Positions 1 to 64,000 of a stretch of DNA of 64,000 bases are shown here, piece by piece. Under the pieces are notes generated by a model. The model had not been told where the DNA came from, searched no databases, and worked only from the letters and a program-made list of their open reading frames with translations. Source of the DNA: Isoptericola jiangsuensis (GTDB taxonomy: Bacteria > Actinomycetota > Actinomycetes > Actinomycetales > Cellulomonadaceae); assembly GCF_002563715.1 (NCBI RefSeq), contig NZ_PDJJ01000001.1, forward strand, positions 1,364,001 to 1,428,000, given 5' to 3'. The translations under genes were made by a program, and so were the position numbers. Positions within the stretch are counted from its first letter, which is position 1; every line of letters starts with the position of its first letter.

Positions 1-171
1 CTCCTGGACGCCGTGCGCTCCGCCCTGACCGACGAGTCCGACCTCTCGCCGTTCCTGCGCTCGCTGGACCTGCCCGCGCGGGTCCGGCTGGCCCCGGGAC
101 GCGTGCCGGTCGGCGCGGTCGGTGCGGCGGTCGTCGGGCGCGGTCCCACCGCGCGGGCGACCCGCCCGTAA
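1..171 (+). CDS. C-terminal end of a probable ROK-family protein (5' end outside window)
   Basis: An open frame runs from the first base to a TAA at 169-171 and gives 56 residues. The tail contains GAVGAAVVGRG, like the glycine-rich C-terminal helix of ROK-family sugar kinases and repressors. The next genes encode a sugar-binding lipoprotein and a glucosamine-6-phosphate deaminase, so an amino-sugar-responsive ROK regulator or kinase would fit. Too little of the protein is visible to decide between kinase and repressor, and the family call itself is tentative. Confidence 0.4.
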   Translation, partial: LLDAVRSALTDESDLSPFLRSLDLPARVRLAPGRVPVGAVGAAVVGRGPTARATRP

Positions 172-246
172 CGAACGAACCCCGAGCCGGAGCGCGGCAC
201 CCACCCCCCTGACCGCGCCCGGCACGACCGAGAGGACACCCACCCC

Positions 247-1560
247 GTGAACCCCCGTCGTCGCGCCGCGGCCCTTGCCGCGACCTTGGCGCTGGTCCCT
301 GCCCTTGCCGCCTGCGGGTCCGGTGAGCCGGTCCCGGAGAGCTCGAACGACATCGTGATGTGGCTGGTCGGCCCCGACACGGGCGACGCCCTGCGCGAGC
401 ACCTCGTCACGACGTTCGAGGAGCGCAACCCCGGCGCCACGCTCACGATCGAGGAGAAGGACTGGTCGACGATCCTCGAGGACCTCGACACGTCCCTCGG
501 TGACCCCGCGCTCACGCCGGACGTCGTCGAGATGGGCAACACCCAGGCCCCGACGTACACGACGGCGGGCGCGTTCCGCGAGATCTCCCCGGAGCTGTAC
601 GCCGAGCTCGGCGGCGACGACCTGCTCCAGTCGTTCGTCGAGGCCGGCTCCGTCGACGGGACCGTCTACGCGCTGCCCTACTACTTCGGCTCCCGGTACG
701 TCTTCTACCGCAAGGACGTGTGGAAGGCCGCGGGCGTGGACGTGCCCAAGACGCTCGACGAGTTCGGCGACGCCGTCAAGAAGCTCCACGCCGACACGAT
801 GGCGGGCTTCGCCATGGGCGGCCAGGACTGGCGCAACGGCATCTCCTGGGTGTTCGCGAACGGCGGCGAGCTGGCCGTCAAGCAGGGCGACTCGTGGGTC
901 TCGACGCTCTCCGACCCGAACACAGTCAAGGGTCTGGAGCAGTGGCAGGACGTCTACGTCAACGCCTCGTACCTCCCGGCCACCGAGATCGACAACTCCT
1001 ACTGGGACTTCGTCAACGACGGCGTGGAGTCCGAGGCCCCGGCCGCGGCGACCATGATGGCGCCGGCGTGGGCCCGCTGGTCCATCGGTGACCTCGTGCG
1101 CAACGACGACGGTGCCGAGGTCCGCGACGGCATGGCGGACTCGAGCCGCTTCGACATCTTCGCGCTGCCCGGCGTCGACGGCGGCGTCGCCCCGGTGTTC
1201 GCCGGCGGCTCGAACCTGGCGATCTCCGCGATGACCCGCAACGTCGAGCTGTCCGAGGACCTGCTGCGCGTCGTCTACTCGGACGAGTACCAGACCCTCC
1301 TCGCGGAGTCGGGCCTGGGGCCGGCCAACCAGACGTTCACCGAGGCGATGGAGGGCGACAAGTTCGGGCGCACCCTCGTCGAGACGGCCCAGGCGTCCCA
1401 GCTGACGCCGCCCGCGCCGGGCTGGGCCGACATCGAGGCGCAGGGCATCTACGAGAACCTCTTCAAGGAGATCGCGCGCGGTGGCGACGTGGCGCAGGTC
1501 GCCGCGAAGTACGACGCGATCATCACGCCGCTGCTCGACGGCACGGCCGACGACGAGTGA
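247..1560 (+). CDS. Sugar ABC transporter substrate-binding lipoprotein (family 1)
   Basis: The 437-residue protein starts at GTG 247 behind an AGAGGA site. Its lipoprotein signal has basic residues 3-6, a hydrophobic core and a lipobox LAAC with Cys23, so it should be anchored outside the membrane. The mature part has features of family 1 extracellular solute-binding proteins, such as PYYFGSRYVFYRKDVW and late FAGGSNLAIS. nagB lies 49 nt downstream, so an amino sugar or chitooligosaccharide is the likely ligand (inference). No permease or ATPase gene is nearby, so the protein must use membrane components encoded elsewhere. Confidence 0.85.
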   Translation: MNPRRRAAALAATLALVPALAACGSGEPVPESSNDIVMWLVGPDTGDALREHLVTTFEERNPGATLTIEEKDWSTILEDLDTSLGDPALTPDVVEMGNTQAPTYTTAGAFREISPELYAELGGDDLLQSFVEAGSVDGTVYALPYYFGSRYVFYRKDVWKAAGVDVPKTLDEFGDAVKKLHADTMAGFAMGGQDWRNGISWVFANGGELAVKQGDSWVSTLSDPNTVKGLEQWQDVYVNASYLPATEIDNSYWDFVNDGVESEAPAAATMMAPAWARWSIGDLVRNDDGAEVRDGMADSSRFDIFALPGVDGGVAPVFAGGSNLAISAMTRNVELSEDLLRVVYSDEYQTLLAESGLGPANQTFTEAMEGDKFGRTLVETAQASQLTPPAPGWADIEAQGIYENLFKEIARGGDVAQVAAKYDAIITPLLDGTADDE

Positions 1561-1609
1561 CCCCGGGGGTGCGGCGGCGCCGCGCCCCGGTGACAGGAAG
1601 GAAGGAACC

Positions 1610-2392
1610 ATGGAGGTCGTGATCGCTCCCGCCGAGGAGCTCGCGGTGCTGGCCGCGGACGCGATCGAGGCGCTGCTGCGCCGTCGCTCCGACGCCGTGC
1701 TCGGGCTGGCGACGGGGTCGAGCCCGCTCAAGGTCTACGACGAGCTGGCTCGCCGGCACGCCGAGGAGGGGCTGTCGTTCGCGCAGGCCCGCGGCTTCAT
1801 GCTCGACGAGTACGTGGGCCTCGACGCCGAGCACCCGGAGCGGTACCGCAACGTCATCGCGACCGAGATCGCGGAGCGCGTCCGGTGGCCGGCCGAGCAG
1901 GTCCAGGGGCCGGACGGCCTCGCCGCGGACCTGCCGGCGGCCTGCGCGGCCTACGAGGAGGCGATCGAGGCCGCCGGGGGCGTGGACCTGCAGATCCTCG
2001 GGATCGGCACGGACGGGCACATCGCGTTCAACGAGCCGGGGTCGTCGCTGGCCTCGCGCACGCGCATCAAGACGCTGACCCGGCAGACCCGCGTGGACAA
2101 CGCGCGGTTCTTCGACGGTGACGTGGAGAAGGTGCCCACCCACTGCCTGACGCAGGGCCTCGGCACGATCATGGACGCCCGCCACCTGGTGCTCCTGGCC
2201 ACGGGTCGCCAGAAGGCGGAGGCGGTGCACCAGCTCGTCGAGGGCCCGGTGTCCGCCCTGTGGCCGGCCACCGTGATGCAGCTCCACCCGCACGCGACGG
2301 TGCTGGTCGACGAGGCGGCGGCGTCGCGCCTCCAGCTCGCCGACTACTACCGCCAGACCTACGCCTCCAAGCCGTCCTGGCAGGGGCTCTGA
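1610..2392 (+). CDS. nagB: Glucosamine-6-phosphate deaminase NagB
   Basis: The enzyme converts glucosamine-6-phosphate to fructose-6-phosphate and ammonia in the cytoplasm, the step that brings amino sugars into glycolysis. The ATG at 1610 follows a strong GGAAGGAAGGA site and gives 260 residues, close to the usual 260-270. Family residues are in place: LDEY with Asp66, and GIGTDGHIAFNEP at 131-143 with Asp135, His137 and Glu142, at the spacing of the E. coli catalytic set. It follows the sugar-binding lipoprotein gene and is probably cotranscribed with it. Confidence 0.95.
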   Translation: MEVVIAPAEELAVLAADAIEALLRRRSDAVLGLATGSSPLKVYDELARRHAEEGLSFAQARGFMLDEYVGLDAEHPERYRNVIATEIAERVRWPAEQVQGPDGLAADLPAACAAYEEAIEAAGGVDLQILGIGTDGHIAFNEPGSSLASRTRIKTLTRQTRVDNARFFDGDVEKVPTHCLTQGLGTIMDARHLVLLATGRQKAEAVHQLVEGPVSALWPATVMQLHPHATVLVDEAAASRLQLADYYRQTYASKPSWQGL

Positions 2393-2405
2393 CCTCACGG
2401 GTCAC

Positions 2406-2470
2406 GAGGCACCGGCAGCGTCCGCACGTGCGTCGGCTCACGCCGTCGCCGGGGACGATGTCGGTGCCTC
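2406..2470. terminator. Inverted repeat after nagB, possible terminator
   Basis: GAGGCACCG at 2406-2414 pairs perfectly with CGGTGCCTC at 2462-2470 across a 47-nt loop. It lies between the nagB stop and the next promoter. The loop is long and no T-run follows, so the terminator role is a guess. Confidence 0.35.
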
Positions 2471-2475
2471 ACCCG

Positions 2476-2481
2476 TAGGAT
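2476..2481 (+). promoter_or_regulatory. -10 box TAGGAT, leaderless start for the DUF3039 gene
   Basis: TAGGAT lies 7 nt before ATG 2489, so transcription should begin at or next to the start codon. This favours 2489 over the ATG at 2480, which overlaps the box. Confidence 0.6.
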
Positions 2482-2488
2482 GAGGACC

Positions 2489-2815
2489 ATGAGCGACCCC
2501 CTCTCCACGCCCCCCGCGGCTCCCTCGCAGGACCCGGGCGCGGGCACGAGCGTCCTCGAACGTCCGGACACGCGTGAGCAGACCGCGGAGCCCGGCGACC
2601 ACGAGCGCTTCGCGCACTACGTGCGCAAGGAGAAGATCATGGAGTCCGCGATGTCGGGCAAGCCCGTGATCGCGCTCTGCGGCAAGGTGTGGGTCCCGGG
2701 CCGCGACCCGTCGAAGTTCCCGGTCTGCCCGGTCTGCAAGGAGATCTACGACGGTCTGCGCGAGCCGCAGGACGGCGACGGCGGCCAGGGCGACAAGGGC
2801 GGCACCGGCAAGTGA
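2489..2815 (+). CDS. DUF3039 family protein
   Basis: A 108-residue protein of unknown function, widespread in actinobacteria. The N-terminal third is rich in Pro, Ser and Thr and probably disordered. The rest holds conserved-looking HYVRKEKIMESAMSGKPV, then ALCGKVW and CPVCKEIYDGL, whose cysteines resemble a small zinc-binding knuckle. The start at 2489 is set by a TANNNT box 7 nt upstream. The stop overlaps the GTG of the helicase gene by 4 nt, so the two are translationally coupled, which suggests a joint role. Confidence 0.8.
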   Translation: MSDPLSTPPAAPSQDPGAGTSVLERPDTREQTAEPGDHERFAHYVRKEKIMESAMSGKPVIALCGKVWVPGRDPSKFPVCPVCKEIYDGLREPQDGDGGQGDKGGTGK

Positions 2816-4671
2816 GTGCGGGGCCGCTGCCCGAGTCCGAGTCCGTCGACCTCTTCGCCGCCGCCGCCGAACCGACCGAGCCGCCCCGGCCGCTCCCGCA
2901 GTCGCCGTCCGCGTCGGCGGCGTCGCACCTCAGCCCGGCCTACCCGCGGCGCGCGCCGTGGGGCACGGCGTCGAACCTGCGCGCCTGGCAGGCCGAGGCG
3001 CTGTCGCTGTACCACGCGAAGGCGGGGCGCGACTTCCTCGCGGTCGCCACCCCCGGGGCGGGCAAGACGACGTTCGCGCTGCGCGTCGCGACCGAGCTGC
3101 TGGAGTCGGGCGTCGTCCGCCGGGTCACGGTCGTGGCGCCCACGGAGCACCTCAAGCACCAGTGGGCGGACGCCGCGGCGCGCGTCGGCATCCGCATCGA
3201 CCCGTCGTTCAAGAACTCCCAGGGTCGGCACGGCACCCACTACGACGGTGTCGCGCTGACGTACGCGCAGGTGGCGGCCAAGCCGGCGCTGCACCGGGCC
3301 CGGACCGAGGCCGCGCGCACGCTGGTGATCCTCGACGAGGTGCACCACGGCGGTGACGCCCTGAGCTGGGGCGACGCCGTCCGTGAGGCGTTCGAGGACG
3401 CGACGCGCCGCCTGGCCCTGACGGGCACGCCGTTCCGGTCGGACACGGCCGCCATCCCGTTCGTCACCTACGAGGCCGACGCCGAGGGCATCCGGCGCTC
3501 GAAGGCCGACTACACGTACGGCTACGGCGACGCGCTGCGCGACCACGTCGTCCGCCCGGTGCTGTTCATGACGTACTCCGGCGAGATGCGCTGGCGCACC
3601 CGCGCCGGCGACGAGGTCAGCGCGCGCCTGGGCGAGCAGATGACCAAGGACATGCACGGTCAGGCGTGGCGGACCGCGCTCGACCCGAACGGCGAGTGGG
3701 TGCCGTCGGTGCTCGCCGCCGCGGACCAGCGCCTCACCGAGGTGCGGCGCGCGGTGCCGGACGCCGGCGGGCTCGTCATCGCGTCCGACCAGACGGACGC
3801 CCGCGCCTACGCCGGGCACCTCGCGCGCATCACGGGCACGAGCCCGACGGTCGTGCTCAGCGACGACGACGGCGCGAGCGCCCGCATCGACGAGTTCGCC
3901 GCGGGGACGCAGCGCTGGATGGTGGCCGTGCGCATGGTGTCCGAGGGCGTCGACGTGCCGCGGCTCGCCGTCGGCGTCTACGCGACGAGCACGTCCACGC
4001 CGCTGTTCTTCGCGCAGGCGGTCGGCCGGTTCGTGCGTGCCCGCAAGCGCGGCGAGACGGCGTCGGTGTTCCTGCCGTCGGTGCCGCTGCTCACGGGGCT
4101 CGCGAACGAGATGGAGGCGGAGCGGGACCACGCGCTCGACCGGCCGCAGACCGCCGAGGAGCAGGGGATCGAGTACGACCCCGAGGCGGCGCTCCTCGCG
4201 GCGGCCAACAAGGAGGAGAAGGCGTCGGGCGAGCTGACGGGCTCGTTCGAGGCGCTCGAGGCGCAGGCGTCGTTCGACCGTGTCCTGTTCGACGGCGGCG
4301 AGTTCGGCACCGGCGGCGAGATCGGGTCGGCGGCGGAGCAGGACTTCCTCGGCCTGCCGGGTCTGCTGGACGCCGACCAGGTGGGCCTGCTGCTGCGCCA
4401 GCACCAGGCGGCGCACTCGGCGGGCCGGTCCGGGGGCGACGCCGCGGCGGAGCTGGAGCGGTCGGAGCAGGAGCACCGGCGCGCGGCCGCGCTGCGCAAG
4501 GAGCTGTCCAAGCTGGTCTCCGCGTGGGCGCGCAAGGCGGGTCGCCCGCACGGGTCGGTGCACACCGAGCTGCGCCGCCGGTGCGGCGGACCCGAGGTGC
4601 CCCTCGCCACCGCCGACCAGCTCGAGGCCCGCGTCGAGATGGTCCGCGGCTGGTTCGTCGGCAAGCGCTGA
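2812..4671 (+). CDS. DEAD/DEAH-box (superfamily 2) helicase
   Basis: A 619-residue cytoplasmic ATPase. The GTG at 2812 overlaps the DUF3039 stop (GTGA) and reads VSAGPLPES. Motifs are in SF2 order: Walker A ATPGAGKTT at 79-87, DEVHH at 175-179, LTGTPFRSD near 203-211, and motif VI QAVGRFVRARKRG in the second RecA-like domain. The first 45 residues are Pro/Ala/Ser-rich and probably flexible, and the C-terminal 150 residues are charged and helical. The exact nucleic-acid substrate is unknown; the layout resembles the type III restriction ResIII/UvrB-like helicase core, but no methylase or restriction partner is near. Confidence 0.88.
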   Translation: MSAGPLPESESVDLFAAAAEPTEPPRPLPQSPSASAASHLSPAYPRRAPWGTASNLRAWQAEALSLYHAKAGRDFLAVATPGAGKTTFALRVATELLESGVVRRVTVVAPTEHLKHQWADAAARVGIRIDPSFKNSQGRHGTHYDGVALTYAQVAAKPALHRARTEAARTLVILDEVHHGGDALSWGDAVREAFEDATRRLALTGTPFRSDTAAIPFVTYEADAEGIRRSKADYTYGYGDALRDHVVRPVLFMTYSGEMRWRTRAGDEVSARLGEQMTKDMHGQAWRTALDPNGEWVPSVLAAADQRLTEVRRAVPDAGGLVIASDQTDARAYAGHLARITGTSPTVVLSDDDGASARIDEFAAGTQRWMVAVRMVSEGVDVPRLAVGVYATSTSTPLFFAQAVGRFVRARKRGETASVFLPSVPLLTGLANEMEAERDHALDRPQTAEEQGIEYDPEAALLAAANKEEKASGELTGSFEALEAQASFDRVLFDGGEFGTGGEIGSAAEQDFLGLPGLLDADQVGLLLRQHQAAHSAGRSGGDAAAELERSEQEHRRAAALRKELSKLVSAWARKAGRPHGSVHTELRRRCGGPEVPLATADQLEARVEMVRGWFVGKR

Positions 4672-4688
4672 CGGACGTCCGTCAGCGC
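4665..4688. terminator. 24-bp perfect palindrome covering two convergent stop codons
   Basis: GCGCTGACGGAC at 4665-4676 is followed directly by its exact reverse complement to 4688. The helicase TGA (4669-4671) and the pncB stop (4682-4684, minus strand) lie at mirrored places in it. It could act as a two-way terminator or limit read-through. Confidence 0.5.
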
Positions 4689-6124
4689 GCGACCGGCTCC
4701 GCGAGGGCGACCTCGACGGTCGGGATCGCGGGGTCGCCGTGCGAGAGGCGGCGAGCCCCCCGGGGCAGCTCGGCGCGGGAGGCCTGGTGCCGCTGCACCG
4801 CGTTCTCGACGCCGTACGCGCCGATCCAGCGGGAGTCCACGGCGCCGTCGACGACGAGCGGGACGTGCAGGGGTCGCAGCTCGCCCTCGCCGCCCACGGC
4901 GCCGTCGGGCTCCCACGCGGTGACGGCCTCGTCGGGGCCGGTGACGAGGACCTCCTCGACGGCGCGCCCGTCCCCGTCGAGCCGGCGGGCGGCCGCCTTG
5001 CGCCCGCCCCGGCTGCTCTTGCGCGCGGACGCCTTGGCGACGGGCTGCAGGACGCCGTCGGCGTCGGCGCGGGCCACGAGCTTGTAGACCATGCCGCAGG
5101 TGGGGGCGCCGGACCCGGTGACGACCGACGTCCCGACCCCGTAGCTGTCCACCGGGACGGCGGCGAGCCCGGCGATGGCGTACTCGTCGAGGTCGGAGCT
5201 GACGACGATCTTCGTGCCGCGCGCGCCGAGCGCGTCGAGCTGGGCGCGGACCTCCACCGCGAGGGTGCCGAGGTCGCCGGAGTCGAGGCGGACCGCACCG
5301 AGCGACGTCCCGGCGGCGGCCACGGCCCGCTCGACGCCACGGCGCACGTCGTAGGTGTCGACGAGCAGGGTGGTGCCGGGGCCGGACGCCGCGACCTGGG
5401 CCGCGAACGCGGACTCCTCGTCGTCGTGCAGCAGGGTGAACGCGTGCGCGGCGGTGCCGATGGTGGCCAGACCGTACCGGTAGCCGGCCTCCAGGTTGCT
5501 GGTGCCGGCGAACCCGGCCACGACGGCGGCCCGGGCCGCGGCGACGGCGGCCTGCTCGTGCGCGCGCCGCGAGCCCATCTCCAGGCAGGGCCGGCCGACG
5601 GCGGCGCTGGTCATGCGGGACGCCGCGGACGCGACGGCCGAGTCGTGGTTGAGGATCGACAGCAGCAGGGTCTCCAGCAGCACGGCCTCGGCGAACGTGC
5701 CCTCGACCTGCAGCACGGGGGAGCCGGGGAAGAACGTCTCGCCCTCGGCGTACCCGGTCACGGTGCCGGTGAAGCGGTAGCCGTGCAGGAAGTCGAGGGT
5801 GCGTTCGTCGACGACCCCGGTGTCGCGCAGGTAGGACAGCTCGGCGTCGCCGAACCGGAACGCCGACAGCGCCTCCAGGACGCGGCCCGTGCCCGCCAGG
5901 ACGCCGTACCGGCGGCCCGCGGGGAGCCGGCGCGTGAAGACCTCGAAGACGCAGTGGCGGTGCGCGGTGCCGTCCGCGAGCGCGGCCTGGAGCATGGTGA
6001 GCTCGTACCGGTCGGTGAGCAGCGCCAGCGACGGCCGGACCGTCGGCAGGGGTGCGGCGGGCAGGACCTCGGGGAGCATGACCCGTCCCAGCGGGACGCC
6101 GTCGACCCGTCGCTCGTCGTTCAT
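4682..6124 (-). CDS. pncB: Nicotinate phosphoribosyltransferase
   Basis: Makes nicotinate mononucleotide from nicotinate and PRPP for NAD salvage. From ATG 6124 the protein has 480 residues. Near the N-terminus is [18 protein letters not shown], typical of the family, followed by EMGSRRAH, a glycine-rich segment with the expected catalytic-region histidine ([16 protein letters not shown]), and later AVRLDSGDL. The start is supported by a TACCGT box 7 nt upstream, against an alternative GTG at 6145. The gene converges on the helicase gene with only 10 bp between stops. Confidence 0.92.
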
Positions 6125-6131
6125 GGGGACC

Positions 6132-6137
6132 ACGGTA
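6132..6137 (-). promoter_or_regulatory. -10 box TACCGT, leaderless start for pncB
   Basis: On the minus strand TACCGT ends 7 nt before ATG 6124. Confidence 0.55.
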
Positions 6138-6197
6138 CGGGTCACGGGGAGATCACGGCGGTCGGTGCCGGATCGCGGACGCCGCGCGGCCTGCGCC

Positions 6198-6203
6198 TAG
6201 GCT
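6198..6203 (+). promoter_or_regulatory. -10 box TAGGCT, leaderless start for clpS
   Basis: TAGGCT ends 7 nt before GTG 6211 and would abut the alternative GTG at 6205, so it selects 6211. Confidence 0.6.
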
Positions 6204-6210
6204 GGTGCCC

Positions 6211-6525
6211 GTGACGATCACGAGCGCCGACACGGTCGAGGAGACGGGCACGGCTGCCTCGGCACAGGTCGCGGACCCCTGGGTGACGATCGTGTGGAAT
6301 GACCCGGTCAACCTCATGAGCTACGTGTCCTACGTCTTCGAGAGCTACTTCGGGCACCCGCCCGACAAGGCCCGGCGGCTCATGCTGCAGGTGCACCACG
6401 AGGGCAGGGCCGTGGTGTCGGCGGGACCCCGGGAGCGGATGGAGGTCGACGTGCAGGCGATGCACGGGTTCGGGCTGTGGGCCACGATGCAGCCGTCGGA
6501 CGCGCCGGGCGGGGCGGACGCATGA
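6211..6525 (+). CDS. clpS: ATP-dependent Clp protease adaptor ClpS
   Basis: ClpS delivers N-degron proteins to the ClpAP or ClpCP protease. The 104-residue product has the expected core: [20 protein letters not shown], then a helix with [23 protein letters not shown], and a C-terminal strand [20 protein letters not shown]. The NDPVN loop and the DKARRLM helix form the N-end-rule binding region. GTG 6211 is chosen from the promoter box. Its stop overlaps the next ATG by 4 nt, as is usual for the clpS-DUF2017 pair in actinobacteria. Confidence 0.95.
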
Positions 6526-7142
6526 CGCCGTTCCGGTCCACGCCCGCCGGGTTCGCCGCCCGGTGGGAGCCGGTCGAGCGGCAGGTGCTGGCGCGGGTGG
6601 CCCGTGACGTCGCGGGCCTCGTACGGGCGGACGCCGGGCTGCCCGAGGACGTGGATCCGGACTCGGCGTTCACGGGCGTGCCCCGGGTCCCGGTCGACCC
6701 GGCGGTGCAGCGGCTGCTGCCCGACGCGCACCGCGACGACGCGGAGGCCGCGGCCGAGTTCCGTCACCTCACGCAGACGGACCTCGCGGCGGGCAAGGTG
6801 CGGCGTCTGGAGGAGTTCGCGCGGCGCGTGGGCGGCGACGACGAGGACGCCCCGCCCGAGGGGCAGGTCCTGGTGCCGCGCGAGGACGCCGAGGCGTTCG
6901 CGGGTGCGCTGACGGACGTGCGGCTCGTGCTGGCCGAGCGGCTGTCCCTCGAGGACGACGACGCCGTGGAGCGGCTGCACGACGCGGTGGTCGGCGGTGA
7001 GACGGACGACCTGCGTCCCCCGGAGGGGATGGACGCCGAGCAGTGGGTCTACTGGGGCGGGGTGTTCGTCGCGGCCGGGTTCGCCCAGGAGTCGCTGATG
7101 GACGAGCTGCTGTCCGAGCTGCGGGCCCGCCGGCCCCGGTGA
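6522..7142 (+). CDS. DUF2017 family protein
   Basis: A 206-residue soluble, acidic protein with no assigned activity. It starts at ATG 6522, overlapping the clpS stop (ATGA). The N-terminus [20 protein letters not shown] and the later [24 protein letters not shown] are typical of the DUF2017 family, which nearly always follows clpS in actinobacteria. Tight coupling suggests a role linked to ClpS-dependent proteolysis, but this is inference from context only. Confidence 0.85.
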
Positions 7143-7267
7143 CGTCGCCGTGGCGTCCGTCCCGCACGCCGGACGTGCACGTCTCGTGAGGGGTGCGGGG
7201 CGGACCTGTGTCGGGGGCCACGCCGTGTCGGTCGTCACGACGCCGCCTGCGACGGCCTCGTCGCGGA

Positions 7268-7273
7268 TAGGCT
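7268..7273 (+). promoter_or_regulatory. -10 box TAGGCT, leaderless start for murI
   Basis: TAGGCT ends 7 nt before GTG 7281. Confidence 0.6.
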
Positions 7274-7280
7274 GCGAGCC

Positions 7281-8084
7281 GTGAACGACGCCCCGATCGG
7301 AATCTTCGACAGCGGTGTGGGCGGCCTGACGGTCGCCCGCTCGGTGCTCGACCAGCTCCCGCACGAGCAGCTGCTCTACATCGGTGACACGGCGAACAGC
7401 CCGTACGGCCCGAAGCCGCTCGCCGCGGTGCGGGCGATGGCGCTGGACGTCATGGACCGGCTGGTCGACGCCGGGGTGAAGATGCTGGTCATCGCGTGCA
7501 ACTCCGCGACGGCGGTCGCGCTGCCGGACGCGCGCGAGCGGTACACGGTGCGTCGCGGCATCCCGGTGGTGGAGGTGATCCGCCCGGCGGCGCGCCGCGC
7601 GGTGCTCGCCTCGCGCACGGGCCGGATCGGCGTCATCGGCACGACGGCGACCGTGGACTCGCGCGCCTACGACGACGCCTTCCACGTGACGCCCGGGCTG
7701 GAGATCACCACGCAGGCGTGCCCGGAGTTCGTGCCGCTGGTGGAGGCGGGGGTGACGTCGGGGCCGGAGGTCCTGGAGGTCGCGCACCGGTACCTCGACC
7801 CGGTGAAGGCGGCCGACGTGGACACGCTGGTGCTGGGCTGCACCCACTACCCGCTGCTGTCGGGGGTCGTGTCCTACATCATGGGGGAGGGCGTCACCCT
7901 GGTGTCGAGCGCCGAGGAGACGGCGAAGGACGTGTACCGCAACCTGGTGGAGCACGGCCTGGAGCGGTCGCCCGACGCGCCGCCGCCGGTGCACCGGTTC
8001 CTCGCGACGGGCAGCCCGGCGCCGTTCGAACAGCTGGCCCGCCGGTTCCTCGGGCCCGAGGTCAACCTCGTGGAGGCGGCATGA
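7281..8084 (+). CDS. murI: Glutamate racemase
   Basis: Supplies D-glutamate for peptidoglycan. The 267-residue protein has the complete family pattern: [12 protein letters not shown] at the N-terminus, [10 protein letters not shown], the first catalytic cysteine in IACNSATA, and the second in [12 protein letters not shown] 7281 has a promoter box 7 nt upstream and no Shine-Dalgarno site. The stop overlaps the metallo-hydrolase start by 4 nt, and two more genes follow with overlaps, so this is a four-gene operon to 9548. Confidence 0.96.
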
Positions 8085-8887
8085 GACTCGTCACGGTCGG
8101 CGTCGCCGGGTCGATGCCCGGTCCCGCCTCGCCCGCGTCCTGCTACCTGGTCCAGGTGGAGGACGGCGGCCGGACGTGGAACGTGCTGCTCGACCTCGGC
8201 GCGGGGTCGCTCGGCGCGCTCCAGCGGGTGGTGGACCCGGCCGACCTCGACGCGGTCGCGCTGTCCCACCTGCACCCGGACCACTGCTCGGACCTCAGCG
8301 GCCTGTACGTGTACCTGCGCTACCACCCCGAGCGGGGCTCGGTGGCCACGGGGGTGCCGCCGCGTCTGACGGTGCTCGGCCCGTCCGGCGCCCGGGAGCG
8401 GGCCGCGGCCATGTACGGCCTGACGCCCGGCGAGGACATGGACGACGAGTACGCGTTCGCCACCTGGCGCGCGGGGGAGCCCGTCCGGGTGGGGCCGCTG
8501 ACCCTGGAACCGTTCGTCGTCGCGCACCCCGTCGAGGCGTACGGCGTGCGGGTCACGGGACCGTCGACGCTGCGCCCGGGGGAGTCGGCGACCCTCGTGT
8601 TCTCCGGCGACACCGACTACTGCGGCACCCTCGTCGAGGGCGCCCGGGACGCGGACCTGCTGCTGTGCGAGGCCGCGTTCCAGGAGGGGCGTGACGACGG
8701 CGTGGAGGCCGGCATCCACCTCACGGGCCGCCGGGCGGGCCGTGTCGCCGCCGAGGCGGGGGCGAGGGCGCTCGTGCTCACGCACCTCCAGCCGTGGACC
8801 GACCCCGACCTGACGCTGGCGGACGCCCGCGGCACGTACGACGGCCCGGTCGAGCTGGCGGTGGCCGGCGGCTCGCACGTCCTGTGA
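8081..8887 (+). CDS. MBL-fold metallo-hydrolase (RNase Z-like)
   Basis: The 268-residue protein has the metallo-beta-lactamase fold: metal motif [13 protein letters not shown], a metal-binding aspartate in FSGDTDYC, and a late histidine in LTHLQPW. It starts at ATG 8081 in a 4-nt overlap with murI. Proteins of this type next to murI and upstream of rdgB/rph are common in actinobacteria; tRNase Z-like or cyclic phosphodiesterase activity is possible, but the sequence does not settle the substrate. Confidence 0.85.
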
Positions 8888-9183
8888 CGTCGGCCGTGCG
8901 CCTCGGCGCGGGCGGGCGCGGCCCGTGGTGGGCCCTCGTCGCGGGGCTCACGGTCCTCGGCGTGCTCGAGGCGGTCCTCCTGCACTGGGCCGCCGACGCG
9001 CTCCTGCCCGCCGGCCCGGCCCGGGTGGTGGACGTCGTGGTGGGCGGCGCGACCGCGGCCCTGCTGCTGGTGATGGCGTCCCCCCTGTGGTCGCGCCACC
9101 GGGTGGCGAACGCCGTGTCCGTCGAGGACGCGGGCACCCTGGTGCGTGCGCTCGGGGGCCCGGCGGCTACGCTCGCCCCGTGA
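8884..9183 (+). CDS. Small membrane protein, function unknown
   Basis: GTG 8884 overlaps the preceding stop (GTGA) and gives 99 residues. There are two hydrophobic segments, about 15-36 and 43-62 (including ALLLVMASPLW), with a short charged tail. I do not recognise a family. Its end overlaps the DUF3054 start by 4 nt, so it is the third gene of the murI operon and may work with the DUF3054 membrane protein. Confidence 0.65.
   Translation: MTSAVRLGAGGRGPWWALVAGLTVLGVLEAVLLHWAADALLPAGPARVVDVVVGGATAALLLVMASPLWSRHRVANAVSVEDAGTLVRALGGPAATLAP
9168..9173 (+). promoter_or_regulatory. -10 box TACGCT inside the upstream gene, before the DUF3054 gene
   Basis: TACGCT ends 6 nt before GTG 9180, inside the coding end of the previous gene. 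It suggests an internal leaderless promoter beside operon read-through. Confidence 0.5.
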
Positions 9184-9548
9184 CCAAGCTTCCCGCGTGG
9201 CCCGCCGTCGTCTGCGACGTGGTGTGCGTGCTCGTGTTCACCCTGGTCGGGACGGCCAGCCACGCCTCTGGCGGCTCCGCCGCGCACGTGGCTACCGTCG
9301 GCGCCCCGTTCCTCGTCGGTCTGGGCGTGGGGTGGCTCGCCACTCGTGCATGGCGCGCACCGGCGCAGGTCTGGCCGACGGGCGTCGCGGTCTGGTTCGC
9401 GACCGTGGTCCTCGGTCTGTTCCTCCGGCCCCTGCTCGGCGGCGGGTTCGCCTGGTCGTTCGCCCTGGTGACGGCGGTGTTCCTCGCGGCCACGATGCTC
9501 GGCTGGCGGCTGCTCGCCGCCCTCGCCGCCCGCCGCGCCCGGACCTGA
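9180..9548 (+). CDS. DUF3054 family membrane protein
   Basis: A 122-residue integral membrane protein with four predicted hydrophobic segments. The N-terminus DVVCVLVFTLVGTASHASGG and the later VGWLATRAW and WSFALVTAVFLAATMLGWR fit the DUF3054 family of actinobacteria and haloarchaea, whose function is not known. It starts at GTG 9180, overlapping the upstream gene by 4 nt, and is the last gene before a strong two-way inverted repeat. Confidence 0.82.
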   Translation: MTKLPAWPAVVCDVVCVLVFTLVGTASHASGGSAAHVATVGAPFLVGLGVGWLATRAWRAPAQVWPTGVAVWFATVVLGLFLRPLLGGGFAWSFALVTAVFLAATMLGWRLLAALAARRART

Positions 9549-9557
9549 CCGCCCCCG

Positions 9558-9636
9558 CCCGTCACGCTGCGGGGCGCGAGAGCGGCAGCCCTCCGACGAC
9601 GGAGAGCTGCCGTGCTCACGCCCGCAGCGTGACGGG
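9558..9636. terminator. Nested inverted repeats between convergent genes
   Basis: Outer arms of 16 nt match perfectly (9558-9573 with 9621-9636, CCCGTCACGCTGCGGG and its complement). Inside, CGGCAGC-C-CTCCG at 9583-9595 pairs with 9600-9612 around an ACGA tetraloop with one C/A mismatch. The element lies between DUF3054 and rdgB, which face each other, and probably ends transcription both ways. Confidence 0.65.
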
Positions 9637-9647
9637 GGAGCGGTGCG

Positions 9648-10307
9648 TCAGAGCACGGCGGCGACGGCCGGGGCGAGCGTGCGCAGCGCCTTGCCGCGGT
9701 GGCTGATCGCGTTCTTCTCGTCCGGCGTCAGCTCGGCCGACGTGCGGGTGCCGGGCGTCCCGTCCGCGGCGGGGGCCTGCTCGGCGGGCACGAGGATCGG
9801 GTCGTAGCCGAAGCCGTTCTCCCCGCGCGGCTCGCGCACCAGCACGCCCGGCATCTCACCGAGCGCGACCTCCTCGCGGCCGTCCGGCGTGACCAGCGCG
9901 ACGGCGGCGACGAACGCCGCGCCGCGGTGCTCGTCGCGGACGTCGCCGAGCTGGGCGAGCAGCAGGCCGAGGTTCGCGACGTCGTCGCCGTGGCGTCCGG
10001 CCCAGCGGGCCGAGAAGATCCCCGGTGCGCCGCCCAGCACGTCGACCGCGAGGCCGGAGTCGTCCGCCACGGCGGGCAGCCCGGTCGCGGTCGCCAGGGC
10101 GCGGGCCTTGATGAGCGCGTTCTCGGCGAACGTCACGCCGTCCTCGACGGGCTCGGGCGCGCCGACCTCCCCGGCCGTGACGACGGCCTCGTCGGGCAGC
10201 GTGTCCAGGCCCGGCTGGGACCGCAGCACCGCCAGCAGCTCGACCAGCTTCTTGCGGTTGTGGGACGCGAGGACCAGACGGGCGCCCGGCGGGACCGTAA
10301 CCGTCAC
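9648..10307 (-). CDS. rdgB: XTP/dITP pyrophosphatase (RdgB/HAM1)
   Basis: Removes non-canonical purine triphosphates (ITP, XTP, dITP) from the nucleotide pool. The 219-residue protein starts at GTG 10307, overlapping the rph stop by 4 nt. Family motifs: [14 protein letters not shown] at the N-terminus, the [20 protein letters not shown] active-site stretch, GFGYDPILV, and the C-terminal SHRGKAL. The rph-rdgB order is the standard actinobacterial arrangement. Confidence 0.95.
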
Positions 10308-11041
10308 AGCGCGCGCTCCAGCGCCTCGCGCTGGATGCGGGTCAGCTCGGCCGTCCCGGCGGTGGCGAGGTCGAGCAGCGCGTCGAGCTCGGCGCGGTCG
10401 AACGGCGCGTGCTCGGCCGTGCCCTGCACCTCGACGAACGTCCCCGAGCCGGTGGTGACGACGTTCATGTCGGTGTCGGCGCGGACGTCCTCCACGTACG
10501 GCAGGTCCAGCATCGGCACGCCGTCGATGATGCCCACGCTCACCGCCGCGACGGAGTCCACCAGGACCTTCTTGCCGCCCTTGACGTGCCCGTGGCGCGT
10601 GCCCCACGCGACCGCGTCCGCGAGCGCCACGTACGCGCCCGTGATCGCGGCGGTGCGGGTGCCGCCGTCGGCCTGCAGGACGTCGCAGTCCAGCACGATC
10701 GTGTTCTCCCCGAGCGCGGAGACGTCCACGACGGCGCGCAGGGCGCGGCCGATGAGGCGGGAGATCTCGTGGGTGCGGCCCCCGATCTTGCCCTTGACGG
10801 ACTCGCGCTGGCTGCGCTCGTTGGTGGCGCGGGGGAGCATCGCGTACTCGGCGGTCACCCAGCCCTCGCCGGAGCCCTTCTTCCAGCGCGGCACGCCCTC
10901 GGTGAACGACGCGGTGCACAGCACGCGGGTGTCGCCGAACTCGACCAGGACGGAACCCTCGGCGTTGCGCGTCCAGCTGCGGGTGATGGTCACGGGGCGG
11001 AGCTGGTCGGGCGTGCGGCCGTCGGCGCGAGTCGTCGTCAT
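10304..11041 (-). CDS. rph: Ribonuclease PH
   Basis: Phosphorolytic 3'-5' exoribonuclease that trims tRNA 3' ends. The product has 245 residues from ATG 11041 and shows [29 protein letters not shown], the [12 protein letters not shown] motif and [20 protein letters not shown] with the phosphate-site region. An ATG at 11050 is also in frame, but it overlaps a TAGGGT box that sits 7 nt before 11041, so 11041 is preferred. It is coupled to rdgB. Confidence 0.95.
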
Positions 11042-11048
11042 GCCGCTC

Positions 11049-11054
11049 ACCCTA
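11049..11054 (-). promoter_or_regulatory. -10 box TAGGGT, leaderless start for rph
   Basis: On the minus strand TAGGGT ends 7 nt before ATG 11041. Confidence 0.6.
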
Positions 11055-11073
11055 ACCGGGCACGCGGCCCGGG

Positions 11074-11910
11074 TCAGATGCCGAAGCGGCGCCGCAGCTC
11101 GCGCGCGTGCCGGCGCGCCACCTCGACGCGGGAGCGCTGCCGGTCGTCCATGACGACCACGAGGGAGCCCTGGAAGTCCGGCACGAGCTCGCGCACGTGG
11201 TCCAGGTTGACGAGGTAGGACCGGTGCGCCCGGAAGAAGTGCCCGTGCAGGCGCCGCTCCAGCTCGTTGAGCGACATCGTCACGAGCAGCCGCTCGTCGG
11301 CGAGCTTGAGGTAGGAGTACCCGCGGGCGGCGGTCGCGTACACGATGGAGTCGCCGTCGACGAGCACGGTGCGGCCGTCGCGCTGCACCGGGATGCGGAC
11401 CAGCGGCGCCACCGGCGACCCGGCGGACCGGTCGTCCGCCGGGGTCCTCGAACCGGCGGAGGCCGGCACCCGCGGGCCGTCCGGCGCCGCCGGCGGCGGG
11501 TCCGCGGGGTGCGCCGTCGGGGAGTCCGCACCGTCCGGGCCGTCCCCGAGCGCCCGGTCGAGCGCGCGGCGCAGCCGGTCCACGTCGAACGGCTTGAGCA
11601 GGTAGTCCGCGGCCGCCAGGTCGAACGCGTCGACCGCGTGGTCCGGGTACGCGGTGGTGAAGATGACCTTGGGCGGGTGGGGTCGGTCCCGCAGCGCGGC
11701 GGCGACCTCCAGGCCCGACCCGCCGGGCATCCGCACGTCCAGCAGCACCAGGTCGTAGTCCAGCGAGCCGAGCAGCAGAAGTGCCTCCTCGCCGTTCGTC
11801 GCCTCGCCCACCACCTGGACCTGCCCGACCTCCTCGAGCAGGTAGCGCAGCTCCGCGCGGGCGGGGGCCTCGTCGTCGACGATCAGGGCCTTCGGTCGCA
11901 TCGGGGTCAC
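11074..11910 (-). CDS. LytTR-family response regulator
   Basis: A 278-residue two-domain regulator. The receiver domain (about 8-125) has the acidic pair in IVDDE, phospho-acceptor Asp58 in [10 protein letters not shown] and Lys106 in DYLLKPFD. After a Pro/Ala-rich linker of about 50 residues comes a LytTR DNA-binding domain (about 170-278) with [19 protein letters not shown] 11910 overlaps the kinase stop by 4 nt; ATG 11901 is the alternative. It forms a two-component system with the adjacent LytS-like kinase, and the operator array at 15821-15967 is its probable target. Confidence 0.92.
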
Positions 11911-13232
11911 CTTAGCGGGATCCGCAGGTCCACGGTCGTGCCGCCGCCGGGGGTGGAGGCGACGTCGAACGTGTACCGGTCGCCGAACAGCGCGTCGAGC
12001 CGCTGCGAGATGTTCCCGAGGCCCACGCCGGAGTGCTGGGCGCCCGGACCCGGCGCGGGGGAGCGGGTGCCCGCGAGCAGGCGGTCGAGCACGTCGGGCG
12101 CCATGCCCACCCCGTCGTCCGACACCCGGATCGACGTCGTCCGGGTCAGCGGGTCGACGCGCGCCCGCAGGTGCACGGTGCCGCCCGTCACCGAGTCCGC
12201 GACGCCGTGCTTGACCGCGTTCTCCACCAGCGGCTGGATCACGAGCACCGGCACCCGCGTGGTCAGCACCTGCGGGTCGATGTCGTAGCGCACCTTGAGG
12301 CGGTCCCCGAACCGCGCCTGCTCCAGCGACACGTAGGTCCGCACGAAGAAGTACTCCTGGCTGAACTCCGCGAAGTGGCCGTCCTGGCGCACCGCGTACC
12401 GGAAGAAGTCGGAAAGGCGCAGCAGGAGCTGGCGGGCCTCGTCGGGGTCCGTGCGGGACTTCGACGCGATCGTGTTGAGGATGTTGAACAGGAAGTGCGG
12501 GTTGATCTGCGCCCGCAGCGCGTCCAGTCTCGCGTCGGCCGCGAGGTGGCGCTCACGGTCCATCTCGGCGAGCTCCAGGTGCAGGGACAGCATGGACGCC
12601 ATGTCGTCGACGAGGACGCGCGGCGGGGGCTCGTCGTGGGTGCGGTACACCTTGAGCGTCCCCACGACGCGTTCGCCCACGGCCAGCGGTGCGACGACGG
12701 CCGTGCGCAGCGGGCAGTCCGGCTCGGGGCAGCCGATGCCGTCGCGGGCGTGCACCACGACGGTGCGGCCCTTGCCGAGCGCCACCCGGGCGACGCGGGT
12801 CTGCAGCGCCCCGCCGACGGGGTGGTGGTCGGCCCCGGGGCCGACGAACGCGAGCACCTGCTCGGTGTCGGTGATGGCGACGGCGTCCCCGCCGAGCAGG
12901 GGCTTGAGGAGCTGGGCGGTGCGGCGCGCCGCGTCCGGGGTGAGGCCGTTCCGCAGCGGCACGGACCTTCCGGCCGCGGCGATCGTCAGGCCGTCGCGCA
13001 TGCCGCGGGGGTCGCTGCGCCGGCGCGGGACGCGGGCGGTCCGCCCGGCGGGGGCCCGGGGGCCGCGCAGCGCCGACGGGTAGCCGAGCACGACGACGGT
13101 GCTCACCACCAGGCCCGCCGCGAGGGTCGCGGCGACGTCCAGCGGCGGCGCGACCAGCACCTGGGTGACGAGGTACACCAGGAGCCAGGCCGCGGCCAGG
13201 ACGGCCGCCAGCAGCCCGCTACCGCCGCGCAC
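11907..13232 (-). CDS. LytS/BtsS-type sensor histidine kinase
   Basis: A 441-residue membrane kinase. Two hydrophobic segments (about 6-28 and 33-55) are followed by a GAF-like sensor domain (about 100-215) with Cys168 and Cys173 in CPEPDCPL, a cysteine pair seen in LytS relatives. The phospho-acceptor His246 lies in [14 protein letters not shown], followed by a HATPase domain with NAVKHG and [11 protein letters not shown]. Most LytS proteins carry five or six membrane segments; this one has only two. GTG 13232 lies inside the end of the symporter gene behind an AAGGAGG site. It is cotranscribed with the regulator and the symporter. Confidence 0.9.
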
Positions 13233-14910
13233 GGCGCACCTCCTTGCGCCGTCGCCCCTCGGCGACGACGAGCCGGGCCAGGCGCTCGGCCCGGCGGTCC
13301 GCCGCCGTGCCGTGCATGATCAGCCACGACCGCTCCACGTCGGGCGGCGGCGTGGTCCGCAGCGACACGAGCACCGTCACCGTCGCGGCGAGCGGGGCGG
13401 CGACCAGCGTGGGGGTCACCAGGACGTCGTGCAGCAGGCCGCCGCTGGACACCGCCCCGGCGGTGAACATGCCGACGGCCGCGACCGTGCCGGTCGCCAT
13501 GCCCCACACGGCGCCCGCCGCCGTGGTGCGCTGCCACCAGATGGACAGGATGAACACGGGCGTCAGCGCGGACCCCGCCACGGCGAACGCCCACGTCACC
13601 ATCGTCGCGACGATCGACGGCGTGGCCCCCGCCATCGTGTCGGGCCGCATCACCAGCCCGAGCCCCGCGGCCGCGCACGCGGTGACGAGGGTGGTGACCC
13701 GGCCCGCGAGCACCGCCTGGCGCTGCGTGGCCCGCGGGTTGACGTGGCGCTCGTAGACGTCGTGCCCCCACGACGTCGCGGCGGCGAGCAGCAGGCCCGC
13801 CACCGTGGACATGACCGCCACCAGCGCGCCCGCGGCGACGACGCCCAGCCCGGCGTCGCCGCCGAAGATCCGACCGAGGACGGGCAGCGCGTGCTCCGGG
13901 ACGAGCAGCACGCCGTCCACCGTGAGGTCGGCGAGCCACGGGTTGTCCGCGACCGCGCCCGGGATCAGGTCGCGCGCCGCGGTCCCGACCATGACGGCGA
14001 GGGAGTAGAACAGCCCCGCCAGGCACAGCACCCACACCGTGGTGGTGCGCGCCGCGGCCCCCGTCGGGGCCGTGAAGTACCGGTTCATGACGTGCGGCAG
14101 GCCAGCGGTGCCCATCGCGAGCGTGACGATGAGCGCGAGCTGGCCCAGGCCGCCGTAGGTCGCCCCCGGCTCGCCGAACACCGCCGGGCGGTCGGGGTGG
14201 AGCGCACTCCGCTCCGGCGCCAGGGAGCCGTCCGCCGCCGGGGTCTCCAGCGGCACCGTCGAGATGTGGTCCACCGCGTCGCCGTAGTGGAAGCCGGCCC
14301 CCACCACCGTCGCGGCCAGCCACACCAGCGCGCCGAGCAGCAGCAGGAACTGCACCGCCTGCGTCCACGTGGTGCCGCGCATCCCCCCGAACGCGACGAG
14401 CGTCGCCACCACCGCGGTGGACGCGACCACGCCGGTCGCGTACGCCGACATGCCGAGCACGCCGTCACCGACCAGCAGCTCCCACGTGATGCCCGACCCG
14501 ACGGTCTGCGGCAGCAGGTAGGTGAGGATGACGAGCTGCACGACGCCCACGGCGACCAGGCGGACCCGCTCCGAGCCGAGGCGCCGGCCCAGGAAGTCCG
14601 GGATGGAGAACTCCCCGAAGCGGCGCAGGGGAGCGGCGACGAACAGCAGCACCGGGACGAACCCCGCCGCGAACCCCACCGCGTACCAGGCGCCGTCCAG
14701 CCCCGTCGCGTACACCGCCGCGGCCACCCCGAGGAACGACGCCGCCGAGAAGTAGTCGCCGCAGATCGCCCAGCCGTTCGTCACCACCCCCACCCGGCGG
14801 CCCGCCAGGTAGAAGTCGACCGTTGAGGCGCCGCGCGGACGCATCACCACCGCCACCGTGACGACGGCCGCCAGCGCGACGACGAGGCTCGCCGCCCCCG
14901 CGCCGGTCAC
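13219..14910 (-). CDS. Sodium:solute symporter (ActP-like, monocarboxylate type)
   Basis: A 563-residue integral membrane transporter with about 13 hydrophobic segments. Family marks include DFYLAGRRVGVVTNGWAICGD near the N-terminus, SAASFLGVAA, and FGGMRGTTWTQAVQFLLLL. It starts at GTG 14910, coupled to the DUF485 gene, and its end overlaps the kinase start by 14 nt. The DUF485-symporter pair resembles acetate/pyruvate carriers of the ActP/MctC kind. Cotranscription with a LytS/LytTR system points to import of a small carboxylate, probably pyruvate or acetate (inference). Confidence 0.88.
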   Translation of the reverse strand: MTGAGAASLVVALAAVVTVAVVMRPRGASTVDFYLAGRRVGVVTNGWAICGDYFSAASFLGVAAAVYATGLDGAWYAVGFAAGFVPVLLFVAAPLRRFGEFSIPDFLGRRLGSERVRLVAVGVVQLVILTYLLPQTVGSGITWELLVGDGVLGMSAYATGVVASTAVVATLVAFGGMRGTTWTQAVQFLLLLGALVWLAATVVGAGFHYGDAVDHISTVPLETPAADGSLAPERSALHPDRPAVFGEPGATYGGLGQLALIVTLAMGTAGLPHVMNRYFTAPTGAAARTTTVWVLCLAGLFYSLAVMVGTAARDLIPGAVADNPWLADLTVDGVLLVPEHALPVLGRIFGGDAGLGVVAAGALVAVMSTVAGLLLAAATSWGHDVYERHVNPRATQRQAVLAGRVTTLVTACAAAGLGLVMRPDTMAGATPSIVATMVTWAFAVAGSALTPVFILSIWWQRTTAAGAVWGMATGTVAAVGMFTAGAVSSGGLLHDVLVTPTLVAAPLAATVTVLVSLRTTPPPDVERSWLIMHGTAADRRAERLARLVVAEGRRRKEVRRARR

Positions 14911-15239
14911 GGGACGCGCCCGTCGTCGAGGAAGAGGTCGTCGTCCGCCGTCGGGGTGTCACCCAGCATGCGGTGCTCCACCGCCGACGACAGCCGTGCC
15001 GCCGCCAGGCCCAGCACGGCGAAGAACACGTAGAGCCCGAACGCCGCGACGAGGAACCCGGGGCTCATGCCGCCCACGAGGCGTGCGCTCGACCACCAGT
15101 CCAGCGTGAGGGACAGCACCGGGAACGCGGCCACGCCGAGGACGAACACGACGAAGTAGCCGACCGCCACGCGCCGCAGGGTGCGGAACGTGGCGTCCAC
15201 CTCCGCCACGGTGTCCCGGGGCGTGACGTCGTCGTCCAT
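14907..15239 (-). CDS. DUF485-type small membrane partner of the symporter
   Basis: A 110-residue protein with two hydrophobic segments (FVVFVLGVAAFPVLSL and FLVAAFGLYVFFAVLGLAAA) flanking a short loop, like DUF485 proteins encoded just before acetate/pyruvate symporters. ATG 15239 has a TAGGGT box 8 nt upstream. It is the first gene of the operon 15239-11074 (DUF485, symporter, kinase, regulator). Confidence 0.7.
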   Translation of the reverse strand: MDDDVTPRDTVAEVDATFRTLRRVAVGYFVVFVLGVAAFPVLSLTLDWWSSARLVGGMSPGFLVAAFGLYVFFAVLGLAAARLSSAVEHRMLGDTPTADDDLFLDDGRVP

Positions 15240-15247
15240 GTCCCCGA

Positions 15248-15253
15248 ACCCTA
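15248..15253 (-). promoter_or_regulatory. -10 box TAGGGT before the DUF485 gene
   Basis: On the minus strand TAGGGT ends 8 nt before ATG 15239, giving a leaderless or nearly leaderless mRNA for the four-gene operon. Confidence 0.5.
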
Positions 15254-15303
15254 CGGACACGGCGTCGTCGGGGAAAGCCCCCCCGGGGGGTCGTGACGGG
15301 TTC

Positions 15304-15774
15304 TCACCCACCGGGGGTCGGGACGACGGCCGGCGTGCGCAGCAGCCGCACGCCCGTGGCCAGCAGCACCACGGCACCGCCGCCGGTCATCACCAGCCCG
15401 ATGCCCGGCATGGCCTGACCCCAGGAGTCCGTCGACGACATCACCTCGACCAGGCGCACCAGCTGCCACCCCACGACGAAACCCGCCGACCCGCCCGCCA
15501 GCAGCGCGTGCGAGATCGCGAACCAGCGGCGGGGGAACAGGGCGCCGGCAAGGGCGAGGAAGCCCGCGCACAGGGTCCACAGCCCGGGCCCGCCCGTGCC
15601 GCTGAGGCTCCCCACCGGGGTCACGACCCACGGCAGCAGGCTGCCGACCACCACGAGCAGCGCGCCCGTCAGCATCCCGACGCTGCCGGGATGCAGGATC
15701 CGCTTGCGGGGCGCGGCGGTGCGGCCGCCCGCGCGGAGCAGGTTGCCGAGGGCTGAGCTCGTCGTCGAGGCCAT
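15304..15774 (-). CDS. Membrane protein of unknown function
   Basis: A 156-residue protein with four hydrophobic segments (for example TGALLVVVGSLLPWVV and IGLVMTGGGAVVLLATGVRL) after a basic N-terminus. I do not recognise the family. ATG 15774 is chosen because a TACAGT box lies 6 nt upstream. The promoter faces the LytTR-type operator array, so this gene may belong to the same regulon as the symporters. Confidence 0.65.
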   Translation of the reverse strand: MASTTSSALGNLLRAGGRTAAPRKRILHPGSVGMLTGALLVVVGSLLPWVVTPVGSLSGTGGPGLWTLCAGFLALAGALFPRRWFAISHALLAGGSAGFVVGWQLVRLVEVMSSTDSWGQAMPGIGLVMTGGGAVVLLATGVRLLRTPAVVPTPGG

Positions 15775-15780
15775 GGACCG

Positions 15781-15786
15781 ACTGTA
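15781..15786 (-). promoter_or_regulatory. -10 box TACAGT, leaderless start for the membrane protein gene
   Basis: On the minus strand TACAGT ends 6 nt before ATG 15774. Confidence 0.5.
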
Positions 15787-15820
15787 GGTCCGCCGGCCTC
15801 CCGCACGGCCCCCGATCTGC

Positions 15821-15967
15821 CGAACGGTCCGTCCGGTCCCGCGAACGGTCGCGAGCCGCCCGCGAGCGGTCCGTGCCGCCCGCCCGACCGGTCGCACGGC
15901 CCCGCCGACCGCTCGCGGGAAGCAACCCGCCGTCGGGCGACCAGCCCTTGTGACCGGGGCGAACGGT
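15821..15967. promoter_or_regulatory. Array of 21-bp-spaced ACCGNTCG motifs, probable LytTR operator
   Basis: Reading the minus strand, ACCGTTCG, ACCGTTCG and ACCGCTCG lie at plus positions 15821-15828, 15842-15849 and 15863-15870, exactly 21 bp apart. On the plus strand ACCGGTCG (15887-15894) and ACCGCTCG (15908-15915) are again 21 bp apart, and one more minus-strand ACCGTTCG lies at 15960-15967. LytTR regulators such as E. coli BtsR bind 8-bp ACC(G/A)CT(C/T)A repeats with 13-bp linkers, the same period. The array lies between a membrane protein gene and the DUF4212/symporter operon. Confidence 0.6.
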
Positions 15968-16000
15968 GCGATTCGCTCACCGGGTACGGGTACGGACGTT

Positions 16001-16022
16001 CCCCGGACGACGACGTCCGGGG
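16001..16022 (+). promoter_or_regulatory. 5'UTR hairpin before the DUF4212/symporter operon
   Basis: CCCCGGACG pairs perfectly with CGTCCGGGG around an ACGA loop, about 10 nt before the AGGGAG ribosome site of the gene at 16045. It may affect translation or mRNA stability. Confidence 0.4.
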
Positions 16023-16044
16023 ACCGCGACGAAGGGAGCGTCCG

Positions 16045-16371
16045 ATGGCTGACATCCAGCCGCAGAGCGCGCCGGACCCCGGGGCACCGCCCGGGGGCAA
16101 CGGCTGGCGCGAGGAGTACTGGAAGAAGAACCTGCGCCTGATGGTCGTGCTGCTGTCCATCTGGTTCGTGGTGTCGTTCGTGTGCGGGATCCTGCTCATC
16201 GAGCAGCTCAACACGATCGTCGTCGCCGGCTTCCCGCTCGGCCTGTGGTTCGCCCAGCAGGGATCCATCTACACGTTCATCATCCTCATCCTCGTGTACA
16301 CGCTGCGCATGGACCGGCTCGACGACGAGTACGGCGTCGCCGAGCGTGACGACGAAGGGCGGCGACTGTGA
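16045..16371 (+). CDS. DUF4212 small subunit of a sodium:solute symporter
   Basis: A 108-residue membrane protein with two hydrophobic helices. WKKNLRLMVVLLSIWFVVSF and GFPLGLWFAQQGSIYTFIIL are the family signature of DUF4212, the small partner of VC_2705-type symporters. ATG 16045 has an AGGGAG site 8 nt upstream, so this mRNA has a normal leader. The stop overlaps the symporter GTG by 4 nt. Confidence 0.9.
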   Translation: MADIQPQSAPDPGAPPGGNGWREEYWKKNLRLMVVLLSIWFVVSFVCGILLIEQLNTIVVAGFPLGLWFAQQGSIYTFIILILVYTLRMDRLDDEYGVAERDDEGRRL

Positions 16372-18044
16372 GCCAGATCCAGGGGTGGACCCTCCTCTTC
16401 GTGGGTCTGTCGTTCGCCGTCTACCTCTACATCGCCTGGCGCAGCCGGGTGAAGGAGACCAAGGGCTTCTACGTCGCCGGGCAGGGCATCCCCGCCGTCG
16501 CGAACGGCGCCGCCGTCGCCGCCGACTGGATGTCCGCCGCCTCCTTCATCTCCATGGCGGGCCTCATCGCCTTCCTCGGCTCCGACGGGTCCGTCTACCT
16601 CATGGGCTGGACGGGCGGCTACGTCCTGCTCGCCCTGCTGCTCGCCCCCTACCTGCGCAAGTGGGGCAAGTTCACCGTGCCGGAGTTCGTGGGCGACCGG
16701 TACTCGGAGTACGTGCGGCTCATCGCCGCCGTGGCCGCCATCATCGTGTCGTTCACCTACGTGGTCGGCCAGATGCGCGGCGGCGGCATCGTGTTCAGCC
16801 GATTCCTCAACCTGTCCATCGAGGGCGGCGTCGCCGTCGCCGCGGTCGTCATCTTCCTGTACGCCGTGCTCGGCGGCATGAAGGGCATCACCTGGACCCA
16901 GGTCGCCCAGTACACCGTGATGATCGTCGCCTACCTCATCCCCGCGTGGACCATCGCGCAGAAGATGACCGGGTTCCCGGTGCCGCAGGTGACGTTCGGG
17001 CAGATCCTCGGCGAGCTCGACGCGCTGAGCGAGAAGTTCGGGCTGTCGGCCTACACCGAGGCGTTCGCCGCCCGGCCCCAGCTCGACGTGTTCCTCGTGA
17101 CGATGTCGCTCATGATCGGCACCGCCGGCCTGCCGCACGTCATCATCCGGTTCTACACGACCAAGTCGGTGCGCGGCGCCCGGTTCTCCGCGTTCTGGGC
17201 GCTGGTGTTCATCGGCCTGCTCTACACCACCGCCCCCGCGGTCGGCGCGTTCACCAAGCTCAACCTCATGTCGTCCGTCGACGGCGTCGCCGTCGCCTCG
17301 CTGCCCGCGTGGGTGGGCAACTGGGCGGCCACCGGGCTGGTCACCGTGTCCGACACGGCGTCCACCATCTCGACGCTGAGCAACGACCCCGAGTCCGGGG
17401 CCGACCTCATCGTCAACAACGACATCCTCGTGCTCGCCACGCCCGAGATCGCGGGCCTGCCCGCCCCCATCGTCGGCCTGGTGGCCGCCGGTGGTCTCGC
17501 CGCCGCGATGTCGACCGCCGCGGGCCTCCTGCTCGTCATCTCGTCCTCCGTCTCGCACGACCTGTACTTCCGGGTCGTCAAGAAGAAGGCGTCGGAGTCG
17601 CAGCGGCTCCTCGTCGGCCGCATCGCGATGGGCCTCGCCGTCGTCGTCGCCATCTACGGCGGCATCAACCCGCCGGCGTACGTGGCCCAGGTGGTCGCCT
17701 TCGCCTTCGGGCTGGCGGCGTCCACCTTCTTCCCGATCCTCGTGCTGGGGATCTTCTGGAAGCGGGCGAACGCCGTCGGCGCGGCCTCCGGCATGATCGC
17801 CGGCCTGGTCTTCACGGCGTCTTACATGATCTGGACGCTCGACGTGTTCTTCACGCAGGCGCACGAGTTCGTCTGGGGCATCTCGCCGGAGGGCATCGGC
17901 GCCATCGGTGCGCTGGTCAACGTCCTCGTCACCGTCGTGGTGTCGAAGCTGACCTCACCACCGTCGGAGCACGTCCAGGAGATGGTCGAGGAGATCCGGT
18001 ACCCGGCCCGGCGCGTGACGGCGCCCGTCCCGGACGCCGAGTAG
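16368..18044 (+). CDS. Sodium:solute symporter, VC_2705 type (probable acetate/monocarboxylate carrier)
   Basis: A 558-residue transporter with about 13 membrane segments. Marks include KGFYVAGQGIPAVANGAAVA, SAASFISMAGLIAFLG, GGMKGITWTQVAQY and GTAGLPHVIIRFYT. It starts at GTG 16368 coupled to DUF4212. It is only about 43% the same in layout as the ActP-like carrier on the other side of the divergent region (motif order is shared, sequence differs widely; the percentage was not computed and should be read as a rough impression). It probably imports a carboxylate with sodium under LytTR control. Confidence 0.87.
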   Translation: MSQIQGWTLLFVGLSFAVYLYIAWRSRVKETKGFYVAGQGIPAVANGAAVAADWMSAASFISMAGLIAFLGSDGSVYLMGWTGGYVLLALLLAPYLRKWGKFTVPEFVGDRYSEYVRLIAAVAAIIVSFTYVVGQMRGGGIVFSRFLNLSIEGGVAVAAVVIFLYAVLGGMKGITWTQVAQYTVMIVAYLIPAWTIAQKMTGFPVPQVTFGQILGELDALSEKFGLSAYTEAFAARPQLDVFLVTMSLMIGTAGLPHVIIRFYTTKSVRGARFSAFWALVFIGLLYTTAPAVGAFTKLNLMSSVDGVAVASLPAWVGNWAATGLVTVSDTASTISTLSNDPESGADLIVNNDILVLATPEIAGLPAPIVGLVAAGGLAAAMSTAAGLLLVISSSVSHDLYFRVVKKKASESQRLLVGRIAMGLAVVVAIYGGINPPAYVAQVVAFAFGLAASTFFPILVLGIFWKRANAVGAASGMIAGLVFTASYMIWTLDVFFTQAHEFVWGISPEGIGAIGALVNVLVTVVVSKLTSPPSEHVQEMVEEIRYPARRVTAPVPDAE

Positions 18045-18059
18045 TCCCTGGTCACCTTC

Positions 18060-18157
18060 GGGTGGGAGGACGGGTCTGCCGCGCGGTCGCGCTCACGGGC
18101 GCTGCGCGCCCTCCGCGTCCGGTCTGACGACCGCGCGGCAGACCCGTCCTCCCACCC
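18060..18157. repeat. 98-bp structured intergenic element, copy 1
   Basis: Arms of 30 nt at 18060-18089 and 18128-18157 are perfect complements. The 38-nt centre (18090-18127) holds an inner hairpin GGGCGC-TGC-GCGCCC. The inner end of the arms (GCGCGGTCG) and 32 of 38 centre bases match the copy at 63575-63672, which has the same 30-38-30 plan. It lies between convergent genes and may also end transcription. Confidence 0.8.
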
Positions 18158-18199
18158 TTCGGCGTCCCGTCCCGCTCGGGAGCGTCGCCGCCGAGCGGG

Positions 18200-19393
18200 T
18201 CAGAGGACCCCGACGCCCAGGTTGACGGGGGAGCCGGTGATGTTGCCGACGATGCCGCGGATGATGCCGGTGCCGTCGGCGCCGCGCAGCCCCGCGTACC
18301 AGGCCTCGGTGCGCACCGGGTCGTAGCCGTGGGTCTCGGCGCCGCGGGCCCGGGCGCGCAGGACCAGGTCCGCGGCCCGCTCGGTGCGGGCCGCGGCGTA
18401 GCGGCGCAGCGAGTCCTCGACGCCCACCGTGTTCGTGGCGAGGCTGATCGCGAGGGCGAAGGTGTCCTCCAGGGCGAGGCAGGCGCCCTGCCCGATGTCG
18501 GGCGCGGTGTTGTGCGCGGCGTCGCCGAGCAGGGCGACCCGCCCGCGCACCCACGTGTGGAAGGGGTCGATGTCCCAGATCTCCACCCGGTTGAGGGAAC
18601 GGGCGGGGTCGATCGCGGCGAGCAGCGCCTTGACGCCCGGCGCCCAGTCGCCGAACGCCTCGGTCAGCGGTGCGGTGCCGTCGGCACGGTCGTACGGCAC
18701 GCCCGCCGGCTGCGGGACGTCGAACCAGAAGTAGAACCGGTCGCCCGCGACCGGCATGACCGCGGCGCGCTTGCCCTCGGCGACGTAGGTGGTCCACCGG
18801 TCGACCGGGCCGATCGCGGTGTCCGCGGGCACGAGACCGTTGAAGTTCGTGTAGCCCGAGTAGGTGCGCTCGATGCGGGTGCCGCCGTCGTCGGCCCGCG
18901 TGACGTGGTCCCGGGTGAGGGAGCGGGCGCCGTCCGCGCCGATCAGGAGGTCCGCGGAGTCGGTGGAGCCGTCCGCGAACGTCACCGTGACCCGCTCGCC
19001 GTCGTCGGCCAGCGCGACCATCTCGCGGCCGAGCCGCACGTGGTCGGCCCCGACGGCGTCCAGGAGGAGGCTCTGCAGGTCTGCCCGCGCCACCGGGTAG
19101 GGACGCTGGCCCGTCTGCTCGGTCACGGGCGCCAGGCTGAACGCGCACAGCTCGTCACCGGTGCGCCCGTCGAGGTAGGCCATGTCGTCCATGCGGCCGC
19201 CGAGCGCGGCGACCTCCTCGCCCAGGCCGAGCCAGTTGAGGACCTTGACCCCGTTGGACCACAGCGACAGCGCCGCGCCGACCGGCTTGTTCTCCCGCAC
19301 GCGGTCGTAGACGACGACGTCGTGCCCGAGCCGCCGCAGCGCGATGGCCGCGCTCGCCCCGCCGACGCCGGCGCCGATGACGATGATCTTCAC
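18200..19393 (-). CDS. hpxO: FAD-dependent urate hydroxylase HpxO
   Basis: Hydroxylates urate to 5-hydroxyisourate using FAD, NAD(P)H and oxygen. The 397-residue protein begins with IVIGAGVGGASAAIALRRLG (FAD site), has LLIGADGARSLTRD in the middle and GRVALLGDAAHNTAPDIGQG towards the end, the three flavoprotein hydroxylase fingerprints. The next two upstream genes encode the following steps of urate breakdown, which makes the urate assignment firm. GTG 19393 lies 2 nt after the uraH stop behind GGGAG. Confidence 0.92.
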   Translation of the reverse strand: MKIIVIGAGVGGASAAIALRRLGHDVVVYDRVRENKPVGAALSLWSNGVKVLNWLGLGEEVAALGGRMDDMAYLDGRTGDELCAFSLAPVTEQTGQRPYPVARADLQSLLLDAVGADHVRLGREMVALADDGERVTVTFADGSTDSADLLIGADGARSLTRDHVTRADDGGTRIERTYSGYTNFNGLVPADTAIGPVDRWTTYVAEGKRAAVMPVAGDRFYFWFDVPQPAGVPYDRADGTAPLTEAFGDWAPGVKALLAAIDPARSLNRVEIWDIDPFHTWVRGRVALLGDAAHNTAPDIGQGACLALEDTFALAISLATNTVGVEDSLRRYAAARTERAADLVLRARARGAETHGYDPVRTEAWYAGLRGADGTGIIRGIVGNITGSPVNLGVGVL

Positions 19394-19395
19394 GG

Positions 19396-19725
19396 TCAGC
19401 TCCCGCGGTAGGTCGAGTAGGCGAACGGGCTCAGCAGCAGCGGCACGTGCAGGTGCCGGTCGGCACCGGCGACGGTGACCTCGAACGTCACCGTCACCTC
19501 CGGGTAGAAGGTCTCCACGCCGCTGCGGGCGAAGTACGCGGCGGTCCCGAACGTCAGGGCGTACCGGCCGGGCGCCAGCCGCTCGGGGCCGAGCGCGGCG
19601 CGGCCGTCGGCGTCGGTGACGGCCGCGGCGACGAGCGTGTCCTCGGCGTCGGTCAGCTCGACGGCGACGCCGGTGGCGGGGACGCCGGTCGCGGCGTCCA
19701 GCACGTGGGTGGTCAGGTGGGTCAC
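19396..19725 (-). CDS. uraH: 5-hydroxyisourate hydrolase (transthyretin-like)
   Basis: Hydrolyses 5-hydroxyisourate to OHCU. The 109-residue protein has the transthyretin-like fold pattern: THVLDAATGVPATGVAVEL at the N-terminus, a central TDADGRA, and the C-terminal family tetrad in SPFAYSTYRGS, with HLHVPLLLSP before it. GTG 19725 overlaps the uraD stop by 4 nt. It is the middle gene of uraD-uraH-hpxO. Confidence 0.95.
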   Translation of the reverse strand: MTHLTTHVLDAATGVPATGVAVELTDAEDTLVAAAVTDADGRAALGPERLAPGRYALTFGTAAYFARSGVETFYPEVTVTFEVTVAGADRHLHVPLLLSPFAYSTYRGS

Positions 19726-20234
19726 GGGTGGTCCTCGGGGTCGGTCACGTCGCCGCGCAGCCTCAGCAGCGCGATCTGGGCGAGCTGGTCGCAGGCCTCG
19801 GCGACCTCGGTGGCGTCGTCGTGGTGGAGGCGTCGTTCGAGCTCGGCGAGCATCTCGTCGGGCGTGCGCCCGGCGGCGCGCACGAGGAAGACGCGGCCGA
19901 ACCGCTCCTCGTAGGCGCGGTTGCCGGCGGCGAGGCGCGCGGCGACGTCGTCGTCGGCGGTGGTCATGCTCGCCTGCTCGCGGCGCGAGGCCGCGGCCTC
20001 GGCGCCGTCGCCGGTGGGGCGTTCGCCGATGCGGGGGTGGTGGGCCAGGGCGGCGTCGAGCTCGGGGCGTCCCCACGTCGTGGCGAGCGCGGCGGCGTGG
20101 GCGGCCAGCGCGGCGGTCGTGCCGTAGGGGCGGCCCGCCACGACCGCGTCGGTCCAGGTGGGGACGGCGGCCCAGACGGCGACGGTCGCCGTCGCCGTGG
20201 CGGCGTCCAGGGTGTCGAAGTCGTCGATGTGCAC
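19722..20234 (-). CDS. uraD: OHCU decarboxylase
   Basis: Decarboxylates 2-oxo-4-hydroxy-4-carboxy-5-ureidoimidazoline to S-allantoin. The 170-residue protein contains HPRIGERPTG, in which the histidine is the family catalytic residue, followed by EQASM and NRAYEERFGRVFL. GTG 20234 has an AAAGGAG site 8 nt upstream. A TACGTT box on the minus strand at 20255-20260 is the likely promoter of the three-gene operon. Confidence 0.94.
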   Translation of the reverse strand: MHIDDFDTLDAATATATVAVWAAVPTWTDAVVAGRPYGTTAALAAHAAALATTWGRPELDAALAHHPRIGERPTGDGAEAAASRREQASMTTADDDVAARLAAGNRAYEERFGRVFLVRAAGRTPDEMLAELERRLHHDDATEVAEACDQLAQIALLRLRGDVTDPEDHP

Positions 20235-20254
20235 GGGACTCCTTTCGTCGGGTG

Positions 20255-20260
20255 AACGTA
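20255..20260 (-). promoter_or_regulatory. -10 box TACGTT of the uraD-uraH-hpxO operon
   Basis: It lies 21-26 nt before the uraD start, leaving room for the AAAGGAG ribosome site. No good -35 box is visible. Confidence 0.4.
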
Positions 20261-20332
20261 CGTCGCGAACGCTGCGGTCCTGTTTCGGTCGGATGACGAC
20301 GACGTGACGTGCGACACGTTGAAGATGCATGC

Positions 20333-20348
20333 TTGCGCAGATACGCAA
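20333..20348. promoter_or_regulatory. Dyad TTGCG-N6-CGCAA, probable ArsR-type operator
   Basis: TTGCG at 20333-20337 and CGCAA at 20344-20348 form a dyad 20 nt before the MFS gene. It overlaps a possible -35 (TTGCGC); a -10-like GATGAT follows at 20357-20362, 6 nt before the start codon. The ArsR protein encoded after the MFS gene is the obvious binder. Confidence 0.45.
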
Positions 20349-20368
20349 TTACATCGGATGATGGGCGC

Positions 20369-21622
20369 ATGCTCCGCGCCCTGGGTCACCCGGTCTACCG
20401 TCGGCTCCTGGCCGCGCAGGTCGTCGCGCTGCTCGGGACAGGTCTCGGCACGGTCGCGCTCGGCCTGCTCGCCCACGACCTCGCCGGGCCGCGCGCCGGG
20501 GCCGTCCTCGGCACGGCCTTCGCCGTGAAGATGCTCGCGTACGTGCTCGTCGCGCCGCTGGCCTCCGCGCTCCTCGCGCGCCGGTCCCGGCGGGCGGTGC
20601 TCGTCGGTGCCGACGTGGTGCGCGTGGCGGTCGCCGCCGCGCTGCCGTTCGTCGGCGAGGTCTGGCAGGTCTACCTGCTGGTCTTCGTCCTGCAGGCCGC
20701 GTCGGCGACCTTCACCCCGACGTTCCAGTCCGTGGTGCCCGACGTCCTCGTCGAGGAGGACGACTACACCGCCGGGCTGTCCCTGTCCCGGCTCGCGTAC
20801 GACCTCGAGGCCGTCGTGTCGCCGCTGCTCGCCGCCGCGCTGCTGCTCGTCGTGCCGGCCTCGACCCTGTTCGCCGGGACGGCGCTCGGGTGCGCGGCGT
20901 CGGCCCTGCTCGTCGCGGCCACCGTGCTGCCGCGCCGCACCGGCGCGGACGAGCCCGACCGCGACGCCGGGTCGTTCGGCCGGCGGGCCCGGCGCGGCGT
21001 CGTGCTGTTCGTCAGGACGCCGGGGCTGCGTCCGGTGCTGGCGCTCAACCTGGCGGTCGCGTCCGCCGGCGCCTTCGTCCTGGTGCAGGCGGTGGTGACG
21101 GCGCGCGACGTGCTCGGCCGGGGCGACGGGGCGGTCGCGCTGCTCCTCGCCGCCACGGGCGCGGGGTCGATGGTCGGGGCGTTCGTGCTGCCCGCGCTGC
21201 TGCGCCGGGTGCCCGAACGTCCCGTGATGCTCGTCGGCGGGGCGGTCGCCGCGGCCGCGACGCTGCTCGTGCCGGTCGCGCTCGCCCTGCCGTCCGAGGG
21301 TGCCGTCGGTGCGCCCGCGGCGCTCTGGGCGGCCGTCGGCCTCGGCTGGTCGGCCGCGGAGACGCCGGTCGGCCGGCTGCTGCGCCGGCACGTGCCTGCC
21401 CCGGACCTCCCGGACGCGTTCGCGGCGCAGTTCTCCCTGTCCCACGCGTGCTGGCTCGTGACCTACCCGCTGGCGGGCTGGCTGGGGCTCGCCGTCGGGA
21501 CCGGGGCCACGGCCCTGTGGCTCGGCGGTCTGGCGGTCGCCGCCACCGTGGTCGCGGCCCGGTCCTGGCCGACCCGCGTCGTCGTCTCCTCCGCCCCGGA
21601 GGTGCACGACGTGGGAGCATGA
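20369..21622 (+). CDS. MFS transporter
   Basis: A 417-residue major facilitator with about 12 hydrophobic segments and the loop 2-3 type basic motif in LARRSRRAVLVGADVVR. Its general shape is that of the MFS drug/efflux group without a visible substrate-specific motif. ATG 20369 is preferred to upstream in-frame starts because a -10-like box precedes it. The stop overlaps the ArsR gene start by 4 nt, so the regulator probably represses this exporter. Confidence 0.82.
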   Translation: MLRALGHPVYRRLLAAQVVALLGTGLGTVALGLLAHDLAGPRAGAVLGTAFAVKMLAYVLVAPLASALLARRSRRAVLVGADVVRVAVAAALPFVGEVWQVYLLVFVLQAASATFTPTFQSVVPDVLVEEDDYTAGLSLSRLAYDLEAVVSPLLAAALLLVVPASTLFAGTALGCAASALLVAATVLPRRTGADEPDRDAGSFGRRARRGVVLFVRTPGLRPVLALNLAVASAGAFVLVQAVVTARDVLGRGDGAVALLLAATGAGSMVGAFVLPALLRRVPERPVMLVGGAVAAAATLLVPVALALPSEGAVGAPAALWAAVGLGWSAAETPVGRLLRRHVPAPDLPDAFAAQFSLSHACWLVTYPLAGWLGLAVGTGATALWLGGLAVAATVVAARSWPTRVVVSSAPEVHDVGA

Positions 21623-21960
21623 GGCCCGTGGAGACGCGGCCCGGACTGCCCCCAGACGTCGACCTCGACCATGCCGTCGAGGTGCTGCGGCTGCTCGCCG
21701 ACCGGACGCGGCTGGCGATCCTCGTCATGCTGGACGGCACCGAGATGTCCGTGAGCGCCATCGCGGACACCCTCGGTCGGCCGACGCCCGCCGTCTCCCA
21801 GCACCTGGCCCGGCTGCGGGCGGGGCACCTGGTGACGTCGCGCCGCGAGGGCACGACGATCTTCTACGCGCAGCAGGACGAGCACGTCGCGGCGCTCGTG
21901 ACCAACGTCCTGCAGCACGGCGAGCACGTGCTCTACCCGTCGCCGCCGCACCACCGCTGA
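21619..21960 (+). CDS. ArsR-family transcriptional regulator
   Basis: A 113-residue winged helix-turn-helix protein. LRLLADRTRLAILVMLDG, SVSAIADTLGRPTPAVSQHLARLR and LVTSRREGTTIFY follow the ArsR/SmtB pattern. There are no cysteines in the usual alpha3 metal site (ELCVGDL in metal sensors), so the signal is probably not a metal; the C-terminal HGEHVLYPSPPHHR is histidine-rich. ATG 21619 overlaps the MFS stop. Confidence 0.88.
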   Translation: MRPVETRPGLPPDVDLDHAVEVLRLLADRTRLAILVMLDGTEMSVSAIADTLGRPTPAVSQHLARLRAGHLVTSRREGTTIFYAQQDEHVAALVTNVLQHGEHVLYPSPPHHR

Positions 21961-21991
21961 GGCGCGACACGTCCCCGTGACGTGCGGTGCC

Positions 21992-21997
21992 TACGAT
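21992..21997 (+). promoter_or_regulatory. -10 box TACGAT before the XRE-cupin regulator gene
   Basis: TACGAT lies 28 nt before GTG 22026, with ACAGGAGA as ribosome site in between, so this mRNA has a short normal leader. Confidence 0.45.
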
Positions 21998-22025
21998 GGC
22001 GCCACCCTCGCCGACAGGAGACGCC

Positions 22026-22694
22026 GTGGACACCACCCCCCTGCCCGCACGGATCGGGACCCGCCTGCGCGGCCTGCGCACCGCCTCGGGGCGGTCGCTG
22101 GCGTCGGTCGCCCAGGAGCTCGGCATCTCGTCGAGCGCGCTGTCGCAGATCGAGACCGGCGTGATGAAGCCGTCGGTGCAGCGGCTGGTCGAGCTGGTGG
22201 GGGTCCTGGGCGCGCCGGTGTCGGCGATCTTCGACGACGTGGGCGTCGCGACGCCGCGCGCGGACCCGCCGGGCGACGACGTGGAGGAGCCGCTGCCCGG
22301 GGTCCTCGTGGCGCACGGGGACCGGTCGGAGCCCGCCCACCTGGGGGAGGGCGTCACGTACCGGCGGTTGTCGCCCGCGCCGCTGCGCGGCGTGACGCTG
22401 TTCGAGTCGACGTACCCGCCCGGGTCGGCGTCCAGCCCCGCCGGGGAGATGCTGGTGCACGCCGGCTACGACTGCGGGCACGTCGTGTCCGGCGAGCTGA
22501 CGTTCGAGTTCGCGGACGGGCCGGTGCGGCTGGGTCCGGGCGGCTCCCTGTCGTTCGCGGCGTCGCGTCCGCACCGGGTGGTGAACGCCTCGGACGCCGT
22601 GGCGGTGGCGGTCTGGCTCACGGTCGAGCCGGGCGCCGCGGACGACGGCGGCGGCGAGGCGGTGCCGGGCGTCATCGGGGCGTTACCCGGGTGA
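22026..22694 (+). CDS. XRE-family regulator with C-terminal cupin domain
   Basis: A 222-residue protein. The N-terminal helix-turn-helix (about 8-62) reads RIGTRLRGLRTASGRSLASV, then GISSSALSQIETGVMKPSVQ. The cupin domain (about 120-210) includes HAGYDCGHVVSGELTFEF and LGPGGSLSF, where a small ligand would bind. It stands at the head of the allantoin operon, with a dyad operator 8 nt after its stop. I infer that it senses a purine breakdown product and controls the island. Confidence 0.88.
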   Translation: MDTTPLPARIGTRLRGLRTASGRSLASVAQELGISSSALSQIETGVMKPSVQRLVELVGVLGAPVSAIFDDVGVATPRADPPGDDVEEPLPGVLVAHGDRSEPAHLGEGVTYRRLSPAPLRGVTLFESTYPPGSASSPAGEMLVHAGYDCGHVVSGELTFEFADGPVRLGPGGSLSFAASRPHRVVNASDAVAVAVWLTVEPGAADDGGGEAVPGVIGALPG

Positions 22695-22701
22695 AACGGG
22701 G

Positions 22702-22727
22702 GAGTGTTAAGCAATGACTTGACACTC
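22702..22727. promoter_or_regulatory. Dyad operator GAGTGTTAAG-N6-CTTGACACTC before allB
   Basis: The 10-nt arms have one mismatch and a 6-nt spacer (caatga). The right arm contains a -35-like TTGACA (22719-22724), so binding would block the promoter. Related dyads lie at 35106-35123 and 41248-41277. Confidence 0.6.
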
Positions 22728-22730
22728 TGC

Positions 22731-22747
22731 GGGCGTCGTCGACGCCC
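22731..22747 (+). promoter_or_regulatory. Hairpin GGGCGTC-GTC-GACGCCC in the allB leader
   Basis: A perfect 7-bp stem with a 3-nt loop, just downstream of the allB operator and before the short leader frame. Its role is unknown. Confidence 0.35.
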
Positions 22748-22768
22748 GCCACGCCCCCGGGAGGCCGC

Positions 22769-22807
22769 ATGACGACGCACCGCACCGACGTCCGGACCCG
22801 CTCGTGA
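22769..22807 (+). CDS. Possible 12-residue leader peptide coupled to allB
   Basis: ATG 22769 lies behind CGGGAGG and encodes MTTHRTDVRTRS before a TGA that overlaps the allB GTG (GTGA). allB itself has no ribosome site of its own, so translation may reach it by coupling from this short frame. It has four Thr and three Arg codons in twelve. It could instead be chance; only comparison with relatives would tell. Confidence 0.4.
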   Translation: MTTHRTDVRTRS

Positions 22808-24192
22808 CCCGCCGGGTCCTGCGCGCCGGGCGCGCCTGGGTCGACGGGTCCCTGCGTCCGGCCGCCGTGCTCGTCGAGGACGGCCGCGTCGCCGCCGTGC
22901 TCGACCGGGACGCCCCGGTCGCGGACGCCGACGACCTCGCCCTTCCCGACGACACCGTGCTCCTGCCCGGCCTGGTCGACTCCCACGTGCACGTCAACGA
23001 GCCCGGCCGCACCGAGTGGGAGGGCTTCGCGTCCGCCACCGCGGCGGCGGCCGCCGGCGGCGTCACCACGCTCGTCGACATGCCGCTCAACTCCCTGCCG
23101 CCCACCACCACCGCCGACGCGCTCGCGGTCAAGCGGGCCGCCGCCCGGGCGAAGGTCCGCGTGGACGTCGGGTTCTGGGGCGGCGCCGTCCCGGAGAACC
23201 TGGGCTCGTTGGGCCCGCTCCACGACGCCGGGGTGCACGGCTTCAAGTGCTTCCTCGCGCCGTCGGGCGTGCCGGAGTTCGGCCACCTCGACGCCGCGGG
23301 CCTGGACGCCGCCGCCGCGGAGGTCGCCGCGCTCGGCTCCCGGCTGATCGTGCACGCCGAGGACCCGGACCTGCTCGCGCCCGCCGGCGCGCTGGGCCGC
23401 GGCTACGCCGCGTTCCTGGCGTCGCGACCCCCCGCGAGCGAGGCGTCGGCGATCGACGCCGTCATCGCGGCCGCGCGCCGCACGGGTGCCCGGGTGCACG
23501 TGCTGCACCTCAGCGACGCCACCTCGCTGCCCCTGATCCGGGCCGCGCGCGCCGACGGCGTCGACCTCACCGTGGAGACCTGCCCCCACTACCTCACGCT
23601 CACCGCCGAGGAGGTCCCCGACGGCGCCGCCGAGTTCAAGTGCTGCCCACCCATCCGCGGCACCGCCAACCAGGACCTGCTGTGGGGGGGCCTGCTCGAC
23701 GGCACGATCGACGCCGTCGTCAGCGACCACTCGCCGTCCACGGTCGAGCTCAAGCGGTCCGGCGACGGCGACTTCGGGCTCGCGTGGGGCGGCGTCTCGG
23801 GGCTGCAGGTGGGGCTGTCGGCCGTGTGGACCGAGGCCCGCCGTCGTGACGTCCCGCTGGAACGGCTCCTGCCGCTCTTCACCACCGGGCCGGCCGCCGT
23901 CGCCGGGCTGACCGGCGTCGGGACGATCACCCCCGGGGCGCCGGCGCACCTGACGGCGTTCGCCCCCGACGAGGAGCACGTCGTCGACGCCGCCGCGCTC
24001 CTGCACCGCAACCCCGTGTCCGCCTACGACCACCGCACCCTGCACGGTCGGGTGCGACGCACCTGGCTGCGCGGCGAGACCGTGTTCGACCTCGACCGCG
24101 GTGGCGTCGTCGGGGCGCCCGCGGGCCGCCTGCTCGCCGCGGCCACCGCCCGCACCGCCGCGCCCGTCCCGGCCGCCGGGGCCGACCGATGA
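22804..24192 (+). CDS. allB: Allantoinase
   Basis: Opens the allantoin ring to give allantoate. The 462-residue amidohydrolase has metal histidines His61 and His63 in DSHVHVNEPGRTEWEGF, the carboxylated Lys148 in HGFKCFLAPSG, a histidine in HAEDPDL, ETCPHYL, and the metal aspartate in SDHSPS. It is the first enzyme gene after the operator and overlaps the next gene by 4 nt. Confidence 0.95.
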   Translation: MTRRVLRAGRAWVDGSLRPAAVLVEDGRVAAVLDRDAPVADADDLALPDDTVLLPGLVDSHVHVNEPGRTEWEGFASATAAAAAGGVTTLVDMPLNSLPPTTTADALAVKRAAARAKVRVDVGFWGGAVPENLGSLGPLHDAGVHGFKCFLAPSGVPEFGHLDAAGLDAAAAEVAALGSRLIVHAEDPDLLAPAGALGRGYAAFLASRPPASEASAIDAVIAAARRTGARVHVLHLSDATSLPLIRAARADGVDLTVETCPHYLTLTAEEVPDGAAEFKCCPPIRGTANQDLLWGGLLDGTIDAVVSDHSPSTVELKRSGDGDFGLAWGGVSGLQVGLSAVWTEARRRDVPLERLLPLFTTGPAAVAGLTGVGTITPGAPAHLTAFAPDEEHVVDAAALLHRNPVSAYDHRTLHGRVRRTWLRGETVFDLDRGGVVGAPAGRLLAAATARTAAPVPAAGADR

Positions 24193-25394
24193 CCGGGTCC
24201 GTGCCGGCCACGACCACCGCCGCCGGGCCGGCACCAGCACCTGCACCCGCACCCGCGCCCGCACCGGGCCCGGCGACGACGCCGACCACCGAAGGGAACC
24301 CGCCCGTGCCGACGCCGATCCTCCAGCCCCACCCGGACGCCGTGCCCGGCGACCACTACCTGCCCGCGACCCCGGGCACGGTGCTGTGGGGCCGCCTGCC
24401 GTGCGCCACCGACGCCCCCGTGCTCACCGTGTCCCCGGGCGAGACCGTCACGATCGACACGATCAGCCACGAGGGGATCCTCGAGGACCAGGGCAAGGAC
24501 CCGGTGGCGTGGTTCGCCCGCCACGGCGTGCCCCGCGAGCAGGTGCTCGACGACGCCGTGGAGGTCGCCGCGGCCCTGTCCCGCGACCCGGGCGTCGACG
24601 GCCCGCACGTCGTCACGGGCCCCGTGCACGTCGTCGGCGCCCGCCCCGGCGACCTGCTGCGCGTCACCGTGGAGGCCCTGGACCTGCGGGTGCCCTACGG
24701 GGTGATCTCGAACCGGCACGGCAAGGGCGCGCTGCCCGGCGAGCTGCCCCGCACGCCCGGCACCGTCAGCGTGTTCTGCCCCGTCGAGGAGCGCGCCGGC
24801 CGGCTCGTCGGGACCCTTCCCGTCATCGAGGGCGGCCCCCGTGTCGTGGAGGTCCCGCTCGCGCCGTTCCTCGGCACGATGGGCGTCGCCGTGGAGGGGG
24901 CGGAGCGGCCGCACTCCGTGCCGCCCGGCCCGCACGGCGGCAACATCGACATCCGGCTCCTCACCCAGGGGTCGGTCCTGTACCTGCCGGTGCAGGTCGA
25001 CGGCGCGCTCGCGTACGTCGGCGACCCGCACTTCGCGCAGGGCGACGGCGAGGTGGCCCTCACCGCGCTGGAGGGCTCGCTGCGCGCGACCCTGCGCTTC
25101 GACGTCGTCCCGCGCGCCGAGGCGCTCGCGGAGTTCGGCGACGTCCTCGGTCCGCTGGTGCGTGCCGACGGCTACCTCGTGCCCACGGGCCTCGACCCCG
25201 ACCTCGGGGAGGCGATGCGCCGCGCCGTGCGCGCCGCCCTCGCGCTGCTCCAGGCGCGTTGGGGCATGGACGAGCACCTGGCCTACGCCTACCTGTCCGC
25301 CGCCACCGACTTCGACGTCTCCCAGGTCGTCGACGTCGTGTGCGGCGTCCACGCACGCATCCGCGAGGCCGACTTCGCGGAGGTCGAGCGATGA
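24189..25394 (+). CDS. Acetamidase/formamidase-family protein
   Basis: A 401-residue hydrolase if it starts at ATG 24189 (overlap with allB), or 362 residues from GTG 24306, which has its own GAAGGG site. The extra N-terminus is an Ala-Pro repeat and may not be translated or may be a flexible tail. The core has VSPGETVTIDTISHEG, ISNRHGKGALPGELP, and a glycine-rich PPGPHGGNIDIRL typical of FmdA/AmdA. In this operon it may split a small amide such as oxamate, formamide or carbamoyl compounds (inference). Confidence 0.82.
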   Translation: MTGSVPATTTAAGPAPAPAPAPAPAPGPATTPTTEGNPPVPTPILQPHPDAVPGDHYLPATPGTVLWGRLPCATDAPVLTVSPGETVTIDTISHEGILEDQGKDPVAWFARHGVPREQVLDDAVEVAAALSRDPGVDGPHVVTGPVHVVGARPGDLLRVTVEALDLRVPYGVISNRHGKGALPGELPRTPGTVSVFCPVEERAGRLVGTLPVIEGGPRVVEVPLAPFLGTMGVAVEGAERPHSVPPGPHGGNIDIRLLTQGSVLYLPVQVDGALAYVGDPHFAQGDGEVALTALEGSLRATLRFDVVPRAEALAEFGDVLGPLVRADGYLVPTGLDPDLGEAMRRAVRAALALLQARWGMDEHLAYAYLSAATDFDVSQVVDVVCGVHARIREADFAEVER

Positions 25395-27034
25395 CCGCCG
25401 CCCCGGTCCCCGGCACGGAGGAGGTCCCGGCCGACCTGCTCGCGGCGTTCACCGCGTACGAGGCGGCGCTCGCGGCCGACGACCTCGACCACCTCGACGC
25501 GGCGTTCGCGCCCGGCGCGGGCACGCTGCGCGGCGACGCCGCGGGGCTGCTGGTGGGCCACGACGCGATCTCGGCGTTCCGGTCGACGCGCGGGGGCGTG
25601 CCGCCGCGGGTCATCGAGCGGGTCGAGCACCGCGAGCTGGCGCCGGACGTCGCGCTCCTGGTGTCGGTGTCGCGGTACGCGAGCGGCGGCACGGGCCTGC
25701 AGACGCAGGTGTGGGAGCGGGCCGACGGGACGTGGCGGATCACGGCCGCGCACGTCACGCCCCGCGCGCAGGCGTTCGACCGGTCCGTGTGGCGCACCGT
25801 CGGCGACCCGCTCTACCAGGGCGCGTGGGAGGGGCCGCTGGTCGGGCTGAACGTCGCGGTGAAGGACGTGTTCGCGCTGGCCGGCTACCGCATCGGCGCC
25901 GGCAACCCGGCCTTCCTGGAGAGCGCCCGCCCCGAGACGTCGACCGCCCCGGCGGTGAGCGACCTGCTGCGCGGCGGCGCCTCCCTGCGAGGCATCGCCC
26001 GGACCGACGAGTTCGCGTACTCGATCGCGGGCGACAACGCGCACTACGGCACCCCGCCGAACGGTGCGCTGCCCGGTGCGCTGCCGGGCGGCTCCTCCAG
26101 CGGTCCGGCTGCCGCCGTCGCGACGGGCCAGGCGGAGGTCGGGCTGGCCACCGACACCGCCGGGTCGGTGCGCGTGCCCGCGTCGTACCAGGGGCTGTGG
26201 GGGCTGCGGACCACGCACGACCTCGTCCCCCGGCAGGGGATGCTCCCGCTCGCGCAGTCGTTCGACACCGTCGGCTGGCTCACGCGGGACGGCGACACCC
26301 TGCAACGGGTCGCGGACTGGTGCCTCAGCTACGACGGTTCGCAGTCCACCGAGTCGGTGCTCGGCGAGTCCGGCGACGACCTGCCGTGGCGGCTGGTCGT
26401 CCCCGTCGAGGTGCTCGACGAGGTCGAGCCCGCGACCCGGGCCGCGTTCGAGACGTTCCTCGCGGCGCTCGCGGCCCACCCGGGGGCGCCCTCCGTCGAG
26501 CGGGTCCCGATCGGCCCGCTGGACGACTACCTCGACCCGTTCCGCACGGTGCAGGGCGCGGAGGCGTGGCGCAACGACGGCCCGTGGCTGCGCGAGCACC
26601 CGGGCGCCGTCGGGTCGGCGGTCGCCCAGAGGTTCCGCACGGCGGCGGCCGTCACCGCGCAGGACGAGGCGGCGGCCCGGAAGGCGCTCGCCCCGCTGGC
26701 CGCACGGCTCGACGCGCTGGTCGCCGACGCCGTCCTGCTGCTGCCCACCGTCCCGGGCCCGGCGCCGATGCGCACGCGCGACGCCGACGCCCTCGACGCG
26801 GTGCGCGCCGCGACGTTGCGCCTGACCACCCCTGCCGCGGTCGCGGGGCTGCCCGCCCTGTCGGTCCCGCTGCTCACCGTGCCGTCGCTGCTCGGGCCCG
26901 CCCCCGTCGGGGTGTGCGCCGTCTCGCGCCGCGGCACCGACATCGCCCTCGTCCGTCTCGGCCGCCGTCTCGCCGGGCTCCTGGCCGCAGGCCCGGACGC
27001 CGCCGCACCCGTCCCCGGAGGTTCCCCCGCATGA
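25391..27034 (+). CDS. AtzH-like domain fused to an amidase (HpxZ-HpxY-like fusion)
   Basis: A 547-residue two-domain enzyme. Residues about 15-130 match the AtzH-like (DUF3225) fold, with AFTAYEAALAADDLDHLDAAF and WERADGTWRITAAHVTPR. From about 145 comes an amidase-signature domain with Lys158 in VAVKDVF, cis-Ser near 235-236 in GGSSSG and nucleophile Ser259 in TDTAGSVRVPAS, the correct triad order. In Klebsiella the hpx purine cluster encodes these as separate proteins, and in Pseudomonas the atz cluster does too. I infer a role in breaking down oxalurate or a related ureide. Confidence 0.85.
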   Translation: MTAAPVPGTEEVPADLLAAFTAYEAALAADDLDHLDAAFAPGAGTLRGDAAGLLVGHDAISAFRSTRGGVPPRVIERVEHRELAPDVALLVSVSRYASGGTGLQTQVWERADGTWRITAAHVTPRAQAFDRSVWRTVGDPLYQGAWEGPLVGLNVAVKDVFALAGYRIGAGNPAFLESARPETSTAPAVSDLLRGGASLRGIARTDEFAYSIAGDNAHYGTPPNGALPGALPGGSSSGPAAAVATGQAEVGLATDTAGSVRVPASYQGLWGLRTTHDLVPRQGMLPLAQSFDTVGWLTRDGDTLQRVADWCLSYDGSQSTESVLGESGDDLPWRLVVPVEVLDEVEPATRAAFETFLAALAAHPGAPSVERVPIGPLDDYLDPFRTVQGAEAWRNDGPWLREHPGAVGSAVAQRFRTAAAVTAQDEAAARKALAPLAARLDALVADAVLLLPTVPGPAPMRTRDADALDAVRAATLRLTTPAAVAGLPALSVPLLTVPSLLGPAPVGVCAVSRRGTDIALVRLGRRLAGLLAAGPDAAAPVPGGSPA

Positions 27035-28266
27035 CCCACGCCCCGCTGCCCGGCCCGATCGACCCGCCCGCCCGGCTCCTCATGGGCCCGGGCCCGATCT
27101 CGGCGTACCCGAGCGTGCTGCGCGCCATGTCCGCGCCCCTGGTGGGCCAGTACGACCCGTTCATGACGGCCACCATGACCGAGACGCAGGAGCTGTACCG
27201 GGCGGTGTGGTCGACCCGCAACGAGGCGACGGTGCTCGTCGACGGCACGTCGCGGGCGGGCATCGAGGCGGCGATCGTGTCGCTCGTCCGCCCGGGCGAG
27301 CGCGTCCTCGTGCCCGTGTTCGGCCGGTTCGGGCACCTGCTGGCCGAGATCGCCCGGCGGGCGATGGCCGAGGTGCACACGATCGAGGTGCCCTGGGGCC
27401 AGGTGTTCACCCCGTCCGCGATCGAGGAGGCGGTCGCCCGTGTGCGCCCGCACCTGGTGGCCCTCGTCCAGGGCGACACGTCCACGACGATGAACCAGCC
27501 GCTCGACGAGGTCGGGGCGATCTGCGCGCGCCACGGCGCCCTGTTCTACACCGACGCCACCGCGTCGCTGGGCGGCAACGCGTTCGAGGCCGACGCCTGG
27601 GGGCTCGACGCCGCCACGGCGGGCCTGCAGAAGTGCCTCGGCGGGCCCTCCGGGTCGTCGCCGATCACCCTGTCGGACCGTGCCGTCGAGGTGGTGCAGG
27701 CCCGCAAGTCGATCGAGGCGGGCATCCGCGAGGACGGCGACCCCGACGCGGCGGACTTCGTGCGGTCCAACTACTTCGACCTCGGGCAGATCCTCGACTA
27801 CTGGGGCCCGCGCCGCCTCAACCACCACACCGAGGCCACGACCATGCTCTACGGGGCGCGCGAGTGCGCGCGCGTGCTGCTCGGCGAGGGTCGGGACGCC
27901 GTCATCGCCCGGCACCGGCTTGCCGGGGACGCGATGCTCGCCGGGGTGCGGGCGCTCGGCCTGGCGGTGTTCGGCGACGTCGCGCACAAGATGAGCAACG
28001 TGGTGGCCGTCGAGATCCCCGACGGCGTCCCGGGCGACGCCGTGCGGGCGGCGCTCCTGAGCGACCTCGGCATCGAGATCGGCACGTCGTTCGGGCCGCT
28101 GCACGGACGGGTGTGGCGCATCGGCACCATGGGGTACAACGCCCGCCAGGACGCCGTCCTGACGACCCTCGCCGGGCTGGAGGCCGTCCTGCGGCGCTTC
28201 GGGGCGAAGGTCCCCGCCGGCGGCGGCGTCGAGGCCGCCGCCGACGTCTACCGGGCCGCGGCATGA
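27031..28266 (+). CDS. pucG: (S)-ureidoglycine-glyoxylate aminotransferase
   Basis: Transfers the amino group of ureidoglycine to glyoxylate, giving oxalurate and glycine. The 411-residue class V PLP enzyme begins with LLMGPGPISAYPSVLRAMS, has VDGTSRAGIEAA for PLP phosphate, FYTDATASLGG with the cofactor aspartate, and Lys201 in GLQKCLGGPSG as Schiff-base lysine. The MNQPL loop and NYFDLGQILDYWGP fit PucG. It sits between the amidase and allC genes with 4-nt overlaps. Confidence 0.93.
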   Translation: MTHAPLPGPIDPPARLLMGPGPISAYPSVLRAMSAPLVGQYDPFMTATMTETQELYRAVWSTRNEATVLVDGTSRAGIEAAIVSLVRPGERVLVPVFGRFGHLLAEIARRAMAEVHTIEVPWGQVFTPSAIEEAVARVRPHLVALVQGDTSTTMNQPLDEVGAICARHGALFYTDATASLGGNAFEADAWGLDAATAGLQKCLGGPSGSSPITLSDRAVEVVQARKSIEAGIREDGDPDAADFVRSNYFDLGQILDYWGPRRLNHHTEATTMLYGARECARVLLGEGRDAVIARHRLAGDAMLAGVRALGLAVFGDVAHKMSNVVAVEIPDGVPGDAVRAALLSDLGIEIGTSFGPLHGRVWRIGTMGYNARQDAVLTTLAGLEAVLRRFGAKVPAGGGVEAAADVYRAAA

Positions 28267-29582
28267 CGGCTCGGCTGCTCGTCGCCGGGAGCGACGCCGT
28301 CGCGGTCGCGGCCCGCCGCGTCATGGCGCGCTGCGACGAGCTCGCGCGCGTGTCGGCGACCCTCGGCGCCGTCGAGCGCGTCTACCTGTCGCCCGAGCAC
28401 GCCCGCGTCAACCGGCTCGTGGCGGAGTGGATGCGCGAGCTCGGCATGACGTCGCGCCAGGACGCCGCGGGCAACCTCGTGGGCCGGCTCGAGGCCGGCT
28501 CGGCGTCGGGCGCCGTCCGCGACGACGCGCCCGCCCTCGTGCTCGGCTCCCACCTCGACACCGTCCCGGACGCCGGGCGCTACGACGGCATCGTCGGGGT
28601 CCTCATGGCCCTGGAGGTCGTGCGGCTCCTGCGCGTGCCCGGGCCCGACGGGGTCGGGTACCGCTCACCGCTGCCGTTCGCCGTCGAGGTCCTGGCCTTC
28701 TGGGACGAGGAGGGCACCCGGTTCGGCAAGGCCCTGCTCGGGTCGTCCGCCGTCGCCGGGACGTGGGACCCCGACTGGTGGGACCTCGCCGACGCCGACG
28801 GCGTCACCCTGGCCGAGGCGTTCCGCGAGTTCGGCCTCGACCCGGGCCGGATCGGGGAGGCGGCCCGGCACCCGGCCGAGCTCGTCGGCTACCTGGAGGC
28901 CCACATCGAGCAGGGGCCCCGGCTCGACGAGCGCGGCGAGTCCCTCGCGGTCGTGTCCTCCATCGCGAGCGCCCGCCGGTTCCAGCTCGTCGTCACCGGG
29001 GAGGCCCGGCACGCGGGCGGCACCCCGTACGAGCGGCGACGGGACGCGCTGCTGGGGGCGAGCGAGGCGGCCCTCGCGGTGGAGCGGCTGTGCCGGGCCG
29101 AGCACCACGTCATCGGTACCGTGGGGCAGCTCGAGGCGTTCCCCGGCGCCGTGAACGTGGTGCCGGGCGAGGCGCACCTCAGCGTCGACCTGCGCGGCGA
29201 GCTCGACGGGGAGCGGGACCGGGTGTGGCGGTCGATCGAGACCGAGCTCGACGCGATCATGGGGCGTCGTCACCTGCGCTGGCAGGCCCGGGAGGTCCAC
29301 AGCGCACCCGCGGTGTTCTGCGCCCCGCTGCTGCAGGACGTGGTCCGCGAGGGTGTGGTGTCGACGTCGGCGCCGGGTGCGGCGGAGCCCGCGACGCTGT
29401 TCAGCCCGGCGGGGCACGACGGGATGGCGATCGGCGCGGTGACGGGCGTGGGGATGCTGTTCCTGCGCAACCCGGACGGGATCAGCCACCACCCGGCCGA
29501 GGCCGTCTCCACCGGCGACGTGGCCCACGGGGTGCGGGCGCTGGCGGAGGCGGTGCTGCTGCTGGCGACGGACCGCGGCTGA
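28263..29582 (+). CDS. allC: Allantoate amidohydrolase (M20 family)
   Basis: Hydrolyses allantoate to ureidoglycine, CO2 and ammonia. The 439-residue metalloenzyme has the metal motifs GSHLDTVPDAGRYDG, FWDEEGTRFGKALLGS, EAHIEQGPRLDE, the dimerisation-lid GEARHAGGTPY, and a final histidine in ISHHPAEAV. It ends the five-gene run from 22804, and its stop lies 6 bp from the convergent TetR gene. The closest alternatives are N-carbamoyl amino acid hydrolases, but the context decides for AllC. Confidence 0.93.
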   Translation: MTARLLVAGSDAVAVAARRVMARCDELARVSATLGAVERVYLSPEHARVNRLVAEWMRELGMTSRQDAAGNLVGRLEAGSASGAVRDDAPALVLGSHLDTVPDAGRYDGIVGVLMALEVVRLLRVPGPDGVGYRSPLPFAVEVLAFWDEEGTRFGKALLGSSAVAGTWDPDWWDLADADGVTLAEAFREFGLDPGRIGEAARHPAELVGYLEAHIEQGPRLDERGESLAVVSSIASARRFQLVVTGEARHAGGTPYERRRDALLGASEAALAVERLCRAEHHVIGTVGQLEAFPGAVNVVPGEAHLSVDLRGELDGERDRVWRSIETELDAIMGRRHLRWQAREVHSAPAVFCAPLLQDVVREGVVSTSAPGAAEPATLFSPAGHDGMAIGAVTGVGMLFLRNPDGISHHPAEAVSTGDVAHGVRALAEAVLLLATDRG

Positions 29583-29593
29583 CGACGGTCAGC
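29578..29593. terminator. Stop-to-stop dyad GCTGAC-GACG-GTCAGC
   Basis: A perfect 6-bp stem formed by the two convergent TGA stops (allC and the TetR gene) and neighbouring bases. Too short to be a strong terminator alone. Confidence 0.35.
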
Positions 29594-30173
29594 GGGCCCC
29601 GGCGACGCTCCCGGCCCACGCCGGGGGACCGCCGGCGATGACGGTGCGGGCGAGGGCCGGGATGTCGGCCTCGTCGCCGCCGTCGCGCAGCCAGACACCG
29701 ATGGCGCCGACGGTGCCGGCGGCGGAGTAGGCGACGAGCACGGTGCGGGCGGTGTCGGCGGGCAGGCCGCCGGGCACGGGGGGCGCGACGTCGGGGTGCT
29801 CGCGCAGGTACTCGTCGAGGCGGGCCGCGATGACCTCGTGCAGGACCTCGCGGAGGCGGCCGTCGGCGCCGTCGACGAGCGCGGCGCGGTAGATCTCGCG
29901 GTGGGCGGCGACGTGGCGCAGGAGCCGGGTCTCGGCGCGCACGAAGTCGTCGTCCCCGTCACGGGTCGGGGGCTCGATCTGCCGCAGCTCCTCCTCGAGG
30001 ACGCCGGCGAGGAGCTCGACGGGGCTCGTGGTGTGCCGGTAGAAGGTGTCGCGTGTCACCCCGGCGGCGCGGGCGACCTCGGCCACGGTGAGGGTCCCGA
30101 CGGGCCGCTGACCGGCGAGTTCGAGGATCGCGGCGCGCAGGCTCGCCCGGGTGCGCTGCTGGCGAGGGTCCAT
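29589..30173 (-). CDS. TetR-family transcriptional regulator
   Basis: A 194-residue repressor. The N-terminal helix-turn-helix (about 8-55) reads RTRASLRAAILELAG, TVAEVARAAGVTRDTFYRHT. The C-terminal domain is helical and ligand-binding in type, without recognisable motif. ATG 30173 is the first start compatible with the domain. It is divergent from the butanediol-type dehydrogenase gene, its likely target, with 105 bp between them. Confidence 0.85.
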   Translation of the reverse strand: MDPRQQRTRASLRAAILELAGQRPVGTLTVAEVARAAGVTRDTFYRHTTSPVELLAGVLEEELRQIEPPTRDGDDDFVRAETRLLRHVAAHREIYRAALVDGADGRLREVLHEVIAARLDEYLREHPDVAPPVPGGLPADTARTVLVAYSAAGTVGAIGVWLRDGGDEADIPALARTVIAGGPPAWAGSVAGAR

Positions 30174-30224
30174 GGCGCCATGGTGGCACAGGTCACGGGT
30201 TATCCAACAGGTGTCAGATTCGTG

Positions 30225-30230
30225 TACCGT
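30225..30230 (+). promoter_or_regulatory. -10 box TACCGT for the dehydrogenase gene
   Basis: TACCGT lies 48 nt before ATG 30279. An imperfect dyad AACAGGT ... ACCGTT (30206-30232) spans this box and may be the TetR operator, but the match is weak. Confidence 0.4.
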
Positions 30231-30278
30231 TCCTGCACCGCCGCGACATCGACCCCACACAGAGAGGTGCCACCCACC

Positions 30279-31334
30279 ATGAAGGCTGCCGTGCTCCACG
30301 CCCAGGAAGACCTCCGGGTCGAGGACGTCCCCGAGCCCACCGTGAAGCCGGGCCAGGTCAAGCTCCGCAACGCCTACGCCGGCATCTGCGGCTCCGACCT
30401 GCACGCCTACTTCGACCCGGCCGGCGCCGGTCTCGACCTCGAGAACCCGCACCCCGTCACCGGGTCGCGGCTCCCGCAGATCCTGGGCCACGAGTTCTCC
30501 GGCACCGTCGTCGAGGTGGGCGAGGGCGTCGAGGACGTCGCCGTCGGAGACCGCGTCGCCGTCTTCCCCCTGTACTCCTGCGGCACCTGCGCCGCCTGCC
30601 GCCGTGGCAACACCAACGTCTGCCGCACCATCGGCTTCCACGGCCTCACGTCGCACGGCGGTGGCATGGCCGAGTACACCACCATCGCCGCGTCGATGGT
30701 CCACCGGCTCCCCGAGAACGTCGACCTCAAGCTCGCCGCGCTCGTCGAGCCGATGGCCGTCGCCTGGCACGCCGTCGACAAGACCGGCATCGCGGCCGGG
30801 CAGAGCGCCCTCATCGCCGGCGCCGGCCCCATCGGCATCGGCCTCTACTTCGCGCTGCGCGCCCGCGGCGTCGACAACATCGTGGTCTCGGAGCCGAGCG
30901 CCGACCGTCGTGCCGCCATCGCCGCCGTCGGTGCCACGAATGTGGTGGACCCCGTCACCCAGGACCTCGCGGCCGCCGTCGCCGAGGCCACGGGCGGCGA
31001 CGGCGTCGACGTCGCGTTCGACGCCGCCGGTGTCGGCCCCGCCGTCGCCTCCGGTCTCGCGTCGCTCGCCCCGGGCGGCACCGTGCTCGTCGTCGCCCTC
31101 CACGAGCGCACCGTCGAGATCCACCCGACCGTCCACCTCGTCATGGGCGAGACCACCATCACCGGTGCGCTCGGTTACCTGCCGAAGGACTACACCGCCG
31201 TCATCGAGGCGATGTCGCAGGGCCTGTACGAGGCCTCCGACGCCTGGATCTCGGAGGCGACCATCGACGAGGTTCCCGCGGTCGTCCAGGACCTGCGCGC
31301 CGGCAAGCGCATGAAGGTGCTCGTCCGCGCCTGA
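30279..31334 (+). CDS. Zinc-binding alcohol dehydrogenase, 2,3-butanediol dehydrogenase type
   Basis: A 351-residue medium-chain dehydrogenase. Catalytic zinc ligands lie in GICGSDLHAY and GHEFSG, followed by a structural zinc loop CGTCAACRRGNTNVC and the NAD site GAGPIGIGL. LGYLPKDY and HPVTGSRLPQILGHEFSG are like (R,R)-butanediol dehydrogenases. It has AGAGAGG as ribosome site. It looks unrelated to purine breakdown and may deal with acetoin or butanediol under the TetR protein. Confidence 0.87.
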   Translation: MKAAVLHAQEDLRVEDVPEPTVKPGQVKLRNAYAGICGSDLHAYFDPAGAGLDLENPHPVTGSRLPQILGHEFSGTVVEVGEGVEDVAVGDRVAVFPLYSCGTCAACRRGNTNVCRTIGFHGLTSHGGGMAEYTTIAASMVHRLPENVDLKLAALVEPMAVAWHAVDKTGIAAGQSALIAGAGPIGIGLYFALRARGVDNIVVSEPSADRRAAIAAVGATNVVDPVTQDLAAAVAEATGGDGVDVAFDAAGVGPAVASGLASLAPGGTVLVVALHERTVEIHPTVHLVMGETTITGALGYLPKDYTAVIEAMSQGLYEASDAWISEATIDEVPAVVQDLRAGKRMKVLVRA

Positions 31335-31383
31335 CAGACCGGCGGCCGGTCGGGAACCCCGAGCCCGGCCGGTCGCCTCCCCC

Positions 31384-31414
31384 CTGCGTCCGGGGCCCCG
31401 CGCCCCGGACGCAG
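31384..31414. terminator. Strong hairpin terminator between dehydrogenase and ABC operon
   Basis: CTGCGTCCGGGGC and its exact complement (13 bp) flank a CCCGC loop, between two convergent transcription units. No T-run follows, as usual in this GC range. Confidence 0.65.
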
Positions 31415-31434
31415 GCTCCCGCCGGGCCGCGAGG

Positions 31435-32238
31435 TCAGCGCTGCGCCGAGGCCATCGCCATGCGTGCGAGCACGGCGTTCTCCACCACCTGCACGAGGTT
31501 GTACAGGACGAGCGTCACCACGGTGACCAGGGCGACGGACGCCCACAGGTCGTCGAACCGCGCGGACGCGGTGAACTTCACGATCGACCCGCCGATGCCG
31601 GTGCCGGTGGACAGCCACTCGGCGAGCAGCGCGCCCGTCACGGCGCCCGGCACGGACACGCGCGCCGCGGCGAACAGGGACGGCAGCGCGCCCGGCACGT
31701 TGACCTTGCGCATCGCGGTCAGCCGCGAGCCCCCGTAGACGTGCACGAGGTCCAGGCTCTGCGCGCTGGCCCGGCCCAGGCCGAACATGATCGACGCCAG
31801 CGCGGGGAACAGCACGACGATCGAGCCGATGACCGCGACGGACGCCTGCGTGCCGCGCCCGGTGACCAGGATGATGACCGGCGCGATCGACACCAGCGGG
31901 ATCGACCGCAGCAGCAGGGCGAGCGGCATGACGCCGGCCTCGACGGCGCGGGACAGGGAGAAGCAGACGGCGAGGACGCCGGCGACGCCCATCCCCACGA
32001 CGAACCCCAGGGCCGCGTCCTGCAGCGTGCGGACCAGCAGCGGCGCCAGGTCGGCGCGGTGCGCGGCCGCCTCCTCGCCCGTGACGAGGAACTCCCACAC
32101 GTCCGCGGGCCCCTTGGCCACGTAGGGGGAGATGCCCGTGAGGTGGACGACCGCCCACCACAGGGCGAGCACGATGACGAGCGTGAGCACGCCGTTGACG
32201 GCCGCCCGTCCCACGGGGCGCCAGGAGGCGGCGTTCAC
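31435..32238 (-). CDS. ABC transporter permease, NitT/TauT type (second permease)
   Basis: A 267-residue inner-membrane protein with about six hydrophobic segments. The region RSIPLVSIAPVIILVTGRGT and the later GGSRLTAMRKVNVPGALPSLFAAAR match the EAA loop zone of SsuC/TauC permeases. GTG 32238 overlaps the first permease stop by 4 nt. It is the last gene of SBP-ATPase-permease-permease. Confidence 0.87.
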   Translation of the reverse strand: MNAASWRPVGRAAVNGVLTLVIVLALWWAVVHLTGISPYVAKGPADVWEFLVTGEEAAAHRADLAPLLVRTLQDAALGFVVGMGVAGVLAVCFSLSRAVEAGVMPLALLLRSIPLVSIAPVIILVTGRGTQASVAVIGSIVVLFPALASIMFGLGRASAQSLDLVHVYGGSRLTAMRKVNVPGALPSLFAAARVSVPGAVTGALLAEWLSTGTGIGGSIVKFTASARFDDLWASVALVTVVTLVLYNLVQVVENAVLARMAMASAQR

Positions 32239-33044
32239 GGGGTGCTCCGTCCCGCCACCCAGGGGGTGGCCACTCGCGAGATCAGACCGACGATGCCGTA
32301 CCCGACCAGGGCGACGGCGGCGGTGAGCAGGAACACCGCCCACACGCGGGGCGAGTCGAGCTCGCCCTGGAGGCGGATGAGGGTGATGCCGACGCCGCGG
32401 TCGGTGCCGCCCATGTACTCGCCGAGCACCGCCCCGAGGAACGCGGACGGCACGGCGATCTGCAGCGCGTTGAGGATGGCGGGCGTCGCGGCCACCAGCC
32501 GCACCTTGCGCAGCTGGGTGAACCGGGTGCCGCCGTAGACGCGCACCACGTCGAGGCTCGCGGCGTCGGCCGACCGGAACCCGAGCAGCGCACCGACGAC
32601 GGTCGTGAAGAACACGGCCAGCGCCGCGAGGAAGATCGCCGTCGCGCTGGGCTCGCCGGGCCGCTCCGCACCGCCGAGGACGACGATGGCGATGCCGCCG
32701 ACCGCCACCACGGGCAGGCAGTAGCTCACCACGGCGACCTGGAGGACGACCGGCTCGATGCGGGGCGCGAGCAGCACGGTGGCGGCGAGCAGCAGCGCGA
32801 TGCCGTTGCCCCACGCGAACCCGACGAGGGCCTCCGTGATCGTCACCTGGAACACGCTCCAGTAGGGCGCGAGCCCGTCCGAGACCAGGGTCTGCAGCAC
32901 GACCGCCGGGGACGGGACGGGCGTGAACGTCGTCCCGGGCGGCGGGTCGAACACGGTGACGGAGAACAGCCACCACGCGACCACCAGCACCACGGCGCCG
33001 ATCAGCCCCGCGAGCCACGCGGGGACGCCGGGACGCCCGCGCAT
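32235..33044 (-). CDS. ABC transporter permease, NitT/TauT type (first permease)
   Basis: A 269-residue permease with about six hydrophobic segments. YCLPVVAVGGIAIVVLGG and the EAA-like VYGGTRFTQLRKVRLVAATPA resemble but are clearly different from the second permease, so the channel is probably a heterodimer; most transporters of this class have a single permease gene. ATG 33044 shares one base with the ATPase stop (TGATG). Confidence 0.87.
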   Translation of the reverse strand: MRGRPGVPAWLAGLIGAVVLVVAWWLFSVTVFDPPPGTTFTPVPSPAVVLQTLVSDGLAPYWSVFQVTITEALVGFAWGNGIALLLAATVLLAPRIEPVVLQVAVVSYCLPVVAVGGIAIVVLGGAERPGEPSATAIFLAALAVFFTTVVGALLGFRSADAASLDVVRVYGGTRFTQLRKVRLVAATPAILNALQIAVPSAFLGAVLGEYMGGTDRGVGITLIRLQGELDSPRVWAVFLLTAAVALVGYGIVGLISRVATPWVAGRSTP

Positions 33045-33895
33045 CAGGCCTCCGCCGCGGCACGGCCGTCGGCGCCGAACAGCAGCTCGGAGGCGCGGTC
33101 CACCAGCGCGTGGAACTCGGGGGAGCGCATCATGTCCGGCGTGCGCGGCCGGGGCAGGTCGACCTCGATGATCTCCTTGACCCGCCCCGGCCGGGGGGAC
33201 ATCACCGCGACCCGGTCGGACAGGAAGATCGCCTCCGCGATGCCGTGCGTCACCAGCAGCGTGGTGGCGGGCTTCTCGGTCCAGATGCGCAGCAGCTCCA
33301 GGTTGAGGTTCTGCCGCGTCATGTCGTCGAGCGCGCCGAACGGCTCGTCGAGCAGCAGCACCGACGGCTTGAGGGCCAGGGCGCGGGCGATGGACACGCG
33401 CTGGCGCATGCCCCCCGACAGCTGCGCGGGCTTGGCCTTCTCGAACCCGGTGAGGCCGACGAGCTCGATCAGCTCGTCCACGTAGGCCTTGTCGACCTTG
33501 CGGCCCGCGACCTCGAACACGAGGCGGATGTTGGCGGTCACGCTGCGCCACGGCAGCAGCGCGTGGTCCTGGAACGCGATGCCCAGCTCGCTGTCGCGCC
33601 GCAGCTGCGCGGGCGTCTTGCCGTCCACGAGCACGGTGCCGGACGTCGGCTGCTCCAGGTCGGCCAGGACGCGCAGGATGGTCGACTTGCCGCAGCCCGA
33701 CGGGCCGAGGAGGGCGAGGAACGACCCCTGGTCGGTGTGCAGGTGGGTGTCCTGCAGCGCGGTCACGCTCCGGCCGCGACCGGTGGGGAACGTCTTGGTG
33801 AGGCCGTCGATGTTGATGCCCGTGCCCCCCGGGGCTGCTGCGGTGTCCTGCGGCAGCCCCGGGGCGACGGCACCCGACGTGAGGTCGTTGCTCAT
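33044..33895 (-). CDS. ABC transporter ATPase, NitT/TauT type
   Basis: A 283-residue ATPase with Walker [11 protein letters not shown]-loop [13 protein letters not shown], signature [15 protein letters not shown], Walker [12 protein letters not shown] and the switch histidine in [10 protein letters not shown]. The first 25 residues are an extra Gly/Ala-rich tail. AAGGAA precedes ATG 33895. It powers the two permeases that follow. Confidence 0.92.
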
Positions 33896-33901
33896 GGTTC
33901 C

Positions 33902-35014
33902 TTACGGGAGGTAGTCGACGAGCTCGGGGGAGTCGGCGTAGATCTCGTCGATGATCGAGGTGTCGAAGAGCTGGTCGGTGGTGACCTCCCAGCCGGCGGC
34001 CGCGAGGGAGTCCACGGTCTGCTGCTGGAGCTCGTCGGAGATGGTGAACAGGCCGTTGGCCTCGGTCTCCTCGGTCGAGATGAGCTCCTTCTCCGCCTCC
34101 AGGCCCATCGCCGTCTTCGTCGGGTCCAGCGCCCCGAACACGGCCTCCAGGCCGTCCGCCGACTCCGCGGCCGCGGCGTTGTAGTGCTCCTCGACCAGCG
34201 CGACCGTGTCGTCGGTCGACTCCGTGAACACGTGCGTCCAGCCCTTGATCTCCGCGGTGAGGAACGCCTTGAGCAGCTCGCGGTTGTCGGCCAGGTACTC
34301 GTCGGTCACGGAGAACGTCTCGGCGACGTACGGGACGCCGTTCTCGGCGTAGGCCAGGTTCGTGACGTCGTAGCCGGCGAGCTCGACCGTGAGGGCCTCG
34401 TTCGTCAGGTACGCCATGAAGCCGTCGACCTCGCCGTTCATCAGCGGCGTGGGGTCGAAGTCGACCGGGACCACCGTGACGTCGCCCTCGTCGATGCCGT
34501 TGGCGCGCAGCAAGGCCGCGAACACCGACGCGTTGGAGTCCTGCACGCCGATCGTCTTGCCGACGAGGTCCTGCGGGAACGTGATGTTCCCGCCGTCCGC
34601 GAGGGACAGGATCGTGAACGGGTTCTTCTGGAACGTGGCGCCGATGATCTTCAGCGGGGCGTCCTGCTCCGCGATGGCCGCACCGATGGACGCGGCGTCC
34701 GACAGGGCCACCTGCACCGACCCGGACAGGAGCTTGGCGACGCCGGTGTCCGGGCCGGAGATCCCCAGGACCTCGTCGAACCCGGCCTCGTCGTAGTAGC
34801 CCTCGTCCTCGGCGTAGAACTCGCCCGCGAACTCCTCGTTCTTGATCCACGAGTACTGCACGCTGATCTCGCCGTACGACGCCTCGCCCTCGGACCCGCC
34901 CGCGGCCCCCGGCTCACCGCTGGAGCAGCCGGCGAGCGCCAGGGCGGTCGCGGCGACCGCCGCGCCGACGGCACCCAGGCGGACGCGTCGCGAGGAACTG
35001 CTGTGAACTGCCAT
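33902..35014 (-). CDS. ABC transporter substrate-binding lipoprotein, NMT1/SsuA-like
   Basis: A 370-residue lipoprotein: basic RR at 9-10, hydrophobic stretch, lipobox LAGC with Cys30. The mature part has VQYSWIKNEEFAGEFYAEDEG and GGNITFPQDLVGKTIGVQDSN, the NMT1/THI5-like pattern used for pyrimidine precursors, sulfonates and nitrate. Between allC-pucG and xdh genes and behind a purine-regulon-type dyad, a purine base, urate or ureide ligand is likely (inference). ATG 35014 is the start that gives a proper signal. Confidence 0.87.
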   Translation of the reverse strand: MAVHSSSSRRVRLGAVGAAVAATALALAGCSSGEPGAAGGSEGEASYGEISVQYSWIKNEEFAGEFYAEDEGYYDEAGFDEVLGISGPDTGVAKLLSGSVQVALSDAASIGAAIAEQDAPLKIIGATFQKNPFTILSLADGGNITFPQDLVGKTIGVQDSNASVFAALLRANGIDEGDVTVVPVDFDPTPLMNGEVDGFMAYLTNEALTVELAGYDVTNLAYAENGVPYVAETFSVTDEYLADNRELLKAFLTAEIKGWTHVFTESTDDTVALVEEHYNAAAAESADGLEAVFGALDPTKTAMGLEAEKELISTEETEANGLFTISDELQQQTVDSLAAAGWEVTTDQLFDTSIIDEIYADSPELVDYLP

Positions 35015-35105
35015 GGGTGGGACTCCGCTCGACGTGGTGGCGATGTGACGTACCGCAACGTAGGCAGCGGACGTTTCGGGCCGACCCCTCGGGCGTTTCA
35101 CCCCG

Positions 35106-35119
35106 GTTAAGCCATCACT

Positions 35120-35123
<4 letters not shown>
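35106..35123. promoter_or_regulatory. Dyad GTTAAG-N6-CTTCAC upstream of the ABC transporter
   Basis: GGTTAAG and CTTCACC form 7-nt arms with one mismatch and a 6-nt spacer (ccatca), about 92 nt before the lipoprotein start and overlapping the end of the xanthine dehydrogenase gene. Same spacing as the allB dyad. Confidence 0.5.
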
Positions 35124-37875
<2,752 letters not shown>

Positions 37876-37879
<4 letters not shown>

Positions 37880-38730
37880 GCGGTCTCCTCGACGGTTCCG
37901 GTGGGTGCGCCCGCGAGGTCGCGCCGCAGACGCTCGGCGAGCACGACGCTCACGCCGCGGCGCCAGTCGGCCGCGCCGAGCGGGTCGGTGTAGTAGCCGG
38001 GGGCGTCGGCGACGTCGGCGGCCAGGGTCGCGGCGTCGGGCAGGGCCGCGTACCGCAGGACGACGGGGCGGACGACGGCGGCGGTGAGCGTGAGGACGGC
38101 GGCACCGTCGGGGTCGACCCGGCCGGTGGCGACGGCGCCGGAGCGGCCGAGCTCGGCCAGGGCGATCTTGCGCAGCCCGGCCCGCGACCGCAGGGCGGTG
38201 GCAGGGATCTCCAGCGCGCGCAGCACCTCGCCGGGGGCGAGGTCCGTGGTGCCGGCCCCGGTGACGAGGCGCTCCACGGGCGTGCGCCGGGTGCCGCCGT
38301 CGGGCGTCCACACCTCGGCGACGGCGTCGAGCGCGACGGCGAGGGACACCATCGCCGCGGCGGGGAAGGCCCGGCACACGTTGCCGCCGACGGTCGCGGT
38401 GTTCCAGATCTTGAAGGACGCGAGCAGCGCGTCGACGGCGTCGGGGACCATCGCGACCGCCGTCCAGCCCGCCGGCACGGCGAGCGGTCCGCGGCCCTCG
38501 GCCCAGGCGCGCAGCGTGGCGATGCTGCACGTCGCGGCCACGCGCAGCCCGTCGTCGGTGACCTCGAGGTCGGGCCAGCCGAGACCGGTGAGGTCGACGA
38601 ACCCGGTGGTGCCGGGCTGCGGCTCGCTCATCAGCCACGTGCCGCCGCCGAGGACCACCTCGCCCGGGGCGAGGACGAGGTCGGCGCGGGTGCGGGCCGT
38701 GCGGAACGACGCGACGGAGGTGACGTCCAT
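37876..38730 (-). CDS. Xanthine dehydrogenase FAD-binding subunit
   Basis: A 284-residue flavoprotein that passes electrons from the iron-sulfur centres to NAD+. FAD-site marks are LVLAPGEVVLGGGTWLM near the N-terminus, VAATCSIATL and the glycine motif NTATVGGNVCRAFPAAAM. ATG 38730 lies 1 nt after the deaminase stop. Its 3' end overlaps the fused dehydrogenase gene by 4 nt. Confidence 0.9.
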
Positions 38731-38731
38731 G

Positions 38732-40090
38732 TCAGAGCCGTTCGGCCAGCTCGCGGGACGCGACCGCGACGCCGCGGGCGAGGGCCTGCTCGTCCGCCGT
38801 GGCGAGGTGCGCGTCCTCGACGACGGTCCGGCCGCCCACGTAGAGGCGCTTCAGCGGGGGCAGCGCACCCAGGCCGAGCGCGGCGACGGGGTCGAGGATG
38901 CCGGCGTGCTCGACGCCGTCGACCTGCCAGACGGCGACGTCGGCGAGCTTGCCCGGCTCCAGGGAGCCGATCTCGTCGTGCCGGCCCAGCACGCGCGCCC
39001 CGCCGATCGTGGCGACGCGCAGGGCGTCGCGGACGCTCATCGAGTCCGCCCCGGTGCGCAGCCGGTTCATCAGCACGGACTCGCGGATCTCGGTCCCGAG
39101 CTGGCCCGACTCGTTCGACGCCGCGCCGTCCACCCCGAGCCCGACGGGCACGCCCGCGTCCAGCAGGTCGCGCACCGGGGCGATGCCCGCGGCGAGCCGC
39201 GCGTTCGACGACGGGCAGTGCGCCACGCCGGTGCCGGTGGCGGCGTACCGCGCGATCGCGGCGGCGTCGAGGTGCACGCCGTGCGCCATCCACACGTCGT
39301 CGCCGAGCCAGCCGAGGTCCTCCAGGTACTGCGTCGGCGTCGAGCCGAAGTGCTCGGCGCAGTACGCGTCCTCCTCGACGGTCTCGGAGGCGTGGGTGTG
39401 CAGGCGCACGTCGAGGGAGCGGGCCAGCACGGCCGCCTCGCGCAGCAGGTCCTTCGTCACGGAGAACGGGGAGCAGGGGGCGATGGCGATGCGGACCGTC
39501 GCGTCGCGCGACGGGTCGTGGTACGCCTCGACGGCGGCCTGCGACGCCTTGAGCGCCGCGTCGGTGGTCTCGACCGCGAAGTCCGGCGGCAGCCCGCCGG
39601 ACGAGGCGCCGAGGTCCATCGACCCGCGGGTGGCGTGCAGCCGCACCCCGACGGTCGCCGCGGACTCCACGAGCGCCCCGACGATGTCGCCCGAGCCCTG
39701 CGGGAACACGTAGTGGTGGTCGCCCACCGTGGTGCACCCCGACCGGGCGAGGACCGCCATCGCGCCCGCCGCGCCCGCGCCGGTCAGGTCGGCGTCGATG
39801 CGGGACCACAGCGGGTACAGCGACGTCAGCCAGTCGAACAGGATCGAGTCCTGCGCGTAGCCGCGCGTCAGCCACTGGTACAGGTGGTGGTGGGTGTTGA
39901 CCAGGCCCGGGGTGACCAGGCACCCGCTCGCGTCCACGACGTCGGCGCCGTCGCGCAGGTGCTCGGGCGCGCGGCCCGGCCCCACGGCGGTGACGACCCC
40001 GGCCTCGATGACGACGTGCCCGACGGCGTGCTCCGTGCCGGCGGCGTCGACGGTGGCGACGTGGCCGTTCTCGAGGATGGTGCGGGTCAT
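38732..40090 (-). CDS. 8-oxoguanine deaminase-type amidohydrolase
   Basis: A 452-residue metal-dependent deaminase. NTHHHLYQWLTRGYAQ near residue 65 carries the metal histidines and the family-specific LYQ...W stretch of 8-oxoguanine deaminases; further marks are HTHASETVEED, MAHGVHL and the metal aspartate in LGVDGAASNESG. The product of 8-oxoguanine deamination is urate, which fits this island. Guanine deaminase activity is the main alternative. AAGGAGC precedes ATG 40090. Confidence 0.85.
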   Translation of the reverse strand: MTRTILENGHVATVDAAGTEHAVGHVVIEAGVVTAVGPGRAPEHLRDGADVVDASGCLVTPGLVNTHHHLYQWLTRGYAQDSILFDWLTSLYPLWSRIDADLTGAGAAGAMAVLARSGCTTVGDHHYVFPQGSGDIVGALVESAATVGVRLHATRGSMDLGASSGGLPPDFAVETTDAALKASQAAVEAYHDPSRDATVRIAIAPCSPFSVTKDLLREAAVLARSLDVRLHTHASETVEEDAYCAEHFGSTPTQYLEDLGWLGDDVWMAHGVHLDAAAIARYAATGTGVAHCPSSNARLAAGIAPVRDLLDAGVPVGLGVDGAASNESGQLGTEIRESVLMNRLRTGADSMSVRDALRVATIGGARVLGRHDEIGSLEPGKLADVAVWQVDGVEHAGILDPVAALGLGALPPLKRLYVGGRTVVEDAHLATADEQALARGVAVASRELAERL

Positions 40091-41268
40091 GACCGGGCTC
40101 CTTCGGTGCGGGTGGTGCTCGTGGTGCGGACCGTGCTCGCCGCCGGCGCGGCGCGCCCGGGCTCCGCGGTGGTGCAGGCGGGTGCCGTGCCGACGTCCCG
40201 GTGGATCCGGCCGGTCCGCTCGCGCAGCGGCACCCCGGAGCCGCCCCGCCGGGAGGCGACGATCTCCGCGAGGACGGACACCGCCGTCTCCTCGGGCGTG
40301 ACGCCGCCCAGGTCGAGACCCAGGGGGGAGTGCAGGCGGGCGAGGTCGACCTCGGCCACCCCGGCGGCGCGCAGCTGCGCGGCGCGGTGCGCGACGGTGC
40401 GGCGGGCACCCATCGCGCCCACGAACCCGACCGGCATCGCCAGGGCGGCACGGATCGCGGGGACGTCGAGGCGCTCGTCGTGGGTGAGCACGCACACGGC
40501 CGTGCGGGCGTCGGTGTCCTCGGGACCGAGGGAGGCGAGGTGGTCGGCCGGGACGGCGGTGACCAGGCGGTCCGCGGCGGGGAAGCGCTCGGGCGTCACC
40601 AGGGTCTCCCACGGGTCGCACACCGTCACCGCGAACCCTGCGGCCGCGCCGACGCGGCACAGCGCCGCCGCGTGCTCGCCGGCGCCCAGCAGGATCAGCC
40701 GCGCGCGCGGCGCGTGCTGGAGCACCAGCAGGTCGGCGCCGTCGAGCGCGCCGGGCAGCAGCACGCTCTCGCGGTCCACGAACGACGACTCCAGCGCCGC
40801 GGCGGCGTCCTGCGGCAGCAGGTCGTCCGCCGGGCCGGCGCGCAGGGCGTCGACGTCCACGACCCGACCGACGTCCGGCCCCGACGTCACGATCCCGAGC
40901 GCCGCGGCACGGTCCGCGGCGGCCCGTTCCAGGGCGTCCGTGGTGAGGGCGTCCTCCGGGTCGAGGCGGTGTGCCACCACCTCGACCTGCCCGCCGCAGG
41001 CCAGGCCCGCCGCGTGGGCGGTCGCGTCGTCGAACCCGAACCGGGCGGTGGCCGCCCGGCCCGTCGTGGCCGCGATCCGGCCGAGAACGACCGCCTCGCC
41101 CTCGACGCACCCGCCGGAGATCGACCCGACCACCGCGCCGTCTCCCGTGACCGCCATCGCCGTCCCGACGCCGTGCGGCGCGCTCGAGCTGACGCGCGTG
41201 ATCGTCACCGCGGCGACGGGGTTCCCCGACCTCACCAGCGGCAGCAATTCAAGCGCTGACTTAAGCAT
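40087..41268 (-). CDS. xdhC: XdhC/CoxI-family molybdenum cofactor insertion protein
   Basis: A 393-residue protein that holds and sulfurates the molybdenum cofactor for xanthine dehydrogenase. The N-terminal XdhC/CoxI domain has ITRVSSSAPHGVGTAMAV and GSISGGCVEGEAV; the C-terminal Rossmann domain has LILLGAGEHAAALCRVGAA. ATG 41268 is leaderless by the TACGTT box 6 nt upstream. It heads the operon xdhC, deaminase, FAD subunit, fused subunit. Confidence 0.9.
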   Translation of the reverse strand: MLKSALELLPLVRSGNPVAAVTITRVSSSAPHGVGTAMAVTGDGAVVGSISGGCVEGEAVVLGRIAATTGRAATARFGFDDATAHAAGLACGGQVEVVAHRLDPEDALTTDALERAAADRAAALGIVTSGPDVGRVVDVDALRAGPADDLLPQDAAAALESSFVDRESVLLPGALDGADLLVLQHAPRARLILLGAGEHAAALCRVGAAAGFAVTVCDPWETLVTPERFPAADRLVTAVPADHLASLGPEDTDARTAVCVLTHDERLDVPAIRAALAMPVGFVGAMGARRTVAHRAAQLRAAGVAEVDLARLHSPLGLDLGGVTPEETAVSVLAEIVASRRGGSGVPLRERTGRIHRDVGTAPACTTAEPGRAAPAASTVRTTSTTRTEGARS

Positions 41269-41277
41269 GGACTCAAC
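41248..41277. promoter_or_regulatory. Two overlapping dyads over the xdhC start codon
   Basis: TTCAAG-cgctga-CTTAAG (41248-41265) and CTTAAG-catgga-CTCAAC (41260-41277) share one half and both have 6-nt spacers, as at the allB and ABC operon dyads. They cover the -10 box, the transcription start and the ATG, so bound protein would block transcription. Each dyad alone matches 4 of 6 positions per arm. Confidence 0.5.
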
Positions 41278-41280
41278 GTA
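41275..41280 (-). promoter_or_regulatory. -10 box TACGTT, leaderless start for xdhC
   Basis: On the minus strand TACGTT ends 6 nt before ATG 41268 and lies inside the second dyad. Confidence 0.5.
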
Positions 41281-41304
41281 ACCCCCGCGATGTTTCGTGC
41301 GGAC

Positions 41305-41310
41305 TACGCT
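41305..41310 (+). promoter_or_regulatory. -10 box TACGCT for the MocA-like gene
   Basis: It lies 26 nt before GTG 41337, leaving a short leader with GGAGG/GGAGGG ribosome sites. Confidence 0.45.
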
Positions 41311-41336
41311 TCTGTGACGCCGGAGGACGGAGGGAC

Positions 41337-41915
41337 GTGCGGGTGATCGGACTGGTCCTCGCCGCGGGCGCGGGCACCCGGTTCGGCGGGCCCAAGGGGC
41401 TCGCCCGGACCGCTGCGGGCGAACCCTGGGTGGCACGCGCCGTCACGATGCTCGCCGCCGGCGGGTGCGACGACGTCCTGGTCGCCGTCGGTGCCCGCAG
41501 GGCCGAGGTCGCCGCCCTCGTGCCGTCGCCCGCGCACGTGGTCACCGTGCCCGGCTGGGCCGACGGCCTCGCCGCCACGCTGCGCGCCGGGCTGGCCGCC
41601 GCGGCCGCGCGCGACGGCGACGCGCTCGTCGTCACGCCCGTGGACACCCCGGACGCGCCGCCCGTGGCCGTCGAGCGGGTCCTCGCCGCTGCCGTCCGGG
41701 TCGCGCCGACGCCCACCGCCGTCCTCGCCCGCGCCGTGTATGGCGGCCGCCCCGGCCACCCCGTCGTGCTCGGCCGCGACCACTGGGACGGCGTCGTCGC
41801 GTCCCTCGCCGGCGACACGGGCGCGGGTCGCTACCTCGCCACCCACCACGCCCTCGACGTCGAGTGCGGCGACCTCTGGACCGGCCAGGACATCGACCGC
41901 CGCGTCCGGCCGTAG
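41337..41915 (+). CDS. MocA-like molybdenum cofactor cytidylyltransferase
   Basis: A 192-residue nucleotidyltransferase that probably makes the cytosine dinucleotide form of the cofactor or processes it for the divergent dehydrogenase. LVLAAGAGTRFGGPKGLAR is the NTP-binding loop, followed by VVTPVDTPDAPP with the metal aspartate and YGGRPGHPVVLGRDHW. GTG 41337 is preferred for its ribosome site. Divergent placement from xdhC supports a Mo-hydroxylase role. Confidence 0.85.
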   Translation: MRVIGLVLAAGAGTRFGGPKGLARTAAGEPWVARAVTMLAAGGCDDVLVAVGARRAEVAALVPSPAHVVTVPGWADGLAATLRAGLAAAAARDGDALVVTPVDTPDAPPVAVERVLAAAVRVAPTPTAVLARAVYGGRPGHPVVLGRDHWDGVVASLAGDTGAGRYLATHHALDVECGDLWTGQDIDRRVRP

Positions 41916-41929
41916 ATCGACCTCAGGGC

Positions 41930-42088
41930 ATGAACATGACGACGATCGAGGTGCCCACCGAGGTCCGCGTCGTGCACGCGGAAGCGGGCGCCCGCATGGA
42001 CACGGCGAACCGGCTGACCCCTGGTCGACGGCAACGAGCGACTGTCGTGGATCGGGGGCTGAGCCTGCGGGCTACGACCCCACGGTGA
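41930..42088 (+). pseudogene. Possible frameshifted small gene
   Basis: ATG 41930 opens a frame reading MTTIEVPTEVRVVHAEAGAR from its third codon. Near 42014-42022 a shift of one base (one C too many in GACCCCTGG) would let it continue as LVDGNERLSWIGG to a TGA at 42060-42062 in another frame, which looks more protein-like than the frame that actually runs to 42088. No family is recognised. It may be a decayed short gene or chance. Confidence 0.3.
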
Positions 42089-42515
42089 TCTCGACCCCGG
42101 TGCTCGGTGAGGCGTCGATCCGTGCCTGACCAGGGACGGCGTCGGCGGGCACCGTCGCACGGAGGGCCCAGCCGCCGTGCTCGTCGGCGTCCACGACGCC
42201 CAGGTCGACCGTGACCCCGCCCTGGAGCCATCGCACGGGCACGTCGGTCATCGACGTGGACTCCTCGGCAGCCGGGTGGTCCTCGCACCCGTGGGCGAAG
42301 CCCACGCCGGTGATCTCCATCGTGTCGCCGGGCGCGACCGTCGCAGGGTCCGCCTCGACGGCCGGCGCGGCGCAGGCGTTCTCACCGGGCGTCCCGGACG
42401 CCGTCGCGCACCCCGACGTCCCGGCCACGACGAGGCCCGCGAGAACGGCGGCCAGGACGCGGGCGCCGGTCGGTGCTCCGGTGGTGACCGCGAGGGCGGG
42501 GCGGTGCTCGGGCAC
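42072..42515 (-). CDS. Small putative lipoprotein, function unknown
   Basis: A 147-residue protein with an N-terminal hydrophobic stretch (VLAAVLAGLVVAG) ending in TSGC, a marginal lipobox (Thr at -3). After it follow ACAAPAVEADPATVAPGDTM and GVGFAHGCEDHP with two further cysteines, then a beta-rich region. It may be an Ig-like or similar extracytoplasmic domain. GTG 42515 has a GAGGAGA site. No family recognised. Confidence 0.55.
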   Translation of the reverse strand: MPEHRPALAVTTGAPTGARVLAAVLAGLVVAGTSGCATASGTPGENACAAPAVEADPATVAPGDTMEITGVGFAHGCEDHPAAEESTSMTDVPVRWLQGGVTVDLGVVDADEHGGWALRATVPADAVPGQARIDASPSTGVEITVGS

Positions 42516-42612
42516 GGGGGTCTCCTCGTCGAAGCCGGGGGCGAGCGACGTCGCTCGCCGTCGATCCCACCACAGGACGGTGCCGGGGCGCGAGGGCGTC
42601 CGGCGTCCCGCT

Positions 42613-42618
42613 TAGGCT
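42613..42618 (+). promoter_or_regulatory. -10 box TAGGCT, leaderless start for the ABC-F gene
   Basis: TAGGCT ends 6 nt before GTG 42625. Confidence 0.6.
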
Positions 42619-42624
42619 GGTGCG

Positions 42625-44271
42625 GTGCATCTCGTCGCCTCCGGCATCTCCTTCGCGTACCCCGGCCGACCCGTCCTGGACGGCGTCGACCTGCGGGTGT
42701 CCGGCGGCGTGCGCCTCGGCGTCGTCGGGGAGAACGGGTCCGGGAAGTCGACCCTCCTGCGGGTGCTCGCCGGCGAGCTCAGGCCCAAGGCGGGGGAGGT
42801 GCGGCGTCGCGGCACCCTCGCGTACGTGCCGCAGGAGCTCACCGACACCGCGGGCCGCACCGTGGGCGACCTCGTCGCCGACACCCTCGCGGACGTGCGG
42901 GCGCTCGCCGCCCGTCTGGAGGAGGCCGCCGCCGCGTTCGACCACGAGAACGACGACCTGAAGCGGCTCGGCGGCCTGCTGTCCGGGATCGAGCACCTGG
43001 CCGCGTGGGACGCCGACCGCCGCGTCGACGTCGCGCTCACCCGCCTCGGGGCGGTGCGGGACCCGGGGCGTCGCCTCGACACCCTGTCCGTGGGGCAGCG
43101 GTACCGGGTGCGCCTCGCGTGCCGTCTCGCGGAGCGTGCCGACCTGCTGCTCCTCGACGAGCCCACCAACCACCTCGACGACTCCGGCGTCGCCTACCTC
43201 ACCGAGACGATCCAGGCCTGGCGCGGAGGGGTCGTCGTCGTCACGCACGACCGCGAGCTGCTCGACGACGTCGTCACCGCGATGTTCGACCTCGACCCCG
43301 CGATGGACGGCCGCCCCGCCCTGTACGGGCAGCCCGGCTACCACGAGTACCGGTTCGCGAAGGCGCAGATGCTGGCCCGCTGGCACCAGCGGTTCCGGGC
43401 CGAGCAGAAGCGCGCCGCCGAGCTCGCGTTCCGCCTCGACCGCTCCTACGAGGGGCTGTCCGACGAGTGGCGCCCGCCCAAGGGATCCCAGAAGAACCGC
43501 CGCGGCACCCGCGCCCGCATCCACGTCAAGGCCGCCGACCGGCTCGTGCAGAAGCTCGAGGCCGAGGCCGTCGACGTGCCGCCGCCGCCCCCGGCGCTCG
43601 CCTTCCCCGACCTGCCCGCCCTGTCGGCCGGCTGGGAGGCGGGCGACCCGCTGGTCGAGCTGCGCTCCCCGCACGTCGTCGCACCGGACGGCGCCACCCG
43701 CCTCGACCTGCCCGGCACCCGTCTCGCGGTCCCGCCGTCGGGCCGGCTGCTGGTCACCGGACCCAACGGCACCGGCAAGTCCACGCTGCTCGCCGCGTTC
43801 ACGGGCGCCCTGCCCCTCGCCCGCGGCACCCGCACCGCCCGCGACGGGCTCCGCATCGGCGTCGTCGGGCAGGAGAGCGACGCCGTCACGGCCGAGCACG
43901 CGAAGCGCTCCGCGTTCGACGCCTACGCCGCGCACGCCCTGGCGCTGCTCAGCCGCGGCGAGCTCGACCCGGACCACCTCGTGCCCGTCGCCGCGCTCGG
44001 GCTGCTGTCCGAGGACGAGCTGGAGCGGCCGCTGGTCGAGCTCAGCGTCGGGCAGAAGCGCCGCTTCGACCTCGCGCTCGCCCTGCTCCACGCCCCGCAC
44101 CTGCTCGTCCTCGACGAGCCCACCAACCACCTGTCCGTCGACGTCATGGACGCCCTGACGACCGCGCTGCTGCGCACCTCCGCGGCCGTCGTCGTCGCCA
44201 CCCACGACCGGCGCATGCGCGCCGACCTCGCGGACTGGCCCGTCCTCGACCTCGCGACCGTCCCCGCGTGA
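42625..44271 (+). CDS. ABC-F family ATPase
   Basis: A 548-residue soluble protein with two ATPase domains and no membrane segment, acting on the ribosome. Domain 1 has GENGSGKSTLLRV, signature LSVGQRYRVRLA and DEPTNHLDD; domain 2 has GPNGTGKSTLLAA, signature LSVGQKRRFDLA and DEPTNHLSVD. Both signatures read LSVGQ where most ABC proteins have LSGGQ. A long linker with a basic KGSQKNRRGTRARIHVKAADR follows domain 1. It could be a translation factor or an antibiotic-resistance ABC-F. Confidence 0.9.
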   Translation: MHLVASGISFAYPGRPVLDGVDLRVSGGVRLGVVGENGSGKSTLLRVLAGELRPKAGEVRRRGTLAYVPQELTDTAGRTVGDLVADTLADVRALAARLEEAAAAFDHENDDLKRLGGLLSGIEHLAAWDADRRVDVALTRLGAVRDPGRRLDTLSVGQRYRVRLACRLAERADLLLLDEPTNHLDDSGVAYLTETIQAWRGGVVVVTHDRELLDDVVTAMFDLDPAMDGRPALYGQPGYHEYRFAKAQMLARWHQRFRAEQKRAAELAFRLDRSYEGLSDEWRPPKGSQKNRRGTRARIHVKAADRLVQKLEAEAVDVPPPPPALAFPDLPALSAGWEAGDPLVELRSPHVVAPDGATRLDLPGTRLAVPPSGRLLVTGPNGTGKSTLLAAFTGALPLARGTRTARDGLRIGVVGQESDAVTAEHAKRSAFDAYAAHALALLSRGELDPDHLVPVAALGLLSEDELERPLVELSVGQKRRFDLALALLHAPHLLVLDEPTNHLSVDVMDALTTALLRTSAAVVVATHDRRMRADLADWPVLDLATVPA

Positions 44272-44289
44272 GCGGGCCGCCCGCCCGGG

Positions 44290-44694
44290 TCAGCGGAACG
44301 TCACCGTGACGGACGAGACGCCCGGCAGGCCCGAGAAGTTCGCCCGGGCGTCCGTCGTGTAGAGGGTCAGCCCCGTCTGTGCGGCGTGAGCAGCGACGAT
44401 CAGGTCGTGCGCACCCCGAGGTTCGCCCGACGAGCGGGTGTGTGCCAGCAGCCGTCCGTGCTGCACGGCCGTGGGGTACGTGTAGTCGAGCACGGTGACG
44501 GCGGCGAGAAGTCGGGACTCGACCTCTCGTTGACGTTCGTAGTGGGAGCTGCCCTTGAACCGCTCCACGCCCTCGCGGACCTCCGCCACGGTGATCGCGG
44601 CGACAGCCAGCTCTTCGTCCGGGAGCGAGCCTGGTGTCCCCGGCCGCCGCGAGCGCGCGATGGCGATCAGCACTCCCGTGTCCAGGAGGATCAC
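44290..44694 (-). CDS. PIN-domain toxin, VapC type
   Basis: A 134-residue probable ribonuclease. Acidic active-site residues lie in LLDTGVLIAIA (Asp5), ITVAEVREG (Glu), GAHDLIVAAHA (Asp) and YTTDARANF (Asp), the PIN order. GTG 44694 overlaps the antitoxin stop by 4 nt and is preferred to a TTG at 44706. With the upstream Phd-like antitoxin it forms a toxin-antitoxin pair. Confidence 0.88.
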   Translation of the reverse strand: MILLDTGVLIAIARSRRPGTPGSLPDEELAVAAITVAEVREGVERFKGSSHYERQREVESRLLAAVTVLDYTYPTAVQHGRLLAHTRSSGEPRGAHDLIVAAHAAQTGLTLYTTDARANFSGLPGVSSVTVTFR

Positions 44695-44945
44695 GCGTCG
44701 CTCCAACGGTCCGGCGGCGTCATGTCGACCGAGGGTGTCCCGTCCTCGGCGCCTCGGGCGAAGTCTGGGACGGGCCCCAGCTCATCGAGGCTGGCGACCA
44801 GGTCGCTGAGCGTCGCTCTGCGGGGCGGGCCCAACGTGGCGACGGGCACGCCGGACCGCGTCACCGTGATGCGTTCACCGGCGGCGACCTCGTCCAGCAG
44901 GTGGGAGAAGCCCCGTGCCGCCTCTGTGGCCGTGATCGTCCTCAT
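44691..44945 (-). CDS. Phd/YefM-type antitoxin
   Basis: An 84-residue antitoxin. The N-terminal RTITATEAARGFSHLLDEVA and ERITVTRSGVPVATLGP is the Phd/YefM DNA-binding fold, and the C-terminal part would wrap the toxin. Two ATG codons stand in tandem; 44945 is chosen because a TATGAT box ends 6 nt before it. The dyads in the promoter suggest self-repression. Confidence 0.87.
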   Translation of the reverse strand: MRTITATEAARGFSHLLDEVAAGERITVTRSGVPVATLGPPRRATLSDLVASLDELGPVPDFARGAEDGTPSVDMTPPDRWSDA

Positions 44946-44950
44946 CATCC

Positions 44951-44967
44951 GATCATATCTGATCAGA
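44951..44967. promoter_or_regulatory. TA promoter with -10 TATGAT and overlapping dyads
   Basis: The minus-strand TATGAT (plus 44952-44957) lies within GATCA-TATC-TGATC (44951-44964), followed by the perfect palindrome TCTGATCAGA (44958-44967). The antitoxin or the complex should bind here. Confidence 0.6.
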
Positions 44968-45049
44968 TCGCTGACGCGATGGCCCGGCAGTCATCGGTGG
45001 TGCTCACGAGCCGATGTCCGCGGGGCCCCTGGACGTCCCGACGCGTGCA

Positions 45050-45071
45050 GCACCGGCGCCCTCGCCGGTGC
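45050..45071. repeat. Stem-loop GCACCGGCG-CCCT-CGCCGGTGC
   Basis: Perfect 9-bp stem in the divergent gap between the toxin-antitoxin genes and the small membrane protein. No role is evident. Confidence 0.4.
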
Positions 45072-45107
45072 CACATGGCCTGCGGCATGACCGCCGGCGA
45101 CCGCCGC

Positions 45108-45113
45108 TAGGCT
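45108..45113 (+). promoter_or_regulatory. -10 box TAGGCT, leaderless start at 45120
   Basis: TAGGCT ends 6 nt before GTG 45120. Confidence 0.6.
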
Positions 45114-45119
45114 GCGCCC

Positions 45120-45395
45120 GTGACGAGTCCTGACGACATGACCGCCCAGCCCGCAGTCCCGGTCGACGTGCCGCGGCCGGAGAGGTCGGCGGGTTCGCTC
45201 GCCTGGGGCCTGATCCTCCTGACCGTCGGTGGCGCGCTCGCATCGATCGACCCGTCGTCCGTGGCCAGCGTCATCGGGCTCGCCCTGGCCGTCGTCGGCG
45301 GCCTGAGGTTCGCCGTCGGTGTCCACCGGGCCGCGAGCAACCTCGACTCGATGGCCGCCGTCGCCTACAACGCGTCGCGGCGCGACGACATCTGA
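45120..45395 (+). CDS. Small membrane protein, function unknown
   Basis: A 91-residue protein with two hydrophobic segments (LAWGLILLTVGGALA and VIGLALAVVGGLRFAVGV) and soluble ends. No family recognised. It converges on the NUDIX-like gene with 5 bp between stops. Confidence 0.6.
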   Translation: MTSPDDMTAQPAVPVDVPRPERSAGSLAWGLILLTVGGALASIDPSSVASVIGLALAVVGGLRFAVGVHRAASNLDSMAAVAYNASRRDDI

Positions 45396-45404
45396 CGTCG
45401 TCAG
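45392..45404. terminator. Stop-to-stop dyad CTGACG-T-CGTCAG
   Basis: Both convergent TGA stops lie in a 6-bp stem around one base. Confidence 0.3.
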
Positions 45405-45970
45405 TCCAGGCGGCCGACGTGCGCCATCGCCTGGCGCACCAGCGTGCCCTGACCGTTGACCATCTCGGCCTGCACGGTGTCGCTGCACGCCTCCTCGGGG
45501 GTGAGCCACGCGAGGTCGAGCGCGTTCTGCTGGGGGCGGCAGTCGCCGGACACGGGCACGACGTAGGCGAGCGAGATGGCGTGCTGGCGGGGGTCGTGGA
45601 ACGGGGTGATGCCGGGCGTCGGGAAGTACTCGGCGACGGTGAACGGCTGCGGGGAGGCCGGGATCTGCGGCAGGGCGACCGGGCCGAGGTCCTTCTCGAT
45701 GTGCCGCAGCAGGGCGTCGCGGACGCGCTCGTGGTAGAGCACGCGGCCGGACACGAGCGCGCGGGTCATGGACCCCAGGGGCGTCGCGCGCAGCAGGAGA
45801 CCCACCGACACGACGTCGCCGGACTCGTCGACCTGCACCGGCACGGCGTCCACGTACACGAGGGGGAGCTGGGCGCGCGCGGCCGCGAGGTCCTCGGGCC
45901 GCAGCCAGCCGGCGGGGGCCTCCTCGCGGCCGGGATCGTCGTCGGGAGGGAACTCGGCGGTGTCGGTCAC
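45401..45970 (-). CDS. NUDIX-like protein (DUF4916 type)
   Basis: A 189-residue soluble protein. WLRPEDLAAARAQLPLVYVD, LLRATPLGSMTRALVSGRV and the TPGITPFHDPRQHAISLAYV region fit the actinobacterial NUDIX-like DUF4916 group. The standard NUDIX box (GX5EX7REUXEEXGU) is not intact, so hydrolase activity is not assured. GTG 45970 is used; the region before it has a TACAAA that only partly resembles a -10 box. Confidence 0.65.
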   Translation of the reverse strand: MTDTAEFPPDDDPGREEAPAGWLRPEDLAAARAQLPLVYVDAVPVQVDESGDVVSVGLLLRATPLGSMTRALVSGRVLYHERVRDALLRHIEKDLGPVALPQIPASPQPFTVAEYFPTPGITPFHDPRQHAISLAYVVPVSGDCRPQQNALDLAWLTPEEACSDTVQAEMVNGQGTLVRQAMAHVGRLD

Positions 45971-46133
45971 CCCTTGTTTGTACCAGCCCGAGGGAGGGTG
46001 CCACCTGTCGACGCGGAGGGCGGTCGATGGAAGTGTGAGGTATCTGGCAACCACGGTCCGCGGCGCCCCTGGAATACCCGGTGGGGTTTCTGCGCTGTTG
46101 CCGGGTAGTACGTCATCCACGAGAGGACTCCGC

Positions 46134-46511
46134 ATGGCCACCGTCGAGCTCACCGACACCACCTTCGAGCAGGCGATCAAGGACAACGACATCGTCCTGG
46201 TCGACTTCTGGGCGTCCTGGTGCGGCCCCTGTCGCCAGTTCGCGCCGGTGTTCGAGGCGTCCAGCACGGACCACCCCGAGATCGTGCACGCGAAGGTCGA
46301 CACCGAGGCGCAGCAGCAGATCGCCGCCGCCGCCGGGATCACCGCGATCCCGACCCTCATGGCGTTCCGCGAGGGCGTCCTCGTCTTCAACCAGGCGGGC
46401 GCCCTGCCCGGCCCGGCGCTGAAGCAGGTCGTCGACGCGGTCAAGGGCCTGGACATGGACGAGGTCCGTGCCCAGATCGCCGCCGCGAACGACGGCGCGT
46501 CGCAGTCCTGA
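46134..46511 (+). CDS. trxA: Thioredoxin
   Basis: General protein disulfide reductase. The 125-residue protein has the active site Cys30-Gly-Pro-Cys33 in VDFWASWCGPCRQF and the cis-proline region AIPTLMAFREG. Its C-terminus is about 15 residues longer than in E. coli. ATG 46134 has GAGAGGA upstream. A strong terminator follows at once, so it is a single-gene unit; no thioredoxin reductase gene is adjacent. Confidence 0.94.
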   Translation: MATVELTDTTFEQAIKDNDIVLVDFWASWCGPCRQFAPVFEASSTDHPEIVHAKVDTEAQQQIAAAAGITAIPTLMAFREGVLVFNQAGALPGPALKQVVDAVKGLDMDEVRAQIAAANDGASQS

Positions 46512-46531
46512 CGACGCCCGCGCACGACGCG

Positions 46532-46570
46532 ACGACGGCCGCCCCGGGATCCCTCCGGGGCGGCCGTCGT
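46532..46570. terminator. Strong hairpin terminator after trxA
   Basis: 16-bp perfect arms (46532-46547 and 46555-46570) with a 7-nt loop lie between trxA and the convergent glucanase gene. Confidence 0.75.
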
Positions 46571-46599
46571 GCTGTCCGGACGAGGTCCGGGAGCGGCGG

Positions 46600-49557
46600 C
46601 TACTCGAACGGCAGGGTCATGCTCGACGCGGCGCCCGTGGCGACCTGCGGGCGCAGGGTGCCGAGCGCGCTCCACAGCTCGACGGTGACCGTGCCGCCGT
46701 CGAGGTCGCCGAGCGCGCCCGTGGTGCTGACGGGCCGTCCCTCGGAGGCGTACGTCTCCGGGCCGACCACGGGGTCGGTCGCGAAGTAGGCGTACGTCTC
46801 GGTGCGGTCGACGGTGCCGTCGCCGGTGAGGTCGTAGCTGACGCGGGCCTGCACCGCCAGCCCGACGTGCGGGCCGCCGTCGACGGCGAACGCGAACCGG
46901 GTGCCGCCCCCGGTGTGCCGCGCGGTGACGTCCGTCGCGGTGAACACCGTCGCCTCGTGCGGTGTGCCGTCCCGGGTGGCGCCGCCCGCGCTCGCCAGCG
47001 TCACCACGCCGTCCGGTCCGGGCTGCGCCGGCAGCGTGCCGCCCGCCCCGAGGTGCCGCGTCGCGGCGAACGGCTCACCGGTGGGATCCGGGTCGGGCGA
47101 CGGCGTCGGGTCGGGCGTGGGTTCGGTCGACGGCGTGGGCGTCGGGTCCGGGGTCGGCGACGGGGGAGCGCTCGGCTCCGGCGACGGCGTCGGGCCGCCC
47201 GTGGCGGACCCGCCCTCGAACGACCGGGCCCCCACCGCGACGGTCCGGCCGGCGGGGACGGCGACCGTGCGCCCGTCGGAGAACGTCACCGTGACCGGCG
47301 CGGCCGTCACGTTGGCCGCGACCCACGTGCGTCCGGCGGCGGAGTCGAACGCGACCGCCAGCGGGTGGTCGGCCCGGATGTCGGCCGCGACCGTGCCGAG
47401 CGAGGCCAGGTTCCGGATCCAGTGGTAGGTGTGGGCGCGGGTCTCGCCCTCCTCCGGCGTGTACGACGACGACGTCAGCAGGTCCAGCGCCCGCTGCCCG
47501 TCGGCGAGCGCCAGGTGGTTCCACAGGATGTCCTGCCACACCGTCGGCGGGCCGCCGTTGACGGACTCCAGGTGGGCGTAGGCGGCCCGCACGGTGGCGG
47601 GCGACGACCCGAGGTACAGGTGGGAGCCCGTGATCGGCAGGGTGTTGATGCCCTGGATCATCTCCGGCTCGCCGCTGAACCACGTCGCGTACGCCCCGCC
47701 GTCGCCCCACACCATCCCGACCACGGGATGACCGAACGCGGCGGGGAACGTGTCGCCGTCGACGTCGAACCAGTAGCGGTCGATCGCCGCGGCCTGCGTG
47801 GCGTAGATGTAGGCCCCGGCGTCGCGGACGGCACGGTCGCCGGTCGCCTCGCCCCACTGGACCAGCGCGCCCGCGAAGTTCATGCCCTCCGAGCTCGACT
47901 CCTGGTTGTTGCCCGCGGCGAACGCGCCGTGGCCCGACGCCCAGTCGTGCCCCGCGTACACGTCGAAGTCGCGCAGGTACGGGAACCGCGTCTCGCTGCG
48001 GTCGTAGCCGTTCGCGTCCCGGATCAGCAGGTCCACCATCGGGCCGTAGTCCTGCGCCCACGCCGGGTCGAACCGGGCGAGCGTCGCGGCCGCGGCGATG
48101 AAGTACCCGTAGTGGAAGTGGTGGTCGTTGAGCTCGGTGTCGGACCCGTAGGACGCCGGGAACCCGACGAGCGTGCCCCACCCGGCGTCGTAGGAGAACA
48201 CCTGCTCGGTCTTGCCGGGGGTGGCGGTGAACCAGTCGGTGAGCACCCGGCGGACGTCGGCGAGGGCCGCGTCGCGCTGGGCGGTGCGGCCGAGCTGGTC
48301 GGCGATCTCGATCACGCGGGTGGCGCGCCCGAGGGCCTTGCCCGTCCAGTACGTGTCGGCCTTGACCTGGCCGAGCGGGTCGCCCAGGTCGTCGAGCAGC
48401 GCCTCCAGCTCCGCGCGCCCGGCGCCCGCGGACGTCGCGACGGCCGGGACCTCCGGCAGCAGCCCGCCGAACGGCGTCGCGGTGGTGAAGGAGTCGACGT
48501 CGGTGAGGACGGCGAGGTCGCCGCGCGGGGACGTGTAGGTGACGCCCGTGGGGTCGTCGCCGGTGAGGTACGCCGACTGGTGCGGGTACAGCGCGGCGAT
48601 CGTCCCGGCGTCGTCGGCGCCCGGCCACGGCGTCGTGGTGACGGCGTAGGTGGTGCGCACGACGCCGTCGGCCTCGTCGTAGTCGTAGTCCGCGCGCGTG
48701 CCCGTCACCGGCGCGCGCCCGGCCGCGGTGTAGGCGTCGAGCAGCGCGGTCCGCCCGGCCGCGCCGACGTCGGGCAGCAGCGCGACGGCGAACCGGTCCG
48801 TGGCCGCGCGGCGCGTCGTGCCGCTGCCCGTCCAGCGCACGTCCGCGGGCGCGACCGCGAGGTAGTCGGCCCCGCCGACGCTCACGCCGAGCCGTCCCGG
48901 CTCGTCGAGCCAGACGTCCGGGGACCCCGCGAACGTGAGCAGCGCGTCGCCGCCCGTCGCCTCGAACCACGCCACGGGCAGGCCGTGCCCGATGGTCGCG
49001 CGCAACGACTGCTGGCCGTCGTCCCACACCGGGTCGACCGTCCAGTCCGTCCAGCCGCCCACCTTGACGTCCGGTGCGTCGAGACCGACCACCCCGGCCC
49101 GCAGGTCCTCGGCGTACGGGAAGTGGTACTCCGCGACGCCGGTCGGCGTGCCGCTGATCGCGGGCGTCGTCGTGTAGGAGACGCCGAGCCCGCCCGCCGA
49201 GGGCAGGTAGGAGGCCGGGTGCGCGTGCAGGGGCGCGCTGAACGAGCAGTCGAACACCTTGAAGGCCAGCGACGACCACCAGTCGTTGGTCGGCAGCGGG
49301 GTGTCGGGGGCGTCGTCGGTGACGAACGCGCGCGGGTCCGCCTCGATCGCGTCGCAGCCCTGCGGGGCCGACCCCACGCGGTCGGTGGTGTAGCTGCCCG
49401 CGCCGACGTCGACGACGTCGGCGCTCGCGGGGGCCGCGGTGCCGACGAGCGTGCCGCCGGCGAGCAGGGCCAGGGCGGCGGCGACCGCGGTGCGGCGTCG
49501 TCGCGGAGGGTGATGACTCGTGTCACTTACGGGGACAGGTCGACTGCGGAACGTCAT
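46600..49557 (-). CDS. Secreted endo-beta-1,3-glucanase, GH81 with C-terminal CBM56-like domain
   Basis: A 985-residue secreted enzyme that should cleave beta-1,3-glucans such as fungal wall glucan. The signal peptide ends near APASA-D (about 46/47). The GH81 domain (about 60-780) has NDHHFHYGYFIAAAA and the catalytic zone GHDWASGHGAF followed by NNQESSSEGMNF. A Pro/Thr/Ser linker (about 790-830) leads to a C-terminal domain of about 150 residues with VSYDLTGDGTVDRTETYAYF, like beta-1,3-glucan-binding CBM56. ATG 49557 is used. No membrane anchor is seen. Confidence 0.9.
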   Translation of the reverse strand: MTFRSRPVPVSDTSHHPPRRRRTAVAAALALLAGGTLVGTAAPASADVVDVGAGSYTTDRVGSAPQGCDAIEADPRAFVTDDAPDTPLPTNDWWSSLAFKVFDCSFSAPLHAHPASYLPSAGGLGVSYTTTPAISGTPTGVAEYHFPYAEDLRAGVVGLDAPDVKVGGWTDWTVDPVWDDGQQSLRATIGHGLPVAWFEATGGDALLTFAGSPDVWLDEPGRLGVSVGGADYLAVAPADVRWTGSGTTRRAATDRFAVALLPDVGAAGRTALLDAYTAAGRAPVTGTRADYDYDEADGVVRTTYAVTTTPWPGADDAGTIAALYPHQSAYLTGDDPTGVTYTSPRGDLAVLTDVDSFTTATPFGGLLPEVPAVATSAGAGRAELEALLDDLGDPLGQVKADTYWTGKALGRATRVIEIADQLGRTAQRDAALADVRRVLTDWFTATPGKTEQVFSYDAGWGTLVGFPASYGSDTELNDHHFHYGYFIAAAATLARFDPAWAQDYGPMVDLLIRDANGYDRSETRFPYLRDFDVYAGHDWASGHGAFAAGNNQESSSEGMNFAGALVQWGEATGDRAVRDAGAYIYATQAAAIDRYWFDVDGDTFPAAFGHPVVGMVWGDGGAYATWFSGEPEMIQGINTLPITGSHLYLGSSPATVRAAYAHLESVNGGPPTVWQDILWNHLALADGQRALDLLTSSSYTPEEGETRAHTYHWIRNLASLGTVAADIRADHPLAVAFDSAAGRTWVAANVTAAPVTVTFSDGRTVAVPAGRTVAVGARSFEGGSATGGPTPSPEPSAPPSPTPDPTPTPSTEPTPDPTPSPDPDPTGEPFAATRHLGAGGTLPAQPGPDGVVTLASAGGATRDGTPHEATVFTATDVTARHTGGGTRFAFAVDGGPHVGLAVQARVSYDLTGDGTVDRTETYAYFATDPVVGPETYASEGRPVSTTGALGDLDGGTVTVELWSALGTLRPQVATGAASSMTLPFE

Positions 49558-49652
49558 CGTTCGGTCACCTCGCGGGCTGCGGCACCGGTCGGAGCGCCCG
49601 CCCGGCGCCCCCTGCCGGCCTCGTCGCCGACCCCGGGGCGGGGCTCGCGGTG

Positions 49653-49674
49653 CGTGTTAACGCGAGGTTACACG
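49653..49674. promoter_or_regulatory. Imperfect 22-bp dyad upstream of the glucanase gene
   Basis: CGTGT and ACACG bound an imperfect dyad about 96-117 nt before the glucanase start. On the minus strand it contains a TAACCT -10-like box (plus 49665-49670). It may be an operator for a LacI-like or other regulator, but the match to any consensus is weak. Confidence 0.35.
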
Positions 49675-49757
49675 GCTTGGTGACACGTGCAACTAGGCGG
49701 ACGCGCGGTCCATACTGGTCCCGCCAGCCGGACGGGGCCGACCAGCAGGAGGCGGAC

Positions 49758-50093
49758 GTGAAGACCTTCCGCTTCTCCGCGCCGCGGGTGCGCAGCGACC
49801 GGGTCGACGCCCGCAACCTCCGGATCTCGGAGGCGCTCGTCCGCGCGCCCTCGCTCACCGCGGCGCAGGGGCTCCTGCGGCAGCACGGCCTCGTCTCCAA
49901 GGACTGGCGCCGCGCCTTCGTCAGGGACGAGGACGTCCTGGACGTGCCCGGCGTCGGGCAGGTCGCATGGCGTGACGTCGACGCAGGGGAGGGTCAGGCC
50001 GACGGGCCGGAGTCCGGATGGGTCTACGTCCCGGTCGACGAGTTCCTCCAGGACCTGCACGCCCGCTTCCAGGCCGACGACCGGGCGGTGTGA
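49758..50093 (+). CDS. Small hypothetical protein
   Basis: A 111-residue protein starting at GTG 49758 behind AGGAGG. KTFRFSAPRVRSDRVDARNL and later LLRQHGLVSKDWRRAFVRDE are basic and partly helical; the end is acidic. I recognise no family. It lies upstream of tRNA-Leu and divergent from the glucanase gene. Confidence 0.6.
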   Translation: MKTFRFSAPRVRSDRVDARNLRISEALVRAPSLTAAQGLLRQHGLVSKDWRRAFVRDEDVLDVPGVGQVAWRDVDAGEGQADGPESGWVYVPVDEFLQDLHARFQADDRAV

Positions 50094-50134
50094 TCGGCCG
50101 TCGGCGCCCCGGCCCGACAGGCCCGGAGCGCCGC

Positions 50135-50140
50135 TAGACT
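50135..50140 (+). promoter_or_regulatory. -10 box TAGACT for tRNA-Leu
   Basis: TAGACT ends 9 nt before the first base of the tRNA. Confidence 0.5.
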
Positions 50141-50149
50141 GAGCCGCCG

Positions 50150-50235
50150 GCCGGAGTGGTGGAACAGGCAGACACGCGGCACTTAGGATGCCGTGCCCGA
50201 GTGGCGTGCGGGTTCAAGTCCCGCCTCCGGCACCA
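50150..50235 (+). tRNA. tRNA-Leu (anticodon TAG), CCA encoded
   Basis: The acceptor arms GCCGGAG and CTCCGGC pair perfectly. The anticodon loop CTTAGGA gives TAG, which reads CUA. The variable arm is long, as in tRNA-Leu (class II), and ACCA ends the gene at 50235. Confidence 0.95.
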
Positions 50236-50251
50236 GACCTCGCGTCGACCC

Positions 50252-50725
50252 TCAGTCGATGCCGAGCGTCTTGCGCAGCCGGGCGACGTGCCCGGTGGCC
50301 TTGACGTTGTGCTGGGCGACCTGGACGACGCCGTCGGTGCCGACGACCACCGTCGAGCGGATCACGCCCACGTACGTGCGGCCGTAGTTCTTCTTCTCGC
50401 CCCACGCGCCGTACGCCTCCAGCACGGTGTGCTCGGCGTCGGACGCGAGCGGGAACGTCAACGCGTCCCGCTCGGCGAACGTCGCCAGCTTGGCCGGCTC
50501 GTCGGGGGAGACGCCGACGACGGCGTACCCGGCGCCCTGCAGCGCGGCGAGCGAGTCGCGGAAGTCGCACGCCTGGGTGGTGCAGCCCGGCGTCATCGCG
50601 GCCGGGTAGAAGTACACGACGACGCCCTTGTCCGCGGACGCGCGCAGGTCGGCGAGCGACACGGTGCCGCCGTCGGCGGTGGGCAGGGTGAAGTCGGGGG
50701 CGGTGTCGCCGGCGGCGAGCGTCAC
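50252..50725 (-). CDS. bcp: Thioredoxin-dependent thiol peroxidase (Bcp/PrxQ)
   Basis: A 157-residue peroxiredoxin that reduces peroxides with thioredoxin. The peroxidatic Cys48 lies in TPGCTTQACDF with the resolving Cys53 five residues later (atypical 2-Cys). AAGDTAPDFTLP starts the fold and VYFYPAAMTPGC has Ala where most Bcp proteins have Lys or Asp. GTG 50725 follows GAGGAGA. Confidence 0.93.
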   Translation of the reverse strand: MTLAAGDTAPDFTLPTADGGTVSLADLRASADKGVVVYFYPAAMTPGCTTQACDFRDSLAALQGAGYAVVGVSPDEPAKLATFAERDALTFPLASDAEHTVLEAYGAWGEKKNYGRTYVGVIRSTVVVGTDGVVQVAQHNVKATGHVARLRKTLGID

Positions 50726-50807
50726 GGGGTCTCCTCGGTGTCGGTGCGGGTCCGTCGTCGAGCCTATCCGGCCGGTGGACGGTGCCCGGCGGGGAGTTCG
50801 GCTCGCG

Positions 50808-50813
50808 TAGCGT
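50808..50813 (+). promoter_or_regulatory. -10 box TAGCGT, leaderless start for the GroES-like gene
   Basis: TAGCGT ends 6 nt before GTG 50820. Confidence 0.55.
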
Positions 50814-50819
50814 GGTGCC

Positions 50820-51173
50820 GTGAGCTCCGCAGCACCCAGCACCTCGACCCCGGGCACCGCGCCGCTGCCCATCCGCATGCTCCACGACCGTGTCCTGGTG
50901 GACCCGGAGGTCGACTCGTCCGAGCGGCAGTCGTCCGCCGGGCTCGTCATCCCCGCGACCGCCGCGGGGCCCAAGCGGCTCGCGTGGGCGAAGGTCGTGG
51001 CCAAGGGCGAGCACGTGCGCCAGGTCGCCGTCGGGGACCGCGTCCTGTACGACCCGGAGGAGCGCGCCGAGGTCGAGCTCGGCGGCACCGACTACGTGCT
51101 GCTGCGCGAGCGTGACGTGCACGCGGTGGCTCAGGCGCACGACGACGACGGCTCCACCGGCCTGTACATGTGA
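50820..51173 (+). CDS. GroES-like (Cpn10) protein without groEL partner
   Basis: A 117-residue protein. After a 17-residue Ser/Pro/Thr-rich tail, RMLHDRVLVDPEVDSSERQS and AGLVIPATA, KGEHVRQVAVGDRVLYDP resemble the chaperonin-10 fold, but the mobile loop lacks the usual TASG motif and the C-terminus is longer. No groEL is near, so it is probably a paralogue with a separate role rather than the main GroES. Confidence 0.75.
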   Translation: MSSAAPSTSTPGTAPLPIRMLHDRVLVDPEVDSSERQSSAGLVIPATAAGPKRLAWAKVVAKGEHVRQVAVGDRVLYDPEERAEVELGGTDYVLLRERDVHAVAQAHDDDGSTGLYM

Positions 51174-51278
51174 CCTGCCCGGGCGGTGCCTGACCTGCAC
51201 GGCAGCCCCCCGCGGGTCTGTCGTGGAGGTCACAGCCCGAGTGCCCGGAGCCGGTTCGAACGACGGCTCCGGGCCTGG

Positions 51279-51284
51279 TAATGT
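51279..51284 (+). promoter_or_regulatory. -10 box TAATGT for the tRNA-Lys pair
   Basis: TAATGT ends 13 nt before the first tRNA-Lys; TTCGAA at 51255-51260 could be the -35 with an 18-nt spacer. Confidence 0.5.
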
Positions 51285-51297
51285 TTCACCTCGCAAC

Positions 51298-51370
<73 letters not shown>

Positions 51371-51414
51371 CCGGCAACGACCTCCACCGCTCCGGCGGGG
51401 TGGTCCGCGCTCCT

Positions 51415-51490
<76 letters not shown>

Positions 51491-51492
51491 CG

Positions 51493-51522
51493 AGGCCCTC
51501 GTCGCGACAGCGGCGAGGGCCT
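51493..51522. terminator. Hairpin terminator after the tRNA-Lys pair
   Basis: AGGCCCTCG at 51493-51501 pairs with CGAGGGCCT at 51514-51522, with a further CG/CG pair inside. It lies between the tRNA genes and the convergent SDR gene. Confidence 0.65.
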
Positions 51523-51552
51523 TCGACGTCCCCGGGGCGGGTCGCCCGGCTC

Positions 51553-52383
51553 TCAGCCCCCGACGCCGCGGGCCCAGACCGCGTCGAGGCCGCGTGCGGG
51601 CAGCACCGCCTTCATCGCGAGGATCATCCGGGCGTCCCGGCCGACCACCGTGCGTGGGCGGGTCCGACGCCGGACGAGCTGGCGTTCGACGGCGGCCGCG
51701 ACCTGCTCCGGCGGCTTGGCGCCGCGACGGATCCGGCCGACGAGCTGCCTCTCGCCCGCGAAGTGCGGCGCGTACAGGGGCGCGAGCGCCGGGTCGAGGC
51801 CGGCCTCCAGCTCGTCGAGCAGCTCGTCCATGCGGTGCCACGGGTCGGTGTCCACCACGCCGGGCTCGACGAGCGCGACCTGGACGCCGAAGGGTCGCAG
51901 CTCGACCCGCAGGCAGTCGGCGACGGCCTCGACGGCGTACTTCGACGCGTTGTACAGGCCGGTGAACGGGAACGAGACGCGGCCGTTGATCGACGAGATG
52001 AACACGACGCGGCCGCGGGCGCGCCGCAGCCGGGGCAGCACGGCCCGGGTCAGCGCGAGCGGGCCGACCAGGTTGACGTCGAACTGGTGGAGCATGTCCG
52101 TCCGGGACAGGGTCTCCACCGGCCCGGCCACCGCGACGCCCGCGTTGTTCACCAGGGCGTCCAGACGGTCGGGCAGGACGGCGTCGAGCGCGGCGACGTG
52201 CTCGGGCACGGTCACGTCGAGCTCGACGGGCGTCACCCGGTCGGACGCCTCGGCGAGCTCCTTGGCGGCGACGTCGTCCCGGACCCCGCCGTAGACGTGC
52301 CAGCCGGACCTGGCGAGGCGCAGCGAGATCGCGCGGCCGATGCCGCGCGAGGCGCCGGTGACGAGGACGGTGCGGGTGCTCAT
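51553..52383 (-). CDS. Short-chain dehydrogenase/reductase
   Basis: A 276-residue NAD(P)-dependent oxidoreductase: TGASRGIG cofactor site, LDVTVPEH, NNAGV, SSINGRVSFP (catalytic Ser) and YNASKYA (Tyr and Lys). The substrate cannot be told. ATG 52383 has GAGG upstream. It is divergent from the LuxR-type regulator gene, which might control it. Confidence 0.88.
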   Translation of the reverse strand: MSTRTVLVTGASRGIGRAISLRLARSGWHVYGGVRDDVAAKELAEASDRVTPVELDVTVPEHVAALDAVLPDRLDALVNNAGVAVAGPVETLSRTDMLHQFDVNLVGPLALTRAVLPRLRRARGRVVFISSINGRVSFPFTGLYNASKYAVEAVADCLRVELRPFGVQVALVEPGVVDTDPWHRMDELLDELEAGLDPALAPLYAPHFAGERQLVGRIRRGAKPPEQVAAAVERQLVRRRTRPRTVVGRDARMILAMKAVLPARGLDAVWARGVGG

Positions 52384-52447
52384 GACCCCACCCTCGCCCC
52401 GGCCGTACGCCGCGCCGCGAGTAGTGCGGTACCCGAGCTCCCGTCGC

Positions 52448-52453
52448 TAGCAT
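52448..52453 (+). promoter_or_regulatory. -10 box TAGCAT, leaderless start for the LuxR-type gene
   Basis: TAGCAT ends 6 nt before ATG 52460. Confidence 0.6.
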
Positions 52454-52459
52454 GAACCC

Positions 52460-55078
52460 ATGGAGCGGACTTGGCCGCTCACCGGCCGGGACGACGAGCT
52501 GCGGACCCTCGCGGCAGCCGTCCGACCGGGAGCGGCCGGCATCGTCGTGGCCGGTCCGGCCGGGGTGGGCAAGACCCGGCTCGCCCGCGAGGCGCTGGCG
52601 CTCGCCGCCCGCCGGGGTGCGACACCGGTGTGGGCTCACGGCAGCGCCGCGGCCCGCCCGCTTCCCCTGGGCGCGTTCACCGGCGTCCTCGACCTCCCGG
52701 CGGGGGAGTCCGCCGAGTCCGTGGGCCGTGCGTTGGAGCACCTCGCCGCCCGCGAGCGCCTCGTCCTGGCCGTCGACGACGCCCACCTGCTCGACGAGCA
52801 CTCCGCGATCCTGCTCGACCGGGTGGTCGAACGCCGGGCCGCGACCGTCCTGGTCACGGTCCGGGCGGGGGAGCCCGCGCCCGACCCGGTGACGTCGCTG
52901 TGGAAGGACGACCGTCTCGCCCGGCTCGACGTGGCTCCTCTGGACGCCGCGCGGACGGCGGAGCTGGTGGCGCGGGTGCTCAGCGGCCCCGTCGACCAGG
53001 CGTCGGCGCACCGCCTGTGGGCCCTCACCGAGGGCAGCCCGCTGTTCCTGCGGCACCTGCTCGGCGGGGAGGTGTCGGCCGGGCGGTTCGCCGCCACGGC
53101 GGGCGTGTGGCGGTGGACGGGCGACCCGGCGATCCCCCCGGGGCTGGCCGACCTGCTCGCCCGGGAGATCGGCGGGCTGGCCCCGCCCGTGCAGGACGTC
53201 GTGGACCTCGTGGCGCTCGCCGAGCCGGTGGACGTCACGACGCTGTGCTCCCTCGCGTCGGCGGGTGCCGTCGAGGAGGCCGAGGTGCGCGGCCTGGTCC
53301 GCACCGACGGCACGGTGGCGCGGCTCGCGCACCCCCTGTACGGCGAGGTGCGGCGCGCCGTCATGGGGACGGTGCGCGCCCGGCGCCTGCGCGGGCTCGT
53401 CGCCCGCACCCTCGACCCGGGACCCGACCCCGTGCCGCGGGCCGTGCTCACCCTCGACTCCGACCTCGGCGCGGACCCGGTGCTGTTCCTGCGGGCGGCC
53501 GAGGCCGCGACCCGCCTGTTCGACCTGCCGCTCGCCGAACGGCTCGCGCGCGCCGCCGCCACGACCGGGGCACCGGTCGCCCGCCTGGTGCACGCCGCGG
53601 CGTTGTCCTGGCTCAGCCGGGGCGACGAGGCCGAGGCCATCCTCGTGGACCTGGTGGCGTCCGCCACGGACGACGCGACCCGGACGATGGCGCAGCTGCA
53701 CCGGGCGGGCAACCTGCTCTGGACGATGGCGCGGCCCGCGGAGGCGCGTCGGGCGCTCGCCGCCGCGGAGGCGACCGGTGCGCTGCCGCTGCACGTCGCC
53801 GGGATGGCCCTGGCCCTGGCGGCCGCCGACGGCGACCTGCGGGCGGTCCTCGAGGGTGGCCCGGCGCTGCTGCGCGCCGACCTGCCGGACGACCTCGCGC
53901 GCATCCTCGTGTCGTCGGCCGTCACGGCGGCCGCCGCCGTGACGGCCGACCAGGAGCTCCTGGACGAGGCCGCGACCGTCGGCGGCCTCACCCCGGACCG
54001 TGTCCCGACCAGCATCCCCGGGTTCGGCCTCGCGGACATGCAGGTGCTCGGGCACCGGCTCGCCGGGACCCCCGGGCGCGCCGCCGAGCAGGCCCGCCGC
54101 ATGCGCGACGTCTCGGCGGACCTCCCCGGGCCGGCGCACCTCATGGGCCTGGTCGTGGCCGGTCACGCCGCGCTCGCCGGGGGCCGGGTCCGGGACGCGC
54201 TCGTCCTGCTGCGGGACGCGTGGGCCGGGCTGGCGGACTCCGGGCACGAGTTCCGGTTCCGCTGCCGCACCCTGCTCGCCACGGCCTGGGCGCTGGCCGG
54301 CGACCCCGGACGGGCTGCCCCCCACCTGGCCGGGATCGTGGTCGGCGCCCACCCCGCCTACCGCCTGTACGCGCCCGACGACCTCCTGGCGCGCGCGTGG
54401 GGTGCCGCCGCCGAGGGGGCGACGACCCAGGCGGTGACCCACGCGACGGACGCGGCCACCCTCGCGCGAGCGATGGCCGCACCCGCCTACGAGGTGCTCG
54501 CCCTCCAGACCGTCGTCCAGCTCGGGGACGCGGCCGCCGCCCTGCCGCGCCTGGAGGCGCTCGCAGGGCTCGGGCCCCGGGCCGACGTCGCGCTCCGCCA
54601 CGCCCGGGCCGCGGTCGCCGAGGACGCCGAGGCCCTGCTGCGGGCCGCCGACGAGTGGGTCGCCCTCGGCGACCTCGTCGCCGCGGGGGATGCCGCCGCC
54701 GGGGCGGCCGCGGTCCACCGGCGTGCCGGACGCCGGGGCTCGGCGTTCACCGCCGCGGCGCTCGCGCAGGACCTGGCGGGCCGGTCCGGGGCGCGCACCC
54801 CGGCCCTGACGGACGCGGTGCACCCGCTGCCGCTGACGGCGCGGGAGCGGGAGATCGTCACGCTCGCCGCCCGCGGGTGGTCGAACCGGGAGATCGCGGA
54901 CCGGCTGACCGTCTCCGTGCGGACCGTCGAGGGCCACCTCTACCGGGCGGGCCTCAAGCTGGGCGTCTCCGAGCGGGCCGGGTTCGGCCCCGTGCTCGGC
55001 CTGGCGTCCGACGCCGCGCCGGACGGGCTCCCGGACCGGTCGGCACGCGTCGTCGTGGACGGCCCGGCCGCCCGCTGA
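52460..55078 (+). CDS. Large LuxR-family regulator with N-terminal ATPase (LAL type)
   Basis: An 872-residue cytoplasmic regulator. Walker A GPAGVGKTRLA is at about 32-42 and Walker B LVLAVDDAHLLD near 110. A long alpha-helical repeat region follows, and a LuxR helix-turn-helix near 790-850 reads LTAREREIVTLAARGWSNRE and RTVEGHLYRAGLKL. This is the MalT/LAL layout, in which ATP and an inducer set the oligomer state. The target is unknown; the divergent SDR gene is the nearest candidate. Confidence 0.88.
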   Translation: MERTWPLTGRDDELRTLAAAVRPGAAGIVVAGPAGVGKTRLAREALALAARRGATPVWAHGSAAARPLPLGAFTGVLDLPAGESAESVGRALEHLAARERLVLAVDDAHLLDEHSAILLDRVVERRAATVLVTVRAGEPAPDPVTSLWKDDRLARLDVAPLDAARTAELVARVLSGPVDQASAHRLWALTEGSPLFLRHLLGGEVSAGRFAATAGVWRWTGDPAIPPGLADLLAREIGGLAPPVQDVVDLVALAEPVDVTTLCSLASAGAVEEAEVRGLVRTDGTVARLAHPLYGEVRRAVMGTVRARRLRGLVARTLDPGPDPVPRAVLTLDSDLGADPVLFLRAAEAATRLFDLPLAERLARAAATTGAPVARLVHAAALSWLSRGDEAEAILVDLVASATDDATRTMAQLHRAGNLLWTMARPAEARRALAAAEATGALPLHVAGMALALAAADGDLRAVLEGGPALLRADLPDDLARILVSSAVTAAAAVTADQELLDEAATVGGLTPDRVPTSIPGFGLADMQVLGHRLAGTPGRAAEQARRMRDVSADLPGPAHLMGLVVAGHAALAGGRVRDALVLLRDAWAGLADSGHEFRFRCRTLLATAWALAGDPGRAAPHLAGIVVGAHPAYRLYAPDDLLARAWGAAAEGATTQAVTHATDAATLARAMAAPAYEVLALQTVVQLGDAAAALPRLEALAGLGPRADVALRHARAAVAEDAEALLRAADEWVALGDLVAAGDAAAGAAAVHRRAGRRGSAFTAAALAQDLAGRSGARTPALTDAVHPLPLTAREREIVTLAARGWSNREIADRLTVSVRTVEGHLYRAGLKLGVSERAGFGPVLGLASDAAPDGLPDRSARVVVDGPAAR

Positions 55079-55133
55079 ACCGGTGCCGCCGCCCGGCGGT
55101 TGCGTCCCGGCGCGCGGCGGGCACGATGGGACG

Positions 55134-55544
55134 ATGATCTCGACCCGGCTCGCCGCACGGCTGCGCGACGCGGGCCTCGTGTGGCGGCCCGTCGACGGCG
55201 ACCGGTTCCACATCGACGCCCCGGAGCTCGACGCCGACGTCTTCACGGTCTCGACGATGACGATCGAGGCGCACCAGTTCCCGACCGGCACCGTGCTCGG
55301 CTTCAACGGCACCACCGAGTGGGCGCTGGACTCGGTACGGATCGAGGACACCCTGTGGTTGCCGCGCGAGGACCAGCTCCGCGACCTGCTCGGCGGCACC
55401 TTCCGGACGCTGCGGCACGACGGCGACGCGTACGTGGTGCACGCCGAGCTGCTGGGCGAGGAACGCACCTTCACCGGGCCCGAGGCCGCCGAGGCGTACG
55501 GCGAGGCGCTGCTCGCCCTCGTCACCCTGTCGGGCGACGGCTGA
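55134..55544 (+). CDS. Actinobacterial hypothetical protein
   Basis: A 136-residue soluble protein: ISTRLAARLRDAGLVWRPVDG, then alternating beta strands and FRTLRHDGDAYVVHAELLGE. Similar proteins are sometimes labelled pilus assembly protein CpaE in actinobacterial genomes, but no ATPase or pilus motif is present. ATG 55134 is taken because CACGAT, one base from the -10 pattern, ends 6 nt before it. Confidence 0.6.
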   Translation: MISTRLAARLRDAGLVWRPVDGDRFHIDAPELDADVFTVSTMTIEAHQFPTGTVLGFNGTTEWALDSVRIEDTLWLPREDQLRDLLGGTFRTLRHDGDAYVVHAELLGEERTFTGPEAAEAYGEALLALVTLSGDG

Positions 55545-55577
55545 CCGCTCCCGGCGGGGCGCACGGCGCGCGGCCCG

Positions 55578-55583
55578 TAGGCT
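55578..55583 (+). promoter_or_regulatory. -10 box TAGGCT, leaderless start for trmB
   Basis: TAGGCT ends 6 nt before GTG 55590. Confidence 0.6.
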
Positions 55584-55589
55584 TGGTCG

Positions 55590-56375
55590 GTGCCCGAGAC
55601 CCCTGAACCGACCGCCGGCGAGACCCCGCACCTGCGTCGTCCGCTGAGCTACGTGCGCCGGACGGCGCGCCTCACGCCGAGCCAGCAGCGCGCCTGGGAC
55701 ACCCGCCGACACCAGTACCTCGTGGACGTGCGCCGCGAGACGGAGCACCGGGTGCTGTCGGTGCACCCCGACTGGCGGTTCGACGCCGCCGCGGAGTTCG
55801 GGCGCTCGGCGCCGCTCGTCATGGAGATCGGTACGGGCCTGGGGGAGTGCGTCGTCCACGCGGCCGCCACCCACCCGGAGCGCGACCACCTGGCCGTCGA
55901 GGTGTACACGCCCGGCGTGGCCTCGACGATCGTGCGGGCCGGCCACGCGGGCACCGACCCCGCGGACGCGGGGGGCGCACCGGGCCAGGAGCTGACGAAC
56001 CTGCGGATCCTCCAGGCGGACGCCGCGGCCCTGCTGGAGCACGGCCTGCCCGCGGCGAGCCTCGACGAGCTGTGGGTGTTCTTCCCCGACCCGTGGCCCA
56101 AGAAGCGGCACCACAAGCGGCGCCTGGTGTCGCCCGAGTTCGCGGAGCTCGCCGCACGGGTGCTGCGCCCGGGCGGCGTCTGGCGGCTCGCGACGGACTG
56201 GGCGGAGTACGGCGAGGTGATGCTCGCCGTCGGCGACGGGTCCGCGCACTTCCGCAACGCGCACCAGGAGGGCAACGTGGCGCCCCGGTTCGAGGGCCGG
56301 GTGATGACCAGCTTCGAGCGCAAGGGCCTCGACGCAGGTCGGTCGGTGACGGACCTGGAGTTCGTGCGCCGCTGA
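55590..56375 (+). CDS. trmB: tRNA (guanine-N7-)-methyltransferase
   Basis: Methylates G46 of tRNAs with S-adenosylmethionine. The 261-residue protein has the SAM site MEIGTGLGECVVHAA, the acidic DHLAVEVYTPGV, and the family signature FFPDPWPKKRHHKRRL, then DWAEYGEVM. The N-terminal 30 residues are an actinobacterial extension. It converges on bioN. Confidence 0.94.
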   Translation: MPETPEPTAGETPHLRRPLSYVRRTARLTPSQQRAWDTRRHQYLVDVRRETEHRVLSVHPDWRFDAAAEFGRSAPLVMEIGTGLGECVVHAAATHPERDHLAVEVYTPGVASTIVRAGHAGTDPADAGGAPGQELTNLRILQADAAALLEHGLPAASLDELWVFFPDPWPKKRHHKRRLVSPEFAELAARVLRPGGVWRLATDWAEYGEVMLAVGDGSAHFRNAHQEGNVAPRFEGRVMTSFERKGLDAGRSVTDLEFVRR

Positions 56376-56394
56376 CCGGTGCCGGCCGGGTCAG
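56372..56394. terminator. Stop-to-stop dyad CTGACC ... GGTCAG
   Basis: The trmB and bioN stops lie in complementary 6-nt arms with an 11-nt GC-rich centre. Confidence 0.35.
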
Positions 56395-56996
56395 TCGTCC
56401 AGGCCGCGTGCCCGCAGCGCCTCGCCGAGGGCGTCGGCCTGCCGCAGCGCGCCGACGACGAGCGGCACCGCGAACGCCCTGACGTCGCGCTCGCGCCCGC
56501 GGGCGCGCCGGGCGTCCCGGACGCGCCCGGACAGGGCGGTCAGCACGGGCACGGTCCGCAGGGTGAGGGCCAGGACGAGGGCGGCGCGGTCCGCGTCCAC
56601 GCCGACGCGCTCGAACGGGCGCAGCGCCCGCTCCAGGGCGCCGAGGACGGCGGACGTCGCGGTCGTCAGCGTGACCAGCCCGGCCAGGGCGACGAGCACG
56701 ACGAGCCGGGTGGTGAGCACGGCCGCGCCGAGTGCCCCGACCGTCCACACCTGGACCGCCGCGAGCACCGGCACGACCCACCGCAGGGGCCGCACCTGCC
56801 CCCACAGCGCCCGCGGTCCCAGCCCGGCCAGCGCGTAGAGGGCCACCACGCCCACCACGGCGACCGCAGCCCCGGGCAATGACCCGACCGCCGGCATCGC
56901 CACCGACAACCCGCACAGGGCGAGCAGCTTGGTGCCCGCGCCGAGGCGGTGCACCACCGACGGCCGTCGTCCCGCGCCGGGCGGGGTCCCGGTCAC
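56391..56996 (-). CDS. bioN: ECF transporter T component, BioN-like
   Basis: A 201-residue inner-membrane protein with about five hydrophobic segments. HRLGAGTKLLALCGLSVAM at the N-terminus and the coupling-helix region RVRDARRARGRE and ALRQADALGEALRARG are typical of EcfT. GTG 56996 overlaps the ATPase stop by 4 nt. It transmits ATP-driven movement to BioY. Confidence 0.9.
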   Translation of the reverse strand: MTGTPPGAGRRPSVVHRLGAGTKLLALCGLSVAMPAVGSLPGAAVAVVGVVALYALAGLGPRALWGQVRPLRWVVPVLAAVQVWTVGALGAAVLTTRLVVLVALAGLVTLTTATSAVLGALERALRPFERVGVDADRAALVLALTLRTVPVLTALSGRVRDARRARGRERDVRAFAVPLVVGALRQADALGEALRARGLDD

Positions 56997-57682
56997 GCCG
57001 GGACCCCCATGAGCGTCCGGTAGGCGGGGACGGCGACCGCGGGCACGTCGTCGACGACGACGCGGCCGTCGTCGACGACGAGCACCCGGTCGTAGCCGGC
57101 CACCAGGTCGAGGTCGTGGGTGACGAGGACGACGTCCTGCTCCAGCGCCGCGAGGCGGGCGGCGACGTCGCGGGTGCGGCGCAGGTCGAGCAGGGTGGTG
57201 GGCTCGTCCGCGACGACGAGCCGCGGGCCGGACACGAGCACGCCGACCAGCGCGAGGAGCTGCTTCTGCCCGCCGGACAGCAGGTGCGCGGGGTGGTCGG
57301 CGTGCCCGGCGAGGCCGTACCGGTCGAGCTCGGCGGCGACCCGCGCGTCGATCTCGGCGCGGGACAGGCCCGACCGGCGCAGCGAGTAGGCGACGTCCTC
57401 GGCGACGGTGGGCATGAGGATCTGCGCGTCGGGGTCGGTGAACATGAACCCGACGCGCCGCCGGACGTCGCGCCCGCGGCGCCGGGTGTCGAGCCCGTCG
57501 ACGTGCACGGAGCCCGTGGTGGGCAGCACGAGCCCGTTGAGGAGCCGCGCGAGCGTGGACTTGCCCGACCCGTTGGCCCCGATCACGGCGACGCGCCGTT
57601 CGGTGATCCGCAGGCTCACGCCGCGCAGCACGTGACGGCCCTCGCGGTGCACGTGGACGTCGTCCAGCACGATCTCGGTCAT
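56993..57682 (-). CDS. bioM: ECF transporter ATPase, BioM-like
   Basis: A 229-residue ATPase: Walker A GANGSGKSTLARLL, Q-loop FTDPDAQILMPTV, signature LSGGQKQLLALVGVLVSG, Walker B LVVADEPTTLLDL and VTHDLDLV. Only one ATPase gene is present, as in BioMNY systems. ATG 57682 overlaps the thiolase-like stop by 4 nt. Confidence 0.92.
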   Translation of the reverse strand: MTEIVLDDVHVHREGRHVLRGVSLRITERRVAVIGANGSGKSTLARLLNGLVLPTTGSVHVDGLDTRRRGRDVRRRVGFMFTDPDAQILMPTVAEDVAYSLRRSGLSRAEIDARVAAELDRYGLAGHADHPAHLLSGGQKQLLALVGVLVSGPRLVVADEPTTLLDLRRTRDVAARLAALEQDVVLVTHDLDLVAGYDRVLVVDDGRVVVDDVPAVAVPAYRTLMGVPA

Positions 57683-58851
57683 CGGACCACCTCCACCAGC
57701 ACCGCCACGCCCTGACCCCCGGCGGCGGCCGCGGCCGCCACCCCCAGCGAGCCGTCCGGGACGTCCGCACGCACGAGCCGGGAGAACAGCCGCACGAGCG
57801 CGACGGCGCCGCTCGCGCCGAACGGGTGCCCCCGCCCGAGGGCGCCGCCGTCCGCGTTCCACCGCGGGTCGGCGAGCACGTCGAGGCCGAGGTCGTCGCC
57901 GACGGCCAGCACCTGCCCGGCGAACGCCTCGACGACCTCGAGCGCGGCGACGTCGTCGAGCCGCACCCCGGCGCGGGCGCACACCCGGCGCACGGCCGGC
58001 ACGACGGCCAGGGGCGCGTCGGCAGGGGTGCCCGCCACGGCGACGGTCGCGACGACCCGCAGCCCGGCCGCCCCGGGCGGGAGGGCGTCGTCGGCGACGA
58101 GCGCCACCGCCGCGGCGCCGTCCGCCGCGGGCGCGGCCGACAGCGCCGTCACGGAGCCGCCGGGCGTGAACGCACCGGGCAGCCGCGCCTGCATGCCCGG
58201 GGGCACGGTGCGGGCGTGCTCGTCGTGAGCGAGCGACCCGACGCCGGTCGTCTCGGCGGCGAACCGGTCGGCCGCGTGCGCGGCGAGGATCCGGGCGTGG
58301 GACGTCGCGGCGCAGGTGTGCTGCCGCTCCCGGTCGATCCCGCGCCGGGTCGCGAGCGCCTCGGCGGCGAGCCCGAGGTCGGGGTCCGCCCAGGGCGGCG
58401 GGGCGAACGACGCACGCGCGTACCGCAGCGGGCCGTGCGCACGGGTCGGTGCCCGCCCGGCGACCTCGACGCCCCCGGCGAGCACGACGTCCGCCTGGCG
58501 GGCGTCCACCAGGGCGGACCCGAGCACGACCGCCGCGAGCCCGGAGGCGCACTGCCTGTCGACCCCGACGCCGGGCACGTGCCGCCCGAACGCGGCCAGC
58601 GCGGCCCGGCGGGCCACGTCGCCGCCGTGCCCGGCCGCGTTGCCGAGCAGGACGTCGTCGACGTCGGCGCGCTCGCCGCGTGGTGGGGTGCCGGGGCCGC
58701 GAGGTCCGGGTGGTGCGGCGCGGAGTCCGCCCGCGAGGTCCTGGGCGCAGGCCGCGAGGACCGCGGCGGCGAGCGTCGTCTCGTCCTGCGCCGCGTGCCC
58801 GCGCCCGGCGCGCCCGACCCAGGTGCGGCGCGCGGCCACGATCACGCTCAC
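57679..58851 (-). CDS. Thiolase-like protein lacking the second catalytic cysteine
   Basis: A 390-residue protein of the acetyl-CoA acetyltransferase family. The nucleophile Cys101 is present in DRQCASGLAAVV and the histidine in GRGHPFGASG. The C-terminal CxGGGQG motif reads AAAGGQG, with Ala375 where the acid/base cysteine should be, and the NEAFA motif reads VEAFAG. It may lack normal thiolase activity or use a different reaction. The bioY-ligase-thiolase run parallels yhfU-yhfT-yhfS of Bacillus subtilis, whose function is not settled. Confidence 0.82.
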   Translation of the reverse strand: MSVIVAARRTWVGRAGRGHAAQDETTLAAAVLAACAQDLAGGLRAAPPGPRGPGTPPRGERADVDDVLLGNAAGHGGDVARRAALAAFGRHVPGVGVDRQCASGLAAVVLGSALVDARQADVVLAGGVEVAGRAPTRAHGPLRYARASFAPPPWADPDLGLAAEALATRRGIDRERQHTCAATSHARILAAHAADRFAAETTGVGSLAHDEHARTVPPGMQARLPGAFTPGGSVTALSAAPAADGAAAVALVADDALPPGAAGLRVVATVAVAGTPADAPLAVVPAVRRVCARAGVRLDDVAALEVVEAFAGQVLAVGDDLGLDVLADPRWNADGGALGRGHPFGASGAVALVRLFSRLVRADVPDGSLGVAAAAAAGGQGVAVLVEVVR

Positions 58852-60239
58852 CGCAGGGCCTCCAGGTCGCCGACGTCCGCCGTGGGGTCGATCCCGGCGA
58901 CGGCCGCTCCCAGGGCCGAGCGGGCGGGCTTGCCGCCGCCGGTGCGGGGCAGGGCGTCGAGCCGGTACCAGCGGCGGGGACGCTGCGCCGGAGCGAGGGT
59001 GCTGCGGGCGACGCGGTCGAGGTGGGCGCGCAGCCCGGGGCGGGCGTCGGCCTCCACGACGGCCACGACGACGGCGCCGAGCCGGCGGTGCGGCGCCCCC
59101 ACGACGACGACGTCCCGCACGCCCGGCACGGGGCGCAGCGCCAGCTCGACGTCCTCGGGCACCACCGTGGCGCCGGCGGTGAGGATGGCACCGTCCCCGC
59201 GCCCGCGCAGCACGAGCGGCGCGTCGGGTCCGGCGAGGTCGGCGAGGTCGCCGACGGTGCACCAGTCGCCGGACCGCTGCAGGGGACCGCGGGCGCCCGC
59301 GAGGTAGCCGTCGGCGGTCCAGGGGGACCGCACCCAGACCTCGCCGAGCCCGGTGTGCGGGGCAGGGCGCACGTCGACCTCGACCTCGGGGAACGGCCGC
59401 AGCCCGTCGCCTGTGTCCACGGCGACGAAGCTCAGCTCGACGGCGCCGTAGTAGGCGACCAGGCGCAGGCCGTGCGCGGCGGCCCGCTCGTGCTGGGCGC
59501 GGTCGAGGGCGGCGCCGCCCACGACGACGGTGCGCAGCCGGCTGGGCGCGCCCTGGTCGAGGGCGTCGAGGAGGTCGTCGAGACGGGACGGCACGACGTG
59601 GGCGACGTCGACGTCGGGAAGGGCCGCGACGGCCGCGGTCGGCGTGGGGGCGACGAGGACGCCCGCCCCGGTGCCGAGGGCGTGCACGGCGGCGAAGCAG
59701 TGCAGGGAGCCGGCGAGCGGCCCCGTGACGAGCACGGTGTCGGCGGGGGTGGTGCCCGTCAGCGCGGACACGTGCCCGAACGACCGCGTCCAGGAACCGC
59801 GGGTGCGACGCACCGCGCGCGGCCGGCCCGTGCTGCCCGACGAGAAGCCGGCCCAGGCGGCGACGTCGTCCGCCGGTGGTGGGCCGGGATCCGCCGGGAC
59901 GCGCCGGCCCCGCGGCAGCGGGACGGCGACGACGGCGGCCGGTGCGAGCGCGCGCAGCACCTCGGCGCGCTGGTGGACGCCCCACGCGGGGTCGCCCACC
60001 AGCGCCACGCCGCCCGCGTGGTCGACGGCGAGCATCGCGACCAGGGTGTCCACCGGGTCGGTCAGGGTGAGGGCGACCAGATCGCCCGCCACCACGCCCA
60101 CGCCGCGCAGGTGCGCGGCCCCCGCGGCGACGTCCGCGGCGAGCTCGGCCCACGTGCGGGTGCGGTGCGCGCAGCGCAGCGCCGCGCGACCGGCGTCGGG
60201 GCCGGTCGCACGGCGCAGCACCTCGTGGGCGACGGGCAC
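58848..60239 (-). CDS. AMP-dependent acyl-CoA ligase-like protein
   Basis: A 463-residue ANL-family enzyme. Motif A3 is GFSSGSTGRPRAV, with Arg where Lys is usual; YYGAVELSFVAV matches the A5 region, GDLADL and the final catalytic Lys in RTGGGKPARSAL are present. It probably activates a carboxylate to the CoA thioester; in this operon pimelate, biotin or a biotin-like acid is possible (inference). GTG 60239 lies 3 nt after the bioY stop. Confidence 0.83.
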   Translation of the reverse strand: MPVAHEVLRRATGPDAGRAALRCAHRTRTWAELAADVAAGAAHLRGVGVVAGDLVALTLTDPVDTLVAMLAVDHAGGVALVGDPAWGVHQRAEVLRALAPAAVVAVPLPRGRRVPADPGPPPADDVAAWAGFSSGSTGRPRAVRRTRGSWTRSFGHVSALTGTTPADTVLVTGPLAGSLHCFAAVHALGTGAGVLVAPTPTAAVAALPDVDVAHVVPSRLDDLLDALDQGAPSRLRTVVVGGAALDRAQHERAAAHGLRLVAYYGAVELSFVAVDTGDGLRPFPEVEVDVRPAPHTGLGEVWVRSPWTADGYLAGARGPLQRSGDWCTVGDLADLAGPDAPLVLRGRGDGAILTAGATVVPEDVELALRPVPGVRDVVVVGAPHRRLGAVVVAVVEADARPGLRAHLDRVARSTLAPAQRPRRWYRLDALPRTGGGKPARSALGAAVAGIDPTADVGDLEALR

Positions 60240-60242
60240 CGC

Positions 60243-60887
60243 TCAGGCCGCCCGGCGGTGGTGCGCGAGGGCGGCGGGGTAGGCGCGGGCCACGCCCACG
60301 GTGACACCCGCGCACGCGAGGGCCTTGAGCACGTCCCCGGGCACGAACATCAGCGACAGCAGCGCGGTCTCGGGCAGCGGCACCCCCGTGACGAGGGCCT
60401 GCACCGGGACGCCGAAGGCGTACACGACGGCGACGCCGCCCACGAGGCTCGCCCCGAGCACCCCCGCGAACGTGACCCGTCGCAGCCGCTCCACCAGCAG
60501 GCCCACGACGAACGCGCCGACGACGAACCCGACGAGGTAGCCGGCCGACGGGCCGACGAACACCCCGAGCCCGCCGCGGCCCCCGGCGAGCAGCGGCAGC
60601 CCCGCCGCGACGAGCGCGAGCAGGGTCAGCACGGCGAGCGCGCCCCGCCGCGCCCCGAGGATCGCGCCCGCCAGCATGACGCCGAGCGTCTGGAACGTGA
60701 TCGGGACGGCGTTGCCGAACAGAGCGAGCGGACCCGGCATGCCGAGCACCGCGATGAGCGCCGCGAACGTCGCGACCCGCGCCGCGTCGGCGGCCGTGGC
60801 CCGCTCCGGTGCCGACCAGGTGTCGTCCGCGGCGGTGCCGGCCCCCACGGGCGTGGTCGCGCTGGGCGTGGTGTCGCTGCCGGTCAT
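60243..60887 (-). CDS. bioY: Biotin transporter S component BioY
   Basis: A 214-residue membrane protein with six hydrophobic segments. GNAVPITFQTLGVMLAGAIL and GGRGGLGVFVGPSAGYLVGF are BioY hallmarks. The N-terminal 40 residues are a Thr/Ala-rich cytoplasmic tail. ATG 60887 follows AAGGAGC. It is the first gene of bioY-ligase-thiolase-bioM-bioN. Confidence 0.94.
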   Translation of the reverse strand: MTGSDTTPSATTPVGAGTAADDTWSAPERATAADAARVATFAALIAVLGMPGPLALFGNAVPITFQTLGVMLAGAILGARRGALAVLTLLALVAAGLPLLAGGRGGLGVFVGPSAGYLVGFVVGAFVVGLLVERLRRVTFAGVLGASLVGGVAVVYAFGVPVQALVTGVPLPETALLSLMFVPGDVLKALACAGVTVGVARAYPAALAHHRRAA

Positions 60888-60988
60888 CGTGCTCCTTCGT
60901 CGGGCGGTCCTCGGGCCCTTCCACTGTGACCGTCCCCGCGCCGCCGGTTCGCCGGACCGCCGGCCAGCGTGGGGTCGTCGGCGTGCAC

Positions 60989-61020
60989 GGAACGTACAAC
61001 GCGTTGTCGGGTCCGCCCAA
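60989..61020 (-). promoter_or_regulatory. bioY promoter with palindrome ACAACGCGTTGT in the spacer
   Basis: On the minus strand TTGGGC (plus 61015-61020) and TACGTT (60991-60996) are 18 nt apart. Between them ACAACGCGTTGT (60996-61007) is a perfect palindrome in a longer imperfect one. This is where a biotin repressor would act; neither the BirA nor the BioQ consensus is matched closely. Confidence 0.5.
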
Positions 61021-61095
61021 CGCCGCACGGCCCGGCGTGCCCGATCCCTCCAACTCGGGCTGCGCCCGGCGCGTCCTCGGGGAACGATGCCAGGC

Positions 61096-62580
61096 ATGGA
61101 CACCTACGACGTCATCGTCATCGGCGCGGGCCCCGTCGGGGAGAACGCCGCCGACCGCGCCACCCGCACCGGCCTCTCCGTCGCGGTCGTGGAGGCCGAG
61201 CTCGTCGGCGGGGAGTGCTCCTACTGGGCGTGCATCCCCTCCAAGACGCTGCTGCGCCCCGGCGCGGCCCGCGCCGCCGCGGCGGCCGTCCCCGGCGTCG
61301 CCGACCCCGGCCCCCTCGACGTCGACGCCGTCCTCGCCTGGCGCGACGAACGCACCGGCGAGGGCGACGACTCCGGGCAGGAGGCCTGGCTCGACTCCGT
61401 CGGGATCACCCTGCTGCGCGGCCACGGACGGCTCGTCGGCGAACGCGTCGTCGAGGTCACGCCCGCCCTGGGCGTGGACGACGACGCCGACGGCCAGGTG
61501 CGACGCCTCACCGCCCGCTGCGCCGTCGTCGTCGCCACCGGCAGCGCCCCCGTGCTGCCCGGCGTGCCCGGCCTGGCCGAGGCCGAGCCCTGGACGTCGC
61601 GCGAGGCCACCGCCGTCGAGTCCGTCCCCGACTCGCTGATCGTCGTCGGCGGGGGAGTCGTGGGCTGCGAGATGGCGCAGGCGTACGCCGACCTCGGCTC
61701 CCACGTCACCCTGCTGGCCCGTGGCACGCTCCTCGGCGGCGCGGAGCCCTTCGCCGGTGAAGCCGTCGCCGCCGCCCTGCGCGACGCCGGCGTCGACGTC
61801 CGCCTCGGCGTCGAGACCCGCGCGGTCACCCGCCCCGAGCCCGGCGGACCCGTCACCGTGACCGTCACCGACACCGACGGGGGCGGACCCGCCGACGTCA
61901 CCGCCGCCGAGCTGCTCGTGGCCACGGGCCGCCGGCCCCGCACCGGGGACGTCGGCCTCGACACCGTCGGCCTCGACCCCGCCGCAGCGTTGACCGTCGA
62001 CGACACCACCGCCGTCGTCGGCGCCGCCCCCGACGACCAGGGCCGCCCCTGGCTCTACGCCTGCGGCGACGTCACCGGCCGCGCCGCGACCACCCACCAG
62101 GGCAAGTACGAGGCCCGCGTCTGCGGGGACGTCGTCGCCACCCGGTTCGGCCACGACGGCGCTCGCGCCACCGACGTCGAGACCGCCGGCGACTGGAGCC
62201 GCTACCGCGCCACCGCCGACCACGGCGCCCGCACCCAGGCCGTGTTCACCCGCCCCCAGGTCGCCTGGGTCGGCCCCACCGAGGCCGCCGCGCGCGCCGC
62301 CGGGAAGGACGTCGACGTCGTCACCTACGAGCTCGGGGACGTCGCCGGTGCCGGCGTCACCTCGCCCGACTACGCCGGCCGCGCCCAGCTCATCGTCGAC
62401 CGCGAGCGCCGCGTCGTCGTCGGCGCCACGTTCGTCGGCCCCGAGGCCGCCGAGATGCTGCACGCCGCCACCATCGCCGTCGTCGGCGAGGTCCCCCTCG
62501 ACCGGCTCTGGCACGCCGTCCCCGCGTTCCCCACCGTCAGCGAGGTCTGGCTCCGCCTCGCCGAGAGCTCCGGCCTGTGA
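61096..62580 (+). CDS. FAD-dependent pyridine nucleotide-disulfide oxidoreductase
   Basis: A 494-residue flavoprotein of the lipoamide dehydrogenase/mercuric reductase family. VIVIGAGPVGENAAD binds FAD; the redox pair Cys41-Cys46 is in GGECSYWACIPSK; IVVGGGVVGCEMAQ is the NAD(P) site; the C-terminal active-site His and Glu are in HAVPAFPTVSE. The CSYWAC form with Ala before the second Cys resembles mercuric-reductase-like paralogues rather than true E3. ATG 61096 is used (61087 is an alternative). Confidence 0.88.
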   Translation: MDTYDVIVIGAGPVGENAADRATRTGLSVAVVEAELVGGECSYWACIPSKTLLRPGAARAAAAAVPGVADPGPLDVDAVLAWRDERTGEGDDSGQEAWLDSVGITLLRGHGRLVGERVVEVTPALGVDDDADGQVRRLTARCAVVVATGSAPVLPGVPGLAEAEPWTSREATAVESVPDSLIVVGGGVVGCEMAQAYADLGSHVTLLARGTLLGGAEPFAGEAVAAALRDAGVDVRLGVETRAVTRPEPGGPVTVTVTDTDGGGPADVTAAELLVATGRRPRTGDVGLDTVGLDPAAALTVDDTTAVVGAAPDDQGRPWLYACGDVTGRAATTHQGKYEARVCGDVVATRFGHDGARATDVETAGDWSRYRATADHGARTQAVFTRPQVAWVGPTEAAARAAGKDVDVVTYELGDVAGAGVTSPDYAGRAQLIVDRERRVVVGATFVGPEAAEMLHAATIAVVGEVPLDRLWHAVPAFPTVSEVWLRLAESSGL

Positions 62581-62632
62581 GCCGCCACGGCTCTTCACCC
62601 GGGACGCACACCGGCACCCCGCACCGGCCGGA

Positions 62633-62638
62633 TAGGCT
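62633..62638 (+). promoter_or_regulatory. -10 box TAGGCT, leaderless start for the ATP-grasp gene
   Basis: TAGGCT ends 6 nt before GTG 62645. Confidence 0.6.
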
Positions 62639-62644
62639 GCGGAC

Positions 62645-63556
62645 GTGACCCAGACGAAGCGAGTCGGACTCGCCACCTGCTCCGTCCTGCCCGACCTCGA
62701 CGCGGACGACCGGCCGCTCCTCGGCGCCCTCGCCGCCCGCGGCGTCACCGCCGAGGCCGTCGTCTGGGACGATCCCGACGTCGACTGGGACGCCTACGAC
62801 CTCGTCGTCGTCCGCTCCACGTACGACTACTCGCCGCGCCGTGACGAGTTCGTCCAGTGGGCCCGCACCGTGCCCCGCCTCGCGAACTCCGCGGACGTCA
62901 TCGCCTGGAACACCGACAAGACGTACCTCCAGGCCCTGGAGCAGGGCGGCGTCCCCGTCATCCCCACGATCTGGCTCGACCCCGACCGGCACTTCTCCAA
63001 GCGCGCCATCCACACGCGCATGCCCGCGTTCGGCGACTTCGTCGTCAAGCCCGTCGTGTCCGCGGGCGCCAAGGACACCGGCCGCTACCAGCCCGTCAGC
63101 GCCCAGTCCCGCGCCATGGCCATCGACCACGCGAAGGACCTGCTCGAGTCCGGCCGCGCCGTCATGATCCAGCCGTACGTCACCAGCGTCGACACCGCCG
63201 GCGAGACCTGCCTCGTCTTCGTCGAGGGCGAGATGCGGCACGCCGTCCGCAAGAACGCGCTGCTCACCGGTCCCAGCCGCCCCACCCAGGGCCTGTACCG
63301 CAAGGAGCAGATGAGCGCCGTCCAGGCCACGCCCGAGCAGGTCGACGTCGCCCGCAAGGCCCTCGCCGTCGCGCACGAGCAGGTCGATCAGTCCACGCCG
63401 TTCCTCTACGCCCGCGTCGACCTCGTCACCGGCGCCGACGACGTCCCCACCGTCATCGAGCTCGAGCTCACCGAGCCGTCCCTCTGGCTGAAGTACTCCG
63501 GCGAGAGCGACACCCTCGGCAAGCTGGCGGACTCGATCGTCGCTCGCCTGGGCTGA
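62645..63556 (+). CDS. ATP-grasp domain protein
   Basis: A 303-residue ligase-type protein. FGDFVVKPVVSAGAKDTGRY carries the ATP-binding lysine, VMIQPYV follows, and TVIELELTEPSLWL holds the metal-binding acidic residues of the grasp. Related proteins include the cycloserine ligase DcsG and amino-acid ligases; the real substrate is unknown. Its 5' neighbour is the flavoprotein gene, but it has its own promoter. Confidence 0.82.
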   Translation: MTQTKRVGLATCSVLPDLDADDRPLLGALAARGVTAEAVVWDDPDVDWDAYDLVVVRSTYDYSPRRDEFVQWARTVPRLANSADVIAWNTDKTYLQALEQGGVPVIPTIWLDPDRHFSKRAIHTRMPAFGDFVVKPVVSAGAKDTGRYQPVSAQSRAMAIDHAKDLLESGRAVMIQPYVTSVDTAGETCLVFVEGEMRHAVRKNALLTGPSRPTQGLYRKEQMSAVQATPEQVDVARKALAVAHEQVDQSTPFLYARVDLVTGADDVPTVIELELTEPSLWLKYSGESDTLGKLADSIVARLG

Positions 63557-63574
63557 TCTGCCCGCCGGACGTTC

Positions 63575-63672
63575 GCGGGCCGGAACCCGAGGGCGGCGCG
63601 GTCGCGCTCACGGTCGCTGCGCGACCTGCGCTTCCCGTCCGACGACCGCGCCGCCCCCGGGCCCCGGCCCGC
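63575..63672. repeat. 98-bp structured intergenic element, copy 2
   Basis: Arms at 63575-63604 and 63643-63672 are complementary with three mismatches. The 38-nt centre (63605-63642) has the inner hairpin GGTCGC-TGC-GCGACC. Same 30-38-30 plan as 18060-18157, with the outer arms quite different in sequence. Confidence 0.8.
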
Positions 63673-63706
63673 TCGGCCGCCGGGTCCGGTCGTGCCGCGC
63701 GGACGA

Positions 63707-63744
63707 CGAACGCCCCTCGCACCTGTCGGTGCGAGGGGCGTTCG
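63707..63744. terminator. Hairpin terminator for the OpuAC-like gene
   Basis: 17-nt perfect arms (63707-63723, 63728-63744) with a TGTC loop, 16 nt after the stop of the minus-strand gene at its right. Confidence 0.75.
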
Positions 63745-63759
63745 CGTCGTGCGGGCGGG

Positions 63760-64000
63760 TCAGGACAGGCCGTTGTCCGCGAGCCAGTCGGTGGCGATGT
63801 CGTCGCTGGAGCGCTGGTCCTCGGTGGACTCGACGTTGAGGGCGACGAGGCCCTCCGGGGTGAGGGCGGCGCTGACCGGGTCGAGGACGTCGGCGACCTC
63901 GTCGGCGACGTCCGCGCTGACCACGGGCACGACGTTGGAGGCGAGGAACAGGCCCTCCGGGTCCTCCAGGGTGACGAGGTCCTCCGTCTGGATGCGTGGG
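63760..64000 (-). CDS. C-terminal part of a glycine betaine/choline-type (OpuAC/ProX) binding protein
   Basis: The frame enters at the right edge and ends at 63760. The visible 79 residues include LVTLEDPEGLFLASNVVPVV and end in DDIATDWLADNGLS, the usual C-terminus of OpuAC/ProX/OsmF binding proteins. It should bind an osmolyte such as glycine betaine outside the membrane. The 5' end and the rest of the transporter lie beyond the window. Confidence 0.85.
   Translation of the reverse strand, partial: PRIQTEDLVTLEDPEGLFLASNVVPVVSADVADEVADVLDPVSAALTPEGLVALNVESTEDQRSSDDIATDWLADNGLS

What the first reader, a model, noticed from the sequence alone, without database searches (positions are those of the whole stretch)
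18060..63672. A new family of 98-bp structured intergenic elements with covarying arms
Copies at 18060-18157 and 63575-63672 share the plan 30-nt arm, 38-nt centre, 30-nt arm. The centres match at 32 of 38 positions, starting CGCTCAC and containing a 6-bp hairpin with a TGC loop where one base pair changes from G:C to T:A on both sides. The inner nine bases of each arm (GCGCGGTCG) are conserved, while the outer arms differ strongly but keep pairing. This points to selection on structure, probably a cruciform or three-way RNA. Both are between convergent genes.
Basis: seen in the sequence. Interest (0 to 1): 0.8.

Follow-up and report, generated by a model that had tools for sequence, protein, structure and literature searches.

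The report
Repeated long-stem terminator-like hairpins
An actinobacterium and its relatives carry many copies of a long hairpin, mostly just after the ends of genes; its tip is nearly the same from copy to copy while its long legs differ widely from place to place yet still pair, which fits a family of transcription stop signals that I found in none of the catalogues I searched.

Summary
Both window copies have the stated anatomy. A covariance model from 18 chosen copies gives 60 matches in the window's own 4.04-Mb genome: 56 complete copies, one degenerate, one partial, and two antisense readings of other copies. All 18 genus genomes match, as do 38 of 200 in the family. In 34 sequences from several genera an unbranched fold (long arms, a 2-bp G-Y/R-C step, an asymmetric 3' bulge, an inner 6-bp hairpin) has 99.1% of cells paired and 15 of 20 pairs with two-sided changes; RNAalifold returns the same fold. 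By my rough gene calls, 39 of 54 intergenic copies lie between convergent genes, 47 of 54 follow a gene on the same strand, none is divergent. Most likely they are terminator-like 3'-end hairpins with a conserved tip. Relatives often carry plain hairpins or nothing at the same places, and two inferred losses of the tip left a hairpin. A three-way junction is not supported. No Rfam match was found. Termination is untested, the tip's role unknown, and the mode of spread unresolved.

The parts
18060..18089 (+). copy 1, left (5') arm; inner 9 nt GCGCGGTCG shared with copy 2, outer 21 nt alike at only 9 positions
   Evidence: 30 of 30 Watson-Crick with 18128-18157
18090..18127 (+). copy 1, centre: CGCTCAC, inner hairpin GGGCGC-TGC-GCGCCC (18097-18111), 3' side TCCGCGTCCGGTCTGA
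18128..18157 (+). copy 1, right (3') arm, followed by TTCGG
63575..63604 (+). copy 2, left arm
   Evidence: 27 of 30 Watson-Crick with 63643-63672
63605..63642 (+). copy 2, centre: CGCTCAC, inner hairpin GGTCGC-TGC-GCGACC (63612-63626), 3' side TGCGCTTCCCGTCCGA
   Evidence: one search covers the family but does not hold this copy
63643..63672 (+). copy 2, right arm
16368..18044 (+). gene upstream of copy 1, sodium:solute symporter family (PF00474); stop codon ends 15 nt before the left arm
18200..19393 (-). convergent gene downstream of copy 1, FAD-binding (PF01494)
62645..63556 (+). gene upstream of copy 2 (303 aa, no Pfam match at E 0.001); stop codon ends 18 nt before the left arm
63707..63744 (.). 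separate plain 17-bp hairpin with a 4-nt loop between copy 2 and the convergent minus-strand gene; not a member of the family, a local example of an ordinary terminator-like hairpin

Best explanation
A lineage-specific family of dispersed terminator-like 3'-end hairpins. The mRNA of the upstream gene ends in a GC-rich stem (27-35 bp in 51 of 56 own copies) whose sequence is largely free but whose pairing is kept. The stem carries a conserved tip: an internal loop TCAC/TCC under a 6-bp hairpin, and a 3' bulge with TTCSGG and an ACG at its end. Shown: anatomy, copy number, covariation, placement at gene 3' ends, orientation with the upstream gene, a short T-rich flank on the 3' side only, and plain hairpins at many orthologous places in relatives. 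Inferred: that it stops transcription, mainly of the upstream gene; that arms stay paired through compensatory change, perhaps helped by replication template switching between the arms; and that the tip is kept because something binds it, or merely by common descent of copies that spread with their intergenic neighbourhoods.
For: Placement: 54 of 58 rows fall outside called genes; 39 convergent, 8 same/same, 7 opposite/opposite, 0 divergent; 47 of 54 have the upstream gene on the same strand (my own crude gene caller). Control, window gaps of 30 nt or more: 8 convergent, 12 divergent, 12 tandem of 32; Fisher p = 4e-5 for convergent, 1.5e-6 for divergent. T in the 5 nt after the 3' arm 87 of 280 versus A in the 5 nt before the 5' arm 18 of 280, p = 3e-14. 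Relatives: 14 G000 sites in 6 genomes gave 75 of 84 possible cells: 19 with the core, 28 with a plain hairpin, 28 with neither by my cut-off. Core gone, hairpin kept: G003 at 3444386 (31 nt of the centre missing) and G008 at window site 1, where the tree puts the empty form inside a filled clade (support 99 and 100). Compensation: G000 versus G003 at 8 sites, 224 pairs: 174 identical, 34 changed on both sides and still paired, 16 with a mismatch.
Against: No expression data. The T tract is short (T 23, 52, 39, 21% at +1 to +4; 27 of 56 copies have fewer than 2 T in 5 nt). Plain hairpins at convergent sites in the window have shorter stems (best 17 bp), though relatives have plain ones up to 33 bp; so neither very long arms nor a tip seem necessary. 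Mismatches lean to A.C over G.T (36 vs 9 overall, 22 vs 9 in outer arms), the reverse of what selection on the sense RNA predicts. 7 of 54 copies do not follow a same-strand gene. Copies avoid about 1.09 Mb around the presumed terminus, which plain termination does not explain. In one search shared indels or non-homologous arms inflate some two-sided changes. 28 of 75 orthologous cells have neither core nor a plain hairpin, so no hairpin is needed there.
Confidence: 0.6

Rival explanations
1. A small non-autonomous mobile element (MITE- or REP-like) whose conserved tip is the recognition hairpin of a transposase or recombinase, settling preferentially in or as 3'-end hairpins.
For: Many copies per genome (57 places counted; 59 matches in G003), present or absent at orthologous sites, sometimes reversed (3 of 33 core-bearing cells; also G006 at site 2), and sites with the core only in G000 among the relatives found there (374399, 675548, 788573).
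Against: Y1 transposase (PF01797) in 0 of 18 genus genomes, with controls ringing in 5 of 14, so no sign of an IS200/RAYT partner. BLAST of copy 1 found nothing in the phage and plasmid collections, and two exact tip patterns nothing in viral contigs. I saw no target-site duplication by eye. Both clear empty forms look like losses. Similar copies share arms plus up to several hundred bp of flank, so the unit that spread is at least sometimes larger. Reversed cores can come from spacer inversion between inverted arms.
Confidence: 0.2
2. A regulatory or mRNA-stabilising 3'UTR RNA whose conserved internal loop and bulge bind a protein; termination is secondary.
For: Many loop residues are invariant or nearly so across 34 sequences from several genera while pairs vary; loss of the core leaves a hairpin, so the tip is not needed for a plain hairpin terminator.
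Against: Copies come and go at orthologous sites; tip conservation may reflect common descent; G-U pairs are very rare (3 of 680 cells).
Confidence: 0.13
3. A DNA-level element (cruciform or protein site) acting in chromosome organisation or replication.
For: A gap of 1.09 Mb without copies, roughly opposite dnaA, in G000 (57 copies, 47 clusters; 0 of 20000 random placements; dnaA at 57 kb); none of the 39 of 59 G003 matches listed lies at 0.40-1.26 Mb, opposite its dnaA at 2.66 Mb; arms kept by Watson-Crick rather than wobble pairs.
Against: Orientation and position follow gene 3' ends; 41 of 57 co-oriented with the presumed leading strand is what following genes could give. The terminus is assumed to lie opposite dnaA, and the gap was noticed before it was tested.
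Confidence: 0.05

Closest known systems
Intrinsic (Rho-independent) transcription terminators
   Same: GC-rich hairpin soon after stop codons, oriented with the upstream gene, enriched between convergent genes, T-rich on the 3' side
   Different: Mostly 27-35-bp arms, a centre of about 38-42 nt with its own conserved fold instead of a short loop, and a shared tip across dozens of loci
Terminators made of inverted DNA uptake signals (Neisseria, Pasteurellaceae; PMC1852404, passages seen)
   Same: A dispersed conserved sequence built into terminator hairpins
   Different: There the stem holds the conserved 9-11-nt signal; here the outer stem is largely free and the tip conserved, with far fewer copies
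REP-type GTAG and CGTC palindromic repeats (PMC3733652, passages seen)
   Same: Dispersed small palindromes with variable stems and loops
   Different: Those have 5-13-bp or 8-9-bp stems and a GTAG or CGTC tag, GTAG types being associated with transposase genes; here stems are far longer and no Y1 transposase was found in 18 genus genomes
Stem-loop repeat families in prokaryotic genomes (PMC1590033, abstract and section list seen)
   Same: Stem-loops concentrated at the 3' side of genes, some forming repeat families
   Different: New families named there are in Yersiniae, Bordetellae and Enterococci; the abstract does not mention a conserved tip on free arms

Membership tests
Intrinsic transcription terminator | GC-rich hairpin downstream of a gene in its orientation | tested here: met
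   47 of 54 follow a same-strand gene; 7 do not
Intrinsic transcription terminator | T/U tract directly after the stem | tested here: inconclusive
   one-sided T enrichment, but short: 29 of 56 copies have 2 or more T in 5 nt, against 4 of 56 with 2 or more A on the mirror side
Intrinsic transcription terminator | terminates transcription | not testable with these tools
   needs Term-seq or a reporter
REP/RAYT system | Y1 (RAYT) transposase in the genome | tested here: not met
   PF01797 in 0 of 18 genus genomes, controls ring in 5 of 14
MITE | target-site duplication and an autonomous relative | tested here: inconclusive
   no duplication seen by eye; only two clear empty forms, both probably losses; no systematic search for an autonomous relative
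Known Rfam family | match at gathering score | tested here: not met
   only three tRNAs in the window; none in four loci with relatives; permissive search of copy 1 gave only microRNA-type hairpins below their gathering scores
DNA uptake signal terminators | one short signal, repeated hundreds to thousands of times, forming the stem | tested here: not met
   outer stems mostly differ between sites, although some related copies share arms; 57 places in this genome

The most novel reading that the evidence does not exclude
A new class of factor-assisted 3'-end element: a free-sequence stem that presents a conserved structured tip (TCAC/TCC internal loop plus TTCSGG bulge) to an unknown protein, with arm identity restored at DNA level by template switching so that the stem drifts quickly yet stays nearly perfect.
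Probability: 0.2. Interest if true: 0.75.

Novelty: new variant of a known kind. Interest (0 to 1): 0.52.

Why it matters
It gives a natural set of dozens of hairpins in one genome in which the tip is nearly constant and the stem varied, with filled, emptied and reversed versions in sister species. That is a ready test of how terminators arise, are lost and stay palindromic, and of what a conserved hairpin tip adds at an mRNA end in GC-rich actinobacteria.

Tried and rejected
Core inserted into pre-existing terminator loops: suggested by the G008 empty form at site 1, not upheld because the tree makes it a loss. Three-way junction: RNAalifold gives no branch. IS200/RAYT mobilisation: no Y1 transposase. 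Phage or plasmid origin: no BLAST match of copy 1, no exact match of two tip patterns in viral contigs. Counts per genome are lower bounds, since only 21 and 13 candidates per genome were scored; searches scored 150 per genome. My first arm parser misread at least four copies and was replaced; a first core test missed copies and was replaced. Rows dropped: one search uses 56 of 58 places (partial tandem copy 747027 and degenerate copy 3964033 left out); two antisense matches (3309528 and 1106095) were left out from then on; A1 holds 18 copies picked by a near-exact 16-mer and A2 34 chosen copies. In one search orthology rests on BLAST of one gene end, plain hairpins were accepted only with loops of 15 nt or less, and some windows may run into the next gene.
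Full report
What is there. Arms pair at 30 of 30 and 27 of 30 positions, centres agree at 32 of 38, and the outer 21 nt of the left arms agree at only 9. The junction pattern is found twice in the window against a shuffle mean of 0.01.

How many. The window is G000:C1:1364001-1428000 of a single 4.04-Mb contig. Eighteen copies, picked by a near-exact 16-mer, were aligned (A1). On a named structure of 27 arm pairs and 6 inner pairs, 94.4% of 594 cells pair, 22 of 33 pairs have a two-sided change, and 0 of 500 shuffles reach any of the five measures; slid partners fall to 40-49%. Model R1 gives 60 matches at E <= 0.001 in the own genome: two are the antisense reading of other copies, one is a partial tandem duplicate, one is degenerate, 56 are complete. 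The genus search hits 18 of 18 genomes, with 59 matches in G003 and 28 in G006. The family search hits 38 of 200 genomes, 20 of them outside the genus, in 7 of 25 genera. The order search with R2 hits 10 of 396: 8 in the genus, 1 elsewhere in the family, 1 weak match outside it at E 4.2e-4. Candidate limits make the last two searches lower bounds. The length of G006:C1 equals that of NZ_CP119106.1, Isoptericola sp. AK164 (L117), so the genus is probably Isoptericola; this is an inference from length.

Structure. Across 34 chosen sequences from the genus and other genera (A2) the tip reads CGYTCACG-hairpin-CTCCRCTTCSGG-N-ACG in most. A structure with 12 arm pairs, a G-Y/R-C step and 6 inner pairs has 99.1% of 680 cells paired and 15 of 20 pairs with two-sided changes, 0 of 500 shuffles; I had drawn it from the alignment, and RNAalifold then predicted the same 20 pairs. 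The Y/R pair is U-A 25, C-G 8, U-G 1; one inner pair is C-G 17 and G-C 17. The fold is unbranched. Caveat: the minimum-energy folds of the two window copies alone keep the long stem but draw the centre differently.

Placement. With a simple codon-usage gene caller of my own, 54 of 58 rows are outside called genes: 39 convergent, 8 same/same, 7 opposite/opposite, 0 divergent. The window's gaps of 30 nt or more are 8 convergent, 12 divergent and 12 tandem, giving p = 4e-5 and 1.5e-6. Ten pairs of copies within 2 kb face each other in the listing; in six of the ten the flanking genes are called convergent, as if each gene had its own copy; in the other four they are not, or a called gene overlaps. 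T is enriched only after the 3' arm: 87 of 280 against 18 of 280 on the mirror side. The outer left arm is G-rich (G 584, C 265, T 131, A 67 of 1047, first parser).

Evolution. At window site 1 (plain hairpins judged by eye), G000 and G003 share the same outer arms; G006, G007 and G012 share a different hairpin with the core; G008 has a like hairpin, with two mismatches, without the core; G013, G017, G005, G015 and G014 have unrelated plain hairpins; G009 has no evident one; G001 has the core with other arms. The tree groups G008 with G012 and then G007 (support 99 and 100), so G008 most simply lost the core and kept the stem. At 3444386, G003 lacks 31 nt of the centre and keeps a 33-bp stem. 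At window site 2 the core is forward in G000, G003 and G007 and reversed in G006, with other arms in G007 and G006; G013 has a plain hairpin, and G008, G012 and G014 have short spacers without an evident one. Over 14 further sites, the 75 cells found in six relatives are 19 core (3 of them reversed), 28 plain hairpin, 28 neither; G003 has the core at 9 of the 13 sites where it was found, one of them reversed. Sites such as 3187532 and 2520727 look inherited: related tips, drifted arms, pairing kept. Between G000 and G003, 34 of 50 changed pairs are two-sided and still paired, though some reflect shared indels or unrelated arms.

DNA or RNA. Of 1639 arm positions, 1554 are Watson-Crick, 9 G.T, 36 A.C and 40 other; 16 of 56 copies have flawless arms. 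Selection on the sense RNA should favour G.T over A.C; the opposite is seen (p = 7e-5 overall, 0.03 in outer arms; shared ancestry inflates the first). Template switching between inverted repeats is reported to homogenise arms and invert spacers (PMC8604942, start of abstract in the listing; a yeast study), which would account for both the near-perfect arms and the reversed cores. This is an inference.

Spread. Similar copies share flanks as well as arms: 84% over 451 bp for 3597681/3851168, and 67-82% over about 170-650 bp in the other best rows shown, partly through short repeat arrays. In G008 three copies that I compared share near-identical arms and flanking sequence. The unit that spreads is therefore at least sometimes a larger intergenic block. 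No Y1 transposase, no phage or plasmid match of copy 1 and no exact tip pattern in viral contigs was found.

Chromosome position. The largest copy-free stretch is 1.09 Mb, roughly opposite dnaA at 57 kb; 0 of 20000 random placements of 47 clusters give such a gap. In G003, with dnaA at 2.665 Mb, none of the 39 of 59 matches listed lies between 0.40 and 1.26 Mb. This is unexplained.

Known or new. No Rfam match. The closest published kinds are intrinsic terminators (recalled), uptake-signal terminators (PMC1852404, passages), REP-type repeats (PMC3733652, passages) and 3'-side stem-loop families (PMC1590033, abstract). None combines free long arms with a conserved bulged tip in the parts I saw.

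Noticed in passing
L230, L232, L218, L211 and other own-genome loci beside several copies: Arrays of a short motif GCGAGTCAGCG (either strand), spaced roughly 20 bp by eye, flank many type-B copies; the 9-mer GAGTCAGCG counted 0 in the window.
   Followed up: partly
L184, L198, L383 (G008); L267, L329 (G001); L248 (G003): Other species have comparable arrays of a different motif (GCGAGGTAGT.., GCGAGGTAGGCAA..) in gene 3' spacers, beside the element in G008 and G003.
   Followed up: no
L303, L305, L352, L333, L323 (G001, G007, G012, G006): A second dispersed palindrome family at gene 3' ends with conserved OUTER ends (GTTGTGGGC..GCCCACAAC and variants) and variable inner sequence, the reverse of the family studied.
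   Followed up: no
L348, L350, L358: Another repeated long plain palindrome in G008 and G012, starting GCCGAAC.
   Followed up: no
G000:C1:1.43-2.52 Mb: No copies in about 1.09 Mb around the presumed terminus.
   Followed up: partly
L210, G000:C1:746915-747110: Tandem duplication of one copy; the second unit has lost most of its left arm.
   Followed up: no
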